Below the pieces are notes generated by a model. The model did no database searches. It saw nothing but the letters and a program-made list of their open reading frames with translations, and had not been told where the DNA came from. A stretch of 60,292 nt of DNA from Prevotella sp. (GTDB lineage Bacteria > Bacteroidota > Bacteroidia > Bacteroidales > Bacteroidaceae), in the NCBI GenBank assembly GCA_017410365.1, contig JAFQQY010000022.1, positions 1 through 60,292 of the forward strand, given 5' to 3'. Position numbers and translations under genes: made by a program. Within the stretch, counting starts at the first letter, position 1. Each line of letters starts with the position of its first letter. This document shows, piece by piece, positions 1-60,292 of this stretch.

Positions 1-144
1 AATATGTCTCAAAAATATGTGGAAATTTGGGAACCATCAAAAAGCAGCCTGAAAGTGTTAAATTTTAGAATGTATTGATAATTAAAGGTTTATATTTGGT
101 TATTTCTGAATAGTTTTGGTTGTTTAGGGCTTCTAAATACATTA

Positions 145-657
145 TTAAAATGCATAAATTTCTATTCTTGTTACACTATTAGGGATTGTTACAGACTTTA
201 AATTCAAACAACCAGAAAAAGTTCGTTCTTCTATTATCGACACATGGTCTGGAATAGTTATTGATGCTAACTTGCGGCAACCAAGGAAAGCAAATCTGCC
301 AATACTTGTTACGCTTTTAGGGATTACCACTGATTTCAGATTTTCACACCCTTCGAATGCAGATTCGCCTATCCCAATTATAGTCGTAGGAATTGTTATT
401 TTTTTAATATTATAGCTATGTTTAAAAGCGTCACTACCAATACTAGAAACAATGTATGCCTTTCTCTCAAATACTACACTTGAAGGGATAACATACTCCT
501 TATTCATATATGTACCATTCCTAGTTACTTCTACCGTCAAATCCTTAGCAGATGTAATATTATAATAAATACCATCCACTTCAAAGTCGTATGCACTTAC
601 TGATACGTTGTTCAATAGCACTACTATTGATGTCAGCAATGTTCTAAGTATTTTCAT
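145..657 (-). CDS. Secreted leucine-rich-repeat (BspA/LRR_5-like) protein, short
   Basis: A signal peptide (MKILRTLL...VSVSA) is followed by a short linker and about four LRR_5/BspA-type repeats, each with the pattern IP.SV..IG..AF.GC..L. In Bacteroidales such repeats occur on exported proteins that bind surfaces or other proteins. The ATG at 657 is preferred over a TTG three codons upstream because it begins the signal peptide. The protein stops at ...RIEIYAF, where another GC..L half-repeat would be expected, and no LRR reading continues in the downstream 144 bases, so it is probably 3'-truncated or simply short. It is the last gene of the minus-strand operon, 21 nt after its neighbour. The role in the system is unknown; a ligand-recognition part is an inference. 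Confidence 0.75.
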   Translation of the reverse strand: MKILRTLLTSIVVLLNNVSVSAYDFEVDGIYYNITSAKDLTVEVTRNGTYMNKEYVIPSSVVFERKAYIVSSIGSDAFKHSYNIKKITIPTTIIGIGESAFEGCENLKSVVIPKSVTSIGRFAFLGCRKLASITIPDHVSIIEERTFSGCLNLKSVTIPNSVTRIEIYAF

Positions 658-678
658 AAGTTCCAATTAAACTAATTA

Positions 679-1752
679 TTATTTATCATTGGAGTCTTCA
701 CCTTGGAAATAAACCTCCGCAAGCCCCATATTACGAGCCATTTTATTTGAGAATAGGCCAAAGCAAACCATGGTCATTTGCCTATACCCGTCACTTACAT
801 TGTCAATATTCTTTATTGCATCTTTGGGAGCACTATTTTCTGTATAATCAAATGAGATGTCAGAGTTTGGAAGGGTAAAATGAGCCTTAAAAGTTATAGA
901 AATTCCAAGTAGATGTTTTATAGGAATATTATTATTATCAACATAAGTCCAAAGATGCGGAAGAACATATTTTCCAACTTTGTCTTCTTGACTCTTTATT
1001 GTATAATCAAATCTTAAAACAGGCTGATTATTTTTCTTTGGTTGATCAATATAATGAATGCCATCATCCTTCTCTACTTTTACAAATCCATAAGAGAAAA
1101 TTCTGTTCATACTCTTCTGTACACCATCAATAAGAATCTGCATTAAAGAATTGTTATCACCCTCCGAAAAATTTTCTTTAATAGAAATGACATTGCCTTT
1201 TACCGGCAACGCATCATTATGGCTAAAAGTTTCTATGAATAATCTTACATTCTCATCATATTCAGTATAATCTTTTAATTCAATAGTAGGATTAACCTTT
1301 ACTTTAATCGTGTTTATCCTATTCTGCTTCATATACTGCAGCATTTCTGTCATATATTTGACTGCAACAGGATCTTCCTTACTCTTGTCGTAGTTTGAAT
1401 ATTTCTTTATTTCATTATCCCATCTTGTGTCTATCAGATTGTTAACCTCTTCCACATGTTCTCCTTCAGGAAACTTTTCAATGTAATAGACCATATGATT
1501 CATGTCATTTCCAGAAAGTTCTATTTTCATCCATAATACATCATCCAAATACCGACCTTCTGGATATTCTTCTTCATAGTCTTTTATTAATTGCATTTTC
1601 TCAATACTATCCTTAGTCTTTTCTATTTTACTAAAGGCACGCATTTCCTCAAAATATGGTAGATTAGACACACCAATTATTACCAATAAAACAATAATGG
1701 CTAATACCACTTTAAGCGAATAGGTTCCTAAACCCAATAATTGTTTTTTCAT
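679..1752 (-). CDS. Single-pass membrane protein with TPR-like N-terminal stretch, unknown function
   Basis: About 357 aa from the ATG at 1752 (MKKQLLG); the reading frame opens 10 codons earlier without a better start. One TM helix lies at about residues 12-31 and is followed by a charged helical part with two similar segments (YPEGRYLDDVLW and FPEGEHVEEVNN) that recall TPR/Sel1-like helices in tethered periplasmic proteins. The rest is a mixed alpha/beta domain I do not recognise. The C-terminus carries NMGLAEV ten residues from the end, a motif also near the end of the PrsW-like protein of the same operon. It sits 67 nt after the broken protease gene and 21 nt before the LRR gene. Confidence 0.7.
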   Translation of the reverse strand: MKKQLLGLGTYSLKVVLAIIVLLVIIGVSNLPYFEEMRAFSKIEKTKDSIEKMQLIKDYEEEYPEGRYLDDVLWMKIELSGNDMNHMVYYIEKFPEGEHVEEVNNLIDTRWDNEIKKYSNYDKSKEDPVAVKYMTEMLQYMKQNRINTIKVKVNPTIELKDYTEYDENVRLFIETFSHNDALPVKGNVISIKENFSEGDNNSLMQILIDGVQKSMNRIFSYGFVKVEKDDGIHYIDQPKKNNQPVLRFDYTIKSQEDKVGKYVLPHLWTYVDNNNIPIKHLLGISITFKAHFTLPNSDISFDYTENSAPKDAIKNIDNVSDGYRQMTMVCFGLFSNKMARNMGLAEVYFQGEDSNDK

Positions 1753-1819
1753 AAATACATCCCTTATTCGTGTCGGGCACAACTTCTAACGATAACACAA
1801 TATATTAATTTCCCAATTT

Positions 1820-2886
1820 TCATTTATTGTTATTGTATGTATCCCAGTCTAGGACACATTTATACAAAAGATTTGCCGAGACCCCTTGGTTCATACCTTG
1901 TACGCCATCTAATCCTGTATAACCAGTAGCGTGTATTCCTACCAAGGAACCCTTGTCATTGATTATAGGCGAACCACTCATTCCATTAGCAACAGGAACA
2001 TTATGTCCAAAATTTAACAGTCCACGATACTGAGTAATTATACCATTTTGAATTTGATTTGAAATTTGACCGTATTTAGGCTCTATTGTAGATGCTAGAC
2101 TATTTATTCCATAAGGAAAACCAATAGCATATATAGTTTCACCTACTCTGTTATTGGCAACAGGATCATCTATATCATATTCAAACCATCCATCAATATC
2201 CTTTATAACTTTCGTCACAGAACTAGGAAGTTTCCTATTTTTTGTTTGAAAAATAGTAACATCATCGTTTTCTTTGCTACTTTTTTAGCATAAAAATGCT
2301 CCATTGACAAATCAACTTCAAGCAGATTGCATTCAATACGATGTTCAATATCATCATATCCGCCATTTGGAACAATCCAGACAGAATCAAGACAACCTTT
2401 TATTTTCAGATTATTTGCAATATAAGAATATAGCGTATCGCACGTCGAGTTTGCCTTATTAGTATAGAATTTCCTTAAGATGTTTTCTACATTTTCAATG
2501 TCTTTGTGATTTTCTTAATATAACCAAGGACTAAGCACATGTCTAATTGTGGCTAATATACCATCTTCTCTTATGAAAAAAGCAGTGGCACATCCTTCGT
2601 TGACTCCCCCTTTTATTGTCCAATTGTCTTCACCATTCTCTTCAAATGAGGCAATCAGATTCACAGAATCTTTGTTTTGAAGTTTAAAAAAATGTCTTGT
2701 ATAATCTTCGTCATTTACTATAATCTGATAACCCCACTTAGTGTGAACAAGCCATACCGCAGAACTGTATTCTTTATATACTTTATGCGCATCCCATTTG
2801 CCACATATTATGTCAGTATAGACTATTCCTAAAGCAAAAAAGACAATAGAAATGAAAACTAAGATTACTAAAACATTTCTTTTCAT
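1820..2886 (-). pseudogene. Trypsin-like serine protease, broken by an in-frame stop and a frameshift
   Basis: The 5' part (2886-2515) encodes a TM/signal anchor and the start of a chymotrypsin-fold domain with the catalytic His in ATIRHV (residue 116). It ends at TAA (2517-2515), but the same frame stays open for about 75 more codons (ENHKDIENVENI...). At a run of six A (plus-strand T run 2281-2286) the homologous reading shifts frame into KSSKENDDVTIFQ, which supplies the catalytic Asp, and continues through MSGSPI with the catalytic Ser to 1820. All three triad residues are therefore present but in three pieces. One nonsense codon plus one frameshift argue for a decaying gene, unless one or both are assembly errors. 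An intact trypsin-like paralogue lies at 8367-9425. Confidence 0.8.
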
Positions 2887-2900
2887 ATTGAAAAAATAAG

Positions 2901-3794
2901 CTACTCTCGTTCACCAGATCCATTACAAACATTACACTTAAACTTACCAGCACCTCCGCAGAAAAAACATTGTGTGTAAAACATACCAAAACCAGAGCCT
3001 CCCATACCAAAGCAACTTGTACACTGAACTTCACCATCACCACCACAATTGTTACATTCGCCTCCTTGAGTAACAAAAATTGATGTGCTTATATTATCTT
3101 CGGAAAAAATAATTCTGCCTGTACGGTATTGGCCATTATTCTTTGCACATTTTATCCTTACAGCGTCATTATCACTACTAACAGATAACCATTCAGGTGA
3201 ACTTGTTGACCATTTACATCCATCTGTTTCAATTGAAAGGAATTCTGTTCCACCATATTTATCAAAATTCAAATTTGTTTTACTAAGACTCAATTTTGTA
3301 GCAACACCTAATTGTTTTATAATTGTTTGTACAACCAATTTTCCACTCTGCACAGTTATACAGCCTTCTCTATATTGACCGTCTGTATTAGGACTCACAA
3401 TTATATCAAAATGGTTTTCCGATTCTTCAACTTCTACCCAATCTGGTTTATGATTAATCACCCAAACATAACCATCATAATCAACATCAATCTTGCATTC
3501 GCCGCCAACCTTACCTGAAGCTATAGTATCAGGTTCTAGACGAAGATACGTTGCTGCATTCATCAAATAATTATATAAAGCGACAAAGGCAACGATAACA
3601 ACAACTATTGATATCATAATCTTTTTAAAACATCCTTTACTTTTGGGGTTACTAGAATGTTTCTCACTATTTTCCTTTTCTAGGGTATCTTTATTTGATT
3701 TCTCAGTAATAACCTCGACCAAACGGTTCCCATCTTTTACACAAAAACTTACATTTTCATCATATTGACTATGACATAGAGGGCATTCTTTCAT
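2901..3794 (-). CDS. Zinc-ribbon / TM / two BACON domains / DnaJ-type cysteine-rich C-terminus
   Basis: 297 aa with four recognisable parts. Residues 4-18 form a short zinc ribbon (CPLC...C). Residues 59-77 are a TM helix. Two tandem beta domains follow (about 84-163 and 168-244), each with the BACON pattern W....PDW or W....PEW, then GQYR.G.I and a final Q.G. Residues 247-294 contain four CxxC motifs, three followed by G.G, as in the DnaJ zinc finger. BACON domains are normally extracytoplasmic and DnaJ zinc fingers cytoplasmic, so the topology is odd. Spacing to neighbours is 14 and 18 nt, consistent with the operon. An adaptor or chaperone-like role in the envelope is inferred. Confidence 0.8.
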   Translation of the reverse strand: MKECPLCHSQYDENVSFCVKDGNRLVEVITEKSNKDTLEKENSEKHSSNPKSKGCFKKIMISIVVVIVAFVALYNYLMNAATYLRLEPDTIASGKVGGECKIDVDYDGYVWVINHKPDWVEVEESENHFDIIVSPNTDGQYREGCITVQSGKLVVQTIIKQLGVATKLSLSKTNLNFDKYGGTEFLSIETDGCKWSTSSPEWLSVSSDNDAVRIKCAKNNGQYRTGRIIFSEDNISTSIFVTQGGECNNCGGDGEVQCTSCFGMGGSGFGMFYTQCFFCGGAGKFKCNVCNGSGERE

Positions 3795-3812
3795 AATGAT
3801 TCAATAAAAAGA

Positions 3813-4991
3813 TTATTTAGAACAAGAGGAATTATAACGACTAACTTCAGCAAGTCCCATGTTAAATAGAATTAGAACTACAACCCAAACAAGGACAAAG
3901 AGAATTATATATCCTAAAAAAGGGAATATACCATTACACCACGATGCTAACGGACTATCCCATAGCCCATGAAGCACTACAGGAATAGCAAACAAACGCA
4001 AAAATCTTTGATCCGTCACAATAGAAGACTCAAACCCACCCATTGCTTTTGCAACAATAACTAAAGCCGCTCCAGAAATAGCCGCCCAAGCCACATGACC
4101 ACCAGGGGCTAGAATACCACGAAGAAATATAGTCCGATTTATTGCATCCATCATTTGCTCGCCATCTACATTCTGACCATATGCTGCCGCATATCCTGCA
4201 ATCTGTTGGAATTGCATAAAGGGCTGTAGAGCATAACCGGCAGACTCGAATGCAGCAAATCCAGCGCCTACAGAAGCACCTATTAACAATCCTGTCAAAA
4301 TAGAATGTTTGCCCAGACGCTTAAGGAACATATATACAATTACAGCTTTGCCTATTTCTTCAATTATACCGACCATAAAAGCACCCCAAAAGTCCAGTTC
4401 TGTAACTGAATAGAAAGAGAATAAAAACAATGTTGCCACAAGTGAGGCGCATCCTCCGACAAAGAAAATCTTTATCACACGGAACATACTTATATTTCGC
4501 CAAACATTAGCCTCCATGAAAAGAATCATTGTGGATAAGGGCACAGTAAAAGATCCGATGACAATCATACCTGGCAAAGCATTGGTATTTTCAAATGCAG
4601 AAACACATATCCACAACAAACTAAATGTTATTAGAAACATCATTAGTACACGACTATACAACCATGGATGTGGCCAATCCTTTGATACATCTGAAGGTTG
4701 CGGTGTTGTTGTCTTTGTTCCACATATAAATATATCTTCAGCCTCCTCTGTTGTATGACGTTTAAATACATCAGTGAACAACACTCTCCAATTTAGATTT
4801 GCAGGGCGGTCATTCCCAATATATTCATTTAAAGAATCTATCCAAGAACCATTAGACTTCCTACCTGATAAGTTTTCACTTTCTTGGTACTTTTCCCTTT
4901 GCCCACTTATCACAACTAAAGCATTACCACAATTCCCGCAAAACAAAGCGTCGTTGGAATTCTGCTTTCCACATTTACTACAATAAGCCAT
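3813..4991 (-). CDS. Zinc-ribbon PrsW-type intramembrane protease
   Basis: 392 aa. The N-terminus is a zinc ribbon with Cys4, Cys7, Cys18 and Cys21, then about 85 polar residues, then 8-9 TM helices. The membrane part carries the PrsW signatures: EEIGK at 211-215, a GAGFAAFE segment with Glu249, HVAWAAISG with His299 and VLHGLWD with His341. PrsW proteins are glutamic-type intramembrane endopeptidases; the best known cleaves an anti-sigma factor (site-1 cleavage). The substrate here is unknown; single-pass proteins of the same operon are obvious candidates (inference). The C-terminus carries NMGLAEV nine residues from the end, also found in the protein at 679-1752. Confidence 0.85.
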   Translation of the reverse strand: MAYCSKCGKQNSNDALFCGNCGNALVVISGQREKYQESENLSGRKSNGSWIDSLNEYIGNDRPANLNWRVLFTDVFKRHTTEEAEDIFICGTKTTTPQPSDVSKDWPHPWLYSRVLMMFLITFSLLWICVSAFENTNALPGMIVIGSFTVPLSTMILFMEANVWRNISMFRVIKIFFVGGCASLVATLFLFSFYSVTELDFWGAFMVGIIEEIGKAVIVYMFLKRLGKHSILTGLLIGASVGAGFAAFESAGYALQPFMQFQQIAGYAAAYGQNVDGEQMMDAINRTIFLRGILAPGGHVAWAAISGAALVIVAKAMGGFESSIVTDQRFLRLFAIPVVLHGLWDSPLASWCNGIFPFLGYIILFVLVWVVVLILFNMGLAEVSRYNSSCSK

Positions 4992-5061
4992 ATTAACAGA
5001 ATTAGTTAAATATAATAAAATATTGCTTAATAGGAAATGAGGTAGTGATACTCACTACCGA

Positions 5062-5220
5062 TTATACCCAAGCAAGCAAAGCACTAATGATTATCAATAC
5101 ACCTATCACTTTTATGATTGTTGCAATGATACCATTTAAATTTAGCCATGATGGCACTTTGTCTATAAGCAGCCATCCAATAAGGATACGAACTGCAGTA
5201 CTAATTAATGCACTAATCAT
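5062..5220 (-). CDS. Small two-helix membrane protein (52 aa)
   Basis: A short reading frame from ATG (5220-5218) to TAA (5064-5062) encodes 52 residues: a hydrophobic segment (MISALISTAVRILIGWLL), a short polar turn (IDKVPSWLNLNG) and a second hydrophobic segment (IIATIIKVIGVLIIISALLAWV). It lies 22 nt after the WG-repeat gene and 70 nt before the PrsW-like gene in the same direction, filling what would otherwise be the largest gap in the operon. The AT-rich upstream sequence is like that of its neighbours. No family recognised; a small membrane subunit or regulator of the protease is a guess. Confidence 0.6.
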   Translation of the reverse strand: MISALISTAVRILIGWLLIDKVPSWLNLNGIIATIIKVIGVLIIISALLAWV

Positions 5221-5242
5221 ATTTTTTATTTATTAATAATTA

Positions 5243-6937
5243 TTATTTGTGTTCGTCAATAAATTTACGCCAACCTTCTTTATAAGAAGCCTTAGCAATA
5301 TTAACATATATAGATTTATCTTCAACAATAACTAATATTATAGTTTTACCGTCTTTATCTTCATATAAATAATACTCATTATCTTTTTCTTTGTCTAATA
5401 TCATTTTTCTTTCCATGGATGCATTAATTTTATTAGCGATTTTTCGAGCTATATGTTCCTTTTTAAACTCAACGTATCCACAAAATCTTGTAATATAAGA
5501 ATATTTATTAATATTTTCATAATGAGAGATATTAGAATCAAAATACGCATATAATCCCATTTCATAATTTTGTCCTTCTTGCAACTTCAAATATGCATTT
5601 GATTTCCAAGAGAATTGGCTGGGATTTTCTTTTATAAAAGAAACATCATGAGCCTTACATATTTGTCCATTATCTTTATAAATACAAAGGCCATACTGAT
5701 TATTACCAAAACAAAACGACAACAAAAAATCTGATATCGAATCTTTTGGCACAAAGTGATTCTCTACTTTAAAATCATCATCATTAAAATAATCTGAATA
5801 AATATTATTAATTGATTTCTTGCACAAATCAAAACCTCTATTATTTATCAAATAATCAGACTCATTTGATTTTATAATTACAGGAAAATTAATAAGATTA
5901 TTATAAAACATATCTTCAAAACTCCATCCTGTATATGTTTTCAATAAATTATCTTCTTGATCTATTAATCTTATCTCATCGCTAACATCTTTATGTTTTG
6001 CTAACAATTTATTTCCTAACTTACACAAATATTTGTATTTGGGACGTAATACGATTTCATTTTCATAAGTAAAAGCTCCACATTTTGAATCAGTATTTTG
6101 ATAAATGTAATAATCGTCATATAGTCCTAATATTTCGTTTACTTTCACAGGAACCTTGTTTTCCTCTCTCGTAAGCCAATCCACAATATAAGTGTCTTCC
6201 CCCTTTTTAACAGCGAGTTTACAATTATAAGGATCAAACAGTTCGAGTGTTTCTTCTTTTTCAAGAGTGTACTGACTATCCCCATTCGCATCTATCACAG
6301 ATATCCTATTATATTGTGAAGTATCAGCAACACAACTGTCATTTAGTGCATCATTTGATTTATTATTGTGTTGTGATAAAACCAGCGCATATCCATTAAC
6401 AAAGTGTGATCCATCTATATATCTTTGCGAATGGGTCTTATCTCCAAATTTGTCAACATAAGCAACTGTATTATCAACAAGTGTCACCTTTAAAAAACCA
6501 TCTGAAAAGAAATCACATGATTTCACCTCAACTCCATCAATCTCATTTAATACAAATTTCTTATTGCCATTTTTATCAAAAACAGTAATATGTTCACCTA
6601 CAAAACAAAGAGGAATAAGCCCATTTTGAATTATGCCAACAGATGCACAGTTATCCGAGAAATCAACCTCGAAATAACTTCCATCTTCATTTAATGTACA
6701 TAAATTATATAAACCATCTGATGATTTCTCAATAAAAAAACCGTCAATAATTGGTGATGGTCTATTTAAAAATGCATTTTCTAATATTATTTTACCTTTT
6801 CTATCTACGAAACTCCAATTGCCGTCCTTTTCCAATTGAGCAGGCAAATGAGTAACATATATTCCGCGTTCTTTTTCATCGCATCCACACAAAAGCAATG
6901 ACATAACTAAACACCATAAATAAAATATCTTTTTCAT
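5243..6937 (-). CDS. WG-repeat lipoprotein
   Basis: 564 aa with a lipoprotein signal (MKKIFYLWCLVMSLLLCGC, Cys19). The N-terminal half has repeats of the WG/KWG type (for example NWSFVDRKGKIIL, HITVFDKNGNKKF, VAYVDKFGDKTH), which form beta-propeller-like arrays in secreted Bacteroidetes proteins. The C-terminal third is a separate alpha/beta domain ending YINVAKASYKEGWRKFIDEHK, not recognised. It lies 4 nt downstream of the small membrane protein at 6942-7337. Probably anchored in the inner or outer membrane facing the periplasm; no catalytic motif seen. Confidence 0.75.
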   Translation of the reverse strand: MKKIFYLWCLVMSLLLCGCDEKERGIYVTHLPAQLEKDGNWSFVDRKGKIILENAFLNRPSPIIDGFFIEKSSDGLYNLCTLNEDGSYFEVDFSDNCASVGIIQNGLIPLCFVGEHITVFDKNGNKKFVLNEIDGVEVKSCDFFSDGFLKVTLVDNTVAYVDKFGDKTHSQRYIDGSHFVNGYALVLSQHNNKSNDALNDSCVADTSQYNRISVIDANGDSQYTLEKEETLELFDPYNCKLAVKKGEDTYIVDWLTREENKVPVKVNEILGLYDDYYIYQNTDSKCGAFTYENEIVLRPKYKYLCKLGNKLLAKHKDVSDEIRLIDQEDNLLKTYTGWSFEDMFYNNLINFPVIIKSNESDYLINNRGFDLCKKSINNIYSDYFNDDDFKVENHFVPKDSISDFLLSFCFGNNQYGLCIYKDNGQICKAHDVSFIKENPSQFSWKSNAYLKLQEGQNYEMGLYAYFDSNISHYENINKYSYITRFCGYVEFKKEHIARKIANKINASMERKMILDKEKDNEYYLYEDKDGKTIILVIVEDKSIYVNIAKASYKEGWRKFIDEHK

Positions 6938-6941
6938 ACTT

Positions 6942-7337
6942 TTAGATATTAAATAACCAATAACCTATAATCGGATGTTCATTAGCCATAAAAATAACAT
7001 AAATAACGAACAAAAGGAACACACTAAAAAGTATGTATGTAAATATACCCCAGCGATGCGAAGTTTCTTTTTGTATAATTACTCGCTCTTTAGGTTCAAT
7101 TTTATGGCTAATTGCTTTTGACTTTGCCACAATAAAAAAGTCATCAAACGGAATGTCCTTCTCAATTATTTTTGCACTTTTCTTTTTCTCAAGTATAATA
7201 AGGTTAAGAATATAAGACGATATGTTTAGCTGGCGACAAGCCCGTAACAAATCGTTATATTCTTTATCTATCTTTCCTGACTCTACAGACAACTCCGTCA
7301 AATAGATTAACTCATGGAACGTAAGGTTTTCTTTCAT
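6942..7337 (-). CDS. Small C-terminally anchored membrane protein, unknown
   Basis: 131 aa: a helical, charged N-terminal part of about 95 residues, then one TM helix (about 98-117) and a short tail (EHPIIGYWLFNI). There is no signal peptide, so the N-terminal domain is likely cytoplasmic. The start codon overlaps the stop of the upstream gene by four bases (ATGA), typical of translational coupling. Family not recognised. The position between a soluble unknown and a lipoprotein suggests a membrane tether. Confidence 0.65.
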   Translation of the reverse strand: MKENLTFHELIYLTELSVESGKIDKEYNDLLRACRQLNISSYILNLIILEKKKSAKIIEKDIPFDDFFIVAKSKAISHKIEPKERVIIQKETSHRWGIFTYILFSVFLLFVIYVIFMANEHPIIGYWLFNI

Positions 7338-8377
7338 TTATATATGAATTTTATAACAGGTTTCTCAATCAACAACCATTCCTTAATGTCACTTTTATTT
7401 CTTAATAGTTTTAAGTACCCCTTTCTTTCTGTTTTAATCTGTAATAAAGATGATATGTCACCTAATTTATTTTCCCTTATACACCACATCAGTTCTATAT
7501 TTAAGATAAATTTGTGATATTGGACATTACCATCAGACCCTAGAAAATTTTTATAATTCTCATTTACCTCTAATGTGGCAAATTGTTCACCTTCTACTTC
7601 CTTGATAAGGAAAAGTTTATTATGTCCAGTCCCATCCTTTTTTCTCCATGTAAATTTCTTTTCTTGCTGATTTGCCTGAGATAAAGTCTGGATTGGCGAG
7701 TTTACGTAGTAAATATTTTCTGCAGTATCTGTTGAGATAGATTGTTCTACATCTTTAACGCTTGCTGATTTTATTTTTTGGGGATTTGACTCTTTCTCGT
7801 CATATAAATAAGTAAATCCAGAATCGTGAATCTCATTTACCAACGAGGGACTAAATATTTCTACCTTTTCTATTTTACCTAATCTTAAGATACTTTTAAC
7901 ATTTGGTATTCTCTTTGTATCACGATAAGCTTCGAAATCAATATAATATGAATTATGCCAGATTCTATCTAAAGCTTTCAACTCATCACCATGTTTAAGG
8001 CCCGACAAATCTGTATTTAGAACATAAAACTTGTAAGAACCTAATGTCAACATATCAATAAATCGCCTCCCTTTAACTTCATGAACAAAAGTCAACTTTA
8101 TATGCTGACCCTCATTCAATTTATCTAAAGAAAAACTGCTATACAACAAATCAACAGAAGGTAAGGTTTTGATATTATTAGCAACTTGTGTTAAAAACTG
8201 GGTTGATTGCTCTTGTGATAAACCATACCGTTTCCCTTCTTTTTCAACAATTCTGATAATATCATCAGAAATGTGAATACGATTGATTATGTATTCGTCC
8301 CTTTCAGGATTATACTCAACCGTATTCACTATTTGTTTGATTATGAATTTTTCAAACTTGCTTGAATCAATATTCAT
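7334..8377 (-). CDS. Soluble protein of unknown function
   Basis: 347 aa without signal peptide or TM helix. The N-terminal third is helical (EYNPERDEYIINRIHISDDIIRIVEKEG...). The middle and C-terminal parts are beta-rich with segments such as FTWRKKDGTGHNKLFLIKEV. No catalytic motif seen and no family recognised. It overlaps the upstream protease gene by 11 nt and the downstream gene by 4 nt, so it is firmly part of the operon. Codon use is AT-rich like its neighbours. Confidence 0.65.
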   Translation of the reverse strand: MNIDSSKFEKFIIKQIVNTVEYNPERDEYIINRIHISDDIIRIVEKEGKRYGLSQEQSTQFLTQVANNIKTLPSVDLLYSSFSLDKLNEGQHIKLTFVHEVKGRRFIDMLTLGSYKFYVLNTDLSGLKHGDELKALDRIWHNSYYIDFEAYRDTKRIPNVKSILRLGKIEKVEIFSPSLVNEIHDSGFTYLYDEKESNPQKIKSASVKDVEQSISTDTAENIYYVNSPIQTLSQANQQEKKFTWRKKDGTGHNKLFLIKEVEGEQFATLEVNENYKNFLGSDGNVQYHKFILNIELMWCIRENKLGDISSLLQIKTERKGYLKLLRNKSDIKEWLLIEKPVIKFIYK

Positions 8378-9425
8378 AATTTATGTTATATTGCTTAAGA
8401 TAGTCTCTTATCAACAAAGCATCCACACCATAGGCAATGCCTTTTGCCTGCTCATTAATTGTTCGATTAAACTCAATTGATTGGTTTATACCGACCACCT
8501 CGCCATAGTAATTAACAATTGGGCCACCGCTATCACCATGATTAGAAGCTATCGAATGGGTAAAATAGCCTTCATTATAGTTACTCAAGTTTCCTGTCTG
8601 GAAATTACAAACAGTACCGACAGGGCAACCTATCTTTGCTATTTTTTCACCATCTCTGATATGCTGATTAACTAAAGGCATATATCGAACCTTTTCACCA
8701 TTATCCAACTGTACCAAGAATACAGTAAAGTCAATTTTAGTTCCACTGCTTGACAAGAGTATTCTGTTTATCTTTCTATAATTTGTTTTGTCCAGTTCTC
8801 CATTTTCACCAAAGAAACAGATGACAGCATTTTGTTTTCCATCTAACACATGATGGTTTGTCAACGCCAAACCGTTTTCATTGATGAAGAAACCTGTTCC
8901 GCAAGAACCATCAGCATTTATAATCATAAAAGAAGCAGGTTTCATATATGTCAACAATTCTGTATCTGTCATGATGTGGTCGGGGCCGGGGATGGAGCGG
9001 GGATTTGCATATTCAGCAAAATGCTTCAAAGAATCTGTCACTGCTGTTTGTCTTAATTTTGCAGTCTTGTTTAAAAGCAGCTTGCCAGATATGCAATATC
9101 CACTCTTATCGTTTTTAAGCTTGACATAAGTTTTAACAGTTGTCTTATAAGAAGAGATATATTGTCTTTGTTCTGAATCTGTTTTTATAACAACTTCTTC
9201 TCCTTTTACATGTTTCTCCAAATAATCTTTAGTATGTTCTGATGGTTTTATTCCTAATATTTCAACAGTTAGTCCATTTCGTAATTCAATATGATTACCA
9301 TCTTTTACTTTTATTACTTTGCTTTGCATGCCATCAAGTTTTGTTTTCGGATTAGGATTAGGACAACCGTACAATAATGGCAAAGCTAATATTGCTAATG
9401 CTAAACTATAAAATTTTGTTTTCAT
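8367..9425 (-). CDS. Lipoprotein: SNase-like domain fused to trypsin-like serine protease
   Basis: 352 aa. Lipobox LPLLYGC with Cys21. Residues about 35-125 resemble a staphylococcal-nuclease fold (VKDGNHIELRNG, VEILGIKPSE, a basic strand VVIKTD and GKLLLNKTAKL), but the position usually holding the first catalytic Arg reads Glu (VEILGI), so nuclease activity is doubtful. Residues about 165-345 are a chymotrypsin-fold protease with a complete triad: His192 in LTNHHV, Asp232 in TKIDFTV and Ser299 in GDSGGP. Probably a periplasmic or outer-membrane-anchored housekeeping or processing protease of the system. It overlaps the upstream gene by four bases. A decayed trypsin-like gene lies 5.5 kb downstream in the same operon. 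Confidence 0.82.
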   Translation of the reverse strand: MKTKFYSLALAILALPLLYGCPNPNPKTKLDGMQSKVIKVKDGNHIELRNGLTVEILGIKPSEHTKDYLEKHVKGEEVVIKTDSEQRQYISSYKTTVKTYVKLKNDKSGYCISGKLLLNKTAKLRQTAVTDSLKHFAEYANPRSIPGPDHIMTDTELLTYMKPASFMIINADGSCGTGFFINENGLALTNHHVLDGKQNAVICFFGENGELDKTNYRKINRILLSSSGTKIDFTVFLVQLDNGEKVRYMPLVNQHIRDGEKIAKIGCPVGTVCNFQTGNLSNYNEGYFTHSIASNHGDSGGPIVNYYGEVVGINQSIEFNRTINEQAKGIAYGVDALLIRDYLKQYNINYEY

Positions 9426-10084
9426 ATTATTCTTATTTTTTGTTTATTAATTATTTTAAGTATATTTCCTTCTCTCAAAACTGTTCCTTTAGAAACAACC
9501 TCAATATCAGAAGGCACATCATTTGTTAGAACTTCATATTCAGAAGAATCGCTTATAATAGGATTTATGACTTGAAGTACACCACTTTTCACTTCACTAT
9601 TGTCAATTATTTCATACTCACCTTTAAAACCGTCTATCAAATTAATAATAAATATACTATCATCTTGTTTTATCGTTGTTAATTTTGACATTACAAATCC
9701 ATAAGGATTAAAACAATCAACTTGTCCTGCATAATATGTTATCAAAACAGGTTGCTCAACTTGTACATCAATATTTTTGTAAGATGTAGGTGATACCGCC
9801 ATTGTCTCTTCTTGCATCTTTGCATTGTCTTGCAGCATTTGTTTTAAAATTGAAATGTCTTGCTTTATCAACTCTTGGTTTTGTTTGATGATATACAAGT
9901 CTTGCCTTATTGAAGCAATATCACCTTCGCTTACTTCAAACGATTGCTTAAAATAAGTTTTTATATCATCTGAATATTGTTTAGATGTTGTTTTTATAAA
10001 AGCCTGTATCACTTCATTCTGTCTTTTAATACCAGAATCAAGTATATCATTAATGAATCCCTTTATGTCATCAAACACGCTCAT
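9422..10084 (-). CDS. Coiled-coil protein with C-terminal beta domain, unknown
   Basis: 220 aa, no signal peptide. Residues about 1-95 are helical with a clear coiled coil (IRQDLYIIKQNQELIKQDISILKQ has hydrophobic heptads). After a linker, residues about 110-220 form a beta-rich domain. That domain resembles the C-terminal domain of the preceding gene product: both have Y.II.D followed later by VS.G or VSPINPGRLL, a hydrophobic strand and a basic end (KIINKQKIRI versus VDGNNKLKVKL). The two proteins may therefore pair or bind the same partner on the cytoplasmic side. Gap to the upstream gene 12 nt; overlap with the protease gene 4 nt. Confidence 0.65.
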   Translation of the reverse strand: MSVFDDIKGFINDILDSGIKRQNEVIQAFIKTTSKQYSDDIKTYFKQSFEVSEGDIASIRQDLYIIKQNQELIKQDISILKQMLQDNAKMQEETMAVSPTSYKNIDVQVEQPVLITYYAGQVDCFNPYGFVMSKLTTIKQDDSIFIINLIDGFKGEYEIIDNSEVKSGVLQVINPIISDSSEYEVLTNDVPSDIEVVSKGTVLREGNILKIINKQKIRII

Positions 10085-10096
10085 AATGAGAAGATT

Positions 10097-11275
10097 TTAT
10101 CTGTCAGACAGTTTTACCTTAAGTTTGTTATTCCCATCAACGATGAAGTGATTATCATTGTCCTTTAACAATCTTCCAGGGTTAATCGGAGATACTTTTG
10201 AAACCATTCCATTTATACTTGAATCATATTGTAAACAGTTTTCATGGAATGGCAACTGGTTTGCCAATGCAGTCTGGGCATCAATATCATCTATTATTGT
10301 ATAATAATAATTACCCTTTTCATAATATATTCTGAATAATGCCTTAGGATTCTCTTTAATCAAAAAAGAATTGCTATCGGGCTCATACATTACATCAGTA
10401 GTCTCAAATTTATACTCATCAACAGCATGCTTTACCTTGTTGTCTACTTTTTCTTTAATAGTGGCTTTTTGTTGAACTCCAGTAGTGGCATAGTTTTTTT
10501 CATTCAGTATATCAGAAAACTTACCCTCAATATTTTTTATTCGATTTTCAAGTTGTATATACTTATCCGGTTCGTTAGATAAAACAATAGGTGTTTCCCC
10601 CTTTTTATTTGTTTCAACTTGTTTCCTAAGATCATTTATTTCCTTACCCAAATTTATAAGTTGCTTAAATAAATAAACAAAACCAATAACAAATATGAGC
10701 AACAACCCTATCATACCATAAGGCAAATAATTATTCCAATTACCTGATTTTTCTATATCTTTATCACTGAGATGAAATCCGCAGTTGCCACAAATGCTAT
10801 CATTTGAAACAATACGGCTACTACATTGGGGACAAAGAAGAGTGTCTGGAATTGTAGATTTCACTACATCTTTTTTCTTTACTATTTTTACTATATACAA
10901 TGAATCTTTTGAAGGGCACCAACCTTGTCCGGGGGTTGGGTCGTAATAAGCTTTCTTTAGCTCAATAATTGAGGTGTCTTTAGCAAGTGTATCATATTCT
11001 ATTTTTAATATAACACAACCAATATCATCTTTATCAATTAAAATTCCTTTCTCATTATTGTTAGGTTTAACTTGATGTTTTGTGAAGTTTTCATTACCTG
11101 TGCCACCATATTGAACATTGTCTTTTTTGTTACCATAAAGCGTGTCAAGTTCGTTTCCTATCTTTATTGTAATGTCTCCAGTAACATCTTTTACTAATGT
11201 CTTGACAACATTAGCTCCAAACGTAACACTTGTAAAGAATAAACTTAACAAGCAAGCAATAATTTTTATTCTCAT
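10097..11275 (-). CDS. Exported zinc-ribbon protein with TM helix, coiled coil and C-terminal beta domain
   Basis: 392 aa. Residues 1-20 are a signal peptide; a periplasmic part of about 120 residues follows, then a zinc ribbon at 148-165 (CPQC...CGNC), a TM helix at about 184-203, a coiled coil at 204-260 and a C-terminal domain (about 290-390) similar to that of the next gene. Zinc ribbon on the outside and coiled coil on the inside is an unusual topology but follows from signal peptide plus one TM. It lies 55 nt after the actin-like gene; that gap holds a perfect palindrome. A transmembrane linker between envelope and cytoplasmic parts is inferred. Confidence 0.7.
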   Translation of the reverse strand: MRIKIIACLLSLFFTSVTFGANVVKTLVKDVTGDITIKIGNELDTLYGNKKDNVQYGGTGNENFTKHQVKPNNNEKGILIDKDDIGCVILKIEYDTLAKDTSIIELKKAYYDPTPGQGWCPSKDSLYIVKIVKKKDVVKSTIPDTLLCPQCSSRIVSNDSICGNCGFHLSDKDIEKSGNWNNYLPYGMIGLLLIFVIGFVYLFKQLINLGKEINDLRKQVETNKKGETPIVLSNEPDKYIQLENRIKNIEGKFSDILNEKNYATTGVQQKATIKEKVDNKVKHAVDEYKFETTDVMYEPDSNSFLIKENPKALFRIYYEKGNYYYTIIDDIDAQTALANQLPFHENCLQYDSSINGMVSKVSPINPGRLLKDNDNHFIVDGNNKLKVKLSDR

Positions 11276-11291
11276 AATATTTGTGTTAAAC

Positions 11292-11317
11292 GAGGATGCA
11301 CTCGCGAGTGCATCCTC
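11292..11317. promoter_or_regulatory. Perfect 26-bp palindrome between actin-like and zinc-ribbon genes
   Basis: Two 13-base arms (GAGGATGCACTCG and its exact complement) abut with no spacer. In mRNA it would fold into a stable hairpin with a minimal loop. It sits in the 55-nt gap of the operon. There is no T-run on the minus strand right after it, so a strong terminator is unlikely; an attenuator, an mRNA-processing/stability element or a site for a dimeric DNA-binding protein all fit. Confidence 0.6.
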
Positions 11318-11330
11318 AAGTTATTAGATA

Positions 11331-14300
11331 CTATTTGTATTGCGCATACTTTTTAGAAATTTTCACTAATGAATTCTTCAAACACCAGAAGAATAATGAT
11401 TCCTGTACATTGATATCATTAAATTGTTCCGGAACATTAGCAAATATTCTAAAGCTTTCTTCTGCACTGTTTTTCAAGTCATTAAGAAGCTCTTTTGAGA
11501 TTGTAAGATTGAACTTACTGAACAAAAGATTAGTGAAATCCTTACTAGATAAAGAATCAACAAATACTCCAAAATTGTCAATAGCAGCTTTTCTTACATT
11601 GTCTTTCCTAATGTCTGCATAAGTTAATGTTTGTTCTGTATCAAAACCATAATCACAAATAGAAACCAAACTATCAGCTGGCAACTTAAATTGATCATCA
11701 ATATTCAATCCTGCCAATACTCCTTTGGCTGTAATTTCTTTCACACCAACACCTCTTGCCTGAACTATTTCAAAGGCTTTACTTGCTTGCTTACCTGTAT
11801 ATTGTTCAAGCAGATATTTGGTAAGTTCCTTAACTACATTGGTATTGCTGGAAATCATATTTATATATTTACTTCCCATACCAGTAAAAGACAACTTCGC
11901 AGGTATCTCCATGTCGAGTTTTTTTATTATGCGGGCAACATTATATATCAAGGCTGCATAATGTATAAATACAAGGGAGTAAAGATTGCGCTGACTCTTT
12001 ATCTTTTCTGAAGTTTGGAACACCTTGTCATGTTTGAAGAGATAACTCATCACATCTGCCGAAGAGTTGCTGATGCTTTCAAGTGCATTTAGCGGTCTTA
12101 AAATCTCATTTGGATAAGTTGCACTAGCTGCATTAATAGCCTGTGTTACATATTGCACAAATCCATTACCATCATTACCAACAGTTGAAATTCTTTTACC
12201 ATCTCCCCATAGGTCGTCTCCAGCGAACATTGATGAAGCATAATGAGCACTTGTTATAGTACCACCGCCATCTTTATTTACAAATAGCAAGTCAGAAGTT
12301 CCACCTCCAATATCCACATTTAGATAACTTGAACCGCCTATCTGGTTGGCCATACAATTATAAGGTGCAACAGATTCACTACATCCCGAATCATGTTTTA
12401 ATTTACATTGTATTCCTAACTCATCCTTTGCCCATCTCCACAAACTAAATAGTGCATCAGGGTTTTTCATTGCTTGAGGATATGTGATATATACATCAAA
12501 ATTCTGTCCTCCTCCATTCATGAAAGATTCGTTCTTTAGCATCCATAAAGTCTGCAAGAAATAATATTTCACTCTATTAGTGTGATGAGCATCGCCCGGC
12601 TTCTCTTCAAGAAGCCATTTCAGACCGGTACGGTATTTTTGCTCTCTTATAGCAACAGGCTCATGCATCATATTGAAGCCAATAGATATGTTTCCAAACA
12701 AATCAGGTTGAACCGTTTCAAAGTTTGACACCTCGCAAACTGCTGTTCTTATAGGATATGATACTTTATAATCTTCTCCCAATCCTAGTGGAGCAAATTC
12801 TCGAGACAAATAGTCATCCATTGCTCTTAAACTTGTTCCTATAGTAGAACCGAGGAATACTGTTTGCTGATCATGAGCATCTATTTCCAATGTTTCAGCA
12901 TTTGGTTGATTTGTGGTAACATGAGAAATATATGTATTTGATGTACCAAAGTCTACTGCAAAACTATAGTGATTGTCATCCCTATCTTGGACTTCTTGCA
13001 TTAAAGGTAATATTATTCCCTTGTTCTCCCCAACAAATAATTCAACAATATCAAAACTATTCTTTAGCAAATAATATTCTGTTTTGCTAACAAACCTAGT
13101 ACCATTTGTCCTAGTCTTAGATGTTTTGTCTATTGCTCTGTCTAAAGAACTAACCTTGAAAAAGTCCAATCTATTTGCATCACCAACATTGACAACACTA
13201 TACCTATTTAACGTATCGTCATCACATTTGTAGAATGGGTAGAAACCCAGCAACACACTATCAGCAGAAATAATATCTTCACCAGAATATTCTTTTTTCA
13301 ACTCTATTGTTTTATGTGTTGCGTCTTTAATTGGCACATTTATTGTTACTGTAACTCTGTTCCCATTGATAGTGACTTCAACAAGTTTCTTGTTTGTTCC
13401 ATTACATGCAACTCTTGTTATATCATCAATATCGAAATATCTAAAGAAATTTCGTTTAAGAGGTAACAGATAATTAGATTCTCCATTGAATGCAGTCAGG
13501 AATGATGTGGAATTTATTGGATACGACAATTTTATAATCTTATCTTCCAAGAAATCACTCCAAATTAAGAAAGGATGTTGTATTCCCATTCCACCTGGCG
13601 CCAATCGTTCATGCATCTCAGTTGTTCTAACTTCTGCCTCGTTTATCTTGCAGGTTTGTGGATTCCAAACCGACCTACCAATGTATGTAACCCCGGTAAG
13701 ACCATTGTCGTTCAGAACCAACGGCGCTGAAATTGTTTGATTACTTCCGTCCCTAGCTACATATTGCTGATATCTGGTTATTGGTGTATTTATCTCATAA
13801 CCACTAGCTTGAATTGTCATCTTTGGATAGCGAAGCGGTAGGCTGCCACATACAACTTGATTTCCTTCAATGTCTGTTATCGCATTTTGGAATGCTTCAT
13901 TAAATAATGCTGGATTTCCACCCATTGTCAGAATATTAGGGTCCTTAAAGGTTTCTGCATTCCACATAGTCGCTACATAACTATTGAAATCTGTTGCTTG
14001 ATTTCCCATAGTTGCGTTATGTGACATATACAAGGAATAAACCATGCTCTTGAAAGTATCATCTCTTGCAGACAAAGGCTCTATACTATCAGTAGTAAAC
14101 ATCGGTCTGCCATTAAGACGATTAAAATTGAAACCGTTTTCTCTAGCTATACGTCCCCAATTAGGTGATGTAAAGGCTAAAGTATAAGGGGATGTTCCAC
14201 CGATAAGAAACTCCTGAGGTTGAGTACACTTTGGCGTAGAATCTTTCCAAAAGAACAGAAAAATATCACTTAATAAAGGATAGTTCCTTATTTCGTCTTC

Positions 14301-14711
14301 TAAGACCTCTGCCAATTTCGCATGTTCAGAATGACCATCTGCTCTCAAGTTATTAATCTGCTGTTGGGCATTCCAATGCTTAATGACAAGTTTTGAATCG
14401 CCACCATGCTGGAATACAAACTCCAACATATCAAGACATTCTGATACCAATATTGTATCTGAATTAACTGTTGTCAATTTTGCGAAATTTGCACCGTTCA
14501 AAGTTTGAAATGCACCATTAAATAGAAAAATACGTGCAAAGAACGACGGAATTGATGTTCCCATTTTGTTGTTACCCAATCCTAATGGGATATTACTCAA
14601 AAGATTACCTGATATATGCGCTGTCTGTGACCAACCATCCATCGTAGCTGCTGATATTGGAGCTGGATCTGTTGGTTTTTTAGGTTCATGTATTCTAAAT
14701 GCGTATGCCAT
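11331..14711 (-). CDS. Giant protein with C-terminal actin/Hsp70-like ATPase domain (SrfB-like architecture)
   Basis: 1126 aa. Residues 1 to about 580 have no family I recognise. Residues about 583-1126 carry the actin/Hsp70/sugar-kinase ATPase signatures in order: phosphate-1 at 584-594 (FAVDFGTSNTY), phosphate-2 at 798-810 (NVDIGGGTSDLLF) and adenosine motif at 939-951 (KLSFTGMGSKYIN). The enzyme should bind and hydrolyse ATP, perhaps as a filament or a conformational switch. Length and layout recall the SrfB virulence-factor family, but that is from memory of architecture only. No signal peptide or TM helix: cytoplasmic. The start at 14711 lies 12 nt after the tubulin-like gene, suggesting coupled synthesis of the two NTPases. 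Confidence 0.85.
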   Translation of the reverse strand: MAYAFRIHEPKKPTDPAPISAATMDGWSQTAHISGNLLSNIPLGLGNNKMGTSIPSFFARIFLFNGAFQTLNGANFAKLTTVNSDTILVSECLDMLEFVFQHGGDSKLVIKHWNAQQQINNLRADGHSEHAKLAEVLEDEIRNYPLLSDIFLFFWKDSTPKCTQPQEFLIGGTSPYTLAFTSPNWGRIARENGFNFNRLNGRPMFTTDSIEPLSARDDTFKSMVYSLYMSHNATMGNQATDFNSYVATMWNAETFKDPNILTMGGNPALFNEAFQNAITDIEGNQVVCGSLPLRYPKMTIQASGYEINTPITRYQQYVARDGSNQTISAPLVLNDNGLTGVTYIGRSVWNPQTCKINEAEVRTTEMHERLAPGGMGIQHPFLIWSDFLEDKIIKLSYPINSTSFLTAFNGESNYLLPLKRNFFRYFDIDDITRVACNGTNKKLVEVTINGNRVTVTINVPIKDATHKTIELKKEYSGEDIISADSVLLGFYPFYKCDDDTLNRYSVVNVGDANRLDFFKVSSLDRAIDKTSKTRTNGTRFVSKTEYYLLKNSFDIVELFVGENKGIILPLMQEVQDRDDNHYSFAVDFGTSNTYISHVTTNQPNAETLEIDAHDQQTVFLGSTIGTSLRAMDDYLSREFAPLGLGEDYKVSYPIRTAVCEVSNFETVQPDLFGNISIGFNMMHEPVAIREQKYRTGLKWLLEEKPGDAHHTNRVKYYFLQTLWMLKNESFMNGGGQNFDVYITYPQAMKNPDALFSLWRWAKDELGIQCKLKHDSGCSESVAPYNCMANQIGGSSYLNVDIGGGTSDLLFVNKDGGGTITSAHYASSMFAGDDLWGDGKRISTVGNDGNGFVQYVTQAINAASATYPNEILRPLNALESISNSSADVMSYLFKHDKVFQTSEKIKSQRNLYSLVFIHYAALIYNVARIIKKLDMEIPAKLSFTGMGSKYINMISSNTNVVKELTKYLLEQYTGKQASKAFEIVQARGVGVKEITAKGVLAGLNIDDQFKLPADSLVSICDYGFDTEQTLTYADIRKDNVRKAAIDNFGVFVDSLSSKDFTNLLFSKFNLTISKELLNDLKNSAEESFRIFANVPEQFNDINVQESLFFWCLKNSLVKISKKYAQYK

Positions 14712-14723
14712 AATAATAGTCTA

Positions 14724-16262
14724 TTATTTTACTTGATTATACTTTGCTTTTGTTACATCTCTTAATACTTTAAAGAACGCCTGATCCGTATAATTCCCAA
14801 GATTCTTGCTCTTTTCATTTATCTCTTCGGCTAGTTTGTCATCTTTAATAGGATTTGGTTTTGGATTTGGCACTTGTATTGTCTTGTGTGACAATATTTC
14901 TTTCATCTCATTTTCTTTATCCATTCTATACGGATAAAGTTTGTGAGTATGAGTGTTCAATTCTTTAAGCCATGGATAAAATCCCCAAGCATCCTTGCTT
15001 GTACCTCCTGCATCAAGGAATTTGTCCAGCATATCATATACACCTTTCTGTAATTTGTTAGACAAATCAAAGCGAGCACCTTTGTAATAAGCTGTATCAC
15101 TGCTTATCTTTTTGCGATCACCACAAATTACATCACGATAGTATTTCATCGCAATAGCAAAGGCAGAAATATTGTCCATAAACTTATTATGCGAAGAAGA
15201 ACAGAAATCTGTCAACTGAATACTTGTATCTACCTTTGCGTCTGATACACTAAATTCATAAGCATTATGAACATGATTGTCAAGTGGCCTTAATAAGAAA
15301 TCAATAATAGCACTAGCCGCCACAAATTCTACTACATGTGCATCATTCTTTTGGCGAGACTCACCTTCATTGTATTCATAAGCATCATGATGCTCATCAC
15401 CAATGTAATATAATGCATTTACTTTGCTATTTATACCTTCTGGTGTTGCATAAAAACTTAATGCTGCGCGAGTTTTGGCATTGAAAGAGGAAGCATCTAT
15501 TGCACCTGTATCTCCCTTGTTTGGATCAAATTGTTGTAAATCAAAATATGGGAGAACCAACGCAGAACCTATAACGGCAGGATTTAATGTCGCTCTACCG
15601 CTTGTCCTAATTGCGTTTACTATTTCTGGGAATCCAGAAGCACCTGTACCACCAAAAATTGAACTGACAATGAAGACCTTATCTTGTGCTGCGTTGAAAG
15701 TGTTGCTGAAATGTATAAACTCCGGACTTCTCTTTAAATCATGAAAAACTACTGAGCCGATGTTAGGATTTCCCTTGAAACCCTTTGCCATATCTAATTG
15801 CAATTCTGCATTTTTACTGGTTTCATCAGAACCATCATATAATGCATAAAGAAGATCTTTGCTTATACGCACATTAGCATTAGTGTCCAATGCTTGCATA
15901 TTTAGGTAATCAGCAAACTTTATTGAATGACCGCCTGGTCCGAAATTGAATTCGAAATCTCTTAAATCGTCACCCTCAGCAGCAACGCCTGCTTGCCTCA
16001 ATGGGGTTAAACGAGTCATGAAAAAATTATCAGTATAAGCTGTATTTGCAGAATCTGGATATAGACTTCTATGAATTTCTGAATATCCACTTAATGCTTT
16101 TATAGCTCTTGTCTTATCACCATTTGACAAGTCGTAATCTATAATAATCGGTACAATTTCAGTAGAACTGTCAATACCATCAATACCAGATGCCAGCATC
16201 ATTGTGAGCGAACGGACAACACGTGCCCCTGTTCCTCCTATTGCAAATAAAAATAGTCTCAT
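14724..16262 (-). CDS. Tubulin/FtsZ-like GTPase
   Basis: 512 aa, cytoplasmic. The N-terminus MRLFLFAIGGTGARVV is the first beta strand and G-box of tubulin-like proteins, followed by a strand ending in acidic residues (IVPIIIDYDLSN). The tubulin signature for GTP phosphate binding appears as SSIFGGTGASG at residues 200-210. The pattern matches the broad Tubulin_like group (distinct from FtsZ) often found beside vWA genes. The C-terminal half is helical and not recognised. It lies 19 nt after the membrane-protein gene and 12 nt before the actin-like ATPase gene. GTP-driven polymerisation is inferred from the fold only. Confidence 0.85.
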   Translation of the reverse strand: MRLFLFAIGGTGARVVRSLTMMLASGIDGIDSSTEIVPIIIDYDLSNGDKTRAIKALSGYSEIHRSLYPDSANTAYTDNFFMTRLTPLRQAGVAAEGDDLRDFEFNFGPGGHSIKFADYLNMQALDTNANVRISKDLLYALYDGSDETSKNAELQLDMAKGFKGNPNIGSVVFHDLKRSPEFIHFSNTFNAAQDKVFIVSSIFGGTGASGFPEIVNAIRTSGRATLNPAVIGSALVLPYFDLQQFDPNKGDTGAIDASSFNAKTRAALSFYATPEGINSKVNALYYIGDEHHDAYEYNEGESRQKNDAHVVEFVAASAIIDFLLRPLDNHVHNAYEFSVSDAKVDTSIQLTDFCSSSHNKFMDNISAFAIAMKYYRDVICGDRKKISSDTAYYKGARFDLSNKLQKGVYDMLDKFLDAGGTSKDAWGFYPWLKELNTHTHKLYPYRMDKENEMKEILSHKTIQVPNPKPNPIKDDKLAEEINEKSKNLGNYTDQAFFKVLRDVTKAKYNQVK

Positions 16263-16281
16263 AATATTTTAATCTAAATTA

Positions 16282-16857
16282 TTAAAATGGAATTGCAGAA
16301 CCATCTCGTGTATGTTTTTTAAAAAGTAATGAAAATATAAAGAACAATATTACAGAATAAACTGCATTAGTTATTGCCATTTCCATAGGTAAATCTTCCC
16401 CCATTACAGTGCTATCATCTTCTTTTGATATAAATTGGTCTCTAAATTCTGTTGCAACTGCTGTTATCTCATCTCGTTGGTCTGTATCTTCTGTCAAATC
16501 TAGTTTGCTTTCTTCTATGGCATAAGCCTTAGCAAATATACCAGTTGCATCTTCTGCTACTTCTGCATTATTACCAACAATCATAGGTATTGTAGTAAAC
16601 ATGGTTGAAACAAACACTATTACAAGGACAATAGCCCATACCCAACGTTTCGCCAAACTAAATACGAAATTGCATATACCAAAATAGAAGATTAAGGCTA
16701 TAACCAAAGCAATGCCTATTCCTGCTAAAAAAATATTACTACACACAGGCGTATCAATAAAATATCCTGTATAATAATCCACGAATTCGGAGTTTTCACC
16801 TCCATTAATTAATTTGTCACCAAGAGAGGTGCACCAGCTGTAAAGTTTTGTAAACAT
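16282..16857 (-). CDS. Three-helix inner-membrane protein, unknown
   Basis: 191 aa from the ATG at 16857 (MFTKLYSW); an upstream in-frame start at 16902 would overlap the preceding gene by 32 nt and adds a poor N-terminus, so it is not used. TM helices: IFLAGIGIALVIALIFYFGI, then WVWAIVLVIVFVSTMF, then AVYSVILFFIFSLLF near the C-terminus. Between helices 2 and 3 lies an acidic loop of about 75 residues. A membrane docking partner for the tubulin-like protein encoded 19 nt downstream is an inference. Family not recognised. Confidence 0.7.
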   Translation of the reverse strand: MFTKLYSWCTSLGDKLINGGENSEFVDYYTGYFIDTPVCSNIFLAGIGIALVIALIFYFGICNFVFSLAKRWVWAIVLVIVFVSTMFTTIPMIVGNNAEVAEDATGIFAKAYAIEESKLDLTEDTDQRDEITAVATEFRDQFISKEDDSTVMGEDLPMEMAITNAVYSVILFFIFSLLFKKHTRDGSAIPF

Positions 16858-16870
16858 AATTAATAGTATT

Positions 16871-18148
16871 TTATTTAATTTTAAAGATTTGTTTCTTAAC
16901 AATATTATTTTTATTATTTAATGCGGTAAAACCATGCGCAAGATACATTAGATTAAAAGTCTTGTCTATTTCTAATGGCTTTGTCAATATATCGTAGTCA
17001 TTGTCATCTGACCAAGTTTCAATCCATGTTGGTGCTTCATATTTAAGTTCAAATGTCAAATCGCAATTTTTAACTGCACTTGATTTGATACAAATACTGC
17101 ATATTTTTTTCTCGTTGTTGAGCGAAATTGTGTAAGAATCCTTGTCCAAAACTTTAGACTCACTTTTGCTTTTATACTTAACACTCAATTCTATGTTTTT
17201 CTTGAGATACTCTTCTGTTTGCATATAATCGGGCAGTTTGTTTAGATTTGTAGATTTCAATTCGACAGAGTCACACCCACTCTTTATGATATATGTATCT
17301 TTAGATTCGGGTTTTAATCCATTACCATATGCCAAACCTATTTCATTATATGAGTTACAATCTCCAAACATAGCAATATTTTCAAATGGAGTAATAATAT
17401 TATTATTTGCTTGCTTTTCTTCTTGTATTTTCTTTTCAAGATATTTAATATATTTCCATTTCCCCATTGCTATAAGATAGAAAGGTCTTTCTTTGTTTAT
17501 TATTTTTCTAACAGCATTATCATAACAACTATACTTACCATTAAATGTTGCTTTGTAACGAATCAAAAGAGCACTATACAATGTTTGGTCTTCAAGTCCT
17601 TTGTATAAGTTGTTTGCCATAGTTTGGCGCTCTTTTATATTATAAGTTCTATTTGGAGAATTTGCAATTTGTTCATTAGATCCACTTAGAATAGCATCAG
17701 TCACTAAAAAACATACATCACTTCCTTCTTTGATATGTCTTTTCATTGATTTAATCATTGCTATTATATCAGATTCTTGACTCCATGGTATTTGCCGTTT
17801 ATTTAATTTTTTACTGAAATCGTTATGATCAATAGCTTGATTTTCTTCATTACCATAAAAGTAAACTGTCACAGTTTGGGGTATATTCATAAAATACGAA
17901 ACAACTCCTGAGAATCTTGAATCGTTACTGCTATCAAGATATCCTTTCATACTATATGAGGCATCAAATAGCATAGTGGCTATCTTGGGTTCTATTGGCG
18001 CATCATCTGTTTCTTTTTCTTGTTTAACAGAATCAACTTTAACAGAATCAACTTTAGTGGAGTCTGTAGTGGTAGATTTATCTTTTTTATCATCACAGCT
18101 CAATATTACAAATAGAAACAAAACTAAGGGTACAAAAAACTTTTTCAT
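16871..18148 (-). CDS. vWA-domain lipoprotein
   Basis: 425 aa. Lipoprotein signal with Cys18 (VILSC), then a low-complexity charged linker (STKVDSVKVDSVKQ). A von Willebrand A-type domain starts at about residue 55: the strand ATMLFDASYSM carries the DxSxS metal site (Asp62, Ser64, Ser66), and DVCFLVTDAILSG supplies the second Asp (151). The last 180 residues are beta-rich. vWA domains mediate metal-dependent protein binding. First gene of the operon. The upstream 65 nt contain TATTTTTG (18213-18220) that could be a -7 box but no TTTG at the right distance; it coincides with the U-tract of the RNA terminator upstream, so read-through supply is also possible. Confidence 0.82.
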   Translation of the reverse strand: MKKFFVPLVLFLFVILSCDDKKDKSTTTDSTKVDSVKVDSVKQEKETDDAPIEPKIATMLFDASYSMKGYLDSSNDSRFSGVVSYFMNIPQTVTVYFYGNEENQAIDHNDFSKKLNKRQIPWSQESDIIAMIKSMKRHIKEGSDVCFLVTDAILSGSNEQIANSPNRTYNIKERQTMANNLYKGLEDQTLYSALLIRYKATFNGKYSCYDNAVRKIINKERPFYLIAMGKWKYIKYLEKKIQEEKQANNNIITPFENIAMFGDCNSYNEIGLAYGNGLKPESKDTYIIKSGCDSVELKSTNLNKLPDYMQTEEYLKKNIELSVKYKSKSESKVLDKDSYTISLNNEKKICSICIKSSAVKNCDLTFELKYEAPTWIETWSDDNDYDILTKPLEIDKTFNLMYLAHGFTALNNKNNIVKKQIFKIK

Positions 18149-18212
18149 TTTTATTGCTTTTAAATTTTTATTATTTGTTTTTAGTTACTTAAAATCATCA
18201 TATTCCCCAACA

Positions 18213-18655
18213 CAAAAATAAAAAAGCGTGAGATTCGTACTCGTCACTTATCTCACGCTCCTGGCCTTCGAACTTGCCACCCTGTAAAGATAAGCAACTT
18301 CGAAGCCCACGCCGATATGAATATAATAGTCCCCTTACGGAAATCTGGAAGCATATCAATAATGATATATGCCTACATCTCTTAAAGGGGATGCGTATAA
18401 ACACATCCCGAGGACATCTACCATTGCATCATCAACTACAGGGATTCCAAGTGTTCGAAGTTCGGAACGTAGAGATGTGCGCTTAGTAAACGCCTTTCTA
18501 AACTATGTCGTAACTCTCTTGCCCACCCATTTCCCGCCTTGTCAGGAGTTCATTTTCCCTGAATTGCCCAACTTGGCCCGGCGTGAACTGTCTATGCAGT
18601 AATGCGGTGAGGAGCACGTCCGTCAATGTCAATTATTGCGATAGATTTAAGAGTC
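18213..18655 (-). ncRNA. Large structured non-coding RNA (about 440 nt), family uncertain
   Basis: On the minus strand a perfect Bacteroidetes promoter (18661-18691) is followed by about 440 nt of G+C-richer sequence ending in an intrinsic terminator (18215-18258). Several pairings are visible: an 8-bp long-range helix between 18471-18478 and 18375-18382; a hairpin 18388-18395/18402-18409; a near-palindrome at 18351-18372; and a TTCGAA-containing helix near 18270-18305. Short overlapping open frames on both strands look spurious. It does not match the tmRNA, RNase P or SRP RNA signatures I know. The Bacteroidales-1 RNA motif is a candidate from memory (promoter- and terminator-bounded, limited to Bacteroidales) but is not established. 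Confidence 0.75.
18215..18258 (-). terminator. Intrinsic terminator of the structured RNA
   Basis: A 9-bp perfect stem (GCGTGAGAT at 18226-18234 with ATCTCACGC at 18250-18258, 15-nt loop) is followed on the minus strand by a T-rich run (complement of 18215-18225). Confidence 0.85.
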
Positions 18656-18660
18656 GGTTA

Positions 18661-18691
18661 CAAAAGTATATTAAATTTTTGAAACGACAAA
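18661..18691 (-). promoter_or_regulatory. Bacteroidetes-type promoter for the structured RNA
   Basis: On the minus strand TTTG (18691-18688), 19 nt, then TACTTTTG (18668-18661): exact match to the -33/-7 consensus. Start of transcription expected near 18655. Confidence 0.85.
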
Positions 18692-19246
18692 AAAAGTTGG
18701 AAAAAAAATGAATATGGACTTTTGTCTAAGGTTTAAGGGTTCTGGGTGATTAACGGAATTTTCCTTGACTTGAAGACAAATAGCATGAGGTGTTTTATAT
18801 GAAATGAGACGACAGAACGGGGATTACAAGATTTTTACAAATATCTTGTAATAGTATTACACGCACCGGGTAATACTATTACAAGGTGCAAGTAAAAGTG
18901 TTACACGGGCAGTGTAAAAACACTATGCTGACTTTTAACCTTCTCCAAACGGAGAGAATCTATCTTTCATTTCTTTAATCATGCAAACTCATTGTTGGAC
19001 AATGGGCCGTCGGCTTGGCGCTGTGCCATGAAGAGAGTGGGCGAAAGACTGACGAAGCGCTTTGTCCGAATATCATTCCACAAGGTGCATCAGCATTTAT
19101 CAGGCAGAAGAAATATACGATGAAATATAAGAAATGTTCAGAAAAAGAACGGCCAAACGTGGAAAAGTATTTATTAATATAATTTCCACGTTCTAATGAT
19201 TGTAATGTTTCTTTTCTGATTATCACGAAATTATATATTGCTTTAT
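18669..19246. other. Intergenic region with interleaved palindromes, no convincing gene
   Basis: Between the RNA promoter and the plug-gene promoter no coding frame has support. The segment 18823-18924 holds three inverted repeats: 18823-18832 with 18843-18852; 18845-18860 with 18870-18885 (16 bp perfect, 9-nt loop); and 18897-18906 with 18912-18924 (with a bulge). The first two share an arm and cannot form together. A minus-strand frame at 18975-19226 lacks homology I recognise. The rest is AT-rich and featureless. Confidence 0.6.
18823..18924. repeat. Cluster of overlapping TTACA-type inverted repeats
   Basis: Eight or so copies of a TTACA(A/C) half-site in both orientations form three palindromes, the central one with 16-bp perfect arms (18845-18860/18870-18885). 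They could be operator sites for a dimeric regulator, REP-like elements or alternative RNA hairpins. Confidence 0.65.
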
Positions 19247-19277
19247 TTTGATTTAATCAGGAATAAATGTATTTTTG
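19247..19277 (+). promoter_or_regulatory. Bacteroidetes promoter for the plug-domain gene
   Basis: TTTG (19247-19250), 19 nt, TATTTTTG (19270-19277); leaves a leader of about 17 nt before the ATG at 19301. Confidence 0.8.
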
Positions 19278-19300
19278 CAAAAGAAATGAAAAAATAAACA

Positions 19301-19993
19301 ATGATAAAGAAAAGATTACTGCTACTGAACATACTCGTTGCATGCTGCATGGGCGGCATGGCGCAGGAGAGAAAGATTCCGTTTAACGGACGACTGACCG
19401 ACATGAAGGGTGAGGTGATAAAGAAGGCGCGCGTTTACGTGACATCGCCAAAGCGATATGTTACTTGCAACAAGGCGGGCGACTTCGGACTGACTAACGT
19501 TGACACCGACGACACACTGAAGATTTCTGTGGGCAAGGAACTGTATAAGGTGCCGATAAACAAACGCAGAAGCATAGTGATTAGTTTGAACACGGAGACA
19601 GGCGAGTCGGTGGCAAAGGAAGACCAGCAGATATATGACAAAGGCTTCGACCACGTCAGTCGGCGAGAGCGAAACCTCGGAACTATAATCTCTGGCGAGA
19701 CATTGCGCCGAAGCGGTCACAGTAACCTGATGAACGCCCTAAAGGGACGCGTGCCAGGACTGAACATTACAAACGACGGCACGCCGGGCGGTGACAGTGA
19801 GGTGAACATAAGAGGAATAAAGAGTCTGACACTGAAATCAACTCCGCTGTTTGTTGTAGATGGCGTGATAACGGAGACCATCAACGACATATCGCTCTTC
19901 GACATCGACTATGTGGAGATACTGAAGAATGCCCACCTGTACGGTTCGCGAGGCGCCAACGGAGCCATACTCGTGTTCACGAAACTGCCATAG
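19301..19993 (+). CDS. TonB-receptor plug-only protein (SusC-like N-terminus without barrel)
   Basis: 230 aa. Signal peptide (MIKKRLLLLNILVACCMGGMAQ), a carboxypeptidase-regulatory-like domain (about 25-95: GRLTDMKGEVIKKARVYV...), then a plug domain (about 118-230) with LRRSGHSNLMNALKGRVPGL, NIRGIKSLTLKSTPLFVVDG and YGSRGANGAILVFTK. In SusC proteins the last motif is followed by a barrel of about 800 residues; here a TAG follows at once. It has its own good promoter, so it may be a real free-standing plug rather than debris. Possible roles are a decoy, a TonB-coupled adaptor or a remnant. No SusD gene is nearby. No barrel sequence is seen in the 160 nt downstream. Confidence 0.8.
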   Translation: MIKKRLLLLNILVACCMGGMAQERKIPFNGRLTDMKGEVIKKARVYVTSPKRYVTCNKAGDFGLTNVDTDDTLKISVGKELYKVPINKRRSIVISLNTETGESVAKEDQQIYDKGFDHVSRRERNLGTIISGETLRRSGHSNLMNALKGRVPGLNITNDGTPGGDSEVNIRGIKSLTLKSTPLFVVDGVITETINDISLFDIDYVEILKNAHLYGSRGANGAILVFTKLP

Positions 19994-20122
19994 GAAAACC
20001 TACGGCCTTCGCTGCCTGCAGGAATCGTTCCGGACAAAGCAAAAAGATTCTATAACTAGTATAGTGATACATAACTGAAAACAATTGTTACAATGTAAAT
20101 AGGCATAAATACAGGATTTGCT

Positions 20123-20130
20123 TACTTTTG
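20123..20130 (+). promoter_or_regulatory. Likely -7 box for the esterase operon
   Basis: TACTTTTG 31 nt before the ATG at 20162; no TTTG/TTG at the usual distance upstream, so the -33 box is weak or absent. Confidence 0.5.
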
Positions 20131-20161
20131 CAATCACAATAACTATAAACAAATAATTATT

Positions 20162-20974
20162 ATGAAAAGAACATTATTAGCATTCGCAACCATAGCTATC
20201 TTGATGCTGTCGCAGAGCGTAAAGGCACAGATGGATGTAAAGACATTGTGGATAGACAATGGCGACCGCCGCATTTTCGGTAAACTGTGCAAACCAGCAA
20301 AAGCTGACGGCAAGCAACCTATCGTTATCGTTTCGCATGGTTTCAACGGAACGCACCATTTCGCCCAAGACTACTTCAAGCCTCTTTCTGATTTGGGCTA
20401 TCAGGTTTACTGCTTCGACTTTCCTTGCGGTTCTATACACAGTCAGAGCGACAACAACACGATGAACATGTCTATCGAAGACGAGGTGAGCGACGTGCAG
20501 GCCATAGTAAAATATTTCAGCAAGCAGAAGGATATCGACCGCAAACATATAGTGCTCATTGGTGAGAGTCAGGGCGGACTGGTATCGGCTCTCGCTTCTG
20601 CCCGCATGCCTAAAGCCATCAGTCAGACCATACTTATTTATCCTGCTTTCTGTATCCCTGACAACTGGAACTCTCGCTACCCGCGCATAGAGGATATTCC
20701 AGACACCACACGCCTGTGGAACGTGCCTATGGGTCGCCGCTTCTTCACCGAACTGCACGGTCTGAAACCGTTCGATGAGATAAAGCGCTACAAGCGCCCG
20801 GTGCTCATCATCCAAGGCGACAAAGACCGCATCGTTTCCATGGACGACTCACGCAAGGCTGTAGAGATATATAAGGACGCACGCCTGCACGTGATACCGG
20901 GTGCCGGTCATGGATTCAAGCCCAAAGAAAGAGAGAACGCAGTAGAACAGATTATCAGTTTTCTTAAGAAATGA
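20162..20974 (+). CDS. Secreted alpha/beta hydrolase (esterase)
   Basis: 270 aa with signal peptide (MKRTLLAFATIAILMLSQSVKAQ). Alpha/beta-hydrolase fold: oxyanion loop VSHGFNG, nucleophile elbow GESQGG, acid in GDKDRIV and His in GAGHG. Length suits a single-domain acyl esterase. Overlaps the next gene by four bases (ATGA), so the two are translationally coupled. In this carbohydrate context a sugar deacetylase or feruloyl-type esterase is likely, but the substrate cannot be read. Confidence 0.82.
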   Translation: MKRTLLAFATIAILMLSQSVKAQMDVKTLWIDNGDRRIFGKLCKPAKADGKQPIVIVSHGFNGTHHFAQDYFKPLSDLGYQVYCFDFPCGSIHSQSDNNTMNMSIEDEVSDVQAIVKYFSKQKDIDRKHIVLIGESQGGLVSALASARMPKAISQTILIYPAFCIPDNWNSRYPRIEDIPDTTRLWNVPMGRRFFTELHGLKPFDEIKRYKRPVLIIQGDKDRIVSMDDSRKAVEIYKDARLHVIPGAGHGFKPKERENAVEQIISFLKK

Positions 20975-22605
20975 AAAGAATATTATCAACCATTACCCTT
21001 GTCCTGATGGCGGCAATAGCCATGCAGGCACAACCATTAAAAACAAAATTTATTGATGGTGGCGGTACCGGACTGCTCAAGGCCATAGCCGTAAAGGAAG
21101 CCGGTCTTCCAGATTTCGTTGTCTATCGTCCTAAGGATATGCTCCATGCCCATGCCCGTTGCGGAGCCATGCCGCTATTGATGTTTGGCAACGGCGGATG
21201 TTCAGACAGCAGCATCGACTACGAACGCATGCTCACAGAGATTGCTTCTCACGGGTATGTAGTAGTGGCAATAGGTGAGCTGCAAGAGAAGCGCGGCGAC
21301 CGAAAGACAGGACACACACCATCGTCAGACCTTAAACGCGGACTTGACTGGATAGTAGAACAAAGTCATACCAAGGGCAGCGACTACTACCAGTATATCG
21401 ACACATCAAGAATAGCCGCAGCCGGTCACTCATGCGGTGGCGCACAGGTGCTTGCCAATGCAGCCAATCCTCTGCTGAAGACCTACCTGATACTGAATGC
21501 CGGCATGGGCAACATGTCGATGGCTGATGCCAGCACCGAGTCGCTGAAGAATGTCCATGGTCCTATACTATATATTGTAGGCGGTCCTTCGGATGTGGCA
21601 TACAACAATGCCCTGATTGACTACGAGCGTCTGCACCATGTGCCAGTGGCACTGGCAGACCACCCAGCTTCCGGTCATGGCGGAACTTATAGAGAGCAGT
21701 ACGGCGGCGACTACGGACGACTGGTCATCGACTGGCTCGACTGGCATTTAAAGGGCAAAAAGCAGAACAATGGCATTTTCCTTAATAGCGAACTGGACAA
21801 TTACAAGGGATGGAGCATCAAGGCAAAGAACTTCAAACTGCGTCCCGGGAGGATAGAAACAAAAACAATGCCTTGCAAACTGCTCAAAGGCATTGACGAG
21901 CGCGAGTACTCCATTTACCTGCCAGGCAGCTACAACAACAAGACAGAGCAGAAGTTTCCTGTGCTCTATCTCATGCATGGCGGCGGTGAGAGTAACACCG
22001 TATGGCAGCAGAAAGGTTATCTGCGACAACTTGCCGACAGCCTCATCGACTGTGGTGCTGCACGCGACATGATTATCGTTTGTCCTGAGGGCAACAAGCA
22101 GAACATGATGTATTTCAATGCTCCGCAATGGCGTTATGAAGACTATTTCTTCAACGAGCTGATGCCATATATTGAAAAGACCTACCGTGCCGATGCCAAC
22201 GATTGTGCCATAGCCGGTTTCTCAATGGGAGGCGGTGCGGCAGTTGTTTACGGTGTGCATCATCCGGAGAAGTTCAAGATGGTTTACGACATCAGCGGTT
22301 ATCTGCGCCGCCAGCCGTTGGAGTTTCTGAAGAACGACCCTTCGGCAGAATGGCGCCAGCGCGTAATTGAAGACAACAATCCTATAAAGCAGATAGATAA
22401 AGGCAAGGAAGATGCCATAAAGGCATGGCAACAGGTAAGATGGGTGGTGAGCGTAGGCGACCACGACTTTACTCTCGAAGCCAATATGGACTTTGTGAAA
22501 GCTTTGCGTGCTAAACAGATTCCTTACAATATGAACGTCAGCAAGGGCAGTCACGACTGGAACTATGTTCGCCCTGCTCTTGAGGATGCCATTAAGAGGT
22601 TTTGA
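20971..22605 (+). CDS. Two-domain secreted esterase (alpha/beta hydrolase plus CE1-like esterase)
   Basis: 544 aa with signal peptide (MKRILSTITLVLMAAIAMQAQ). The N-terminal domain (about 25-260) has FGNGGCSDSS, GHSCGG and a His in HPASGHGG, as in dienelactone-hydrolase/chlorophyllase-like enzymes. The C-terminal domain (about 290-544) is an esterase D/CE1 type with LYLMHGGGE, GFSMGGG, acid in VGDHDF and His in GSHDWNY. Both triads look intact, so it may remove two kinds of ester. CE1 members act on feruloyl or acetyl groups of xylan, which would suit the GH115/GH43 genes nearby (inference). Followed by an octamer-repeat hairpin before the convergent DedA gene. Confidence 0.82.
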   Translation: MKRILSTITLVLMAAIAMQAQPLKTKFIDGGGTGLLKAIAVKEAGLPDFVVYRPKDMLHAHARCGAMPLLMFGNGGCSDSSIDYERMLTEIASHGYVVVAIGELQEKRGDRKTGHTPSSDLKRGLDWIVEQSHTKGSDYYQYIDTSRIAAAGHSCGGAQVLANAANPLLKTYLILNAGMGNMSMADASTESLKNVHGPILYIVGGPSDVAYNNALIDYERLHHVPVALADHPASGHGGTYREQYGGDYGRLVIDWLDWHLKGKKQNNGIFLNSELDNYKGWSIKAKNFKLRPGRIETKTMPCKLLKGIDEREYSIYLPGSYNNKTEQKFPVLYLMHGGGESNTVWQQKGYLRQLADSLIDCGAARDMIIVCPEGNKQNMMYFNAPQWRYEDYFFNELMPYIEKTYRADANDCAIAGFSMGGGAAVVYGVHHPEKFKMVYDISGYLRRQPLEFLKNDPSAEWRQRVIEDNNPIKQIDKGKEDAIKAWQQVRWVVSVGDHDFTLEANMDFVKALRAKQIPYNMNVSKGSHDWNYVRPALEDAIKRF

Positions 22606-22699
22606 AGGATTGAAGAATTGAAAGATTGAAGGGTTGAAAGATTGAAGGATTGAAATAATCAAGTTTAGTCTTCAATTTTTCAACCCTTCAATTTTTTAA
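22606..22699. terminator. Octamer-repeat hairpin between convergent genes
   Basis: Six tandem octamers of the type (A/G)(A/G)(A/G)TTGAA at 22606-22654 are followed by an inverted copy at 22670-22699 (TTCAATTTTTCAACCCTTCA). Together they fold into a long imperfect hairpin with T-rich flanks on both strands; likely acts as a bidirectional terminator. Confidence 0.6.
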
Positions 22700-22712
22700 T
22701 TATCATGAGGCT

Positions 22713-23336
22713 TTACTTCCTACCCTTATAAATAAGGTAGCCCACGATAAATACGCCGATAGCGATGAACACATAACCCAGTTCGTGGCTATATTCTGTT
22801 ACCTTCTCCATCAGCTGATCTTCTGGCACTACAGAATGCAGGTAGTAACCGATGGCAGCCAGAATGGTATTCCAAATACCGGCACCTAAGGTAGTATAGA
22901 GAAGGAATGTAGAAAGCTTTATCTTAGCAAGTCCGGCTGGTATTGAGATAAGCTGGCGCACGGCAGGAATAAGTCGTCCTATGAAAGTAGAGAGAGCACC
23001 ATGCTTATCGAAATACTCCTCTGCCTGCTTCACCTTCTCCTCGCTGATGAGGCACATGTGACCGAAGCGGCTGTTGGCAAAGCTATAAACGATAGGGCGG
23101 CCAACGAAGTAGGCCAGATAATAGTTTATCATTGCTCCGATGTTTGCACCGATTGTTGCAAACAGAATCACTAAGAACACGTTCAGTTCGTCGCCGCTTG
23201 CAGCCTTGTATGCAGCCGGAGGCACTACCACCTCCGACGGGAAAGGAATGAACGAACTCTCGATGGCCATCAGCAATGTAATGGTCCAGTAGTTAAGATG
23301 GTCTAAGCACCATTGTATAAAAGCTACGGATGTCAT
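22713..23336 (-). CDS. DedA/VTT-family membrane protein
   Basis: 207 aa with 4-5 TM helices. DedA signatures are present: ESSFIPFPSEVVVPPAAY near the N-terminus and FIGRLIPAVRQLISIPAGLAKI in the middle. DedA proteins are inner-membrane proteins linked to lipid-carrier recycling, pH and envelope homeostasis; several act as undecaprenyl-phosphate or phospholipid translocases or scramblases. Length is typical. Own -7 box at 23374-23381. Convergent with the esterase operon. Confidence 0.88.
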   Translation of the reverse strand: MTSVAFIQWCLDHLNYWTITLLMAIESSFIPFPSEVVVPPAAYKAASGDELNVFLVILFATIGANIGAMINYYLAYFVGRPIVYSFANSRFGHMCLISEEKVKQAEEYFDKHGALSTFIGRLIPAVRQLISIPAGLAKIKLSTFLLYTTLGAGIWNTILAAIGYYLHSVVPEDQLMEKVTEYSHELGYVFIAIGVFIVGYLIYKGRK

Positions 23337-23373
23337 AAACTTTATAATCTTTATTTAAACTAATAATCGCCTG

Positions 23374-23381
23374 CAAAGATA
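23374..23381 (-). promoter_or_regulatory. Likely -7 box for the DedA gene
   Basis: Minus-strand TATCTTTG 38 nt before the start codon; no clear TTTG at 19-21 nt upstream. Confidence 0.5.
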
Positions 23382-23401
23382 ATAAATTTATTTCACATTC
23401 A

Positions 23402-25627
23402 TTACTTTATTTCTTCCCAACGTAACACTGAGCCGTTGCGACGGGCTGGGTCTGGACCGACACAGTCCATTGAGTAAGGACTGCCTGTGGTTGGACTCTT
23501 GGCCAGATAGCGGTGGTTCTTCAGCGACAGGAGCATGAACTCGTTGTTGAGATAGTCCTGCCATAGGAACACCTCTGCTTCTTCTGCCTTGTCGGTAAAG
23601 CGCACGTCGCCTGGCAACCCTATTCCATAGACCTTGATATAGCGGCCATCGACACACTGCAGCGACACCATGCCGTTGCCCTTGTCTATGACGCGGAATT
23701 TTGTCTGTGCCGACTGGTTGCGCAAGTCGATATCATAGAGCACTCCGTGAGGTGTGGCGTGAGCAGGACGGTTGGTTGCCTTGTTTATGATGCGTATGGT
23801 CTTGCCATAAGGAATATTCTTGCTGCGGTCTGCCTTGGTCTCGTTTACGGTGAAGTTGTCGAACTCTGCATAACCGCCGTTCTTTCCGTTTATATTGAAG
23901 GCGAACAGCGCATGGCGTGAGCCTTGGAACGATATGAGCTGATAAGACAACGGCATCATGCGGCCAAGGGTATGGAATGTCTCGCCATCGGTGCTGTAGG
24001 CATACTGTGCCTGGTCTTTATCGTATTCGCCTATGCTGCGCAACCATATCTTGCCCAGCGGCAGTTCCACCTGTACGTCTATGGTGTCGTTGGTTAATTG
24101 CTCGAAGCAGCGCAAGGTATAAGTCTTTGTTTTAGTTGACGAGTTGACAAGTTTACGAGTTGACGAGTTGTTTGCACCTAAAGCATTTGTCTGAACTCCT
24201 GAACTCCTGAACTCCTGAACTCCTGAAACTATTCCTATCCAAGAGCATGGCACGTTGATGTTGCCCAGTCCTGCCACGTCGCCATCCTTCAGACCCTTCA
24301 CGCTCAGTTCCACCGTCGTGATGCAGTCAGGACCGATTACTCTCTGTGTAAGCGTGTTGCGTGCCCACATCAGTTGTTCTGCCGGCATAGAGTTCAGGCG
24401 CAGCTTTCCCTTCTTCAGACTCCACATCTTATCGTCTGGATTGTGGTTCCACTGCCATATACGTCCTAGCTGCTTGCCGTCGAAGTTGTCGCTACGCTCG
24501 TAAGGACCGTGTGGTATTATAGTTGACGAGTTGACAAGTTGACGAGTTGACGAGTTACTACTCCCCTCGCCCTTTGGAGAGGGGTTGGGGGTGAGGCCCG
24601 GCTTAAACCAAGTTCTCGGCGCACGGCCCAGATTGCCTTTCAGTCCTATCATCGGCCAACCGTCTTCCCATGTCATTGGCATAAGACATACCGTGCGGCC
24701 GATGCTGTGGAAGTCCATCATCATCAGTGCCCACCACGAACCGTCTGTTGCCTGCACAATACCACCCTGGTGTGCATTAGTGCATGCCGTGGCATCCTTG
24801 TCGAGCGGACCAAGACCGAACTTTGTACCGTCAGGCACGATGCGTCCGCGCACCTGTGTGAGCGATGCTGCATGATAGCCGTATGTCTCGTCGGCTGTGA
24901 TTACGCGCGTCTCGTATGGTCCCCAGATGCTCTTTGAGCGTGAGCAGAGAGTGCGGCCGTTAGGACGATAGTCGGTAGATATGAGATAGTACATGCCGTT
25001 TATCTTGTACATGTGATGACCCTCGCCCACTCCGTTACCTTCGGGTATGATTACACGTTCCGTACCCTCTATCGGACCACTCATATCGGGATGCAGTTCG
25101 GTACATTTCACGGTGCCGTAGCCATGAATGGCGTACACCTTGCCGTCATCGTCGAACAGCACACCGAGGTCGTAGATATTGCCCTTCATGTTGTGATGCG
25201 TCCACGGTCCGCGTATGTCCTTTGCAGTGAAGCACTGCAACCCCTTTCCGTTGACGTTGGAATATACATAAAACTGTCCGTTGGCATAGCGTATGCAAGG
25301 TGCCCAGATGCCCTGGCCGTATATTTCCTGATGATTTTTCAGCGAGAAGCGGTCTTCAGTGAATGGGAAGCGGTCGAAGCAATAGCTGATGTTCTCCCAG
25401 TTTACGAGGTCCTTGGAATGCAGGATAACCAATCCGGGCACGGTGTGCATAGTGGTTCCTGCTAGATAATAGTCGTCGCCCACACGCAGGATGTCGGGGT
25501 CGGAGAACTCATCGTAGAACAGCGGATTGGTGAACGTTCCGTTACCATTGTCGGCTGTCCATGTCTTTGTCTGTGCCCTACCGCAAAGGCAGGCTGCAAG
25601 TGTCAGTAATAATAGTGCTAGTCTCAT
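23402..25627 (-). CDS. Secreted GH43 glycosidase with beta-trefoil C-terminus and in-frame repeat insertions
   Basis: 741 aa with signal peptide. Five-blade GH43 domain: base Asp43 in FSDPDIL, pKa-modulating Asp region IYDLGVLFDDDG (about 152-162), general acid Glu202 in GVGEGHHMY. After it come a concanavalin-like domain (about 375-600) and a beta-trefoil/fascin-like C-terminus (about 605-741). Substrate is probably an arabinose- or xylose-containing glycan. Two low-complexity tracts come from DNA repeats: about residues 344-370 ([11 protein letters not shown] then NSSTRQLVNSST) and a second around 24135-24224 (SGVQEFRSSGVQ... NSSTRKLVNSST). Both stay in frame and lie in linkers between domains. 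Last gene of the minus operon, 41 nt after the radical SAM gene. Confidence 0.88.
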   Translation of the reverse strand: MRLALLLLTLAACLCGRAQTKTWTADNGNGTFTNPLFYDEFSDPDILRVGDDYYLAGTTMHTVPGLVILHSKDLVNWENISYCFDRFPFTEDRFSLKNHQEIYGQGIWAPCIRYANGQFYVYSNVNGKGLQCFTAKDIRGPWTHHNMKGNIYDLGVLFDDDGKVYAIHGYGTVKCTELHPDMSGPIEGTERVIIPEGNGVGEGHHMYKINGMYYLISTDYRPNGRTLCSRSKSIWGPYETRVITADETYGYHAASLTQVRGRIVPDGTKFGLGPLDKDATACTNAHQGGIVQATDGSWWALMMMDFHSIGRTVCLMPMTWEDGWPMIGLKGNLGRAPRTWFKPGLTPNPSPKGEGSSNSSTRQLVNSSTIIPHGPYERSDNFDGKQLGRIWQWNHNPDDKMWSLKKGKLRLNSMPAEQLMWARNTLTQRVIGPDCITTVELSVKGLKDGDVAGLGNINVPCSWIGIVSGVQEFRSSGVQTNALGANNSSTRKLVNSSTKTKTYTLRCFEQLTNDTIDVQVELPLGKIWLRSIGEYDKDQAQYAYSTDGETFHTLGRMMPLSYQLISFQGSRHALFAFNINGKNGGYAEFDNFTVNETKADRSKNIPYGKTIRIINKATNRPAHATPHGVLYDIDLRNQSAQTKFRVIDKGNGMVSLQCVDGRYIKVYGIGLPGDVRFTDKAEEAEVFLWQDYLNNEFMLLSLKNHRYLAKSPTTGSPYSMDCVGPDPARRNGSVLRWEEIK
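24135..24224. repeat. Composite octamer repeat inside GH43 gene
   Basis: GTTGACRA octamers (24135-24170), a 22-nt linker starting TTTGCACCTAAAGC (24171-24192), then four exact GAACTCCT octamers (24193-24224). The linker recurs with 18 of 22 matches at 45323-45344. Confidence 0.85.
24522..24597. repeat. Octamer array plus 37-nt GC-rich palindromic element inside GH43 gene
   Basis: GTTGACRA octamers (24522-24557) followed by a 37-nt element (24561-24597) with arms CCCTCGCCCTTTGG and GAGAGGGG. The identical 37 nt occur at 48939-48975 in leuS, in the same frame ([11 protein letters not shown]). Confidence 0.88.
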
Positions 25628-25668
25628 ATTTTTGAAAATGATTAATTATTCGGTTCTTTGTATTTTTA

Positions 25669-27306
25669 TTATTTTGTTTCCCTTGCCTTAAACACCGGTG
25701 CCGCATGCTGTGCCGTACTCTCATAGCCATACCACAGGCCGTTTCCGTTGTCATCAGCAGGCAGGAAATACATCTTGAGCGTATCTTTATATTCTCCATA
25801 TTCCACATGCCAGTGTTCTGGTATCAGCAGCCGTCCGCCCCTTACGTGTTCTGCCGGGCGCTTTCTCAGCGACATGCCTGCCTCTATCCATGCTGCCGCC
25901 ACTGCCTGAGCATAGTCGGGATATTGTTCTCTGCAAAAGAGATAAAGCAGTTCGCCTCGCCGCTCCAAACTCATGGGCTGGTCTATATGATTATTCTCTG
26001 TAAGGAATCTTAAGAAGAGATTCAGAAAATCTTTTTCTCCAATAATCAAGCGTCGTGTTACCGACTGCCATGCCTCTGTGTTGTAATAAGCATCAAGGAG
26101 ACGTGACAAGCGACGCGCCTCTTGCAGCTCGCTGCTGGAGATGTGATTTGTAGCCAGCACCTCATATGGTGGCAATGGCGAATAGCGTATGCCTAACTGC
26201 CAAGCATTATTGCGCATTTCTGTTCCTGGCAGGAGTTTGAGTGATTCCAACTGTATCTCACCAGCCGCGAGTTCTGCCAGCGTGCGTATGTCTTCGTATA
26301 TCTGACAAAGAGAGTAAAGCGGCAGTCCGGCTATAAGGTCGGCATGGCACACAAGGTTGGACAACGAACAGAGAAAGCGCAATCCGCTGAGTGCCTGTTC
26401 CAATGTGCCTTTACGCTGGCTCTTGTCGAGCACCTCCTGTCGCAGGCTCTGTATACCGGCTTCTAGGTGAAGCTGTCCTGCCGGCATCGTTTGCAACCGA
26501 CTGCGCAAGGCTGATGTAAGCAACGCCGGGTGTATCTCAAGATGGAATCTGAGGTGCGGATGGTATTCCTCAAAAAGATTCAGAAGTGATATGGCATGCT
26601 GCGGGTTGTAGTTGAACGTGCGGTCGAGTATCCTTACATCACGTATCCCCCGCTCGCGGATACGGTTGAGCCTCTGGCGAATCTTCTCTAATGACAATGT
26701 GCGCATAGGATCGCCCATGCCACTTACGCAGAAGGCGCAGGTGTTGAAGCATCCTCGTGTGGTCTCTAATTGCACGAATGGCTTGTCCCACGTAAACAAG
26801 TTGCTCTCCTCTGGAGATTTCAACTGGTCGAAGCTCATAACACGTGCCAGTCCGCCATCATGGTAATCGCCCTTATGTATGTAGCACAAACCATCTATGT
26901 CATGCCAATGGTCTGGCTCATTCCACACTTCGAGCCAACGGGCAAAGCTCTCCTCGCCTTCGCCTCTGAGCACCACATCGACTTCCGGATGGCAAGACAA
27001 ATAACCCTTGTTGTCGCCAAGAAACTCCGGACCGCCTAGTATCATCACCGTATCAGGCAATAATGCCTTCACACGGCAGATGATATGCAACAACTGTTCA
27101 TGCGTGAATAGCCATGCCGTAGCAGCCACCACATCAGGATGATGGGCATATATGGCATCTACGGCAGTGCCCACAGTCTCGTTGTTGGTTGTGCGCACCA
27201 CCACCCATTCAATATCTTCACGCTCCATCACTTGCGCATGCAGCGCCGGCAATGCCATGGAGCTATGTGCATAAGAGCAGTTGAGGTCGAGCCAGAGTAT
27301 TTTCAT
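25669..27306 (-). CDS. B12-binding radical SAM protein with DUF4080
   Basis: 545 aa, cytoplasmic. N-terminal cobalamin-binding Rossmann domain (about 1-135: MKILWLDLNCSYAHSS, VMILGGPEF, VLRGEGEESF). Radical SAM core begins at about 170 with the 4Fe-4S motif CFNTCAFC after LETTRG. C-terminal DUF4080 region (about 380-520). The reaction is unknown; the family resembles other B12-dependent radical SAM enzymes such as methyltransferases. Start overlaps the stop of the aldo/keto reductase gene by four bases; GH43 follows 41 nt downstream. The link to carbohydrate metabolism is positional only. Confidence 0.88.
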   Translation of the reverse strand: MKILWLDLNCSYAHSSMALPALHAQVMEREDIEWVVVRTTNNETVGTAVDAIYAHHPDVVAATAWLFTHEQLLHIICRVKALLPDTVMILGGPEFLGDNKGYLSCHPEVDVVLRGEGEESFARWLEVWNEPDHWHDIDGLCYIHKGDYHDGGLARVMSFDQLKSPEESNLFTWDKPFVQLETTRGCFNTCAFCVSGMGDPMRTLSLEKIRQRLNRIRERGIRDVRILDRTFNYNPQHAISLLNLFEEYHPHLRFHLEIHPALLTSALRSRLQTMPAGQLHLEAGIQSLRQEVLDKSQRKGTLEQALSGLRFLCSLSNLVCHADLIAGLPLYSLCQIYEDIRTLAELAAGEIQLESLKLLPGTEMRNNAWQLGIRYSPLPPYEVLATNHISSSELQEARRLSRLLDAYYNTEAWQSVTRRLIIGEKDFLNLFLRFLTENNHIDQPMSLERRGELLYLFCREQYPDYAQAVAAAWIEAGMSLRKRPAEHVRGGRLLIPEHWHVEYGEYKDTLKMYFLPADDNGNGLWYGYESTAQHAAPVFKARETK

Positions 27307-28250
27307 CTAACGCACTTCAGGTTTCTGTCCAGCTGAGCGGTGCTGCTGGCGCCAATGAGTACTGACGTTATGCCCTTTTGCTCTAGAATCCAGCGCAGCG
27401 CACGTTCTGCCAGCGTCATGCCTTGCTGCTGAGCCTCGCTGTTCCATTGGCGCAGCTTCTCCAGCAGCTCGTTGGTTAGCATCTCTTCCTTCAGGAACTT
27501 GCCTCGCGTCATTCGCGAACCCTCTGGAATGCCGTTGAGGTAGCGGTCGGTGAGCAGTCCTTGAGCCAGTGGCGAGAACGATATGAAGCCCACTCCCTCT
27601 TGCTGGCAGAGGTCGAGAATGCCCTCCTGCTGCGGTGCACGGTCGAGCATGTTTAGTCGCCCCTGATATATGAGGCACGGCACGTCGCGCTCCTTCAGAT
27701 ACTTGAAGGCAAACCTTGTGGCTTCAAGCGGCCAACGGCTGATGCCCACATATAGAGCCTTGCCTGCGCGGACGATATCGACAAGTGCCTGCAGCGTTTC
27801 CTCAAGCGGTGTCTCAGGGTCGTAGCGGTGACTGTAGAACAAATCCACATAGTCGAGGTGCATGCGCTTTAGCGACTGGTCGAGACTGGCCATAAGATAC
27901 TTTCGCGAACCCCAGTTGCCGTAAGGGCCGTCCCACATGTCATAGCCTGCCTTGGTTGAAATGAACAGTTCGTCGCGATACGGACGGAAGTCCTCGTCCA
28001 TCAGTCTGCCCATTGTCTCCTCTGCCGAACCGTATGGCGGGCCGTAGTTGTTGGCAAGGTCGAAGTGGGTGATGCCGTTATCAAAGGCGTAGCGCGCTAT
28101 CGCCTTGCAGTTGTTATAGTCGTCAACGGCACCGAAGTTGTGCCAGAAACCCAGACTAACCTTTGGCAGCAGCACTCCGCTGCGTCCGCATCTGTTATAC
28201 CCCATCGTCTCATTGTCGTAGCGATTGCCGCTTGCTGTATATTTTTCCAT
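27303..28250 (-). CDS. Aldo/keto reductase (glyceraldehyde-3-phosphate reductase-like)
   Basis: 315 aa TIM-barrel NADPH-dependent reductase. The catalytic tetrad is visible: Asp and Tyr in HFDLANNYG, Lys in ISTKAGYD and His in FYSHRYD. The sequence resembles the YghZ group that reduces L-glyceraldehyde 3-phosphate and other aldehydes. It stops at QLDRNLKCVR, roughly 15-20 residues earlier than usual for the group, so the C-terminal helix may be missing. Overlaps the radical SAM start by four bases and lies 19 nt after the DUF1593 gene. Confidence 0.88.
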   Translation of the reverse strand: MEKYTASGNRYDNETMGYNRCGRSGVLLPKVSLGFWHNFGAVDDYNNCKAIARYAFDNGITHFDLANNYGPPYGSAEETMGRLMDEDFRPYRDELFISTKAGYDMWDGPYGNWGSRKYLMASLDQSLKRMHLDYVDLFYSHRYDPETPLEETLQALVDIVRAGKALYVGISRWPLEATRFAFKYLKERDVPCLIYQGRLNMLDRAPQQEGILDLCQQEGVGFISFSPLAQGLLTDRYLNGIPEGSRMTRGKFLKEEMLTNELLEKLRQWNSEAQQQGMTLAERALRWILEQKGITSVLIGASSTAQLDRNLKCVR

Positions 28251-28252
28251 AG

Positions 28253-28280
28253 TTTGTGAGTTTTTGAGTTTATAAGTTTG
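28253..28280. repeat. Octamer tract between aldo/keto reductase and DUF1593 genes
   Basis: Short degenerate array (GTGAGTTT, TTGAGTTT, ATAAGTTT) of the (A/G)AGTTNNN type seen elsewhere in the window. Confidence 0.5.
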
Positions 28281-29673
28281 TTATTACCACTCTCTGATAT
28301 CTTGTCAGTTGAGGAGTTCCGTTGTCGGTCACTTCGCAGATGACATGTATCGTTGTGCCTGATTGCACACCGGCAGGAATTGTTACCGTTGCATTTGGTG
28401 TGTTTGCGTTTTCTATGGCAACAGTTTCCTTGCATGTTCCAGCTTCGACATATTGCCACCAGCGATAGCTAAGCGTATTGCCGTCAATATCGCTTGCCTT
28501 GACTTTCAGTTTCATTGTTTTGCCAGGCTTGGCCTCTCGCTGCTGCTTACCTTTCAATACCACCGTAGGCTCATGGTTTACCTCGTTAAACGGTTTTATG
28601 CAACGGTCCATCCTTGCTGCGAAATCATTTTGGAAAGCCTCGCTCCAACGTGCTATTGGTTTGAAATATTCATCCAACTGTGCACGTGTAGATTTCTGCT
28701 TCGGGCGACGGCTATACACGTTTTGGTCCCAATATCTGCCGTCAGGATAATAATGACCTGAGTTTTGAGGCAACTGGTCAACCCATGTGTTTTCCCTTAA
28801 CTTGACATATCTGCCTGCCCATCCGCCCCAACCAGGTTGTTCTGGATTGTCAAGACCTGTGGCAATGGTGTACATGAAAGCCGGCGAATCGCCTTCAGAG
28901 CGGAAATCACCATTATTGTGCGCTTTGTACGATGCTGCTAAAGGTCCGTGATTGTTGAGGATATTTTCGCGCATCCACTCTGATGCAAAGTATTTATGAT
29001 AGTCGCGCGACAGATTCTTTTTCCATCTGTAGGCAATGGCTTCAAACTGGTCGCTGATAATGGTCAGCATGTTATACTTGCCCCAGTGTGGACGTATGTA
29101 TCTCTGATAGGTGTCATCTTGTTCCCAGATAAAGAAGAAACGACACTTGGCTGCCACCTCATCCATTCTCTCAGGATATTTCTCCTGAATGGTTTTCAGT
29201 GCGCGTGCAATGGTATTCGTGCCGCCCCATGCCTGTATCCAAACCGGACGGTTGTCACTCTTATCGAGCAGCACCTCAACAATGCGGTTGGAACCTGCTG
29301 TCTCCTTTTCCATCTCGCCCTCTTTCTCCACATTTCCTAAATAGCTATGGCTTTCAAGATATTCGGGCGAAGGATAATTCTTGTCGTGCTTCAGCAAGTT
29401 AGGATAAACAGCCTTATAAGCCTTCATCACATTATCCATCCAACTGTCGCCAGCCCAGTTGTGTCCGTGCCAATGATATTGCGAACTGCTGGTTACTATT
29501 GCCTCCACATCCCATTCGTTAGCATATAAGAGAAACCTGACCAATGAACATTCATCGTCTATCTCGCCGTCGGTGGTAACAATAACTCTCAGTCTGCTGC
29601 TGTCTTTTGTTTTTGCTGTCATAGTCATGTTCAGCAAGAATAATGATAGGATAACAATTAACAGTTTTTTCAT
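28270..29673 (-). CDS. Secreted DUF1593 (nucleoside-hydrolase-like) protein
   Basis: 467 aa with signal peptide (MKKLLIVILSLFLLNMTMTAK). The N-terminal domain starts RVIVTTDGEIDDECSLVRFL, the Asp-rich calcium site of the nucleoside-hydrolase fold; further conserved pieces are QAWGGTNTIARAL and FFIWEQDDTYQ. The C-terminal about 90 residues form an Ig-like beta domain. DUF1593 proteins are associated with plant-polysaccharide degraders and probably hydrolyse a glycosidic bond; the substrate is unknown. First gene of an operon with aldo/keto reductase, radical SAM and GH43, driven by the promoter at 29738-29769. Confidence 0.85.
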   Translation of the reverse strand: MKKLLIVILSLFLLNMTMTAKTKDSSRLRVIVTTDGEIDDECSLVRFLLYANEWDVEAIVTSSSQYHWHGHNWAGDSWMDNVMKAYKAVYPNLLKHDKNYPSPEYLESHSYLGNVEKEGEMEKETAGSNRIVEVLLDKSDNRPVWIQAWGGTNTIARALKTIQEKYPERMDEVAAKCRFFFIWEQDDTYQRYIRPHWGKYNMLTIISDQFEAIAYRWKKNLSRDYHKYFASEWMRENILNNHGPLAASYKAHNNGDFRSEGDSPAFMYTIATGLDNPEQPGWGGWAGRYVKLRENTWVDQLPQNSGHYYPDGRYWDQNVYSRRPKQKSTRAQLDEYFKPIARWSEAFQNDFAARMDRCIKPFNEVNHEPTVVLKGKQQREAKPGKTMKLKVKASDIDGNTLSYRWWQYVEAGTCKETVAIENANTPNATVTIPAGVQSGTTIHVICEVTDNGTPQLTRYQRVVITNL

Positions 29674-29687
29674 AAGGATTATTTTTT

Positions 29688-29726
29688 GAGTTTTTAAGTT
29701 TTTTGAGTTGACGAGTTAACAAGTTG
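29688..29726. repeat. Octamer tract in the 5' leader of the DUF1593 gene
   Basis: GAGTTTTT, AAGTTTTT, GAGTTGAC, GAGTTAAC, AAGTTGAT: five (A/G)AGTTNNN octamers between promoter and start codon, so transcribed. Confidence 0.6.
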
Positions 29727-29737
29727 ATTGTATGTTG

Positions 29738-29769
29738 CAAAGATAATCATTTTTGTTTGAAAAGCAAAA
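29738..29769 (-). promoter_or_regulatory. Bacteroidetes promoter of the DUF1593-AKR-radical SAM-GH43 operon
   Basis: Minus strand: TTTG (29769-29766), 20 nt, TATCTTTG (29745-29738). Confidence 0.82.
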
Positions 29770-29847
29770 GGGCAGGTTCTTTTCTTCGTTTGTGTCTGTC
29801 CGTATTGTTTTTTTAGTGAATACAGATTTAAGTCAGTCAAACGAAAC

Positions 29848-30408
29848 CTAAATATTGCTCTGTTCCTCAATAATCTTCTTCCGCTCCTTGAACACCTCCA
29901 TTGGCATTGGCGGTTGGTCATCTTTCTCTGTCATGTGGCGGTAGAAGGCATTCAGTACCCGCATAATCTTGTTTGCATCATGACCCTCAGCCTTTCTGTA
30001 GCCCCTAAGCGGTGGAGCGGTGATGCTGAGGTCGGCTCCGTGGAACACCCAATAGGTGCAGAGTGCCACGTCAGTTCGGTGCAGTCCCATGGCACAAGCA
30101 ATGTAGAAACGTCCCTGGTCTATCATCTCGCAGAACCTGGGAAACAGTTCCACCATCTCCGGTACGGTCTTGGTAGTATTGTCAATAGGATAGTGGAAAT
30201 ATTGAAGACCATTGCTTTCGCAAAGCTTTGGTAGCCTGTCCGACTTTTCTGCCTCTCGCAGGTCAATGATACTTCTGATGCCAGCCTCTACTATTGCAGG
30301 CCAGGCATACGACTGATGGCGTGAAGACATCGTGCGCCCCCTCACACCGCCATAAACAGGTGAGATGTCGGGGATGCCGGTACTGAGAATACGTTCTATA
30401 TCAATCAT
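29848..30408 (-). CDS. Protein tyrosine phosphatase-like protein
   Basis: 186 aa from the ATG at 30408 (MIDIERIL); a TTG nine codons upstream overlaps the promoter and is not used. The signature loop is CAMGLHR, a CX5R motif with Cys nucleophile and Arg, preceded by a beta strand (RFYIACAM); the general-acid loop is probably PIDNT. Fold as in dual-specificity phosphatases. The C-terminus is basic and charged (FKERKKIIEEQSNI). No signal peptide: cytoplasmic. Target unknown. It has its own promoter (30433-30463), divergent from GH115. Confidence 0.75.
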   Translation of the reverse strand: MIDIERILSTGIPDISPVYGGVRGRTMSSRHQSYAWPAIVEAGIRSIIDLREAEKSDRLPKLCESNGLQYFHYPIDNTTKTVPEMVELFPRFCEMIDQGRFYIACAMGLHRTDVALCTYWVFHGADLSITAPPLRGYRKAEGHDANKIMRVLNAFYRHMTEKDDQPPMPMEVFKERKKIIEEQSNI

Positions 30409-30432
30409 TTCTGTTTTAGGATAATGTTGCCA

Positions 30433-30463
30433 CAAAATTACAATTATTATTTGTTTCGAGCAA
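30433..30463 (-). promoter_or_regulatory. Bacteroidetes promoter of the phosphatase-like gene
   Basis: Minus strand: TTG (30463-30461), 20 nt, TAATTTTG (30440-30433). It contains the TTG alternative start, which supports the ATG at 30408. Confidence 0.65.
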
Positions 30464-30583
30464 CATTATTCGATGATAATAAATACCAAATTCTTTTGTT
30501 GATTGTTGTTTGACAATGACAAGGGCAGTACAAAAAGACAAAAATTAGTACAATATTATTAATGAAAATTGTGCGTAAATGAT

Positions 30584-30591
30584 TATATTTG
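30584..30591 (+). promoter_or_regulatory. Likely -7 box for the GH115 gene
   Basis: TATATTTG 26 nt before the ATG at 30618; no matching -33 element, which would suit a promoter that needs an activator. Confidence 0.5.
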
Positions 30592-30617
30592 CACTCGAAA
30601 CTACTAAAAATGTAATT

Positions 30618-33140
30618 ATGAGAAAAAAATTATCTACTGCAAAATTATTTGTAGCAGCTGTTGTTTTATTGTCGCCAATGATGACAATGGCTGAAAATGT
30701 TGAATGGTTTGACGGAAAGAATGCCGTTACGTATCATGTACAAAAGAAGACGGACCCTGTGGTTACCGTGGCTCTCGACATGTTCAAGAGCGATATGGAC
30801 GCAGTGACAGGCAAGAGAGCCGTAAGCGCATCACAGAAAAAGGCTGCCATACGCATCGTACAGCTTGATGTGGCATCGGGCAGTGTGGCAAAGGAACTGT
30901 CGAGGGCAGGTGTGCCTATTGACGAACTGGTTTCTAAGAAGGACGGATTCTATATTGCTGTCATCAACGGACAGATAACCGTGGTGGGCATCAATGGTCG
31001 CGGTACGGCTTACGGTGTGCTGGAACTGTCGCGACTGGCTGGTGTCAGTCCGTGGATTTGGTGGGGTGACCTTGTGCCGGAAAAGAAAAACCAACTGACA
31101 ATTGACAGCGAATACAAAACGCTGCAGGGGGCATCGGTGGAATATAGAGGCATTTTCCTAAACGATGAAGACTGGACTTGCCGCCCTTGGAGCTATGGCA
31201 ACTTTGAACCACGTGGTTTCGGAGATATTGGTCCTAAGACATATAAGAAGATATTCCAATTGCTTATGCGTTTGCGCGCCAATGCTATCTGGCCTGGTAT
31301 GCACACTGGAACAACAGCATTTTTTAAGATTCAGGGAGCAAAGGCCGTGGCCGACAGTTGTGGAATAGTGATTGGCACAAGTCACTGCGAACCGCTGTTG
31401 CGCAACAATGTTGACGAGTGGGACGAGAAGGTGCGTGGGCGCTATAACTATATGACTAATAAGCAGGGTGTGCACAATTACTGGATTGAACGTTTGCAGG
31501 AGGTAAGCAAGTCGCAAAACAATATGTTCACCATCGGCATGCGTGGCATCCACGACGGTTCGATGGAGGGAGTGAAGACCATGCAAGAGAAGTTTGACGC
31601 CTTGCAGCAGGTTATCAACGACCAGCAGGAACTCATTGGCAAATATATTGGTGACCCTTCTAAGCAGACACAGGTGTTTGTGCCCTATAAGGAGGTGCTG
31701 GAGATTTACGAGCGCGGACTAAAGGTGCCTGAGTATGTTACGCTGATGTGGTGTGACGACAACTATGGATATATGACACGCCTGTCGGATGCCGACGAAC
31801 AGAAGCGAAGCGGTGGCGGAGGTGTGTATTATCACCTGAGCTATTGGGGTCGCCCTCACGACTATCTGTGGCTCACAACAACACAGCCGGGACTGGTATA
31901 TAACGAGATGAAGGCTGCCTACGACCACAACGTGCGCAAGATATGGATTGTAAATGTGCACGACCCTAAGGTGGCTGGCTACGACCTCGAGCTATTCCTC
32001 GACATGGCTTGGAACATCGACTGCGTGAAGGGTGAGACCATTAACGACCACTATAAGGCATGGTTGTGCCGCCAGTTTGGCAACGAGGTGGGCGAAAAGC
32101 TATTCCCTGCCATGCACGAGTTCTACCGACTTTGCGGACAGCGCCGCCCAGAGTTCATGGGATGGAGTCAGGTTGAGGTAAGCAAGACCACATACGACCG
32201 CGGACTTAGCCAGGTGCGCAACACGGGCTTTTCAACCCAGGCATTTGGCAATGAACTCGACCGCTATCTGGAGCGCTACGAGGCTGTATGCCAAACGGTG
32301 AAGGAGCAGGAAGGCAAGATACGCCCGGAACTGAAGGATGCCTATTTTGCAGCAATAAAATATCCTGTGCTTGCTGCTGCTGCACATGCCACAAAGATTC
32401 TTGAAGCACAGCGTGCACGCCAATATGCCAACGGCAGCACTAAGGGAGATATGTTTGAAAGCCAACAACATCTCTACACTGCTGTGGCAAAGAGCCAAAA
32501 GGCTTATCAGGATGTGCGCGAACTGACACGCATCTACAACAAGGATATGGCAAACGGCAAGTGGGACCGCTCTATGAATATGCGTCCACGCGACCTGCCT
32601 GTGCATGGCGCCCCGTTGCTTCCTACATTGCTTACAGACAAGGAGGTGGAGGAATATCTGGCAAAGGCACCAAAGCGCGAACATCATCCTATCAAAGCAG
32701 AGGGAGTTGTTGTGCGCAATGCATGCGAGTATGATAAGGTTAGCTCTGGAGCAGAGACTGTGCAGATGCTTGGGCACAGCATGAACGCCGTGGCTCTTCC
32801 TAAGAACGGAGAACTGACATATAGCTTCACTACCGACAGAGAGGGACCGAGCGTGCTGCGCGTGGCTGTTATTCCTACACAGCCTAACGATGGCGGCGAC
32901 TTGCGCTTCAGCGTTAGCGTAGATGGCGACGAACCTACGGTATATACACTGAAGGAACCTTTCCGCTCGGAGCAGTGGAAGCTGAACGTGCTGCGAGGAC
33001 AGGCGTTGAGGGAGATGAAACTGAATCTGAACCGTGGCAATCACACGCTGAAGATAAAGGCGCTCGATAGCCACATCGTCGTTGACCAGTGGATGATAGA
33101 CAGGAATCCTAACCGCAAGTTCTATTTGTTTCCAAAGTAG
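30618..33140 (+). CDS. Secreted GH115 alpha-glucuronidase
   Basis: 841 aa from the ATG at 30618 (MRKKLSTAKLF); the longer reading starts before the likely -7 box. Signal peptide ends ...PMMTMA. Family features: a GRGTAYGVLELSRLAGVSPWIWWGDLVP segment, EYRGIFLNDEDW, IWPGMHTG, GTSHCEPLLR, GMRGIHDG, LMWCDDNYGYMTR and YHLSYWGRPHDYLW, all typical of GH115. C-terminal beta domain (about 700-841). GH115 enzymes remove (4-O-methyl-)glucuronic acid from xylan. Starts a plus-strand run with GH2 and GH28. Confidence 0.93.
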   Translation: MRKKLSTAKLFVAAVVLLSPMMTMAENVEWFDGKNAVTYHVQKKTDPVVTVALDMFKSDMDAVTGKRAVSASQKKAAIRIVQLDVASGSVAKELSRAGVPIDELVSKKDGFYIAVINGQITVVGINGRGTAYGVLELSRLAGVSPWIWWGDLVPEKKNQLTIDSEYKTLQGASVEYRGIFLNDEDWTCRPWSYGNFEPRGFGDIGPKTYKKIFQLLMRLRANAIWPGMHTGTTAFFKIQGAKAVADSCGIVIGTSHCEPLLRNNVDEWDEKVRGRYNYMTNKQGVHNYWIERLQEVSKSQNNMFTIGMRGIHDGSMEGVKTMQEKFDALQQVINDQQELIGKYIGDPSKQTQVFVPYKEVLEIYERGLKVPEYVTLMWCDDNYGYMTRLSDADEQKRSGGGGVYYHLSYWGRPHDYLWLTTTQPGLVYNEMKAAYDHNVRKIWIVNVHDPKVAGYDLELFLDMAWNIDCVKGETINDHYKAWLCRQFGNEVGEKLFPAMHEFYRLCGQRRPEFMGWSQVEVSKTTYDRGLSQVRNTGFSTQAFGNELDRYLERYEAVCQTVKEQEGKIRPELKDAYFAAIKYPVLAAAAHATKILEAQRARQYANGSTKGDMFESQQHLYTAVAKSQKAYQDVRELTRIYNKDMANGKWDRSMNMRPRDLPVHGAPLLPTLLTDKEVEEYLAKAPKREHHPIKAEGVVVRNACEYDKVSSGAETVQMLGHSMNAVALPKNGELTYSFTTDREGPSVLRVAVIPTQPNDGGDLRFSVSVDGDEPTVYTLKEPFRSEQWKLNVLRGQALREMKLNLNRGNHTLKIKALDSHIVVDQWMIDRNPNRKFYLFPK

Positions 33141-33150
33141 CCTCACCCCG

Positions 33151-33250
33151 GGAGGATTGAAGGATTGAAAAATTGAAGGATTGAAGAGTTGAAGACTGTT
33201 ACCAAAGCATATGGCTTAACTCCTTTAACTTCTTAACTCCTAAACTTCTA
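33151..33250. repeat. Two octamer arrays between GH115 and GH2 genes
   Basis: GGATTGAA-type octamers (33151-33196), a short spacer with ACCAAAGCATATGG, then TTAACTCC-type octamers (33217-33250). Same composite layout as at 24135 and 45295 but degenerate. Confidence 0.65.
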
Positions 33251-33284
33251 AAAGAAATAATAAAAACTACTTATAAACAAACAA

Positions 33285-36197
33285 ATGAAGAAAACACTAC
33301 TATTACTGCTATCAGCATTCTGCATAAATGCAAATGCACAGCAGACAGAGGTGCAATACCTATCGGGCACTGATGCCGACAACACCGTGAAGTGGGATTT
33401 TAAATGCTCTGAAGGCATGCAAAGCGGAAAATGGCGAAAGATAGCTGTTCCGTCGTGCTGGGAGATGCAAGGTTTCGGAGAATACACCTACGGCAGATAT
33501 TATCTCAAGAAAGGTGTAGAGGTTAGCGACGAGACAGGTCATTACCGCCATACATTCAAGGTGCCTGCCGACTGGAAGGACAAGAAGGTGGAGATTGTGT
33601 TCGAGGGTGTGATGACCGACACTCGTGTCATGGTCAACGGACAACAGGCGGGTGAGGAGCATCAGGGAGGATTCACTGCCTTCAGCTACGACATTACTAA
33701 GCTGATAAACTTCGACAAGAAGAACAAGCTCGAGGTGTTTGTTGAGAAACAGTCGAAAGACAAGTCGGTAAACGCTTCAGAGCGCCGTGCCGACTGGTGG
33801 CTGTTTGGCGGCATCTACCGTCCTGTTTACTTGCGTGCACTGCCAAAGACAAACATCAGCCACATTGCCGTTGATGCACGTGCCGACGGCAAGCTATCTG
33901 TTGACGTAACTACCGAGGGCGACATCAACGGTTATAAGATAGAAACAAACATCATAGGACTGGGCAAGCAGGTTGCTTCTTTGAGGAGTTCAGGAGTTCA
34001 GGAGTTCAGGAGTTCAGACAATAGCTCACAGCCTGACTCAAACAACTCGTCAACTCGTCAACTTGTCAACTCGTCAACTGAAAGAACTAACTTGTCAACT
34101 ATAAAGACACAATGGCATGGCGTCAAGACATGGGACCCGGAGCATCCTAATCTCTACACACTGCGCATGCGCTTGATAGCCCCTGACGGCAAGGTGGCTC
34201 ATGAGGTGCAGCAGCGCATAGGCTTCCGCACTATCGAGTTCCGCCGCCGCGACGGTTTCTATCTGAACGGTAAGAAGCTCGTGGTGAAGGGTGTAAACCG
34301 CCATTGCTGCTATGCAGAGACCGGGCGCACCACAAGCAAGAGACTCGACTTGATGGACGTGAAGCTGATAAAGGCAATGAACGCCAATGCCATACGCTCG
34401 CACTATCCGCCAGACAAGCATCTGCTAGACATCTGCGACTCGCTCGGCGTGCTCTATCTTAACGAGTTGCCAGGTTGGCACGGCATGTATAACAGTAAGG
34501 TGGGCGAAAAGATACTGCGCGAGATGGTTATGCACGACGTAAACCATCCATGTATATACGTTTGGAGCAATGGCAACGAGGGCGGCTGGAACTACAACCT
34601 CGACTCTCACTTTGCCAAGTATGATCCGCAGCAGCGCCATGTCATTCATCCATGGTCTATATGGGGCGGTACAGACACTCACCACTATCCTGCTTATCAG
34701 ACAGGCGTGGGACGACTGGCAAACGGTTATGAGGTGTTCATGCCTACAGAATTTCTGCACGGACAGTATGACAAGGGTTCGGGAACATCGCTCGACGATT
34801 TCTGGCACAACTACTCTCGCAACCCGCTCTTTGCCGGTGGTTATCTCTGGGCATGGGCTGACGAGGGAATAAAGCGCACAGACCTTAACGACAGCATAGA
34901 CACCGACGGACCAAACGGTCCTGACGGTATTGTGGGACCTAACCGCGAACTGGAGGGCAGTTGGTTTACCGTGCGCGATGTGTGGTCGCCTATAAAGATT
35001 CAGACAATGGCTGTAAGACCGGGTTTCAAAGGTTCGTTCATCGTGAGCAACGACTATCTGTTCAGCAATCTCAGCGAGTGTAGCATGACCTACGAGTGGG
35101 TTTCTCTGCCATCGCCTCTGAAGAATCCTGAGGAGAGAGGCAAGGAAAAGGAGACAGTGATAGGCAAGGGAAAGGTTGTGCTGCCTAACATAGGCAGTGG
35201 CGAGAGCGGCACTGCTACACTCGATGCAAAAGACATTGAGAACATGTTGCAGCAAAGTGATGCTCTCAGACTGACCGCTTACGACAAGAAGGGTGATGTT
35301 ATAAACGTGTGGACATATATGACAAAATATGCCGACGAGTATTTTGCATCGCAGCAGTCCGGCATCACTCTGATGAATCTGGCACGAGCCACCGAGACAA
35401 CACTTGCTGCAAACGGCGTGGTGGCAGAGTTCAGCAAGGAGACAGGTATGCTCGTAAAGGTAATAACAGGCGACAAGGAGATACCTTTCAACAATGGTCC
35501 GCTGCCTGTAGGCATGAAGATGGAACTGAAGTCAATGAAGCACCGCATCGACGGCAACGATGCCGTGATGGTGATGCACTACAACGGTGCTGCCGACTCT
35601 ATCGTATGGCGCATGACCAACGACGGAATGCTCTGTATGGATGCCGTGATACTAAACCGCAAGAACGGCGGACGCTTCAAAGGCAAGTTCTTCGACGACA
35701 ACGTGCGCGACCTTGGTTTCAGCTTCTCTTATCCGGAAAGCGAGGTAAAGGGCATGCGCTGGTTGGGCAAGGGTCCTTACCGTGTATGGCGCAACCGTCA
35801 ACGTGGCACTACCTACGGCGTATGGCAGAAAGACTATAACAACACCATAACGGGCGAACCGGTGAACAACCAACTGATATATCCGGAGTTCAAGGGTTTC
35901 CATGCCAACACTTATTGGGCAACCATAGAGTCAGATTCCGCTCCATTTACGGTATATAGCGAGACAGATGGCATCTATCTGCGTTTGTTCACACCAGAAG
36001 AACCTCACCATCGCCGTAAGGGTGAAGACACTATGAGACCATTCCCAGAAGGCGACATCTCGTTCCTCTACGAAATACAGCCAATGCGTTCATACAAACC
36101 ACTTGAACAGTTGGGACCACAAGCACAGTCGCCAAACATCCGCATCAATCCTGGTGACGTAGGACTGCGCATGAAACTGTGGTTCGACTTCAGATAG
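33285..36197 (+). CDS. Secreted GH2 beta-galactosidase-type enzyme with repeat insertion
   Basis: 970 aa with signal peptide (MKKTLLLLLSAFCINANA). GH2 layout: sugar-binding jelly roll (about 30-185, IAVPSCWEMQGFG, WWLFGGIYRPV), immunoglobulin-like domain, TIM barrel (from about 320: VKGVNRHCC..., AIRSHYPPDKHLLD, acid/base Glu in SNGNEGG, probable nucleophile Glu in MPTEFLHG), then two further beta domains as in the large LacZ form. The Ig-like domain is interrupted around residues 233-273 by an in-frame tract coming from octamer repeats (SSGVQEFRSS, NSSTRQLVNSST). Probable role: beta-galactoside or related cleavage of hemicellulose or pectin side chains. GH28 follows after 27 nt. Confidence 0.9.
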   Translation: MKKTLLLLLSAFCINANAQQTEVQYLSGTDADNTVKWDFKCSEGMQSGKWRKIAVPSCWEMQGFGEYTYGRYYLKKGVEVSDETGHYRHTFKVPADWKDKKVEIVFEGVMTDTRVMVNGQQAGEEHQGGFTAFSYDITKLINFDKKNKLEVFVEKQSKDKSVNASERRADWWLFGGIYRPVYLRALPKTNISHIAVDARADGKLSVDVTTEGDINGYKIETNIIGLGKQVASLRSSGVQEFRSSDNSSQPDSNNSSTRQLVNSSTERTNLSTIKTQWHGVKTWDPEHPNLYTLRMRLIAPDGKVAHEVQQRIGFRTIEFRRRDGFYLNGKKLVVKGVNRHCCYAETGRTTSKRLDLMDVKLIKAMNANAIRSHYPPDKHLLDICDSLGVLYLNELPGWHGMYNSKVGEKILREMVMHDVNHPCIYVWSNGNEGGWNYNLDSHFAKYDPQQRHVIHPWSIWGGTDTHHYPAYQTGVGRLANGYEVFMPTEFLHGQYDKGSGTSLDDFWHNYSRNPLFAGGYLWAWADEGIKRTDLNDSIDTDGPNGPDGIVGPNRELEGSWFTVRDVWSPIKIQTMAVRPGFKGSFIVSNDYLFSNLSECSMTYEWVSLPSPLKNPEERGKEKETVIGKGKVVLPNIGSGESGTATLDAKDIENMLQQSDALRLTAYDKKGDVINVWTYMTKYADEYFASQQSGITLMNLARATETTLAANGVVAEFSKETGMLVKVITGDKEIPFNNGPLPVGMKMELKSMKHRIDGNDAVMVMHYNGAADSIVWRMTNDGMLCMDAVILNRKNGGRFKGKFFDDNVRDLGFSFSYPESEVKGMRWLGKGPYRVWRNRQRGTTYGVWQKDYNNTITGEPVNNQLIYPEFKGFHANTYWATIESDSAPFTVYSETDGIYLRLFTPEEPHHRRKGEDTMRPFPEGDISFLYEIQPMRSYKPLEQLGPQAQSPNIRINPGDVGLRMKLWFDFR
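33983..34079. repeat. Composite octamer repeat inside GH2 gene
   Basis: Four GGAGTTCA octamers (33985-34016), a linker containing ACAATAGCTCA, then TYGTCAAC octamers (34045-34079). Relative to the coding strand it has the same polarity as in the GH43 gene. Confidence 0.85.
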
Positions 36198-36224
36198 AAT
36201 ATAATAATCTTAAAGTAACAAATA

Positions 36225-37871
36225 ATGAAAAGACTACTGACGCTATTATTATTAATAGGTATATATACATGCATATCAGCAACGGGATTCTATAATGTAA
36301 AGGACTTCGGCGCTAAAGGTGACGGCAAGAATATTGACAGCCATGCCATCAATGCTGCAATAGAAGAAGCAAGCAAGAACGGCGGCGGAACAATATATCT
36401 GCCAGCAGGAACATATCAGAGTTACTCTATAAGACTAAAGAGCAACATATCTATTTATCTCGACCATGGATCTGTACTGAAAGCTGCCGTACCAAACGAG
36501 AAAGAACACTACGACTTGCCTGAAGACAATCAGCACGACGACTATCAGGACTTTGGCCATAGTCATTGGCAGAACTCACTCATCTGGGGAATAGGTCTGC
36601 ACGACATATCTATACAAGGCTTTGGACTCATAGACGGCACAGAAGGTATCACACGCGGACAGGCGAAAATGAACGGACACCCGGCTGCCAACAAGGCAAT
36701 TGCACTGAAGGAGTGCAGAAACGTGACAATAAGGGATATCTCGATGCTGAAGTGCGGACACTTTGCCATGCTGCTCACTGGCGTTGACAACCTGACGATA
36801 GACAACGTGAGGTGTGACACCAACCGCGATGCTTTCGACATTGACTGCTGCGCTAACGTGAGGGTTTCAAACTGTCAGGTGAACACGATGAACGACGATG
36901 CTATTGTGCTGAAGTGTTCATATGGTCTTGGTTACGCCAAAGCAACTGAAAACGTGACGATAACAAACTGCCACGTGTCTGGCTACGACCCAGGCACAAT
37001 GCTTGACGGCACTTACCAGAAGACACAGAAGCAGGCACCCGACCGCGATGGTCCTACGGGAAGAATAAAGCTAGGCACAGAATCTAACGGCGGTTTTAAA
37101 AACATCACCATTTCCAATTGTACATTCGACCACTGTCGTGGCTTAGCGCTCGAAACCGTAGACGGAGCTGTCATCGAGGATGTAACTATCGACAACATCG
37201 CCATGCGAGACATCTGCAACTCACCTATTTATATACGTCTGGGCAACCGTGCACGAGGACCAAAGGAATTGCCAGTGTCTGTTGTACGCCGAGTAAAACT
37301 AAGCAATATAGTGGTGAAAGATGCTGACAGCCGCTATGCCTCTATCATCTTCGGACTTAACGACCATCTGATAGAAGATGTAACGCTGAGTAACATACAT
37401 ATACAATATCGTGGCGGATTGACCATGGACGATGTTAAGTGGCAGCGTGGCGCAAATCCATTCTTCACAAGCAGAAACAAAGCTGTTAATCACGTGAAAG
37501 GAAAACGTGAAAGAATAGAAGATAAAAACGAACCTGCTACCGAGCGTGATCCATACGCTATACCGCAAATGGAAAAGGGTTATCCTGAACCATCATCTCA
37601 TGGCATACTGCCAGCCTACGGACTGTTTATCAGCAATGCCAAAAACTTGAAGATAGATAATGTGGAGTTTGAGACTATAAACGAAGACAAGCGTCCTGCC
37701 ATTGTTCTTATGAATGTAGAGGACATCAAGTTCTCTGATATGAAAGTCGATAAGTCAGCAGAAGCACCTTATTTCGTTCTTAAAGGTGTGAAAAACTTCG
37801 ACGTAAAAGATTTCCATGGCATCAAAAACCGCAACATCGCTATTGCCGATGATATGGAAATAAAGAAATAA
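36225..37871 (+). CDS. Secreted GH28 (polygalacturonase-like) beta-helix enzyme
   Basis: 548 aa with signal peptide (MKRLLTLLLLIGIYTCISA). N-terminal motif FYNVKDFGAKGDGKNIDSHA and GGTIYLPAGTY are typical of the pectin-lyase-like right-handed helix. GH28 catalytic region: NRDAFDID and MNDDAIVLKC give the acidic residues, and RIKLGTESNG supplies the Arg-Ile-Lys substrate motif. Many short beta-helix coils with Asn/Asp ladders follow. Probably cleaves galacturonic-acid linkages of pectin. Last gene of the GH115-GH2-GH28 run, with a strong terminator 20 nt downstream. Confidence 0.9.
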   Translation: MKRLLTLLLLIGIYTCISATGFYNVKDFGAKGDGKNIDSHAINAAIEEASKNGGGTIYLPAGTYQSYSIRLKSNISIYLDHGSVLKAAVPNEKEHYDLPEDNQHDDYQDFGHSHWQNSLIWGIGLHDISIQGFGLIDGTEGITRGQAKMNGHPAANKAIALKECRNVTIRDISMLKCGHFAMLLTGVDNLTIDNVRCDTNRDAFDIDCCANVRVSNCQVNTMNDDAIVLKCSYGLGYAKATENVTITNCHVSGYDPGTMLDGTYQKTQKQAPDRDGPTGRIKLGTESNGGFKNITISNCTFDHCRGLALETVDGAVIEDVTIDNIAMRDICNSPIYIRLGNRARGPKELPVSVVRRVKLSNIVVKDADSRYASIIFGLNDHLIEDVTLSNIHIQYRGGLTMDDVKWQRGANPFFTSRNKAVNHVKGKRERIEDKNEPATERDPYAIPQMEKGYPEPSSHGILPAYGLFISNAKNLKIDNVEFETINEDKRPAIVLMNVEDIKFSDMKVDKSAEAPYFVLKGVKNFDVKDFHGIKNRNIAIADDMEIKK

Positions 37872-37890
37872 AACAACAGTATCATATAAA

Positions 37891-37928
37891 AACAGCCAGG
37901 TTGTCATTTTCAACTTGGCTGTTTTTTT
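37891..37928 (+). terminator. Terminator after GH28
   Basis: 13-bp stem with one G-T pair (AACAGCCAGGTTG at 37891-37903; CAACTTGGCTGTT at 37911-37923), 7-nt loop, then seven T. A-rich upstream flank means it could also stop the convergent methyltransferase transcript. Confidence 0.9.
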
Positions 37929-37973
37929 ACGTTCACTTAACAATATTTTTATTATAGTGGATTAAATGCAGGA

Positions 37974-38510
37974 TTATTTATCAAACATCAGATGTTGAGC
38001 AAAGGTATAAATGATGATGCCTGCTGTTACGCTTACATTCATGGAATGCTTAGTGCCATACTGCGGTATCTCAAGACATCCGTGACTATTGTCAATGACT
38101 TCTTGATGAACGCCTTTAACTTCGTTGCCCATCACTACGGCATAATGCTTGTCAGGTTGCGGTTGAAAACTATGCAACATGGTGCTGCCCTCTGCCTGTT
38201 CAACACTATACACTTCATATCCGCGCTGCTTGAGTTCTTCCACTGCTTGCAGTGCCGTTTCAAAATAACGCCACTCTACACTGTCTTCAGCACCGAGTGC
38301 CGTCTTATGGATTTCTGCATGTGGCGGCTGTGCACTGATGCCACAAAGATATACTGCTTCTATTCTGAAAGCATCGCCTGTGCGGAATATACTGCCTACG
38401 TTGTACATTGAGCGCACATCGTCGAGCACAACAACAAGCGGCATCTTGTCGGCATTCTTAAAATCATCTACCGACAAGCGGTTCATCTCTATAGTACGGA
38501 GTTTTCTCAT
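37974..38510 (-). CDS. SpoU/TrmH-type SPOUT RNA methyltransferase
   Basis: 178 aa. SPOUT motifs: VLDDVRSMYNVGSIFRTGDAF (motif 1), VVMGNEVKGV (motif 2) and CLEIPQYGTKHSMNVSVTAGI (motif 3) of the trefoil knot that binds S-adenosylmethionine. Probably 2'-O-methylates a ribose in tRNA or rRNA; the exact target is not readable. Short form without an N-terminal RNA-binding domain. Likely -7 box TAAATTTG at minus 38526-38519, right before the start. Confidence 0.9.
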   Translation of the reverse strand: MRKLRTIEMNRLSVDDFKNADKMPLVVVLDDVRSMYNVGSIFRTGDAFRIEAVYLCGISAQPPHAEIHKTALGAEDSVEWRYFETALQAVEELKQRGYEVYSVEQAEGSTMLHSFQPQPDKHYAVVMGNEVKGVHQEVIDNSHGCLEIPQYGTKHSMNVSVTAGIIIYTFAQHLMFDK

Positions 38511-38569
38511 AATGTTTGCAAATTTAATGAATAAAACTCATAATACATAATTAATAATTCAAAATTATA

Positions 38570-38960
38570 TGACAATAAAACTGTTGATAACTATGTGGAT
38601 AACCCTGTTAATAACTATTGAATAACTTGTGGTTTATACAAAAGACCGATGGGAGATAGGGATATCAACACACTTATTAAGGGCTTTTTAAGAAGTTTTC
38701 AACGCTTTTTTGACGGAAAAAGATATAAACTTATTAATTTTGCACCAAAGTTGGAAGTTGTGGATAAAGTGCAAAGTGTGCTTATTATCAGTCAGAAAGA
38801 ATTAACAATGACTGTTCATAACAATAAACCACGGGTTGATAACCGAATATGCAAGAAAAACTAAAAAAAGTTTTCAACTTATCAACGGCATATCATCTAT
38901 AACATCTCTTCTTTTAAATTTAAAAAAAGAAATAAAATAATAATATTAAAGTCTTGAAAG
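38570..38960. other. Cluster of DnaA boxes and AT-rich unwinding-type tract: candidate replication origin
   Basis: Two perfect DnaA boxes TGTGGATAA (38594-38602 and 38759-38767), one-mismatch TGTTGATAA (38582-38590), and two-mismatch forms GGTTGATAA (38834-38842), TTATCAACG (38879-38887), TGTTAATAA (38606-38614) and TTATACAAA (38634-38642) lie within 310 nt between the methyltransferase gene and nadA. An A/T-only-like tract follows at 38910-38951. No convincing gene fills this 500-nt gap. This is the expected layout of oriC; dnaA itself is not in the window, which is usual for Bacteroidetes. Confidence 0.55.
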
Positions 38961-39013
38961 ATGATGGAAGAAGTTAATTTTCTCTATCTGCTTAAAAGAT
39001 AAAAAACGAATAT

Positions 39014-40009
39014 ATGACTATGCTGAAAAAGGAGTGGACAGAAAAAGGTTTCATAGATGAACCAGTAATCGAAGGAACAGATCTGAAGGCTGAGATTCGC
39101 AGAATGTGCAAAGAAAAGAATGCCGTGATAATGGCTCACTACTATTGCAATGGTGAGATTCAGGATGTGGCCGACTTTATAGGGGACTCGCTCGCTTTGG
39201 CACGTAAGGCTGCGGAGACGGATGCCGACATAATAGTTATGTGTGGTGTGCATTTTATGGCTGAGACTTGCAAGATATTGAGTCCTGAGAAATTGGTGTT
39301 GGCTCCTGACCTTAATGCTGGTTGTTCGCTTGCCGACTCTTGCAAGGCTGAAGACTTAAAGAAATACAAGGAAGAGCATCCTGGATATAAGGTTATAAGT
39401 TATGTAAACACTACTGCTGCCGTAAAGGCGTTAACCGATGCTGTTGTTACGAGCGGCAATGCTAAGGAGATAGTAGATACATTCCCAAAGGACGAGAAGA
39501 TAATATTTGGTCCTGACTATAATCTGGGTTCATATATAAATAGTATTACTGGCAGAGAAATGCTGCTCTGGAACGGCGGTTGTCATGTTCATGAGCGTTT
39601 CTCTGTGGCAGAGATTCTCAAACTGAAAGAGGAACATCCTGCGGCAAAGGTATTGGCACATCCTGAGTGTAAGAGTCCTGTATTGGCTGTGGCCGATGTA
39701 GTGGGCAGTACAGCCGTTCTTTTGAAGTATGCCATAGAAAACCCCACAGAGGAGTATATCGTGGCTACAGAGGCGGGAATACTACATGAGATGCAGCGCA
39801 AATGTAAGGACACTAAGTTCTATCCTGTGCCACCAGAGATTATCGAGGGTGGAAGATCATGTGCTTGCAACGAGTGTGACTATATGAAGATGAACACAAT
39901 GCTGAAGCTTTACAACACTCTCAAATATGAATGGCCTTCAGTGGATGTTGATAAAGAAGTGGCCAAAGAAGCTGTGAAGTCTATTGAGAGGATGCTGGAG
40001 TTGAGTTAA
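39014..40009 (+). CDS. nadA: Quinolinate synthase NadA
   Basis: 331 aa. Condenses iminoaspartate with dihydroxyacetone phosphate to quinolinate in de novo NAD synthesis; 4Fe-4S enzyme. Visible: NAVIMAHYYCNGEIQDVADFIGDSL, the Cys in CSLADSC, HPECKSP, and CACNEC near the C-terminus for cluster ligands; STAVLLKY and EAGILHEM are also conserved. A second in-frame Met (third codon) is an alternative start. No nadB or nadC is adjacent. It lies directly after the candidate origin. Confidence 0.95.
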   Translation: MTMLKKEWTEKGFIDEPVIEGTDLKAEIRRMCKEKNAVIMAHYYCNGEIQDVADFIGDSLALARKAAETDADIIVMCGVHFMAETCKILSPEKLVLAPDLNAGCSLADSCKAEDLKKYKEEHPGYKVISYVNTTAAVKALTDAVVTSGNAKEIVDTFPKDEKIIFGPDYNLGSYINSITGREMLLWNGGCHVHERFSVAEILKLKEEHPAAKVLAHPECKSPVLAVADVVGSTAVLLKYAIENPTEEYIVATEAGILHEMQRKCKDTKFYPVPPEIIEGGRSCACNECDYMKMNTMLKLYNTLKYEWPSVDVDKEVAKEAVKSIERMLELS

Positions 40010-40077
40010 TGGTTTTAAGATAGTTAATTCCTTGAATCCAACAACAAAATAGAAAGCTATACCATCTAATTGTAATT

Positions 40078-41607
40078 ATGATAAAAAATATAGTAGAATG
40101 GTTTACGAATAATAAAAAATCACTATTATTTGTATTTTCACTTACCATATTTTATGGATTAATTTTTATATTCAGTGACTTCTATGATATGCCATGTGAC
40201 GGTTTTCGTGACATGGCAATACTTTTTGCACAATGGGGAATTATATGTACGGCAACATTTGCCTTGTTGTGGTTATTGAGTATAAATAAATATGTTTTTA
40301 CCATATTATTTCCGCTTATAACAGTTTCATGTGCAGGTTTGTCGTATTTCAGATATACGGCAAATATTTCCATTACGCCAATGATGGTAGATTTGGCTAT
40401 TATAAACGATTGGCGTACAAACATGGATGTTATAACATGGCAACTTATATTGGTAATGATATTATTTTTTGCCTTGTCATTATTAGTGGTTATTTATAGG
40501 TGGCGTAAAATAAGATTTTACGGTTTCTTGTCTCATCTGCTTCCCTCTGCTTTGCTCATTTTTCTGTTCACTGACATATATATGTTTGCTGCACCATTAT
40601 CACAGCGTTTACCCTATTCTATTTATTATAGTGTGGCAAATTATTTAGACAGTAAGCGTATAATTTCCGAACACAGAAAGATATTTGGCGGTGATATAGT
40701 TAATAATACTGATTCTATGACTGTTGTATTTGTTCTTGGTGAATCATTGAGGGCAAAGAATTTACAGATAAATGGTTACGAACGAGAAACAACACCATTG
40801 CTTTGCAAGGAAACAAATGTGGTTTCATATCCTAATATAAAATCGGAAACAGGTTTCACGCATACGAGTATTCCTTATATTCTTACACGAGCAGACAGTT
40901 TAAATGAAGAGCGGGGATATACAGAAAAATCTTTTATAGACTTATTGAAAAGAGGCGGTTATCATACTTCATGGATTGCCAATCAGGAATCTGTTTCAAC
41001 GTTCATTTACTTTATGAAAGAGTGTGATACTCTAGATTATGTGAATGGAGGAAAATCATTGTATATGTTCGATAAATGGCTTGATGGTGATGTGTTGCCA
41101 TCGTTAGACAGAGAACTGGCTCGAAATGTGAAACATAATTTCATATTAATACATACTATAGGAAGCCATTGGTGGTATCGTTCACATTATCCTGATAGTA
41201 TGGAGTTATTTAGGCCTGTAACAGAAAGTAGAGTAATTTCATCGAACAATGCGGAACAGATGCGCAATACTTACGACAACACTATAGTTTATTCTGATTA
41301 TTTTTGGAATCAGGTAATTAACAGGCTTAGAAATAGGAAGGCAATAATGATATATTTGTCTGACCATTCTGAAAGTCTTGGTGAAAATGGTCATTTTACT
41401 CATGGTGTTGTTCAGGATGCAACGCGCGAACCAGCTTGTTTTGTATGGTATTCGGATATTTTTGCAAACTGTTATCCAGAAAAAATAAAAGCATTGAAAG
41501 ACAACAGAAATGACATTTTGAGCACTTCGTTCGTTTTTCATTCCATATTAGATGTGGCTGGAATAGAATCATTGTATAAGATAAAAAGTGAAAGTATTTT
41601 CAGATGA
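40078..41607 (+). CDS. Phosphoethanolamine transferase (EptA-like sulfatase-fold enzyme)
   Basis: 509 aa. Five TM helices in the first about 175 residues, then a periplasmic alkaline-phosphatase/sulfatase domain: FVLGESLRAKNLQINGYERETTPLL, nucleophile region GFTHTSIPYILTR (Thr), and YLSDHSESLGENGHFTHG with the metal-binding Asp/His. The pattern matches EptA/MCR-type enzymes that put phosphoethanolamine on lipid A or a glycan. AT-rich relative to flanking genes. Overlaps the acyltransferase gene by four bases, so both probably modify the same envelope glycolipid. Confidence 0.88.
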   Translation: MIKNIVEWFTNNKKSLLFVFSLTIFYGLIFIFSDFYDMPCDGFRDMAILFAQWGIICTATFALLWLLSINKYVFTILFPLITVSCAGLSYFRYTANISITPMMVDLAIINDWRTNMDVITWQLILVMILFFALSLLVVIYRWRKIRFYGFLSHLLPSALLIFLFTDIYMFAAPLSQRLPYSIYYSVANYLDSKRIISEHRKIFGGDIVNNTDSMTVVFVLGESLRAKNLQINGYERETTPLLCKETNVVSYPNIKSETGFTHTSIPYILTRADSLNEERGYTEKSFIDLLKRGGYHTSWIANQESVSTFIYFMKECDTLDYVNGGKSLYMFDKWLDGDVLPSLDRELARNVKHNFILIHTIGSHWWYRSHYPDSMELFRPVTESRVISSNNAEQMRNTYDNTIVYSDYFWNQVINRLRNRKAIMIYLSDHSESLGENGHFTHGVVQDATREPACFVWYSDIFANCYPEKIKALKDNRNDILSTSFVFHSILDVAGIESLYKIKSESIFR

Positions 41608-42602
41608 ATGGAAATAGAATAATATCTGTAGATTATGCCAAGGCAATAGGCATATATTTAGTTGTATTAGCTCATACCCAATTGTGTGCTCCACTAACCA
41701 ACTGGATATATGTTTTTCACATGCCTTTGTTTTTCTTCATTTCCGGATATTTGTTTTCATTTGAAAAACATACAAGTTTTAAAGAGTTTTCAATATTAAG
41801 ATTTAGACAACTGATAGTTCCATACATTGCATTTAATGTAATTTCTTATTTGGCGTGGTTGTTGGTTTTACGCAAAGTAGGAGTCAATGACGACAGTGAT
41901 ATTAGCTGGTATGAACCTATTTTAGCGGCTTTGCAAGGCAAAGGCTATGATATGGTGCATAATGTACCGTTGTGGTTCTTTATGTGCCTTTACATTGTGG
42001 AAATGATTTATTATTGTCTTTTCAGGAATATAGATAATAATAAAAGGTGTATTATGATAGCGGTTATTGCCGTTATTGGTTTTATTAGCGGAAAAATCGA
42101 TGGATATTTTCTTCCATTATGTTTGTCAATAGTTCCTTCAGCCATTCTGTTTTATTCTTTAGGAAATATGTTCAATGGAAAAATTTTGAAGACCAACGGA
42201 TTGCTTATAATGTTCTTTTTGGTTATAACCGTTGTTGTAGCTCATTTCAATGGTCGTATTAATATGCATAGGAACTTTTATGGAAACTATATTTTATTTG
42301 TTTTAGGAGCATTCTCAGGAATATATATGATGATAGGTTTGTGCAATTTGTTTGCTGCCAAGTTAAGTAATCATAGATTGGCGAAATATATATCAATGAA
42401 TACACTTATTATTTGTGGTTTTCATTTGCTTGTCTTTTCCTTTGTCAAGTTCATAATGGTTTATGTATTTGATATTAACCCAAATATTCTTGAAGATAGA
42501 ATCTTGGGTAATATTTTGTTTGCTTGCTTGAGCATTGTTGTGTGTGTACCTATTATATATATTATAAAAAAATATATTCCTTTTATCATAGGCAAACGAT
42601 AA
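41604..42602 (+). CDS. Acyltransferase-3 family membrane protein
   Basis: 332 aa with about ten TM helices. N-terminal signature RIISVDYAKAIGIYLVVLAHT followed by FHMPLFFFISGYLF, as in O-acetyl/succinyl transferases of surface polysaccharides. Translationally coupled to the preceding phosphoethanolamine transferase. The last codons form one arm of a strong hairpin that extends past the stop codon. Confidence 0.88.
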   Translation: MNGNRIISVDYAKAIGIYLVVLAHTQLCAPLTNWIYVFHMPLFFFISGYLFSFEKHTSFKEFSILRFRQLIVPYIAFNVISYLAWLLVLRKVGVNDDSDISWYEPILAALQGKGYDMVHNVPLWFFMCLYIVEMIYYCLFRNIDNNKRCIMIAVIAVIGFISGKIDGYFLPLCLSIVPSAILFYSLGNMFNGKILKTNGLLIMFFLVITVVVAHFNGRINMHRNFYGNYILFVLGAFSGIYMMIGLCNLFAAKLSNHRLAKYISMNTLIICGFHLLVFSFVKFIMVYVFDINPNILEDRILGNILFACLSIVVCVPIIYIIKKYIPFIIGKR

Positions 42603-42612
42603 AAGGAATATA
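42573..42612 (+). terminator. Hairpin spanning the end of the acyltransferase gene
   Basis: 15-bp perfect stem (TATATTCCTTTTATC at 42573-42587 with its complement at 42598-42612), 10-nt loop; the stop codon lies in the right arm. Downstream is A/T-rich. The convergent porZ-like gene ends 20 nt further on. Confidence 0.65.
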
Positions 42613-42631
42613 ATATAAATAGTTTTTATTA

Positions 42632-44671
42632 TTATCTTATTATTGCAATCTTGCAAACGGTGCCTTTTTCACCAGTGCTTGTTGCTGTTATAACATTATA
42701 TATGCCTGATGCCACACGATTACCATCTTTATCACATCCGTCCCAAGTGAATGAACCGCCATTGCTTCGACCTTCTGCTACGAGATATCCTGTAGCAGTA
42801 GTTATCTTGACATCTGCATTATATGTAAGTCCAACAATAGTAATATTGCCGTTATATTCTGGTCTTACAGGATTAGGATATGCATATACATTATCTTTAT
42901 CCATATTTTCAACAGCAATTGTAGCATCGTTCATATATGAACATAAACCATAATTAGTTGCTATGAATACTTCTCCTGTTTTGTCATTGATGGCAATAGA
43001 ATTGATATTATTTGAGAGCAAATCACTGTTTTCTGCGGTAAAATGATATATTTGTTCGATGTTATCACTACTTATAACATATACTCCATTACCATCTGTT
43101 CCAAACCATTTTCTGTTTGCTCCATCAATGGCCATGCATCTAATGTCAACACCGCTGAGAAGATAGTCAGCAAGGTTTGTACCGTCGTTGCGTGGAACTT
43201 TAATTTGGTTAAAAACAATGTTTTCTTTGCCAACATCATTAGAATATATGACAAATGGTCCAACGTTTGTTCCTATCCATATATTTCCTTCTTTGTCTTC
43301 AGACCAACAATGTACAGCTGTTAAAGTATATGATGTTCCATCTTGATTTTGAAAATTTGTATATCTGATAACTTTGTCTTGTTCTGTTTGTATACAGAAT
43401 AATGCAGGCAATCGCCAGTTATCATTAACCATCCATAAAAGATTACGACTGTCAAAATTCATGTTTCTCATCGTTGAAAGTCCTAATCCGTCATTGTTGA
43501 AAATAGTATTATATCTGCTTTCTACAGTCTGGCTGTTTTTAGGAATTACAAAAAAGTTAGCATCCTTACAGCCGCTGTTCATTATCCATAAATTACCTTC
43601 CTTGTCATACTTAATACCATTGATAAGCAAATAATCGTTTCCAAGCAACGAACCTCCGAATGTTGTAGCCGGTCGGAGAATACTATTGTCTTTGTTGTAA
43701 TATTTAATGAGTTTACCACTTTTAAACTCATATAATCCTGTACGTCCGCCTGCAAATACATGTTCAGGGTCGTTAGGATCTGCATCAATACAATTGATGT
43801 CTTGATATGCGTAGCCAGTAATAGTGTCAATATTGTCTTCGTAAATTATCCAGTTGTCATTTTTAAGTACTTGAATACATCCTGGATTATTCTTCTGAAC
43901 GTTTGTACCGTAAATGCCGCCTGTTGTATATAGAGTATTGTTCTTGAATGACATTTCATAGAAAAGATTGTGTTTAGGGCTGTCAATACTCAATTTAGAA
44001 ACTATTGGCAAGTATTTGTTATAGTCGGTCAAGTCTTCATTGAAGATGCTGTCGTCGCTGTTATATTCTTCTTTCCAGTTTTTCTTGTCGAGCAAATTAT
44101 CGGTTATCGATGCCTTAAGATAGAACCAGAAGTTTTTCTTTGCCAGAATGCTGTTGTCTTTTATTATCACCTTCTCTATCTTCTCGTTGAGAATATACGA
44201 CTCACTGATTTCAGCATCGGTAATATTTACCTTTACAACACCGAAACCGGTGGCAAGATAGGCGTATTTTCCGTATATCGTTATGTTATTTACGGTTTTA
44301 TCTTCAGTCATAGATTTTGTGAAGAGATCGGAAATGTTTGTTACTTCTCCGTTTGTCTCTACCAAATCGATATTACTGTTTTCGTAAACAACAATAAGAC
44401 GTTTGGCCGTTTTTGACCAAGCGATTTTCTTAATCTTCGTGTCACTTAAGCCTCTTACCTTGTCGTAAGTTGTTATTGACTCGTCGTTCTTATTATATTG
44501 ATATAGATTGTCTGAGGCCAAAACAAAGATATCATCACCAGCTGCTGCTATCTGTTGCACATCATGATACGCCATGTATGCATTCCAAGTACCTATGCCA
44601 GCAGCATTGATTGTAGTGCATATACCTAATTGTATTATGCACAAAAGTATGATGATAATTGTTTTTCTCAT
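42632..44671 (-). CDS. porZ: PorZ-like two-propeller protein of the type IX secretion system
   Basis: 679 aa with signal peptide. Residues about 25-590 form repeated beta-propeller blades of the two-component-regulator type (WNAYMAYHDVQQIAAAGDDIFVLA..., DKEGNIWIGTNVGPF, ANRKWFGTDGNGVYV, GEVFIATNYGLCSY). The C-terminal 85 residues look like the FlgD-like/type A C-terminal domain (AYPNPVRPEYNG, VASGIYNVITAT). This layout fits PorZ, which takes part in anchoring type IX cargo to anionic LPS. Lies 15 nt after rdgB. Confidence 0.8.
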   Translation of the reverse strand: MRKTIIIILLCIIQLGICTTINAAGIGTWNAYMAYHDVQQIAAAGDDIFVLASDNLYQYNKNDESITTYDKVRGLSDTKIKKIAWSKTAKRLIVVYENSNIDLVETNGEVTNISDLFTKSMTEDKTVNNITIYGKYAYLATGFGVVKVNITDAEISESYILNEKIEKVIIKDNSILAKKNFWFYLKASITDNLLDKKNWKEEYNSDDSIFNEDLTDYNKYLPIVSKLSIDSPKHNLFYEMSFKNNTLYTTGGIYGTNVQKNNPGCIQVLKNDNWIIYEDNIDTITGYAYQDINCIDADPNDPEHVFAGGRTGLYEFKSGKLIKYYNKDNSILRPATTFGGSLLGNDYLLINGIKYDKEGNLWIMNSGCKDANFFVIPKNSQTVESRYNTIFNNDGLGLSTMRNMNFDSRNLLWMVNDNWRLPALFCIQTEQDKVIRYTNFQNQDGTSYTLTAVHCWSEDKEGNIWIGTNVGPFVIYSNDVGKENIVFNQIKVPRNDGTNLADYLLSGVDIRCMAIDGANRKWFGTDGNGVYVISSDNIEQIYHFTAENSDLLSNNINSIAINDKTGEVFIATNYGLCSYMNDATIAVENMDKDNVYAYPNPVRPEYNGNITIVGLTYNADVKITTATGYLVAEGRSNGGSFTWDGCDKDGNRVASGIYNVITATSTGEKGTVCKIAIIR

Positions 44672-44686
44672 AATAATATCTTTATT

Positions 44687-45283
44687 TTACTTGTTTGATA
44701 AATACTTTGCAAGTTTTGCCACGGCTCTCGCCCTGTGGCTGATGGTGTTCTTGACGTCGTTGCCCAGTTCAGCGAATGTCTCATTGTAGCCTTCAGGTTG
44801 GAAGATAGGGTCGTAACCGAAGCCCTCCCCTCCCCTACGCTCGCGTATGATGGTGCCGTTGACGATGCCTTCAAACTGTTCTACGGTTGCTTGTTGTCCG
44901 TTGTCGTTCATTATTATTAACGCAATAACAGTGCGGAATCTTGCATTGCGATTGTTATTTTCTCCTAATTCGGCCAACAACTTGGTCATATTTGCCTCAC
45001 TGTCGTGTCCGTCACCACCAGCATAACGGGCTGAATAGACACCTGGTGCACCGTTCAAGGCATCTACCTCAAGACCGGTATCGTCGGCAAAAACACTCAT
45101 TCCGTATTTATTGGCAATGTATTCAGCCTTTTGCATGGCATTAGCCTCAAGCGTCGTGCCTGTTTCCGGAATGTCGTCGTGGCAGTTGATGTCGGCAAGT
45201 GATAGCACCTCTACCCTACTGCCCAATATGCTTCGAATCTCATCGAGCTTATGCTTATTGTTTGTTGCGAATACTATTTTCAT
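44687..45283 (-). CDS. rdgB: Non-canonical purine NTP pyrophosphatase (RdgB/HAM1)
   Basis: 198 aa. Removes ITP, dITP and XTP from the nucleotide pool. N-terminal [20 protein letters not shown], central [26 protein letters not shown], and [11 protein letters not shown] with C-terminal [13 protein letters not shown] are diagnostic. Length is normal. Upstream lie octamer repeats instead of a clear promoter, so it is probably read from the leuS/yitT side. Confidence 0.96.
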
Positions 45284-45294
45284 AATTTATTTTA

Positions 45295-45425
45295 GTTGAC
45301 AAGTAGACGAGTAGACAAGTTATTTGCATCTAAAGCTATTGTCCTTTAACTCCTTCTAACTTCCTTTGCCTTCCTCTAACTCCTTAATTCAGTTCCCCTT
45401 CCCTTCGGGAGGGGTTAGGGGTAGG
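45295..45425. repeat. Composite octamer repeat with palindromic element at the 3' end of yitT-like gene
   Basis: GT(T/A)GACRA octamers (45295-45320), linker starting TTTGCATCTAAAGC (45323-45344), TTAACTCC-like octamers (45345-45384), then a GC-rich hairpin element (45393-45425). The last part lies inside the coding region and gives the C-terminal PTPNPSRREGELN. Confidence 0.82.
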
Positions 45426-46340
45426 TTCCTCCTCCTTATTCTTAATCTCCTTCACCTTTATCTCATCAAATCCTTCGCCATAAACGCCGATTACGCTACT
45501 CTGACTAACGAAGGCATTAGGGTCGATGGTCTTTATCAGTCGGAAGATAAACACGCTTTCGCGTTTCTTTGCCAAGAGACAGATGACCTTTCTTTCCTTA
45601 CCCGTGTACCACCCGTGACCATCGAGAATGGTGAGTCCGTGGTCGGTCTGTGTGCCTATGGCATTGGCTATCTCCTGCCATTTATTTGAGAAGATAAGGA
45701 ATTGTACCGACTCGCGGCGTGCGTTCATAACATAGTCGAGCACAGAGCATTCTATAGCCATGGCTATGAGACCGAATACCAGTTTGCGCCAATCATTGAA
45801 TACCGGAATACAACTGCTGATTATAAGCACGTCGACCAGAATAAGTACCGTGCCAAGCGATATGTTGTGATATTTGTTTACGCAGGCTGCCACTATATCT
45901 GTACCACCTGTACTGCCGTTGTTGAGGAATACAATGGCAAGCGAACAGCCTGTCAGCATGGTTCCAATGATAAGCGACATGAAGTCTTCGCCCGGACCGA
46001 GTACTTGGGGGAAAGTGCCGTCAGGCTGAATGAATATCTGCTGGGCGATAGACAAGAACAATGCCAATACCACTATGGCATAGATGGTTTTTATCATGAA
46101 CCTCAGTCCAAGTATCTTCAATGCCATTACGAGCAAGACAATGTTGATAACAAGGTAGGTATATTCGATTGGGAAACCAGTGGCATAATAGACAATGGCA
46201 GAAATACCCGTAACACCACCAGTTACAATCTCATAAGGCAACAGAAACACCGTCCAGCCGAAGGTGTAAAGGAGAAGACCGAGGGTTATGAAAAGATAAT
46301 CCTCGGCTTCTCTCATTATTCTCTTTTGTGATATGGTCAT
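45384..46340 (-). CDS. YitT-family membrane protein
   Basis: 318 aa from the ATG at 46340 (MTISQKRIMREAEDY). An upstream start at 46388 only adds residues translated from GTTGACRA octamers (MSTRQLVYSST) and is rejected. About five or six TM helices with the family features FGWTVFLLPYEIVTGGVTGISAI and FLNNGSTGGTDIVA, followed by a cytoplasmic DUF2179 domain (about 230-300, IFSNKWQEIANAI... DGHGWYTGKERKVI). Function unknown; transport suspected. The C-terminal tail PTPNPSRREGELN is encoded by a repeat element and probably not functional. Confidence 0.88.
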   Translation of the reverse strand: MTISQKRIMREAEDYLFITLGLLLYTFGWTVFLLPYEIVTGGVTGISAIVYYATGFPIEYTYLVINIVLLVMALKILGLRFMIKTIYAIVVLALFLSIAQQIFIQPDGTFPQVLGPGEDFMSLIIGTMLTGCSLAIVFLNNGSTGGTDIVAACVNKYHNISLGTVLILVDVLIISSCIPVFNDWRKLVFGLIAMAIECSVLDYVMNARRESVQFLIFSNKWQEIANAIGTQTDHGLTILDGHGWYTGKERKVICLLAKKRESVFIFRLIKTIDPNAFVSQSSVIGVYGEGFDEIKVKEIKNKEEEPTPNPSRREGELN

Positions 46341-46345
46341 ATTAG

Positions 46346-46392
46346 TTAGTAAACAAGTTGACGAGTAAACAAGTTGACGAGTAGACAAGTTG
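46346..46392. repeat. Octamer array upstream of yitT-like gene
   Basis: About six GTTGACGA / GTAGACAA / GTAAACAA units just before the start codon at 46340, in the presumed leuS-yitT intercistronic region. Confidence 0.75.
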
Positions 46393-46463
46393 TTTGCTAT
46401 TAAACCATATTTTATTATCGCTCAACAACACATGTCCTCTATCTTCTTTCTAATATTCCCATT

Positions 46464-46494
46464 CCCTCCCCCAAGGGGGAGGTTGGGAGGGGGC
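46464..46494. repeat. GC-rich palindromic element just after leuS
   Basis: CCCTCCCCCAAGGGGGAGG with a trailing TTGGGAGGGGGC, ending one base before the leuS stop codon; same type as 24561 and 48939. May terminate or stabilise the leuS transcript. Confidence 0.75.
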
Positions 46495-46495
46495 T

Positions 46496-49423
46496 TTATT
46501 TCATCACCACATTTACAATCTTCTTAGGCACGATGATGACCTTCATCACCTGTTTGCCTTCAAGATATTTAGCGGTGCGCTCGTCGGCCAGTACCTGCTC
46601 CTGAATGCTTGCGTTTTCTGCATCGGCAGCAAACTGCATCTGGAAACGGGCCTTGCCGTTGAATGATATTGTGAGTTGCATCTGACTCTCCACTAGATAC
46701 TCCTCATTGTGCTTAGGCCACTGAGCATCGCAAACGCTGCCCTGCTCGCCCAATGCTTCCCATAGCTCTTCGGCAATATGTGGAGCAAATGGTGCTATCA
46801 GCACAACGATAGTCTTCAGCAGTTCCTTGTTGCGGCACTTCATCTGACTGAGTTCGTTAACGCAAATCATGAATGCTGAAATGCTGGTGTTGTAGCTGAA
46901 GTGCTCTATGTCCTGACTAACTTTCTTGATAAGCTTGTGAACGCTCTTCAACTGCTCTGGTGTTGCCTGTTCGCTATCAGTTGGGAGGAACTGACCATCA
47001 CGGCTGTAGTAGAGGCCCCAGAACTTCTTCAAGAAGCGGTGACAACCATCGATGCCGTTGGTGTCCCAAGGCTTTGACTGCTCTACAGGACCAAGGAACA
47101 TCTCATACAAGCGCAGTGTGTCAGCACCATATTTCTCAACAATCATGTCAGGGTTGACAACGTTGAACATTGACTTTGACATCTTCTCAACAGCCCATCC
47201 GCAGATATACTTGCCGTCTTCGAGTATAAACTCAGCATCGTTGTATTCTGGGCGCCACTGCTTGAATGCCTCTATGTCGAGCACATCGCCGCTGACGATG
47301 TTTACATCTACATGGAGCGGTGTAACGTCGTAGTCTTTCTTCAGGTTGAGCGATACGAATGTGTTTGTATCCTTGATGCGGTAAACGAAGTTTGAGCGTC
47401 CCTGAATCATACCCTGATTTACGAGTTTCTGGAATGGCTCTTCTTTGCAAGAATAACCGCAGTCGAAGAGGAACTTGTTCCAGAAGCGTGAGTAGATAAG
47501 GTGACCTGTGGCATGCTCAGTACCGCCAACATAGAGATCGACATTCTGCCAGTAGTCATCAACGTCCTTGCTCACCAGCGTCTCGTCGTTGTGTGGGTCC
47601 ATATAGCGCAGGTAGTAAGCAGAACTGCCGGCAAAGCCAGGCATTGTGTTCAGTTCGAGAGGGAAGATAGTCTCGTTGTCAACCAATGATTTGTCAACAA
47701 TCTTCTGCTCCTTCTCGTTCCATGCCCACATCTTAGCGTGACCGAGTGGCGGCTCACCTGTCTCGGTAGGCAGGAATTTCTCTACCTCTGGCAACTGCAA
47801 TGGCAGACACTCCTCTGGTACCATATATGGCATTCCGTCCTTGTAGTAAACAGGGAATGGCTCGCCCCAGTAGCGCTGGCGACTGAAGATAGCGTCGCGC
47901 AGACGGAAGTTAACCTTCACACGGCCAAGGTTGTTTTCTGTAACATATTTCTTTGTGGCGGCAATAGCCTCTTTTACAGTCAGTCCGTTGAGTGAGAACT
48001 TATGAGATGCTGAGTTGCAAACAATACCTTCCTTTGCGTCGTAGCTCTCTTCGCTCACGTCGGCACCCTCTATCAGTGGGATGATAGGCAGATTGAAATG
48101 CTTTGCGAAAGCATAGTCGCGACTGTCGTGAGCAGGCACAGCCATTATGGCACCGGTACCATAGCCAGCCAGTACGTAGTCGCTCACCCAGATAGGAATA
48201 GCCTCGTCGGTGAATGGATTGATGGCATAAGAACCAGTGAACACACCGGTAACGCGACGGTCGGCAATGCGGTCGCGCTCTGTGCGCTTCTTTGTTGCAG
48301 CCAGATAGTCTTCAACAGCCTGCTTCTGCTCTGCCGTTGTTACCAGACTTACATACTCTGATTCAGGAGCCAACACCATGAATGTTACACCGAACATTGT
48401 ATCGGCGCGGGTGGTAAAGATAGTGAAGGACGCCCCCCTTTCGTCCCCCGAGGGGGATGCTTTTGCAGTTAACTTGTCAACTTGTTCACTTGTCAACTTG
48501 TCAACTACTATATCAAACTGCACCTCAGTACCTTCAGAACGGCCAATCCAGTTCTTCTGTGTTTCCTTGAGCGATTCCGTCCAGTCGATATTGTTTAGTC
48601 CGTCGAGCAGGCGCTGTGCATAAGCCGATACGCGCAGACACCACTGGCGCATCTTCTTCTGCACCACAGGATAACCGCCACGTTCAGAAACACCGTCCAC
48701 CACTTCGTCGTTGGCAAGCACGGTGCCAAGTTGTGGACACCAGTTAACCATTGTCTCGCCCAGATAAGCTATGCGGTAGTTCATCAGCACTTCCTGCTTC
48801 TGCTTCTCGCTCATACTGCCCCACTCTGCTGCCGTGAAGCTAAGTTCTTCTGAGCAAGCCACGTTGTATGCCTCAAGTCCTTCAGTACCATGTTGGTCGA
48901 AATAAGCAACCAACTCCTCAATAGGGCGAGCCTTCTCGCTCCCCTCGCCCTTTGGAGAGGGGTTGGGGGTGAGGCTTCCTCCATAGAAACTGCCAAACAT
49001 CTTCTGGAAAGCCCACTGTGTCCACTTGTAGTAACCTGGCTCGCAAGTGCGCACCTCACGGTCCCAGTCGAAGCAGAAACCAATCTTGTCCAGTTGCTCA
49101 CGATAGTGGTTGATGTTCGCCTCGGTGGTTATTGCCGGATGCTGTCCAGTCTGTATAGCATACTGCTCTGCAGGCAGTCCGTATGCGTCGTAACCCATTG
49201 GGTTGAGCACGTTGAAGCCCTGCAGTCGCTTGTAGCGTGCATATATATCGCTGGCGATATAGCCAAGCGGATGACCTACATGCAATCCTGCTCCCGATGG
49301 ATATGGGAACATGTTCAGCACGTAGAACTTCTGTTTGTTCTTGTCTTCAGCAACCTTGTAGGTTTTCTGCTCTACCCATCGTTGCTGCCATTTCTTTTCG
49401 ATGTCTCTAAAATTGTATTCCAT
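46496..49423 (-). CDS. leuS: Leucyl-tRNA synthetase with two in-frame repeat insertions
   Basis: 975 aa class I synthetase charging tRNA-Leu. HIGH motif as HVGH in [16 protein letters not shown] (about 41-55); editing domain with [21 protein letters not shown] in [14 protein letters not shown]-terminal anticodon-binding helices. Two tracts are foreign to the family: residues about 150-161 ([11 protein letters not shown], from the 37-nt palindromic element) and about 307-331 ([13 protein letters not shown] then ASPSGDERG, from octamers plus a second palindrome). Both keep the frame of an essential enzyme. First gene of a probable leuS-yitT-rdgB-porZ transcript; promoter at 49482-49512. Confidence 0.96.
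48432..48506. repeat. Palindromic element plus octamers inside leuS editing-domain region
   Basis: GC-rich palindrome (CCCCC...CCCCCGAGGGGG, 48432-48460) followed by TTGTCAAC/TTGTTCAC octamers (48468-48506). Octamer polarity relative to the gene is opposite to that in GH43 and GH2, yet no stop codon arises. Confidence 0.85.
48939..48975. repeat. 37-nt palindromic element inside leuS
   Basis: Base-for-base identical to 24561-24597 in the GH43 gene and read in the same frame ([11 protein letters not shown]). Confidence 0.9.
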
Positions 49424-49481
49424 TTCTTTATGTTGTTATTTTATCTTCTATTTTTGTTCGCGTGTTATTATTTATAAACTG

Positions 49482-49512
49482 CAAAGATAGTGTAAGCCGA
49501 GATAATAACAAA
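49482..49512 (-). promoter_or_regulatory. Bacteroidetes promoter of leuS
   Basis: Minus strand: TTTG (49512-49509), 19 nt, TATCTTTG (49489-49482); about 50-nt leader. Confidence 0.85.
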
Positions 49513-49588
49513 ATAAATTCATTTATTTTTTATTTTTCGCACAGCTCAACAACATGTCCGAGGCGCAACCTACCTTATCGAAAGATAG

Positions 49589-49948
49589 TGCGAAAAATAT
49601 GGTTTGCCAACTCCTGATTTCAAGGTTGGTCATAAAATAGTGACGCTTGTAATCCGATTCAAGAACTTGATAACTCCACATAAAAAAGGCGATGAGCCTG
49701 TAAATGAGCCTGTAAATGAGTCTGTAAATGAGTCTGTAAATGAGTCTGTAAATGAGTCTGTAAATGACGTATTAAAAGACATTCTTAAATTTATAAAGAA
49801 CAATCCAGGAGTAAAGAAACCAGCCATAATAACTCATATAGGAAAAAGTAAGGCAACCCTTACAAGGTATCTCAAACAACTGGTTGAACGAAATCTTATT
49901 GAATACAAAGGCTCTGATAAAACTGGAGGCTATTATCTGAAAGAATAG
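49589..49948 (+). pseudogene. 3' remnant of an AlbA_2/Schlafen-like ATP-binding protein gene
   Basis: The frame from 49589 reads CEKYGLPTPDFKVGHKIVTL, which resembles the end of the ATP-binding part of AlbA_2/DUF4325-type Bacteroidales proteins; a TAG lies just before and nothing upstream continues it. It is followed by PVNE(P/S)VNE repeats (a 12-bp tandem repeat) and a winged helix (about 60 residues: NNPGVKKPAIITHIGKSKATLTRYLKQLVE...GGYYLKE), the usual tail of these proteins. A TTG or ATG start could still give a 114-aa wHTH protein, so expression of the fragment is not excluded. Confidence 0.6.
49694..49765 (+). repeat. 12-bp tandem repeat, six units
   Basis: Units GAG(C/T)CTGTAAAT, the first two with C and the next four with T, in frame (E-P/S-V-N). 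Period divisible by three, so copy number can vary without frameshift. Confidence 0.92.
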
Positions 49949-49977
49949 GAGTTTGCATCAAACCCCAAAATAACAGA

Positions 49978-50011
49978 ACCCGTCAGCATCCGTATTGAAC
50001 TGCTGGCGGGT
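49978..50011. terminator. Possible bidirectional terminator between remnant and thioesterase gene
   Basis: 11-bp stem with one G-T pair (ACCCGTCAGCA at 49978-49988; TGCTGGCGGGT at 50001-50011), 12-nt loop. T-rich flank is better on the minus strand, where it would end the efflux operon. Confidence 0.5.
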
Positions 50012-50098
50012 CGCTTTGTTGGTAGTTAAGGACATACAGTCATAATTAACTTCTTTAACGATATATAGACAGTAAAGACAGTTAAAGACAAACATCAA

Positions 50099-50839
50099 CT
50101 ATAGACTAATTTTAAGACTGAATTTATCCTTGTCATTTACTTTCCCTTGAATATAACAAGTCATGCCATATTCATCCGTTTGCCATATTTGATATAAATC
50201 GACTACTTCATTCAAAAGTACTTCTGAATCATAATTTACGAGAATCTCTTTAATAGATCGTTCTTTAAGTATTGAACAGTCAATAGTATCCAATGCCCAA
50301 CTTACATATTTGACATTGTTTACATGTGCCATCGTGTCTATGTCCGACCAAACGACCTTGTGCTTACCTGCCCATATAGGTGCAAGCCCAGTTGGAAGAA
50401 TGATTTTATCGGCAGGTGTCCTAATGGCATCTTCGGATATGCAGGTTGATGGATTGTCTGTCAACTCGGACTTCCGCACTAAACGGCGAGTATTCATATC
50501 CATGATAAGCCAAGAAGTTGTGGCTGACACAAGAGGCTGATCGGTTACGTCTGTTAAAAGGAAGTCTCGAAGATATAGTACTTTGAAAGCCCCCTTATGC
50601 CAAGTCTGAAGTTTCACCGTATCCCGCCATTTGGGGTATTGGTGGAAACAGATATGGGTTCGCGAAAGTACCCATGCTGTGTGATTCTGCATTAAGTCGT
50701 CATATCCAAATCCTAATCTAGCAGCATCTCGTCCTGCTATCTCTTGCATCCAATCCAATATAGCGGTTGGTTTCAGACATTGGTTAGCATCTGATTCGTA
50801 ACAGGATACGATGCGGTTTTCTGAATATTTTTCTAACAT
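50099..50839 (-). CDS. Acyl-ACP thioesterase
   Basis: 246 aa double-hotdog enzyme that releases fatty acids from acyl carrier protein. N-terminal hotdog has ILDWMQEIAGRDAARLGFG and AWVLSRTHICFHQYPKW; the second hotdog has VVWSDIDTMAHVNNVKYVSW, the conserved catalytic Asn/His strand-helix. Length suits bacterial FatA/FatB-like members. Unusual neighbourhood: last gene of a TolC-HlyD-MFS operon, 9 nt after the beta-barrel gene. It may supply or relieve the lipid substrate of the pump (inference), or may simply be co-transcribed. Confidence 0.88.
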   Translation of the reverse strand: MLEKYSENRIVSCYESDANQCLKPTAILDWMQEIAGRDAARLGFGYDDLMQNHTAWVLSRTHICFHQYPKWRDTVKLQTWHKGAFKVLYLRDFLLTDVTDQPLVSATTSWLIMDMNTRRLVRKSELTDNPSTCISEDAIRTPADKIILPTGLAPIWAGKHKVVWSDIDTMAHVNNVKYVSWALDTIDCSILKERSIKEILVNYDSEVLLNEVVDLYQIWQTDEYGMTCYIQGKVNDKDKFSLKISL

Positions 50840-50848
50840 AATATTACA

Positions 50849-51751
50849 TTATAGTGAATAATTGAAACCTACAGTTAAAGCAAATGATGGTTTATACTTA
50901 TATGCGCCATCACTATTAAACAAATTTCTCCAAAAGGATTTGAAACTACGATCCACAAACTTCACTTTGTGGTAGTAGATGTATCCCACATCGGCATTTA
51001 TGGATAGTTTTTTTGCCAATTGACACGAACCTCCCAATGTTGCTTTGAAGAGGCTGTTCATGTAAACTTTGTTATCACCATCCTTTTTTACAACAGCAGA
51101 GAATGCCTGAGCCTCGAATGGAGAGAATGTAAGCCGAATCTTAGGATTGAGTTGGGTTGAAACTCTAAATTCAGGTCTTCCTTGCGTATTCAATTCATAG
51201 CAGAATTTACCATTCTTCTTCCAAGTAATGAAAGGCAACGGGATGCAGACAGGTTCACCATAGGCTGTTGTGACCATAATACCGGCACCTACATTTAGAG
51301 CATTGTTCACTTTATATAAAAATATCGCCCCTGCAGTCAAAGCGACACTGTTCATACGTATATAATCTGGTATTGCACAGAAACTTACCCCTGTCGTGGC
51401 AACCATATTCCACCGAGGGGCAATAGTTCGCACATGTGTCAACATTACACCCGCATTGATGATGTCGTCAGGATTGACAGGTTTATCACATACTTCGTCA
51501 TCAAAGGAAGCATACTTTCCGGTAAATGTTGCCGACCAAGAACGGATACGGTGCAAAGAATCGATTTGAGTTGACAAGGGAAGCGTATAACTTCCTGATA
51601 CATATTGTATGCAACCCTTGCCCAATTTGCTTCCATCTTCGTTTTCCATATTGCTGGCGAAGACGTTTCCGTATTCGATTTGTTGGGCTAAGACAGGAAA
51701 GGGATAAACCAAAAGCCACAATAGGATTATCTTTAAGACTGTTCTATACAT
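50849..51751 (-). CDS. Outer-membrane beta-barrel protein (DUF6268-like)
   Basis: 300 aa with signal peptide (MYRTVLKIILLWLLVYPFPVLAQ). Alternating hydrophobic beta strands throughout and a terminal aromatic strand (FALTVGFNYSL) indicate a small outer-membrane barrel. The DUF6268 label is from memory of similar Bacteroidetes proteins. Its first codons overlap the end of the MFS gene by 19 nt, so it is tied to the efflux operon. Possible alternative outer-membrane exit or a lipid-binding barrel. Confidence 0.7.
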   Translation of the reverse strand: MYRTVLKIILLWLLVYPFPVLAQQIEYGNVFASNMENEDGSKLGKGCIQYVSGSYTLPLSTQIDSLHRIRSWSATFTGKYASFDDEVCDKPVNPDDIINAGVMLTHVRTIAPRWNMVATTGVSFCAIPDYIRMNSVALTAGAIFLYKVNNALNVGAGIMVTTAYGEPVCIPLPFITWKKNGKFCYELNTQGRPEFRVSTQLNPKIRLTFSPFEAQAFSAVVKKDGDNKVYMNSLFKATLGGSCQLAKKLSINADVGYIYYHKVKFVDRSFKSFWRNLFNSDGAYKYKPSFALTVGFNYSL

Positions 51752-53412
51752 CTTCTTTTAGATTTTAGTATCCTATTATAGGGAAATAAAAGAACAAAAA
51801 CCACGCAACCGATTCCCATCCAGATAGTCCAGCCTGAAATCTCTTTCAGTGCAACCAATGTTGCCTGTATCTGAACATTGCCTTTTGCCGACAAGGAAGT
51901 CATTTGGATGGCTTCGTCATTGCTTCGGCCTTGCATCATCAATCCCATCTGTGTACGCCTGAAAGTAGAAGCCGTTTCTGAAGTTACATCACTTTCAGAG
52001 GCAAAGCGTTCCACGTAATGCTGAGTGCGATGATAGATAGCATTGGAATATGCAGATGCTCCAGCAACAGGTCCTAATACTGTTCGAAAAGCCAACATTA
52101 AGAAAATCCATGTGCCAATCTGCCGGTCCGCATCTTGAAGTTTTAAAATTCCAAAGTATCCACAAAAGGCATAAAGCATAAACATTCCTGTAGTGCGCAA
52201 TACTGTAGGAAGAAAAACTTGAGAAAACTCAATCATCGTTTGGAACCGGAAATAGAGTAGTAGGGCTGAGATGGTAATCAATGAAAAAGCTACTGCACAA
52301 ATCCAACGAGCATGAAAGTGTCGCTTAATCATTAATACATTAGTTATTGTTCCAAGAATGATGCCCAGGAAATGCCACTTGGCAATACCTGCAGATTGAA
52401 TGGTATCAAGTTTCAACCCCAACCCCATGATACCACTGACAAGCGCCGAACTGGATGCAAGGAACATGGCAAGAAAGAAACCTATTACCGCAAAAATCAC
52501 ACCACGCCTTTTAAAGACACTGAAATCTATCAGACGAGATTTAGAACCAACTTGTTGAAGAATAAAGACACCCAGCGATAGGATCCCTATGCAACCAGCA
52601 ACCGATATACGCACATCATCAAACCAGTCGTAGGTCTTGCCATAAGTGAGTATATATGAGATGGAAATGAACACCAGGGCACATGATATGGCCTGACTGA
52701 TGGGTGGCAGTACTAATGTTACCCGTCCAGCTCGTTCTCTACCGGGAGCCATAAATACCAATACAAACAACATGGCGATAATTGCCATTCCCATCACTGC
52801 CAAATAAGAGTATTGCCAGCGGTAGTAGTAGGCAATATAACTTGTGACATAATTACCCAACTGACCTATTGACAGGAAAATCATATAAATTAAATTCATG
52901 GAACTTCCTCTGTTATGATTCATTTCTGTCACTTGTTCACGCGATATCTCTTTTGGGGGTGTAAGGATATACCCGATATTGACACCCATCACTCCCTCAG
53001 CGAGGCTGAAGATGACTGACAGGATGACAATAATCCTGACGAATCCCATCAGGAAATTACACAACACAATCAAGGCTGTTGACTCTGTTATCGCACAAAT
53101 TCCGCTCAATGCCATCAATAAGGTAAAGCCACAGAGCATCATATCATGAAAGCGATAAGTCCTTACTATATTAAAGACAAACGGGCCTGCAATCATCAAT
53201 CCGCAGGATGCAGCAAAGTTTGCAAACATAATGTGTTCGGAGAGAATACCCATGCCCGACGACATTTCTGTTATATTGTTGCTATATGCTCCGCTAATCA
53301 GCGTGGCTGGTATAAAGAGTAACACCAGCCCCAACATGCCCAACCAAGTTGGCACCCATCCGTTGAATAGAGGTGGATTATTCTTTATAAGACAAGAATC
53401 AGGAAAATTCAT
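51733..53412 (-). CDS. MFS drug/lipid exporter (DHA2/EmrB-like)
   Basis: 559 aa with about 14 TM helices, the number for the DHA2 family. A long loop with heptad-like charged residues (YHRTQHYVERFASESDVTSETAST) lies before the last helices, as in EmrB. Operon with membrane-fusion protein (10 nt upstream) and TolC-like channel gives a complete tripartite pump across the Gram-negative envelope. Substrate unknown. Confidence 0.88.
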   Translation of the reverse strand: MNFPDSCLIKNNPPLFNGWVPTWLGMLGLVLLFIPATLISGAYSNNITEMSSGMGILSEHIMFANFAASCGLMIAGPFVFNIVRTYRFHDMMLCGFTLLMALSGICAITESTALIVLCNFLMGFVRIIVILSVIFSLAEGVMGVNIGYILTPPKEISREQVTEMNHNRGSSMNLIYMIFLSIGQLGNYVTSYIAYYYRWQYSYLAVMGMAIIAMLFVLVFMAPGRERAGRVTLVLPPISQAISCALVFISISYILTYGKTYDWFDDVRISVAGCIGILSLGVFILQQVGSKSRLIDFSVFKRRGVIFAVIGFFLAMFLASSSALVSGIMGLGLKLDTIQSAGIAKWHFLGIILGTITNVLMIKRHFHARWICAVAFSLITISALLLYFRFQTMIEFSQVFLPTVLRTTGMFMLYAFCGYFGILKLQDADRQIGTWIFLMLAFRTVLGPVAGASAYSNAIYHRTQHYVERFASESDVTSETASTFRRTQMGLMMQGRSNDEAIQMTSLSAKGNVQIQATLVALKEISGWTIWMGIGCVVFVLLFPYNRILKSKRRCIEQS

Positions 53413-53422
53413 CTTATGCAGA

Positions 53423-54457
53423 TTATTCGGTTTCTACTACCGCCATCATGCCGGCGGCCAGTTTACTGTTATCTTCCTTTGATAAACTTACAAAATCAAT
53501 ACGGACAGGAATGCGTTGTTGAATCTTTACGAAATTACCGGCAGAGTTGTCAGTAGGTACCATCGAATATTTAGACCCTGTAGCTGCAGATATATGAGTA
53601 ATCACACCTTGGAACTCATCATCTGGCCAAGCATCCACAGTGATTTTGACTTTTTGACCGACGGAGAGATTCTTTATTTCAGTTTCCTTGTAATTGGCTA
53701 TAATCCATTTCTGCTCATCAGGCAGGATATTGGTAATGGCTTGTCCGGCACTTACCAACTGCCCCACTTCCAAAGCACGACGACCGAGCCAACCGTCGCA
53801 AGGAGCCGTTACAACGGTATATGACAAATTCAGTCGGGCCATTTCAACGGCTGCTGTTGCACGAAGTATGGCTGCTTCCACGCTTTCCTGCTTATTGACT
53901 ACCTCTGTCACCGATGAGTTTGCTGTACGCTTCTGTTGTCTAACAGACTCCAATTTTGCTTCCAAGGCAATTAGTTCTGTCTCTATTTGTTCCAACTGGA
54001 TGGGTGTTGCAGCATTGCGTTTCACCAGATTCTCAAAACGGCTCTTGTCCTTTCGCAGTTTGTTGATGCGTGCTTCAATCTCATCAATCGATGAATCATA
54101 GACCAACACACTGTTTTCGGTACGATTCAAGGTAGCTCCAATCACATTCTTTCCGGCATTAGCATCCTTCAAGGCAGCTTTGGCTTCCATCAAACGAATT
54201 TTGTGCTCACGATTGTCGATTATCAGTAATGTATCGCCTTTATGAACATACTGGTGTTCGGTAAAGCGAATCTCCTGAATGTAACCCGATGCTCTTACGT
54301 TGATAGACGATATATATTGTTCCACCTGAGCATCATCAGTTGTAGTTGAATTATCAAAACTAAAAAATATGGAGGCTATCCACACCAAGCCAATGCACAA
54401 GACCAAAACCCCAACCACAGTGAGGACTTTATTCGATTTGTTCTTTTTCTGTTCCAT
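53423..54457 (-). CDS. HlyD/EmrA-type membrane-fusion protein
   Basis: 344 aa. N-terminal TM anchor (VLTVVGVLVLCIGLVWIASIFF), biotinyl-lipoyl-like segment (INVRASGYIQEIRFTEHQYVHKGDTLL), a long coiled-coil hairpin (about 95-215) and a beta-barrel C-terminus (TAPCDGWLGRRALEVGQLV, ITVDAWPDDEFQGVI). Bridges the inner-membrane MFS and the outer-membrane channel. Spacing 10 nt to the MFS gene and 22 nt to the TolC gene. Confidence 0.92.
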   Translation of the reverse strand: MEQKKNKSNKVLTVVGVLVLCIGLVWIASIFFSFDNSTTTDDAQVEQYISSINVRASGYIQEIRFTEHQYVHKGDTLLIIDNREHKIRLMEAKAALKDANAGKNVIGATLNRTENSVLVYDSSIDEIEARINKLRKDKSRFENLVKRNAATPIQLEQIETELIALEAKLESVRQQKRTANSSVTEVVNKQESVEAAILRATAAVEMARLNLSYTVVTAPCDGWLGRRALEVGQLVSAGQAITNILPDEQKWIIANYKETEIKNLSVGQKVKITVDAWPDDEFQGVITHISAATGSKYSMVPTDNSAGNFVKIQQRIPVRIDFVSLSKEDNSKLAAGMMAVVETE

Positions 54458-54479
54458 TTATTTATTCTTTTTTATAGTT

Positions 54480-55844
54480 CTACTCTGTTATGCTATTCAG
54501 TTGACCTGTCAGTTTCAGAAGCGAAAGTTCCGAAACCATATATTTATAAAGTGCAGATATATACCCGTTCTGTGCCTCGGTCATCCGCATTTCATCTTGT
54601 AATAAATCACTCATCGATGCTACGCCCTCTCTATACTGCTCGGCAGTCACGAGATAGACATTTTCTGCCAAACGGAAATTTTCTTGTTGACGCTCTGCAT
54701 TACGGACATTGTTATACCAATCATTCAGTTGGTTGCGGTATTGTGTTTGAAGTTTTTTCTCGGTATCTTCAATCGTGGTCTTCATTTGCATCTGCTGTAT
54801 CTTGATTTTCCTTGCCTTGTCTCTTTTGGCAAAACCATCAAATATGGGAACATTCAGTTGCAATCCCCAGTAAGTGTAGTTGTACCATTTGTTGGAAGGA
54901 TGTGAATGAAAATAATTCTTGAATTTGTCCGTATATGCCATCCAGGAAGTTCCTCCGACAAGTGACAAACTTGGAATGTATCCTTGATTCACCATCTTCC
55001 GTTGTCTTTCCAATACATCTGATTGCATATCCAACAATTGCAATTCGTAAAGATTGGAGGATAACCCAATATGCAGGTGTACGGATTGTGAATCTATTTG
55101 AGTGTCAAGTGATGACAGCCATATAGGTGTTTCGGGAGACCAATCCAACATATAACGCAACAGGTTCAGTTGTTGTTCATAGGCAGCCTGGGCATTAGTG
55201 AGTTGTGTGCGAAGGTTCTCTAGATTGATATTTACACGTTGTACATCCACTTGCAGAGCCATGTCATTATCGTAAAATGCAGTTGTAATGTTCTTCAGTT
55301 CTTCCAAACGGACAATATTGGTTTCTATCAATTGCGTCTGCTTGAATGTGGTTTGAGCCAGATAATAGAGTTTGGCAACCTCTATTGTTATGTCCTCTTT
55401 TGCCTTTTCGTAAGAAGCTTGGCTGATATCAGATAACCTTTTGGCCAATTGGATACTTGAATAAAGAGTCTGATTGTATAGAGGCATCATCAATTGGAAA
55501 CCGCCTGTTGTCTGGAAGTCCAGCCCTTTGTTTACCATGTAAGGAACATCAACTCCTGACATGGCGCTGATACCTGAGCCGTCGCTTACCGATGTTGCAG
55601 GTTCTACATTATGCGAAAAGTTGGCAAAAGCCTGGATTGTTGGCAACAGGCGATTACGGTTCTCCGACAATCCCACTTTGGCTATTCGTACATCCTTCTG
55701 CTTGTTTTTGAGTGACAAATTGTTTTCTATGCAAATCTCCACGCAACGTTTCAGCGTCAACGTATCATTTTGTGCCATACACTTACTTCCTATCAAGAGA
55801 AATAATATGCCACATAATCTGTTTAATCTCATATTGCAAATCAT
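54480..55844 (-). CDS. TolC-family outer-membrane efflux protein
   Basis: 454 aa with signal peptide (cleavage after ...IGSKCMA). Two repeats of the OEP family: LTLKRCVEICIENNLSLKNKQKDVRIAKVGLSE... at the start and the long helical pairs ending YREGVASMSDLLQDEMRMTEAQNGYISALYKYMVSELSLLKLTG. First gene of the efflux operon, divergent from the AraC regulator; no exact TAnnTTTG upstream (nearest is GAACTTTG at minus 55870-55863), consistent with activator dependence. Confidence 0.92.
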   Translation of the reverse strand: MICNMRLNRLCGILFLLIGSKCMAQNDTLTLKRCVEICIENNLSLKNKQKDVRIAKVGLSENRNRLLPTIQAFANFSHNVEPATSVSDGSGISAMSGVDVPYMVNKGLDFQTTGGFQLMMPLYNQTLYSSIQLAKRLSDISQASYEKAKEDITIEVAKLYYLAQTTFKQTQLIETNIVRLEELKNITTAFYDNDMALQVDVQRVNINLENLRTQLTNAQAAYEQQLNLLRYMLDWSPETPIWLSSLDTQIDSQSVHLHIGLSSNLYELQLLDMQSDVLERQRKMVNQGYIPSLSLVGGTSWMAYTDKFKNYFHSHPSNKWYNYTYWGLQLNVPIFDGFAKRDKARKIKIQQMQMKTTIEDTEKKLQTQYRNQLNDWYNNVRNAERQQENFRLAENVYLVTAEQYREGVASMSDLLQDEMRMTEAQNGYISALYKYMVSELSLLKLTGQLNSITE

Positions 55845-55942
55845 ATTTTATATTCGGAGGTGCAAAGTTCGTCAGTTTTGCCAATAGTAATTTGTGTATT
55901 CGACGTTTTGATTTTCCGATTCGTAAGATGTTTGGTTAAATA

Positions 55943-55974
55943 TTGTTTTGATAATGTTTTTTTGGTTATCTTTG
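55943..55974 (+). promoter_or_regulatory. Bacteroidetes promoter of the AraC gene
   Basis: TTG (55943-55945), 21 nt, TATCTTTG (55967-55974), 19 nt before the ATG. Confidence 0.7.
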
Positions 55975-55993
55975 CGTAATAAATTCATGCAAA

Positions 55994-56902
55994 ATGAACA
56001 AGAGAATCCAACGAGTTACTATAGATGAGTTACAAAGACGTTTGCCCGAATCCATCAATACCATTTGTCGTGACGGGTACTTCATAGCATCTCATTGTGG
56101 CGTGATTGACAAACAGGTAATGGAGATATTCATGTCATCAGTACGTATGTCAACCATCTTCTTTGTACTATGCAAGGATGGTGATATTGACATTACTTAC
56201 AACCAGAAGCCTTATGTAGTGAAGAAGAGTTCGCTTGTTATAGGTATTCCTGACATTGTGGTCCAAATCAACTCCTCGTCCATGATAGATGCGAACGCCA
56301 TGTTTTGTACAAAAGAGTTTCTTGACGAACTGAATGTGAATATAGACAATTCACTGATTCATATTTTGCTTTACATCTTGAACAACCCCATATTGGAATT
56401 GACTCCCGAGGAACTGTCAGACCTTCATCGTACGTTCTCGGAAATAGAAGCATTTGCCCATGATACTGAAGACAATATATTTACGAAAGAAATAATCTCT
56501 TCAGGAATCAGGGCATTGATTTATAAAATTTGTCGGATTGTATCATTACGGATGCAACGCAATGAGTACATAAAAGTTCATACTCGAAAATATGAGTATT
56601 TCAGGAAGTTTCTCACATTGCTTGCAACAGAATACAAACAACATCGAACTGTCAACTGGTATGCAGAACAATTGCACCTCTCTACCAAATACTTCACCTC
56701 AATGATTCATGAGGTAAGCGGACGCACTACCATTGATTGGATAAATGACCGTGTAATATTTGAGGCTAAGAACCTATTGCTCTATTCGGATTTGAGCATA
56801 ACCGAAATAGCCTATCACCTAAATTTCCCAAGTACCTCGTTTTTTAGTAAATATTTCAAGAATATCGTGGGCACCAATCCTTCGGAATTTAGGAAAGTAT
56901 AA
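55994..56902 (+). CDS. AraC-family transcription regulator of the efflux operon
   Basis: 302 aa. N-terminal cupin-like sensor (about 25-150: CKDGDIDITYNQKPYVVKKSSLVIGIP). C-terminal AraC DNA-binding domain with two HTH motifs: WYAEQLHLSTKYFTSMIHEVSG and ITEIAYHLNFPSTSFFSKYFKN, ending GTNPSEFRKV. Divergent from tolC with 149 nt between starts, the standard arrangement for a local activator of a pump. Ligand unknown. Confidence 0.92.
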   Translation: MNKRIQRVTIDELQRRLPESINTICRDGYFIASHCGVIDKQVMEIFMSSVRMSTIFFVLCKDGDIDITYNQKPYVVKKSSLVIGIPDIVVQINSSSMIDANAMFCTKEFLDELNVNIDNSLIHILLYILNNPILELTPEELSDLHRTFSEIEAFAHDTEDNIFTKEIISSGIRALIYKICRIVSLRMQRNEYIKVHTRKYEYFRKFLTLLATEYKQHRTVNWYAEQLHLSTKYFTSMIHEVSGRTTIDWINDRVIFEAKNLLLYSDLSITEIAYHLNFPSTSFFSKYFKNIVGTNPSEFRKV

Positions 56903-57024
56903 TAGTTATCTTTTTAATGAAGTACTAGCGTCAGTCCTTTATTCCCTTTGTCGGATAACGTTAAAAACATATTGTTTTGATTCATTATGCTATTGCAATA
57001 AGCATAGTTTTTGATATGATTATT

Positions 57025-57099
57025 TTCAGTAAGTAGGCTTCTGACTGACAGTTTGTAGGCCAAAAACTGGCAGTCAGAACGCCACTTACTGAATTTTTT
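57025..57099 (+). terminator. Long hairpin and T-run downstream of the AraC gene
   Basis: Arms TTCAGTAAGT (57025-57034)/ACTTACTGAA (57084-57093), TTCTGACTG (57039-57047)/CAGTCAGAA (57071-57079) and CAGTTT/AAACTG stack with small internal loops, followed by six T (57094-57099). 120 nt after the AraC stop. A minus-strand open frame across it (56914-57177) is judged spurious. Confidence 0.65.
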
Positions 57100-57109
57100 A
57101 GCTAATTTC

Positions 57110-57139
57110 TTGGTTGTTTTGAATAATTTTGTATCTTTG
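57110..57139 (+). promoter_or_regulatory. Bacteroidetes promoter upstream of the cysteine-rich gene
   Basis: TTG (57110-57112), 19 nt, TATCTTTG (57132-57139). A second TATCTTTG at 57206-57213 lies 12 nt before the ATG and may be a proximal -7 box. Confidence 0.75.
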
Positions 57140-57225
57140 CATAATATAAGCTGCATCTCGCCATAACATCCAAGCAAGCTTGATGCTTATGGTCTTGATT
57201 TGCATTATCTTTGCAATCAATCAAT

Positions 57226-57666
57226 ATGAAAGACGAAGAATTATTTAAGGAAAAAGCTGCAAGTGGATATACTGTATGTTGTGTTGATACTTGTCCGTTA
57301 CGCGAAGAATGTTTGCGCTGGTTGGTATGGCAACAGATGCCGGCAACAAAGGCTACTTTTTCGTGTGTGAATCCAAAATACGAAGGTGTTGGAACTGAGC
57401 ATTGCGCTTACCATAGGAATGCTCGGAAGGTACTGATGGCACGGGGTATGACGCAGATTTTCACAGACGATATGTCTAAAAAGGTGGAGCAGGGTGTGAG
57501 AAATACGCTTATTGAACGTTATAATCGTGCCTACTATTTTGAATATCGCAACGGTAAGCGTATCATTCCGCCTTTGATGCAGGAGGAAATACGCCAAGTA
57601 TTTCGTGATTATGGATGGAACGAAGAAGTAGAGTTTGATGTATATATAGAGGCCTACGATTGGTAA
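57226..57666 (+). CDS. Cysteine-rich protein of unknown function (DUF6078-like)
   Basis: 146 aa from the ATG at 57226 (MKDEELFKEK); the TTG at 57211 overlaps a -7 box and is not used. Cysteines at VCCVDTCPLREECLRW, FSCVNP and EHCAYH suggest a metal-binding N-terminal half; the rest is helical (KKVEQGVRNTLIERYNRAYYFEY). The DUF6078 label is from memory of similar Bacteroidales proteins. No signal peptide. Isolated gene with good promoter. Confidence 0.65.
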   Translation: MKDEELFKEKAASGYTVCCVDTCPLREECLRWLVWQQMPATKATFSCVNPKYEGVGTEHCAYHRNARKVLMARGMTQIFTDDMSKKVEQGVRNTLIERYNRAYYFEYRNGKRIIPPLMQEEIRQVFRDYGWNEEVEFDVYIEAYDW

Positions 57667-58042
57667 AGAATTCATGTTAAGTGTTTTGGGTTTTCATAAG
57701 TAATTGAAACACAGTCAGAAACGCAATACTCTTAAAATGACATGAGTGAATAGGACATAACATAGAAACGACATAAGGAAGCGTTGACTTTTTGATTCTT
57801 GGTTTCTGTAATTCGCCAAATAAGGAACGCCCAAGGATGATAGAAGTTGATGCTCACGCAAGATGGCGTGAGCTGATACTTGTATCTGGGCGTAAGGCGT
57901 TTGGCGATGCCTCAGAAACCGATGCGGAATCAGTTTCACGCCATTTCTTTGTCCGATTAGGAAAATTTAACGCCCTCGGAGGCCATATTTCCGCGTGAAC
58001 GGAGTATAATAATAGTAAGGACAAATATAAACGAAAAGAACG
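57667..58042. other. Intergenic region with a G+C-richer hairpin-bearing segment
   Basis: The first 150 nt are AT-rich and featureless. 57837-57998 is more G+C-rich, open in one frame on each strand, and contains a perfect 8-bp hairpin (GCTCACGC 57852-57859 / GCGTGAGC 57866-57873, 6-nt loop). The 53-codon plus frame (MIEVDAHARWRELI...) has no clear support; the segment may be a dispersed repeat or RNA element. No TAnnTTTG promoter was seen before 58043. Confidence 0.5.
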
Positions 58043-58639
58043 ATGAACAAGAAAACTATCATCACCATCCTCTTCGTCCTCGCCGCAATGGCGGGGCAAG
58101 CACAAGAAATCAAAATGAATGAGCCATCGTTCAGTGACTATCTTCCTTTACTCAATGCCAAAGGCTATATGGCCTATAGTTTTGATATGCATGAGTTCAA
58201 TGGTAAATATGTCATACCAGTCATAAAGGAGTATGAAAACGGAAAGGAAACTGATGCGAAATTTGGTTTCGATATATCGTTCGGGATAAAAGACAAACTC
58301 ATTATCGGGTTCTTCCCGTCTGAGAAGGATTCAATAGCAAACTATAGTTTTTCACTTTCCGGTGGAGGTGGTTTCAATGCCAATCTTCCTAAACGGCCTA
58401 TTTACATGCCCAAGGATTCGACCAATGCTTTATATCAATACGAGTCGCGTCCGTTTGAAATCACGCCACCGTTTAAGAAAGGGGAATTTATACCTTTGGT
58501 ACTCTATGGCTCCTGGTGGTATGATGCCGATTTTGACATCGCCCGCTTCTGTGGCGAAAACTTCATCAAACCCGACTTGTCGTCGGACATTGTGAAATAT
58601 ATACCTCATTTCTTCGTACTCGGTATCAAGATAAAGTAG
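58043..58639 (+). CDS. Secreted protein of unknown function
   Basis: 198 aa with signal peptide (MNKKTIITILFVLAAMAGQAQ). The mature part is beta-rich with a Gly-rich strand (SFSLSGGGGFNANL) and a C-terminal hydrophobic strand (IPHFFVLGIKIK); no catalytic motif. Family not recognised with confidence. First of three tandem genes whose signal-peptide segments are nearly identical; the next starts 4 nt after its stop. Confidence 0.7.
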   Translation: MNKKTIITILFVLAAMAGQAQEIKMNEPSFSDYLPLLNAKGYMAYSFDMHEFNGKYVIPVIKEYENGKETDAKFGFDISFGIKDKLIIGFFPSEKDSIANYSFSLSGGGGFNANLPKRPIYMPKDSTNALYQYESRPFEITPPFKKGEFIPLVLYGSWWYDADFDIARFCGENFIKPDLSSDIVKYIPHFFVLGIKIK

Positions 58640-58643
58640 AACA

Positions 58644-59687
58644 ATGAATAAGAAAACCATCCTATCAGTCCTCCTCGCCCTCGTCGCAATGGCAGGGCAT
58701 GGGCAGGAGAAGAAGTACAGGCTGGAAGGCGACTTGGGGATGCCTGACTACTCTGGACCTGTCTATGTAATAGATCTGCTGACGAACGATACTGTGACTT
58801 CTGCCCAAGTGGATAAAGGCATTTTGCAACCTGTGGAAGGGACTATCTCAGACATACTGATATGCAGGATTGTTGCCCGTGACGAGAGTTTCCAAAGGTA
58901 TACGCTCTATATTGACGAAGGAACAACCCTACTGGATGGCGTGGACGAAGACGGAGAATTATACCAAAGTGGCACGCCCATCAGCAATGACCTCAACCGC
59001 TTCAACCATGCTATCACGGAAAATGCTAAGAAGCAGATTGATGCCACAACCGAAGCTGTCGGCGACAGTCTTATCTATGACATGGTTAGCCGTCATGCGG
59101 ACGATGTACTTGGCATAAAAATACTCACAGGCATGGCCGTGGTCTCCTTGCCGCCCGACAAATGGATTGAATTATATGGGAAGATAAATCCGCGATTCAT
59201 GGGGAATGCCCGCCTTGCTGACTATATGGCTGAGACAAAGGCGAAAATGGAACTATGCTCACAGACATGGGTGGGAAAGATGTTCGTTGATTTCGCCATA
59301 GAGCATAAGGGCAAGAACTATCGTTTCAGTGATTATGTGGGGCGAGGCCAGTATGTGCTTGCCGATTTCTGGGCTTCATGGTGCAGACCCTGTCGGAAAC
59401 AGATGCCAGAAATGATAGCCATATACGAGCAATATCACGAAAAGGGACTGACGGTGCTTGGTGTTGCCGTCCGAGACCAGGAAGAAAAGACAGAGCAAAC
59501 TATCCGTAACCTCGGCATCCCATATCCGCAGATTATCAATGCTCAGGATATTCCCTCTAAACTCTATGGAATAGATGCCATTCCCCACACTATACTCTTT
59601 GCCCCCGACGGCACCATCATCGCCCGCAACATCTATGGGGAGGAACTGAAAGCGAAACTCGAAGAGATTTTCCCCGACAACAAATAA
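58644..59687 (+). CDS. Secreted TlpA-like thioredoxin-fold protein with N-terminal DUF4369-like domain
   Basis: 347 aa with signal peptide (MNKKTILSVLLALVAMAGHGQ). Residues about 22-110 are beta-rich as in DUF4369; about 110-200 helical; about 215-347 are a thioredoxin fold with active site WASWCRPCRKQMPEM, cis-Pro region DAIPHTILF and C-terminal GEELKAKLEEIF. Probable periplasmic thiol-disulfide oxidoreductase. Very common domain order in Bacteroidales. Confidence 0.88.
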   Translation: MNKKTILSVLLALVAMAGHGQEKKYRLEGDLGMPDYSGPVYVIDLLTNDTVTSAQVDKGILQPVEGTISDILICRIVARDESFQRYTLYIDEGTTLLDGVDEDGELYQSGTPISNDLNRFNHAITENAKKQIDATTEAVGDSLIYDMVSRHADDVLGIKILTGMAVVSLPPDKWIELYGKINPRFMGNARLADYMAETKAKMELCSQTWVGKMFVDFAIEHKGKNYRFSDYVGRGQYVLADFWASWCRPCRKQMPEMIAIYEQYHEKGLTVLGVAVRDQEEKTEQTIRNLGIPYPQIINAQDIPSKLYGIDAIPHTILFAPDGTIIARNIYGEELKAKLEEIFPDNK

Positions 59688-59699
59688 ATTGAAATAAAC

Positions 59700-60292
59700 A
59701 TGAACAAGAAAACCATCATCACCATCTTGTTTGCCCTTGTCGCAGTGGCGGGGCAGGCGCAAGTGAAATCGAGTCTCGACCTCTGTCTGAGGGACGAGGT
59801 GACGGGCGAATGGCTCATCGGGCTATTCGACAATTATGCCGTATATAACTGCGAAATCTGGGAATATGCCAAGGCAGACACACTCAAAGGCGAATACATG
59901 CTTCGACGTGGAAAAGATGCACTGAAACTGAAGTTGAAAGAAGGCAGTATGAGAATCGGCCCAAAGAATTACACCGTATCTAAACTGACAGAGCGCACAT
60001 TGCCCGACTATCCCACGAAAGACGAGAGTGATTTCATTGATAACGGTAATGTTGGCGGTAAGGTAACACTACGAGGGAGAATTGTAAATGTACCCAAAGG
60101 TCATGAAGACAGGGTGAGTATTAGCATCCCAGATCCATTGCAGACGATCTTTGACAACAAATTGCCTATAGAGTGCGACAGCTTGGGACGCTTTGAGTTG
60201 GACATTGAATTAGCGAACACAGGAGTAGTCAGAATGTTGTGGGCAAAACTGATACTCACACCTGGCGAGACCTATTTTATCAGCATGGATGG
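59700..60292 (+). CDS. Secreted protein, partial (cut by window end)
   Basis: Reading frame from the ATG at 59700 stays open to the last base (197 codons). Signal peptide MNKKTIITILFALVAVAGQAQ, then a beta-rich N-terminal domain (GGKVTLRGRIVNVPKGHEDRV..., LTPGETYFISMD) like that in front of thioredoxin domains in Bacteroidales. A C-terminal thioredoxin domain beyond the window is likely but not visible. Gap to the previous gene 12 nt. Confidence 0.75.
   Translation, partial: MNKKTIITILFALVAVAGQAQVKSSLDLCLRDEVTGEWLIGLFDNYAVYNCEIWEYAKADTLKGEYMLRRGKDALKLKLKEGSMRIGPKNYTVSKLTERTLPDYPTKDESDFIDNGNVGGKVTLRGRIVNVPKGHEDRVSISIPDPLQTIFDNKLPIECDSLGRFELDIELANTGVVRMLWAKLILTPGETYFISMD

Follow-up and report, generated by a model that had tools for sequence, protein, structure and literature searches.

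A conserved operon core encoding a tubulin-like GTPase and an Hsp70/actin-like ATPase, possibly part of a trans-envelope machine in Bacteroidota

Gene content of the operon

The window, that is, the whole 60,292-nt stretch of DNA analysed here from a Bacteroidales bacterium, carries an operon of 17 ORFs that all lie on the minus strand and run from 18148 to 145 (Table 1). Neighbouring ORFs are spaced by -32 to +70 nt, with the sole exception of a 296-nt gap between 2218 and 2515, which is internal to one broken protease gene. An earlier note on this DNA had counted sixteen genes on one strand with spacing of at most 70 nt; strand and spacing agreed with this apart from the 296-nt gap, and the count of 16 is obtained when the two protease pieces are taken as one gene. 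The operon is real: its core recurs in unchanged order in other genera, and the grouping is therefore more than chance. The operon has a GC content of 0.332, against 0.445 for positions 19301-60292, and this AT-rich operon was probably acquired.

Table 1. Features of the operon in the window, in order of transcription.
Feature	Position	Strand	Basis or remark
vWA-like lipoprotein, 425 aa, F2	16871..18148	-	lipobox, MIDAS-like motif, hhalign
Small membrane protein, three hydrophobic helices, F3	16282..16902	-	hydropathy
Tubulin/FtsZ-superfamily GTPase, 512 aa, F0	14724..16262	-	PF13809 (7e-6), AF2 and Foldseek
ASKHA (Hsp70/actin-fold) ATPase, 1126 aa, F1	11331..14711	-	AF2 and Foldseek, MreB profile
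F4a: N-terminal hydrophobic stretch, zinc ribbon, one TM, F4 C-terminal domain	10097..11275	-	
F4b: F4-family protein, no predicted TM	9422..10084	-	profile, hydropathy
Trypsin-like serine protease, lipoprotein by eye, F7	8367..9425	-	PF13365, F7 profile
347-aa protein, F26	7334..8377	-	family also in L045 and L046
Small protein, C-terminal TM	6942..7337	-	hydropathy
Lipoprotein by eye, possibly WG-repeat-like	5243..6937	-	PF14903 only at E 0.98
52-aa hydrophobic peptide, F21	5062..5220	-	family also in L047 and L049
Zinc ribbon and PrsW-type intramembrane protease, F25	3813..4991	-	PF13367 (1.4e-21), PF13240 (8.7e-7)
TM protein, BACON repeats, Cys-rich ends	2901..3794	-	PF13004 (1.5e-13)
Broken trypsin-like gene, pieces 2515-2886 and 1820-2218	1820..2886	-	stop and frame change
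TM protein	679..1782	-	hydropathy; no Pfam match
BspA-type LRR protein near contig end	145..666	-	PF13306 (5.9e-31)

Two nucleotide-binding proteins in a conserved four-gene core

The tubulin-like protein scored 26 bits against PF13809, just below the 27-bit cut-off that defines the FtsZl1/Tubulin_2 group. Its AlphaFold2 model (pLDDT 87.2, pTM 0.92) was compared with PDB structures by Foldseek, and the best 15 matches were all FtsZ, CetZ, PhuZ or tubulins. The matches were weak, with a best E of 1.6e-3, none at 0.001, and a TM-score by target of 0.32-0.39 among the best ten. In the family, GGTG was kept in 42 of 43 members (one had a gap) and FGGTG in 43/43, and at E 0.01 PF13809 matched 39/43 and PF00091 36/43. 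The protein thus has the FtsZ/tubulin GTPase-domain fold with the T1 and T4 glycine loops. The catalytic T7 loop was not identified by eye, and the C-terminal half, given the low Foldseek TM-scores, appears to differ from the standard FtsZ/tubulin domain. The longest helix in the model was 25 residues, and the protein therefore has no extended coiled coil. The host genome encodes another Tubulin_2 protein of 1033 aa (PF13809, 161 bits), and profile comparison between the two aligned only the T4 region (P 0.0022).

The ATPase model was matched by Foldseek to DnaK (E 2e-9, the best) and to MreB (1.3e-8), the DnaK alignments being long with a TM-score by query of about 0.2, and a profile search gave MreB at 6.1e-7. 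No Pfam model, HSP70 included, matched the window protein. An N-terminal extension of about 580 aa precedes the ASKHA part, which carries the phosphate-1, phosphate-2 and adenosine motifs on the expected fold; D587, K698, E779, D800 and D807 were invariant in 42/42 family members. Judged from the model, the ATPase is as near to Hsp70 as to MreB.

In the F2 family, the lipobox Cys was aligned in 41/43 members, and a MIDAS-like [DE]xSxS plus an Asp was found in all 43, the first residue being Glu in 31 and Asp in 12. hhalign gave P 5e-5 against three vWA proteins of the same genome and 0.023-0.7 in three unrelated comparisons. At E 0.01, no vWA Pfam model matched any of the 43 members, and a profile search of the PDB returned no vWA structure. 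The vWA call made in the earlier note is kept as moderate, on motif and hhalign. The neighbouring F3 ORF begins at TTG; this start is uncertain and an internal ATG is possible. The F3 family was present in 81 of 102 cases (101 loci plus the window).

These four genes (F2, F3, F0 and F1) are the operon core. Of the 80 nearest tubulin loci that we collected from GTDB contigs, 79 had the tubulin called as an ORF. The ATPase gene lay at most four genes from the tubulin in 79/79 loci, and a vWA-like lipoprotein gene was present in 77/79. The order vWA-TM-tubulin-ATPase was unchanged in other genera, and the co-conservation reaches beyond Bacteroidales. In an independent family sample (f130, 121 genomes), the ATPase was found in 47 genomes, the tubulin in 48 and both in 47 (Fisher p 5e-33, with relatedness ignored). 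Occurrence in wider samples was patchy, at 10/395 for the phylum and 18/295 for the order, the own genome being counted in both; among 22 neighbourhoods drawn from plasmids and from the order sample, four lacked the ATPase, one of these four at a contig end. The earlier note had named two outcomes that would speak against it, namely genes that do not co-occur elsewhere and folds that structure prediction does not confirm. Both NTPase folds and the co-conservation held, and therefore neither outcome was observed.

A motor pair in relatives and accessory genes in the window

Many relatives have a ZorA/ZorB (MotA/B-type) motor pair added to the core. A ZorB-like gene was found in 13/121 genomes of f130, all 13 core-bearing, and 13 of its 14 places were at most 7 kb downstream of the ATPase gene, the other being on a separate contig. 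The ZorB-like profile matched Zorya ZorB (8vvn_B) at 1.5e-14, and the MotB-type Asp was kept in 16/16 sequences having that position. The ZorA-like profile matched MotA/ZorA structures over the TM region (8vvi_F, 7.2e-5; 8vvn_C, 1.6e-4; 8qyd_A, 2.9e-4). Most of its PDB matches, including the two best (4tql, 9ugr), were set aside as apparent chance matches to helical bundles or coiled coils, and PADLOC matches to LmuB (8e-7), Leo and Jet were judged to be coiled-coil similarity. No ZorA or ZorB is among the window ORFs. A ZorB-like match was also not found elsewhere in the window's genome (89.4% complete), in a search whose control was positive in 5/5 other genomes.

Downstream of the core, the F4 profile matched F4a at 7.8e-12 and F4b at 1.7e-19. 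Hydropathy predicted the TM of F4a at residues 189-207, and among 74 F4 proteins one internal TM was predicted in 41 and none in 30. The zinc ribbon and the PrsW-like protease had been called correctly before (F25 in Table 1). The intact trypsin-like protease F7 (PF13365, 1.7e-18; F7 profile, 1.2e-98) has a His/Asp/Ser triad seen by eye. The broken gene matched PF13365 in its second piece (1.1e-9) and not in its first, and because of its stop and frame change one intact trypsin-like lipoprotein is left of those proposed in the earlier note. A trypsin-like gene was present in 18/79 loci and the PrsW family in three loci, the window among them. The proteolytic cascade that had been taken as part of the system is thus accessory. 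In one relative (L050), the operon encodes a WG-repeat protein (PF14903, 6e-7).

Comparison with known systems and proposed role

In our literature searches, we found no paper describing this gene combination, although its parts touch the published FtsZl1/vWA/OmpA and Zorya themes. In the FtsZl1/Tubulin_2 systems, an FtsZ-like protein is encoded, as here, with a vWA protein and membrane proteins, and sometimes with OmpA-domain proteins, according to the consulted part of PMC2875224. The same part gives FtsZl1 as about 1000 aa with an extended coiled coil and a helical C-terminal region, whereas the window tubulin has 512 aa and lacks such a coiled coil. It names no actin/Hsp70 or MotA/MotB partner; the constant ASKHA ATPase and, in relatives, the ZorA-like partner are thus differences. 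Since the FtsZl1 family includes Bacteroides caccae and cyanobacteria in that account, it may already hold some relatives of our subfamily. GAP1-N2 GTPase-centric systems combine tubulin-domain and vWA proteins in one theme and HSP70 in another (PMC7159879, part consulted). There the themes are non-overlapping, the tubulin theme is restricted to Firmicutes and Actinobacteria, and the systems centre on GTPase and GAP1 genes, neither of which was seen among the Pfam matches of the window; apart from the tubulin, none of the 17 ORFs matched a GTPase-family Pfam model. vWA force transducers beside TolQ-like motors likewise couple a vWA protein to an ion-driven motor; these vWA proteins are membrane-tethered, and the word tubulin is absent from the consulted text of PMC12204202. 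PMC12904381 was set aside, as tubulin occurs in the consulted part in a reference title.

We tentatively propose that the window operon is an acquired, motor-less variant of a conserved Bacteroidota trans-envelope machine for envelope upkeep or repair. The trans-envelope layout, which the earlier note had assumed, is suggested by lipobox and hydropathy predictions. In the predicted topology, the periplasmic vWA-like lipoprotein and the membrane proteins F3 and F4 would form a complex that reports the envelope state inward to two cytoplasmic nucleotide switches. The tubulin-like GTPase would probably oligomerise at the membrane, perhaps as filaments, and this assembly, or its client, may be remodelled by the Hsp70/actin-like ATPase. 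The same assembly would in many relatives be powered or sensed by a ZorA/ZorB-like stator that is driven by ions and probably attached to peptidoglycan. The window has no stator and carries a trypsin-like lipoprotein in the operon, and therefore proteolysis may supply the output.

The alternative to be weighed most closely is a Zorya-like anti-phage defence, in which the envelope side detects phage attachment or DNA entry and the NTPases act as effectors. The relatives' motor pair is ZorAB-like, with its conserved Asp; among PADLOC models it comes nearest to ZorA/ZorB, and among PDB entries to those of Zorya. F7 matches PADLOC RT-Protease_XI at 2.1e-12. The AT-rich island and the patchy occurrence in Bacteroidales point the same way, and modules of tubulin and HSP70 were proposed as multimeric conflict effectors (Kaur et al. 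2020, PMC7159879, part consulted). A defence or an accessory role would also agree with the acquired look of the window copy and with cyanobacterial copies on plasmids, which were found in the plasmid collection, the set searched for them. However, the window lacks ZorA/ZorB, and PADLOC gave no match to ZorC/ZorD, ZorE or type III partners in the 10 of 17 window ORFs scanned, nor to ZorC/D/E in ten relatives' proteins, six of them from L073. Flanks are conserved in some genera: two downstream flank genes were matched at all eight other Fibrella/Larkinella/Fibrisoma loci. The Pontibacter tubulin matched 0/50,697 phage records and the window tubulin 6/72,556 plasmid records, which rules out phages or plasmids as the main carrier, although rarity on mobile elements is still compatible with defence. 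Three contigs labelled viral carry the core. Within family f129, the ATPase was found in 122/150 genomes, nearly always once (two genomes had two matches); therefore a housekeeping envelope machine fits better than phage defence. A conflict role fits poorly with such near-universal, nearly always single-copy retention, and we consider defence unlikely.

Less probable still is a chaperone-like machine for the assembly or export of large envelope proteins or surface lipoproteins, in which the ATPase would act as the Hsp70. The best structural match was DnaK, the operon also encodes lipoproteins, a protease, BACON and LRR proteins, and a TolC/HlyD-type pair (F16 and F19; Pfam-checked on the L050 pair) lies upstream in four loci. 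This pair is limited to those four loci, however, no Hsp70 substrate-binding domain was established in the ATPase, and we saw no family-wide secretion signature. A true cytoskeletal pair, whose tubulin- and actin-like filaments would mould the membrane or make it bud, the role that Makarova and Koonin suggested for FtsZl1, would agree with the superfamily folds and with the vWA neighbour known from FtsZl1 operons (PMC2875224, part consulted), but the unmatched C-terminal half of the tubulin, the long extension of the ATPase and its equal nearness to Hsp70 make it improbable. Equally doubtful is a decaying passenger without present function, because in spite of the broken protease gene, the LRR gene near the contig end and the low GC, reading frames remain open throughout the four-gene core, in both F4 genes and in the other protease gene, and the window tubulin and ATPase keep their invariant residues.

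Cell-envelope upkeep or repair thus appears to be the likeliest role. The operon may represent an unnamed class of envelope machines, a suggestion we make with some reserve, in which a tubulin-like GTPase, an Hsp70/actin-like ATPase and a ZorAB-type stator are encoded in one conserved operon under a sensor lipoprotein, the stator being optional and replaced by a protease module in some lineages. With these loci, an orphan FtsZ/tubulin branch related to FtsZl1, described in 2010, gains a constant ATPase partner and often an ion-driven motor. The question of function becomes open to experiment in cultured relatives that carry a name, Pontibacter, Hymenobacter and Spirosoma among them, and a ZorAB-type motor in a possibly housekeeping setting would bear on the origin of Zorya.

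Conservation of the tubulin–ATPase core

The tubulin was found in 18 of 295 genomes in the order sample at E 1e-5, own genome included. In the other genomes 21 loci matched, of which 20 were retrieved; with two plasmid-collection records they made up 22 neighbourhoods, and iterated profiles found the ATPase gene in 18 of these, the vWA-like gene in 11 and a related protease in 6. The four without the ATPase were L025, L038, L039 and L040, of which L038 ends at a contig end. In GTDB, where at least 568 tubulin relatives were confirmed, the best 80 loci were scanned and the tubulin ORF was called in 79 (the exception was L081). In all 79, the ATPase gene lay at most four genes away (adjacent in 72); the vWA-like gene was present in 77, and 18 loci had a trypsin-like gene at any position. 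Because these loci are the nearest relatives, the co-occurrence rate is biased upwards.

Whole-genome counts were made for the phylum and for two family-level samples, f129 and f130, which may be Hymenobacteraceae and Spirosomataceae. The ATPase was present in 10 of 395 genomes of the phylum sample (own genome included; matches partial or weak in two of these) and in 122 of 150 genomes of f129, with double matches in two, one of these a split gene. In f130, at E 1e-20, all 47 of 121 genomes with the ATPase also had the tubulin, which was found in 48; G925 had the tubulin only. Across 101 loci and the window (n=102), single linkage placed the tubulin in 102, the ATPase in at least 92, the vWA-like lipoprotein in at least 83, the small TM protein in at least 81, the partner family F4 in at least 68, the ZorA-like F5 in at least 42, the ZorB-like F6 in at least 38 and the trypsin-like family in at least 22. 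Since both contigs and operon calls are truncated, these are minimum counts; Fisher values for gene co-occurrence ignore relatedness.

The combination of tubulin, ATPase and partners was not found among the papers listed by the literature searches, which covered few subscription journals and no preprints. In the sections and term search of Makarova and Koonin (2010; PMC2875224) that were consulted, FtsZl1 stands alongside vWA, GTPase and OmpA proteins; actin appears as background only and Hsp70, MotA and MotB are absent. The accessible portion of Kaur et al. (2020; PMC7159879) treats tubulin and HSP70 as separate themes of GTPase-centred systems.

Features of the operon and of related loci
Feature	Coordinates	Strand	Remark
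Operon	18148 to 145	minus	17 ORFs, spacing -32 to 70 nt
F4 gene	10097-11275	minus	follows ATPase gene; matches F4 profile
F4 gene	9422-10084	minus	matches F4 profile
Region adjoining operon	20162-37871		higher GC; hydrolase and glycoside-hydrolase-like genes, judged by eye
Second tubulin, own genome (G000:C33)	L165:9677-12778		canonical Tubulin_2, 1033 aa; PF13809 161 bits; GYF_2 domain
Second large protein (F10, 8 loci)	L048:1851-5093		upstream of vWA-like gene, one Bacteroidales subclade
Efflux and HlyD-type gene pair	L050:4289-7384		upstream of core

Fold assignments of the core proteins

The 512-aa tubulin scored 26 bits against PF13809 (cut-off 27), and at E 0.01 its family members matched PF13809 in 39 of 43 and PF00091 in 36 of 43. 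An AlphaFold2 model from 43 sequences (pLDDT 87.2, pTM 0.92) had exclusively FtsZ, CetZ, PhuZ and tubulins among its best 15 PDB matches; the best E was 1.6e-3, with none at 0.001, and target TM-scores of the ten best were 0.32-0.39. A 21-sequence profile matched CetZ at E 0.015 only. As modelled, the GTPase half is recognisable and the C-terminal half appears non-standard. Tubulin_2 proteins are described as sparse and divergent in the part of PMC9871819 available. The 1033-aa Tubulin_2 gene has small genes downstream of it on the same strand, one of which encodes a MORN-repeat protein.

No Pfam model matched the 1126-aa ATPase. A profile of 16 sequences reached MreB at 6.1e-7, and a model from 42 sequences (pLDDT 86.6, pTM 0.77) retrieved DnaK (2e-9) and MreB (1.3e-8) with modest TM-scores. 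Asp587, Lys698, Glu779, Asp800 and Asp807, which probably correspond to the Hsp70 catalytic set, were invariant in 42/42. The F10 protein of L048 showed a weak HSP70 likeness (PF00012 E 0.0077, under cut-off).

Pfam vWA models matched none of 43 members of the vWA-like lipoprotein family, and no vWA structures were found for it. Its [DE]xSxS motif began with Glu in 31 and Asp in 12, one Asp was kept in 43/43 and the lipobox Cys aligned in 41/43. Using hhalign, comparison with three vWA proteins of the own genome gave P 5e-5 (probability 67); for three unrelated pairings P was 0.023, 0.32 and 0.7.

Origin, motor pair and possible role

The window is the entire contig C18 of a 3.28-Mb genome (55 contigs, 89.4% complete); the operon occupies its left end. 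The sole larger spacing, 296 nt, lies inside a broken protease gene. Since two genes match the F4 profile, the window order is vWA-TM-tubulin-ATPase-F4-F4-trypsin, which was also found in L048 and kin. The GC content of the operon (0.332, versus 0.445 over 19301-60292) suggests that it was acquired. The ATPase was absent from G684, the only other same-genus genome in the phylum sample. By eye, the adjoining region is like a polysaccharide-use region.

Flank genes were compared within genera or groups of genera. Two downstream ones matched at 8/8 other loci in Fibrella/Larkinella/Fibrisoma (9 loci), some matched at 4/6 others in Hymenobacter (7 loci), and in Pontibacter (11 loci) they matched at no more than 2/10 others, some being operon genes that the calling had missed. 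There was no match in 50,697 phage records (query, Pontibacter tubulin) and six in 72,556 plasmid records (query, window tubulin), namely five cyanobacterial and one 1.77-Mb Prevotella record. Three contigs labelled viral had matches; the IMG/VR loci L163 and L164, which carry vWA-TM-tubulin-ATPase-ZorA-like-ZorB-like in order, may be host DNA. In the tree, L097 ('Oscillibacter' MAG) was near-identical to L101, a locus from Bacteroidales, and L103 ('Williamsia' MAG) clustered with Flavobacteriaceae loci (support 0.931); both labels are probably wrong through mis-binning.

An anti-phage defence role seems less likely than envelope upkeep; in its favour, the window protease matches PADLOC RT-Protease_XI (2.1e-12) and the motor pair of relatives resembles ZorAB. 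PADLOC assigned F5 of one relative to ZorA (6.6e-7) and F6 of three to ZorB (4e-10 to 6e-14); Pfam gave OmpA, MotB_plug and MotA_ExbB only, all under cut-off. The F6 profile matched Zorya ZorB 8vvn_B at 1.5e-14, an entry named in the available part of PMC11890865, whose subject is Zorya structures. The MotB-type Asp was kept in all 16 F6 sequences having that position, and Ser/Thr occupies three TM positions of F5 (25/25, 24/25, 25/25). In f130, F6 occurred in 13/121 genomes, all with the core, and 34 core genomes were without it. At E 0.01, F6 was not found in the own genome; control genomes were positive in 5/5. In a concatenated tree of 88 taxa, the window falls in a 24-tip clade (support 1.0) without the pair, which is also absent elsewhere, for example in the Spirosoma group; this scattered absence indicates that the pair was gained or lost more than once. 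The L050 genes encode an outer-membrane efflux protein (PF02321) and an HlyD-type protein, and both families are present in four loci.

Hydropathy, lipobox and gene order suggest that the products may form a complex, with a predicted topology and signalling direction. We read the gene set as vertically kept in some families and acquired in Bacteroidales, and therefore tentatively prefer, over defence, a machine that would serve envelope upkeep.
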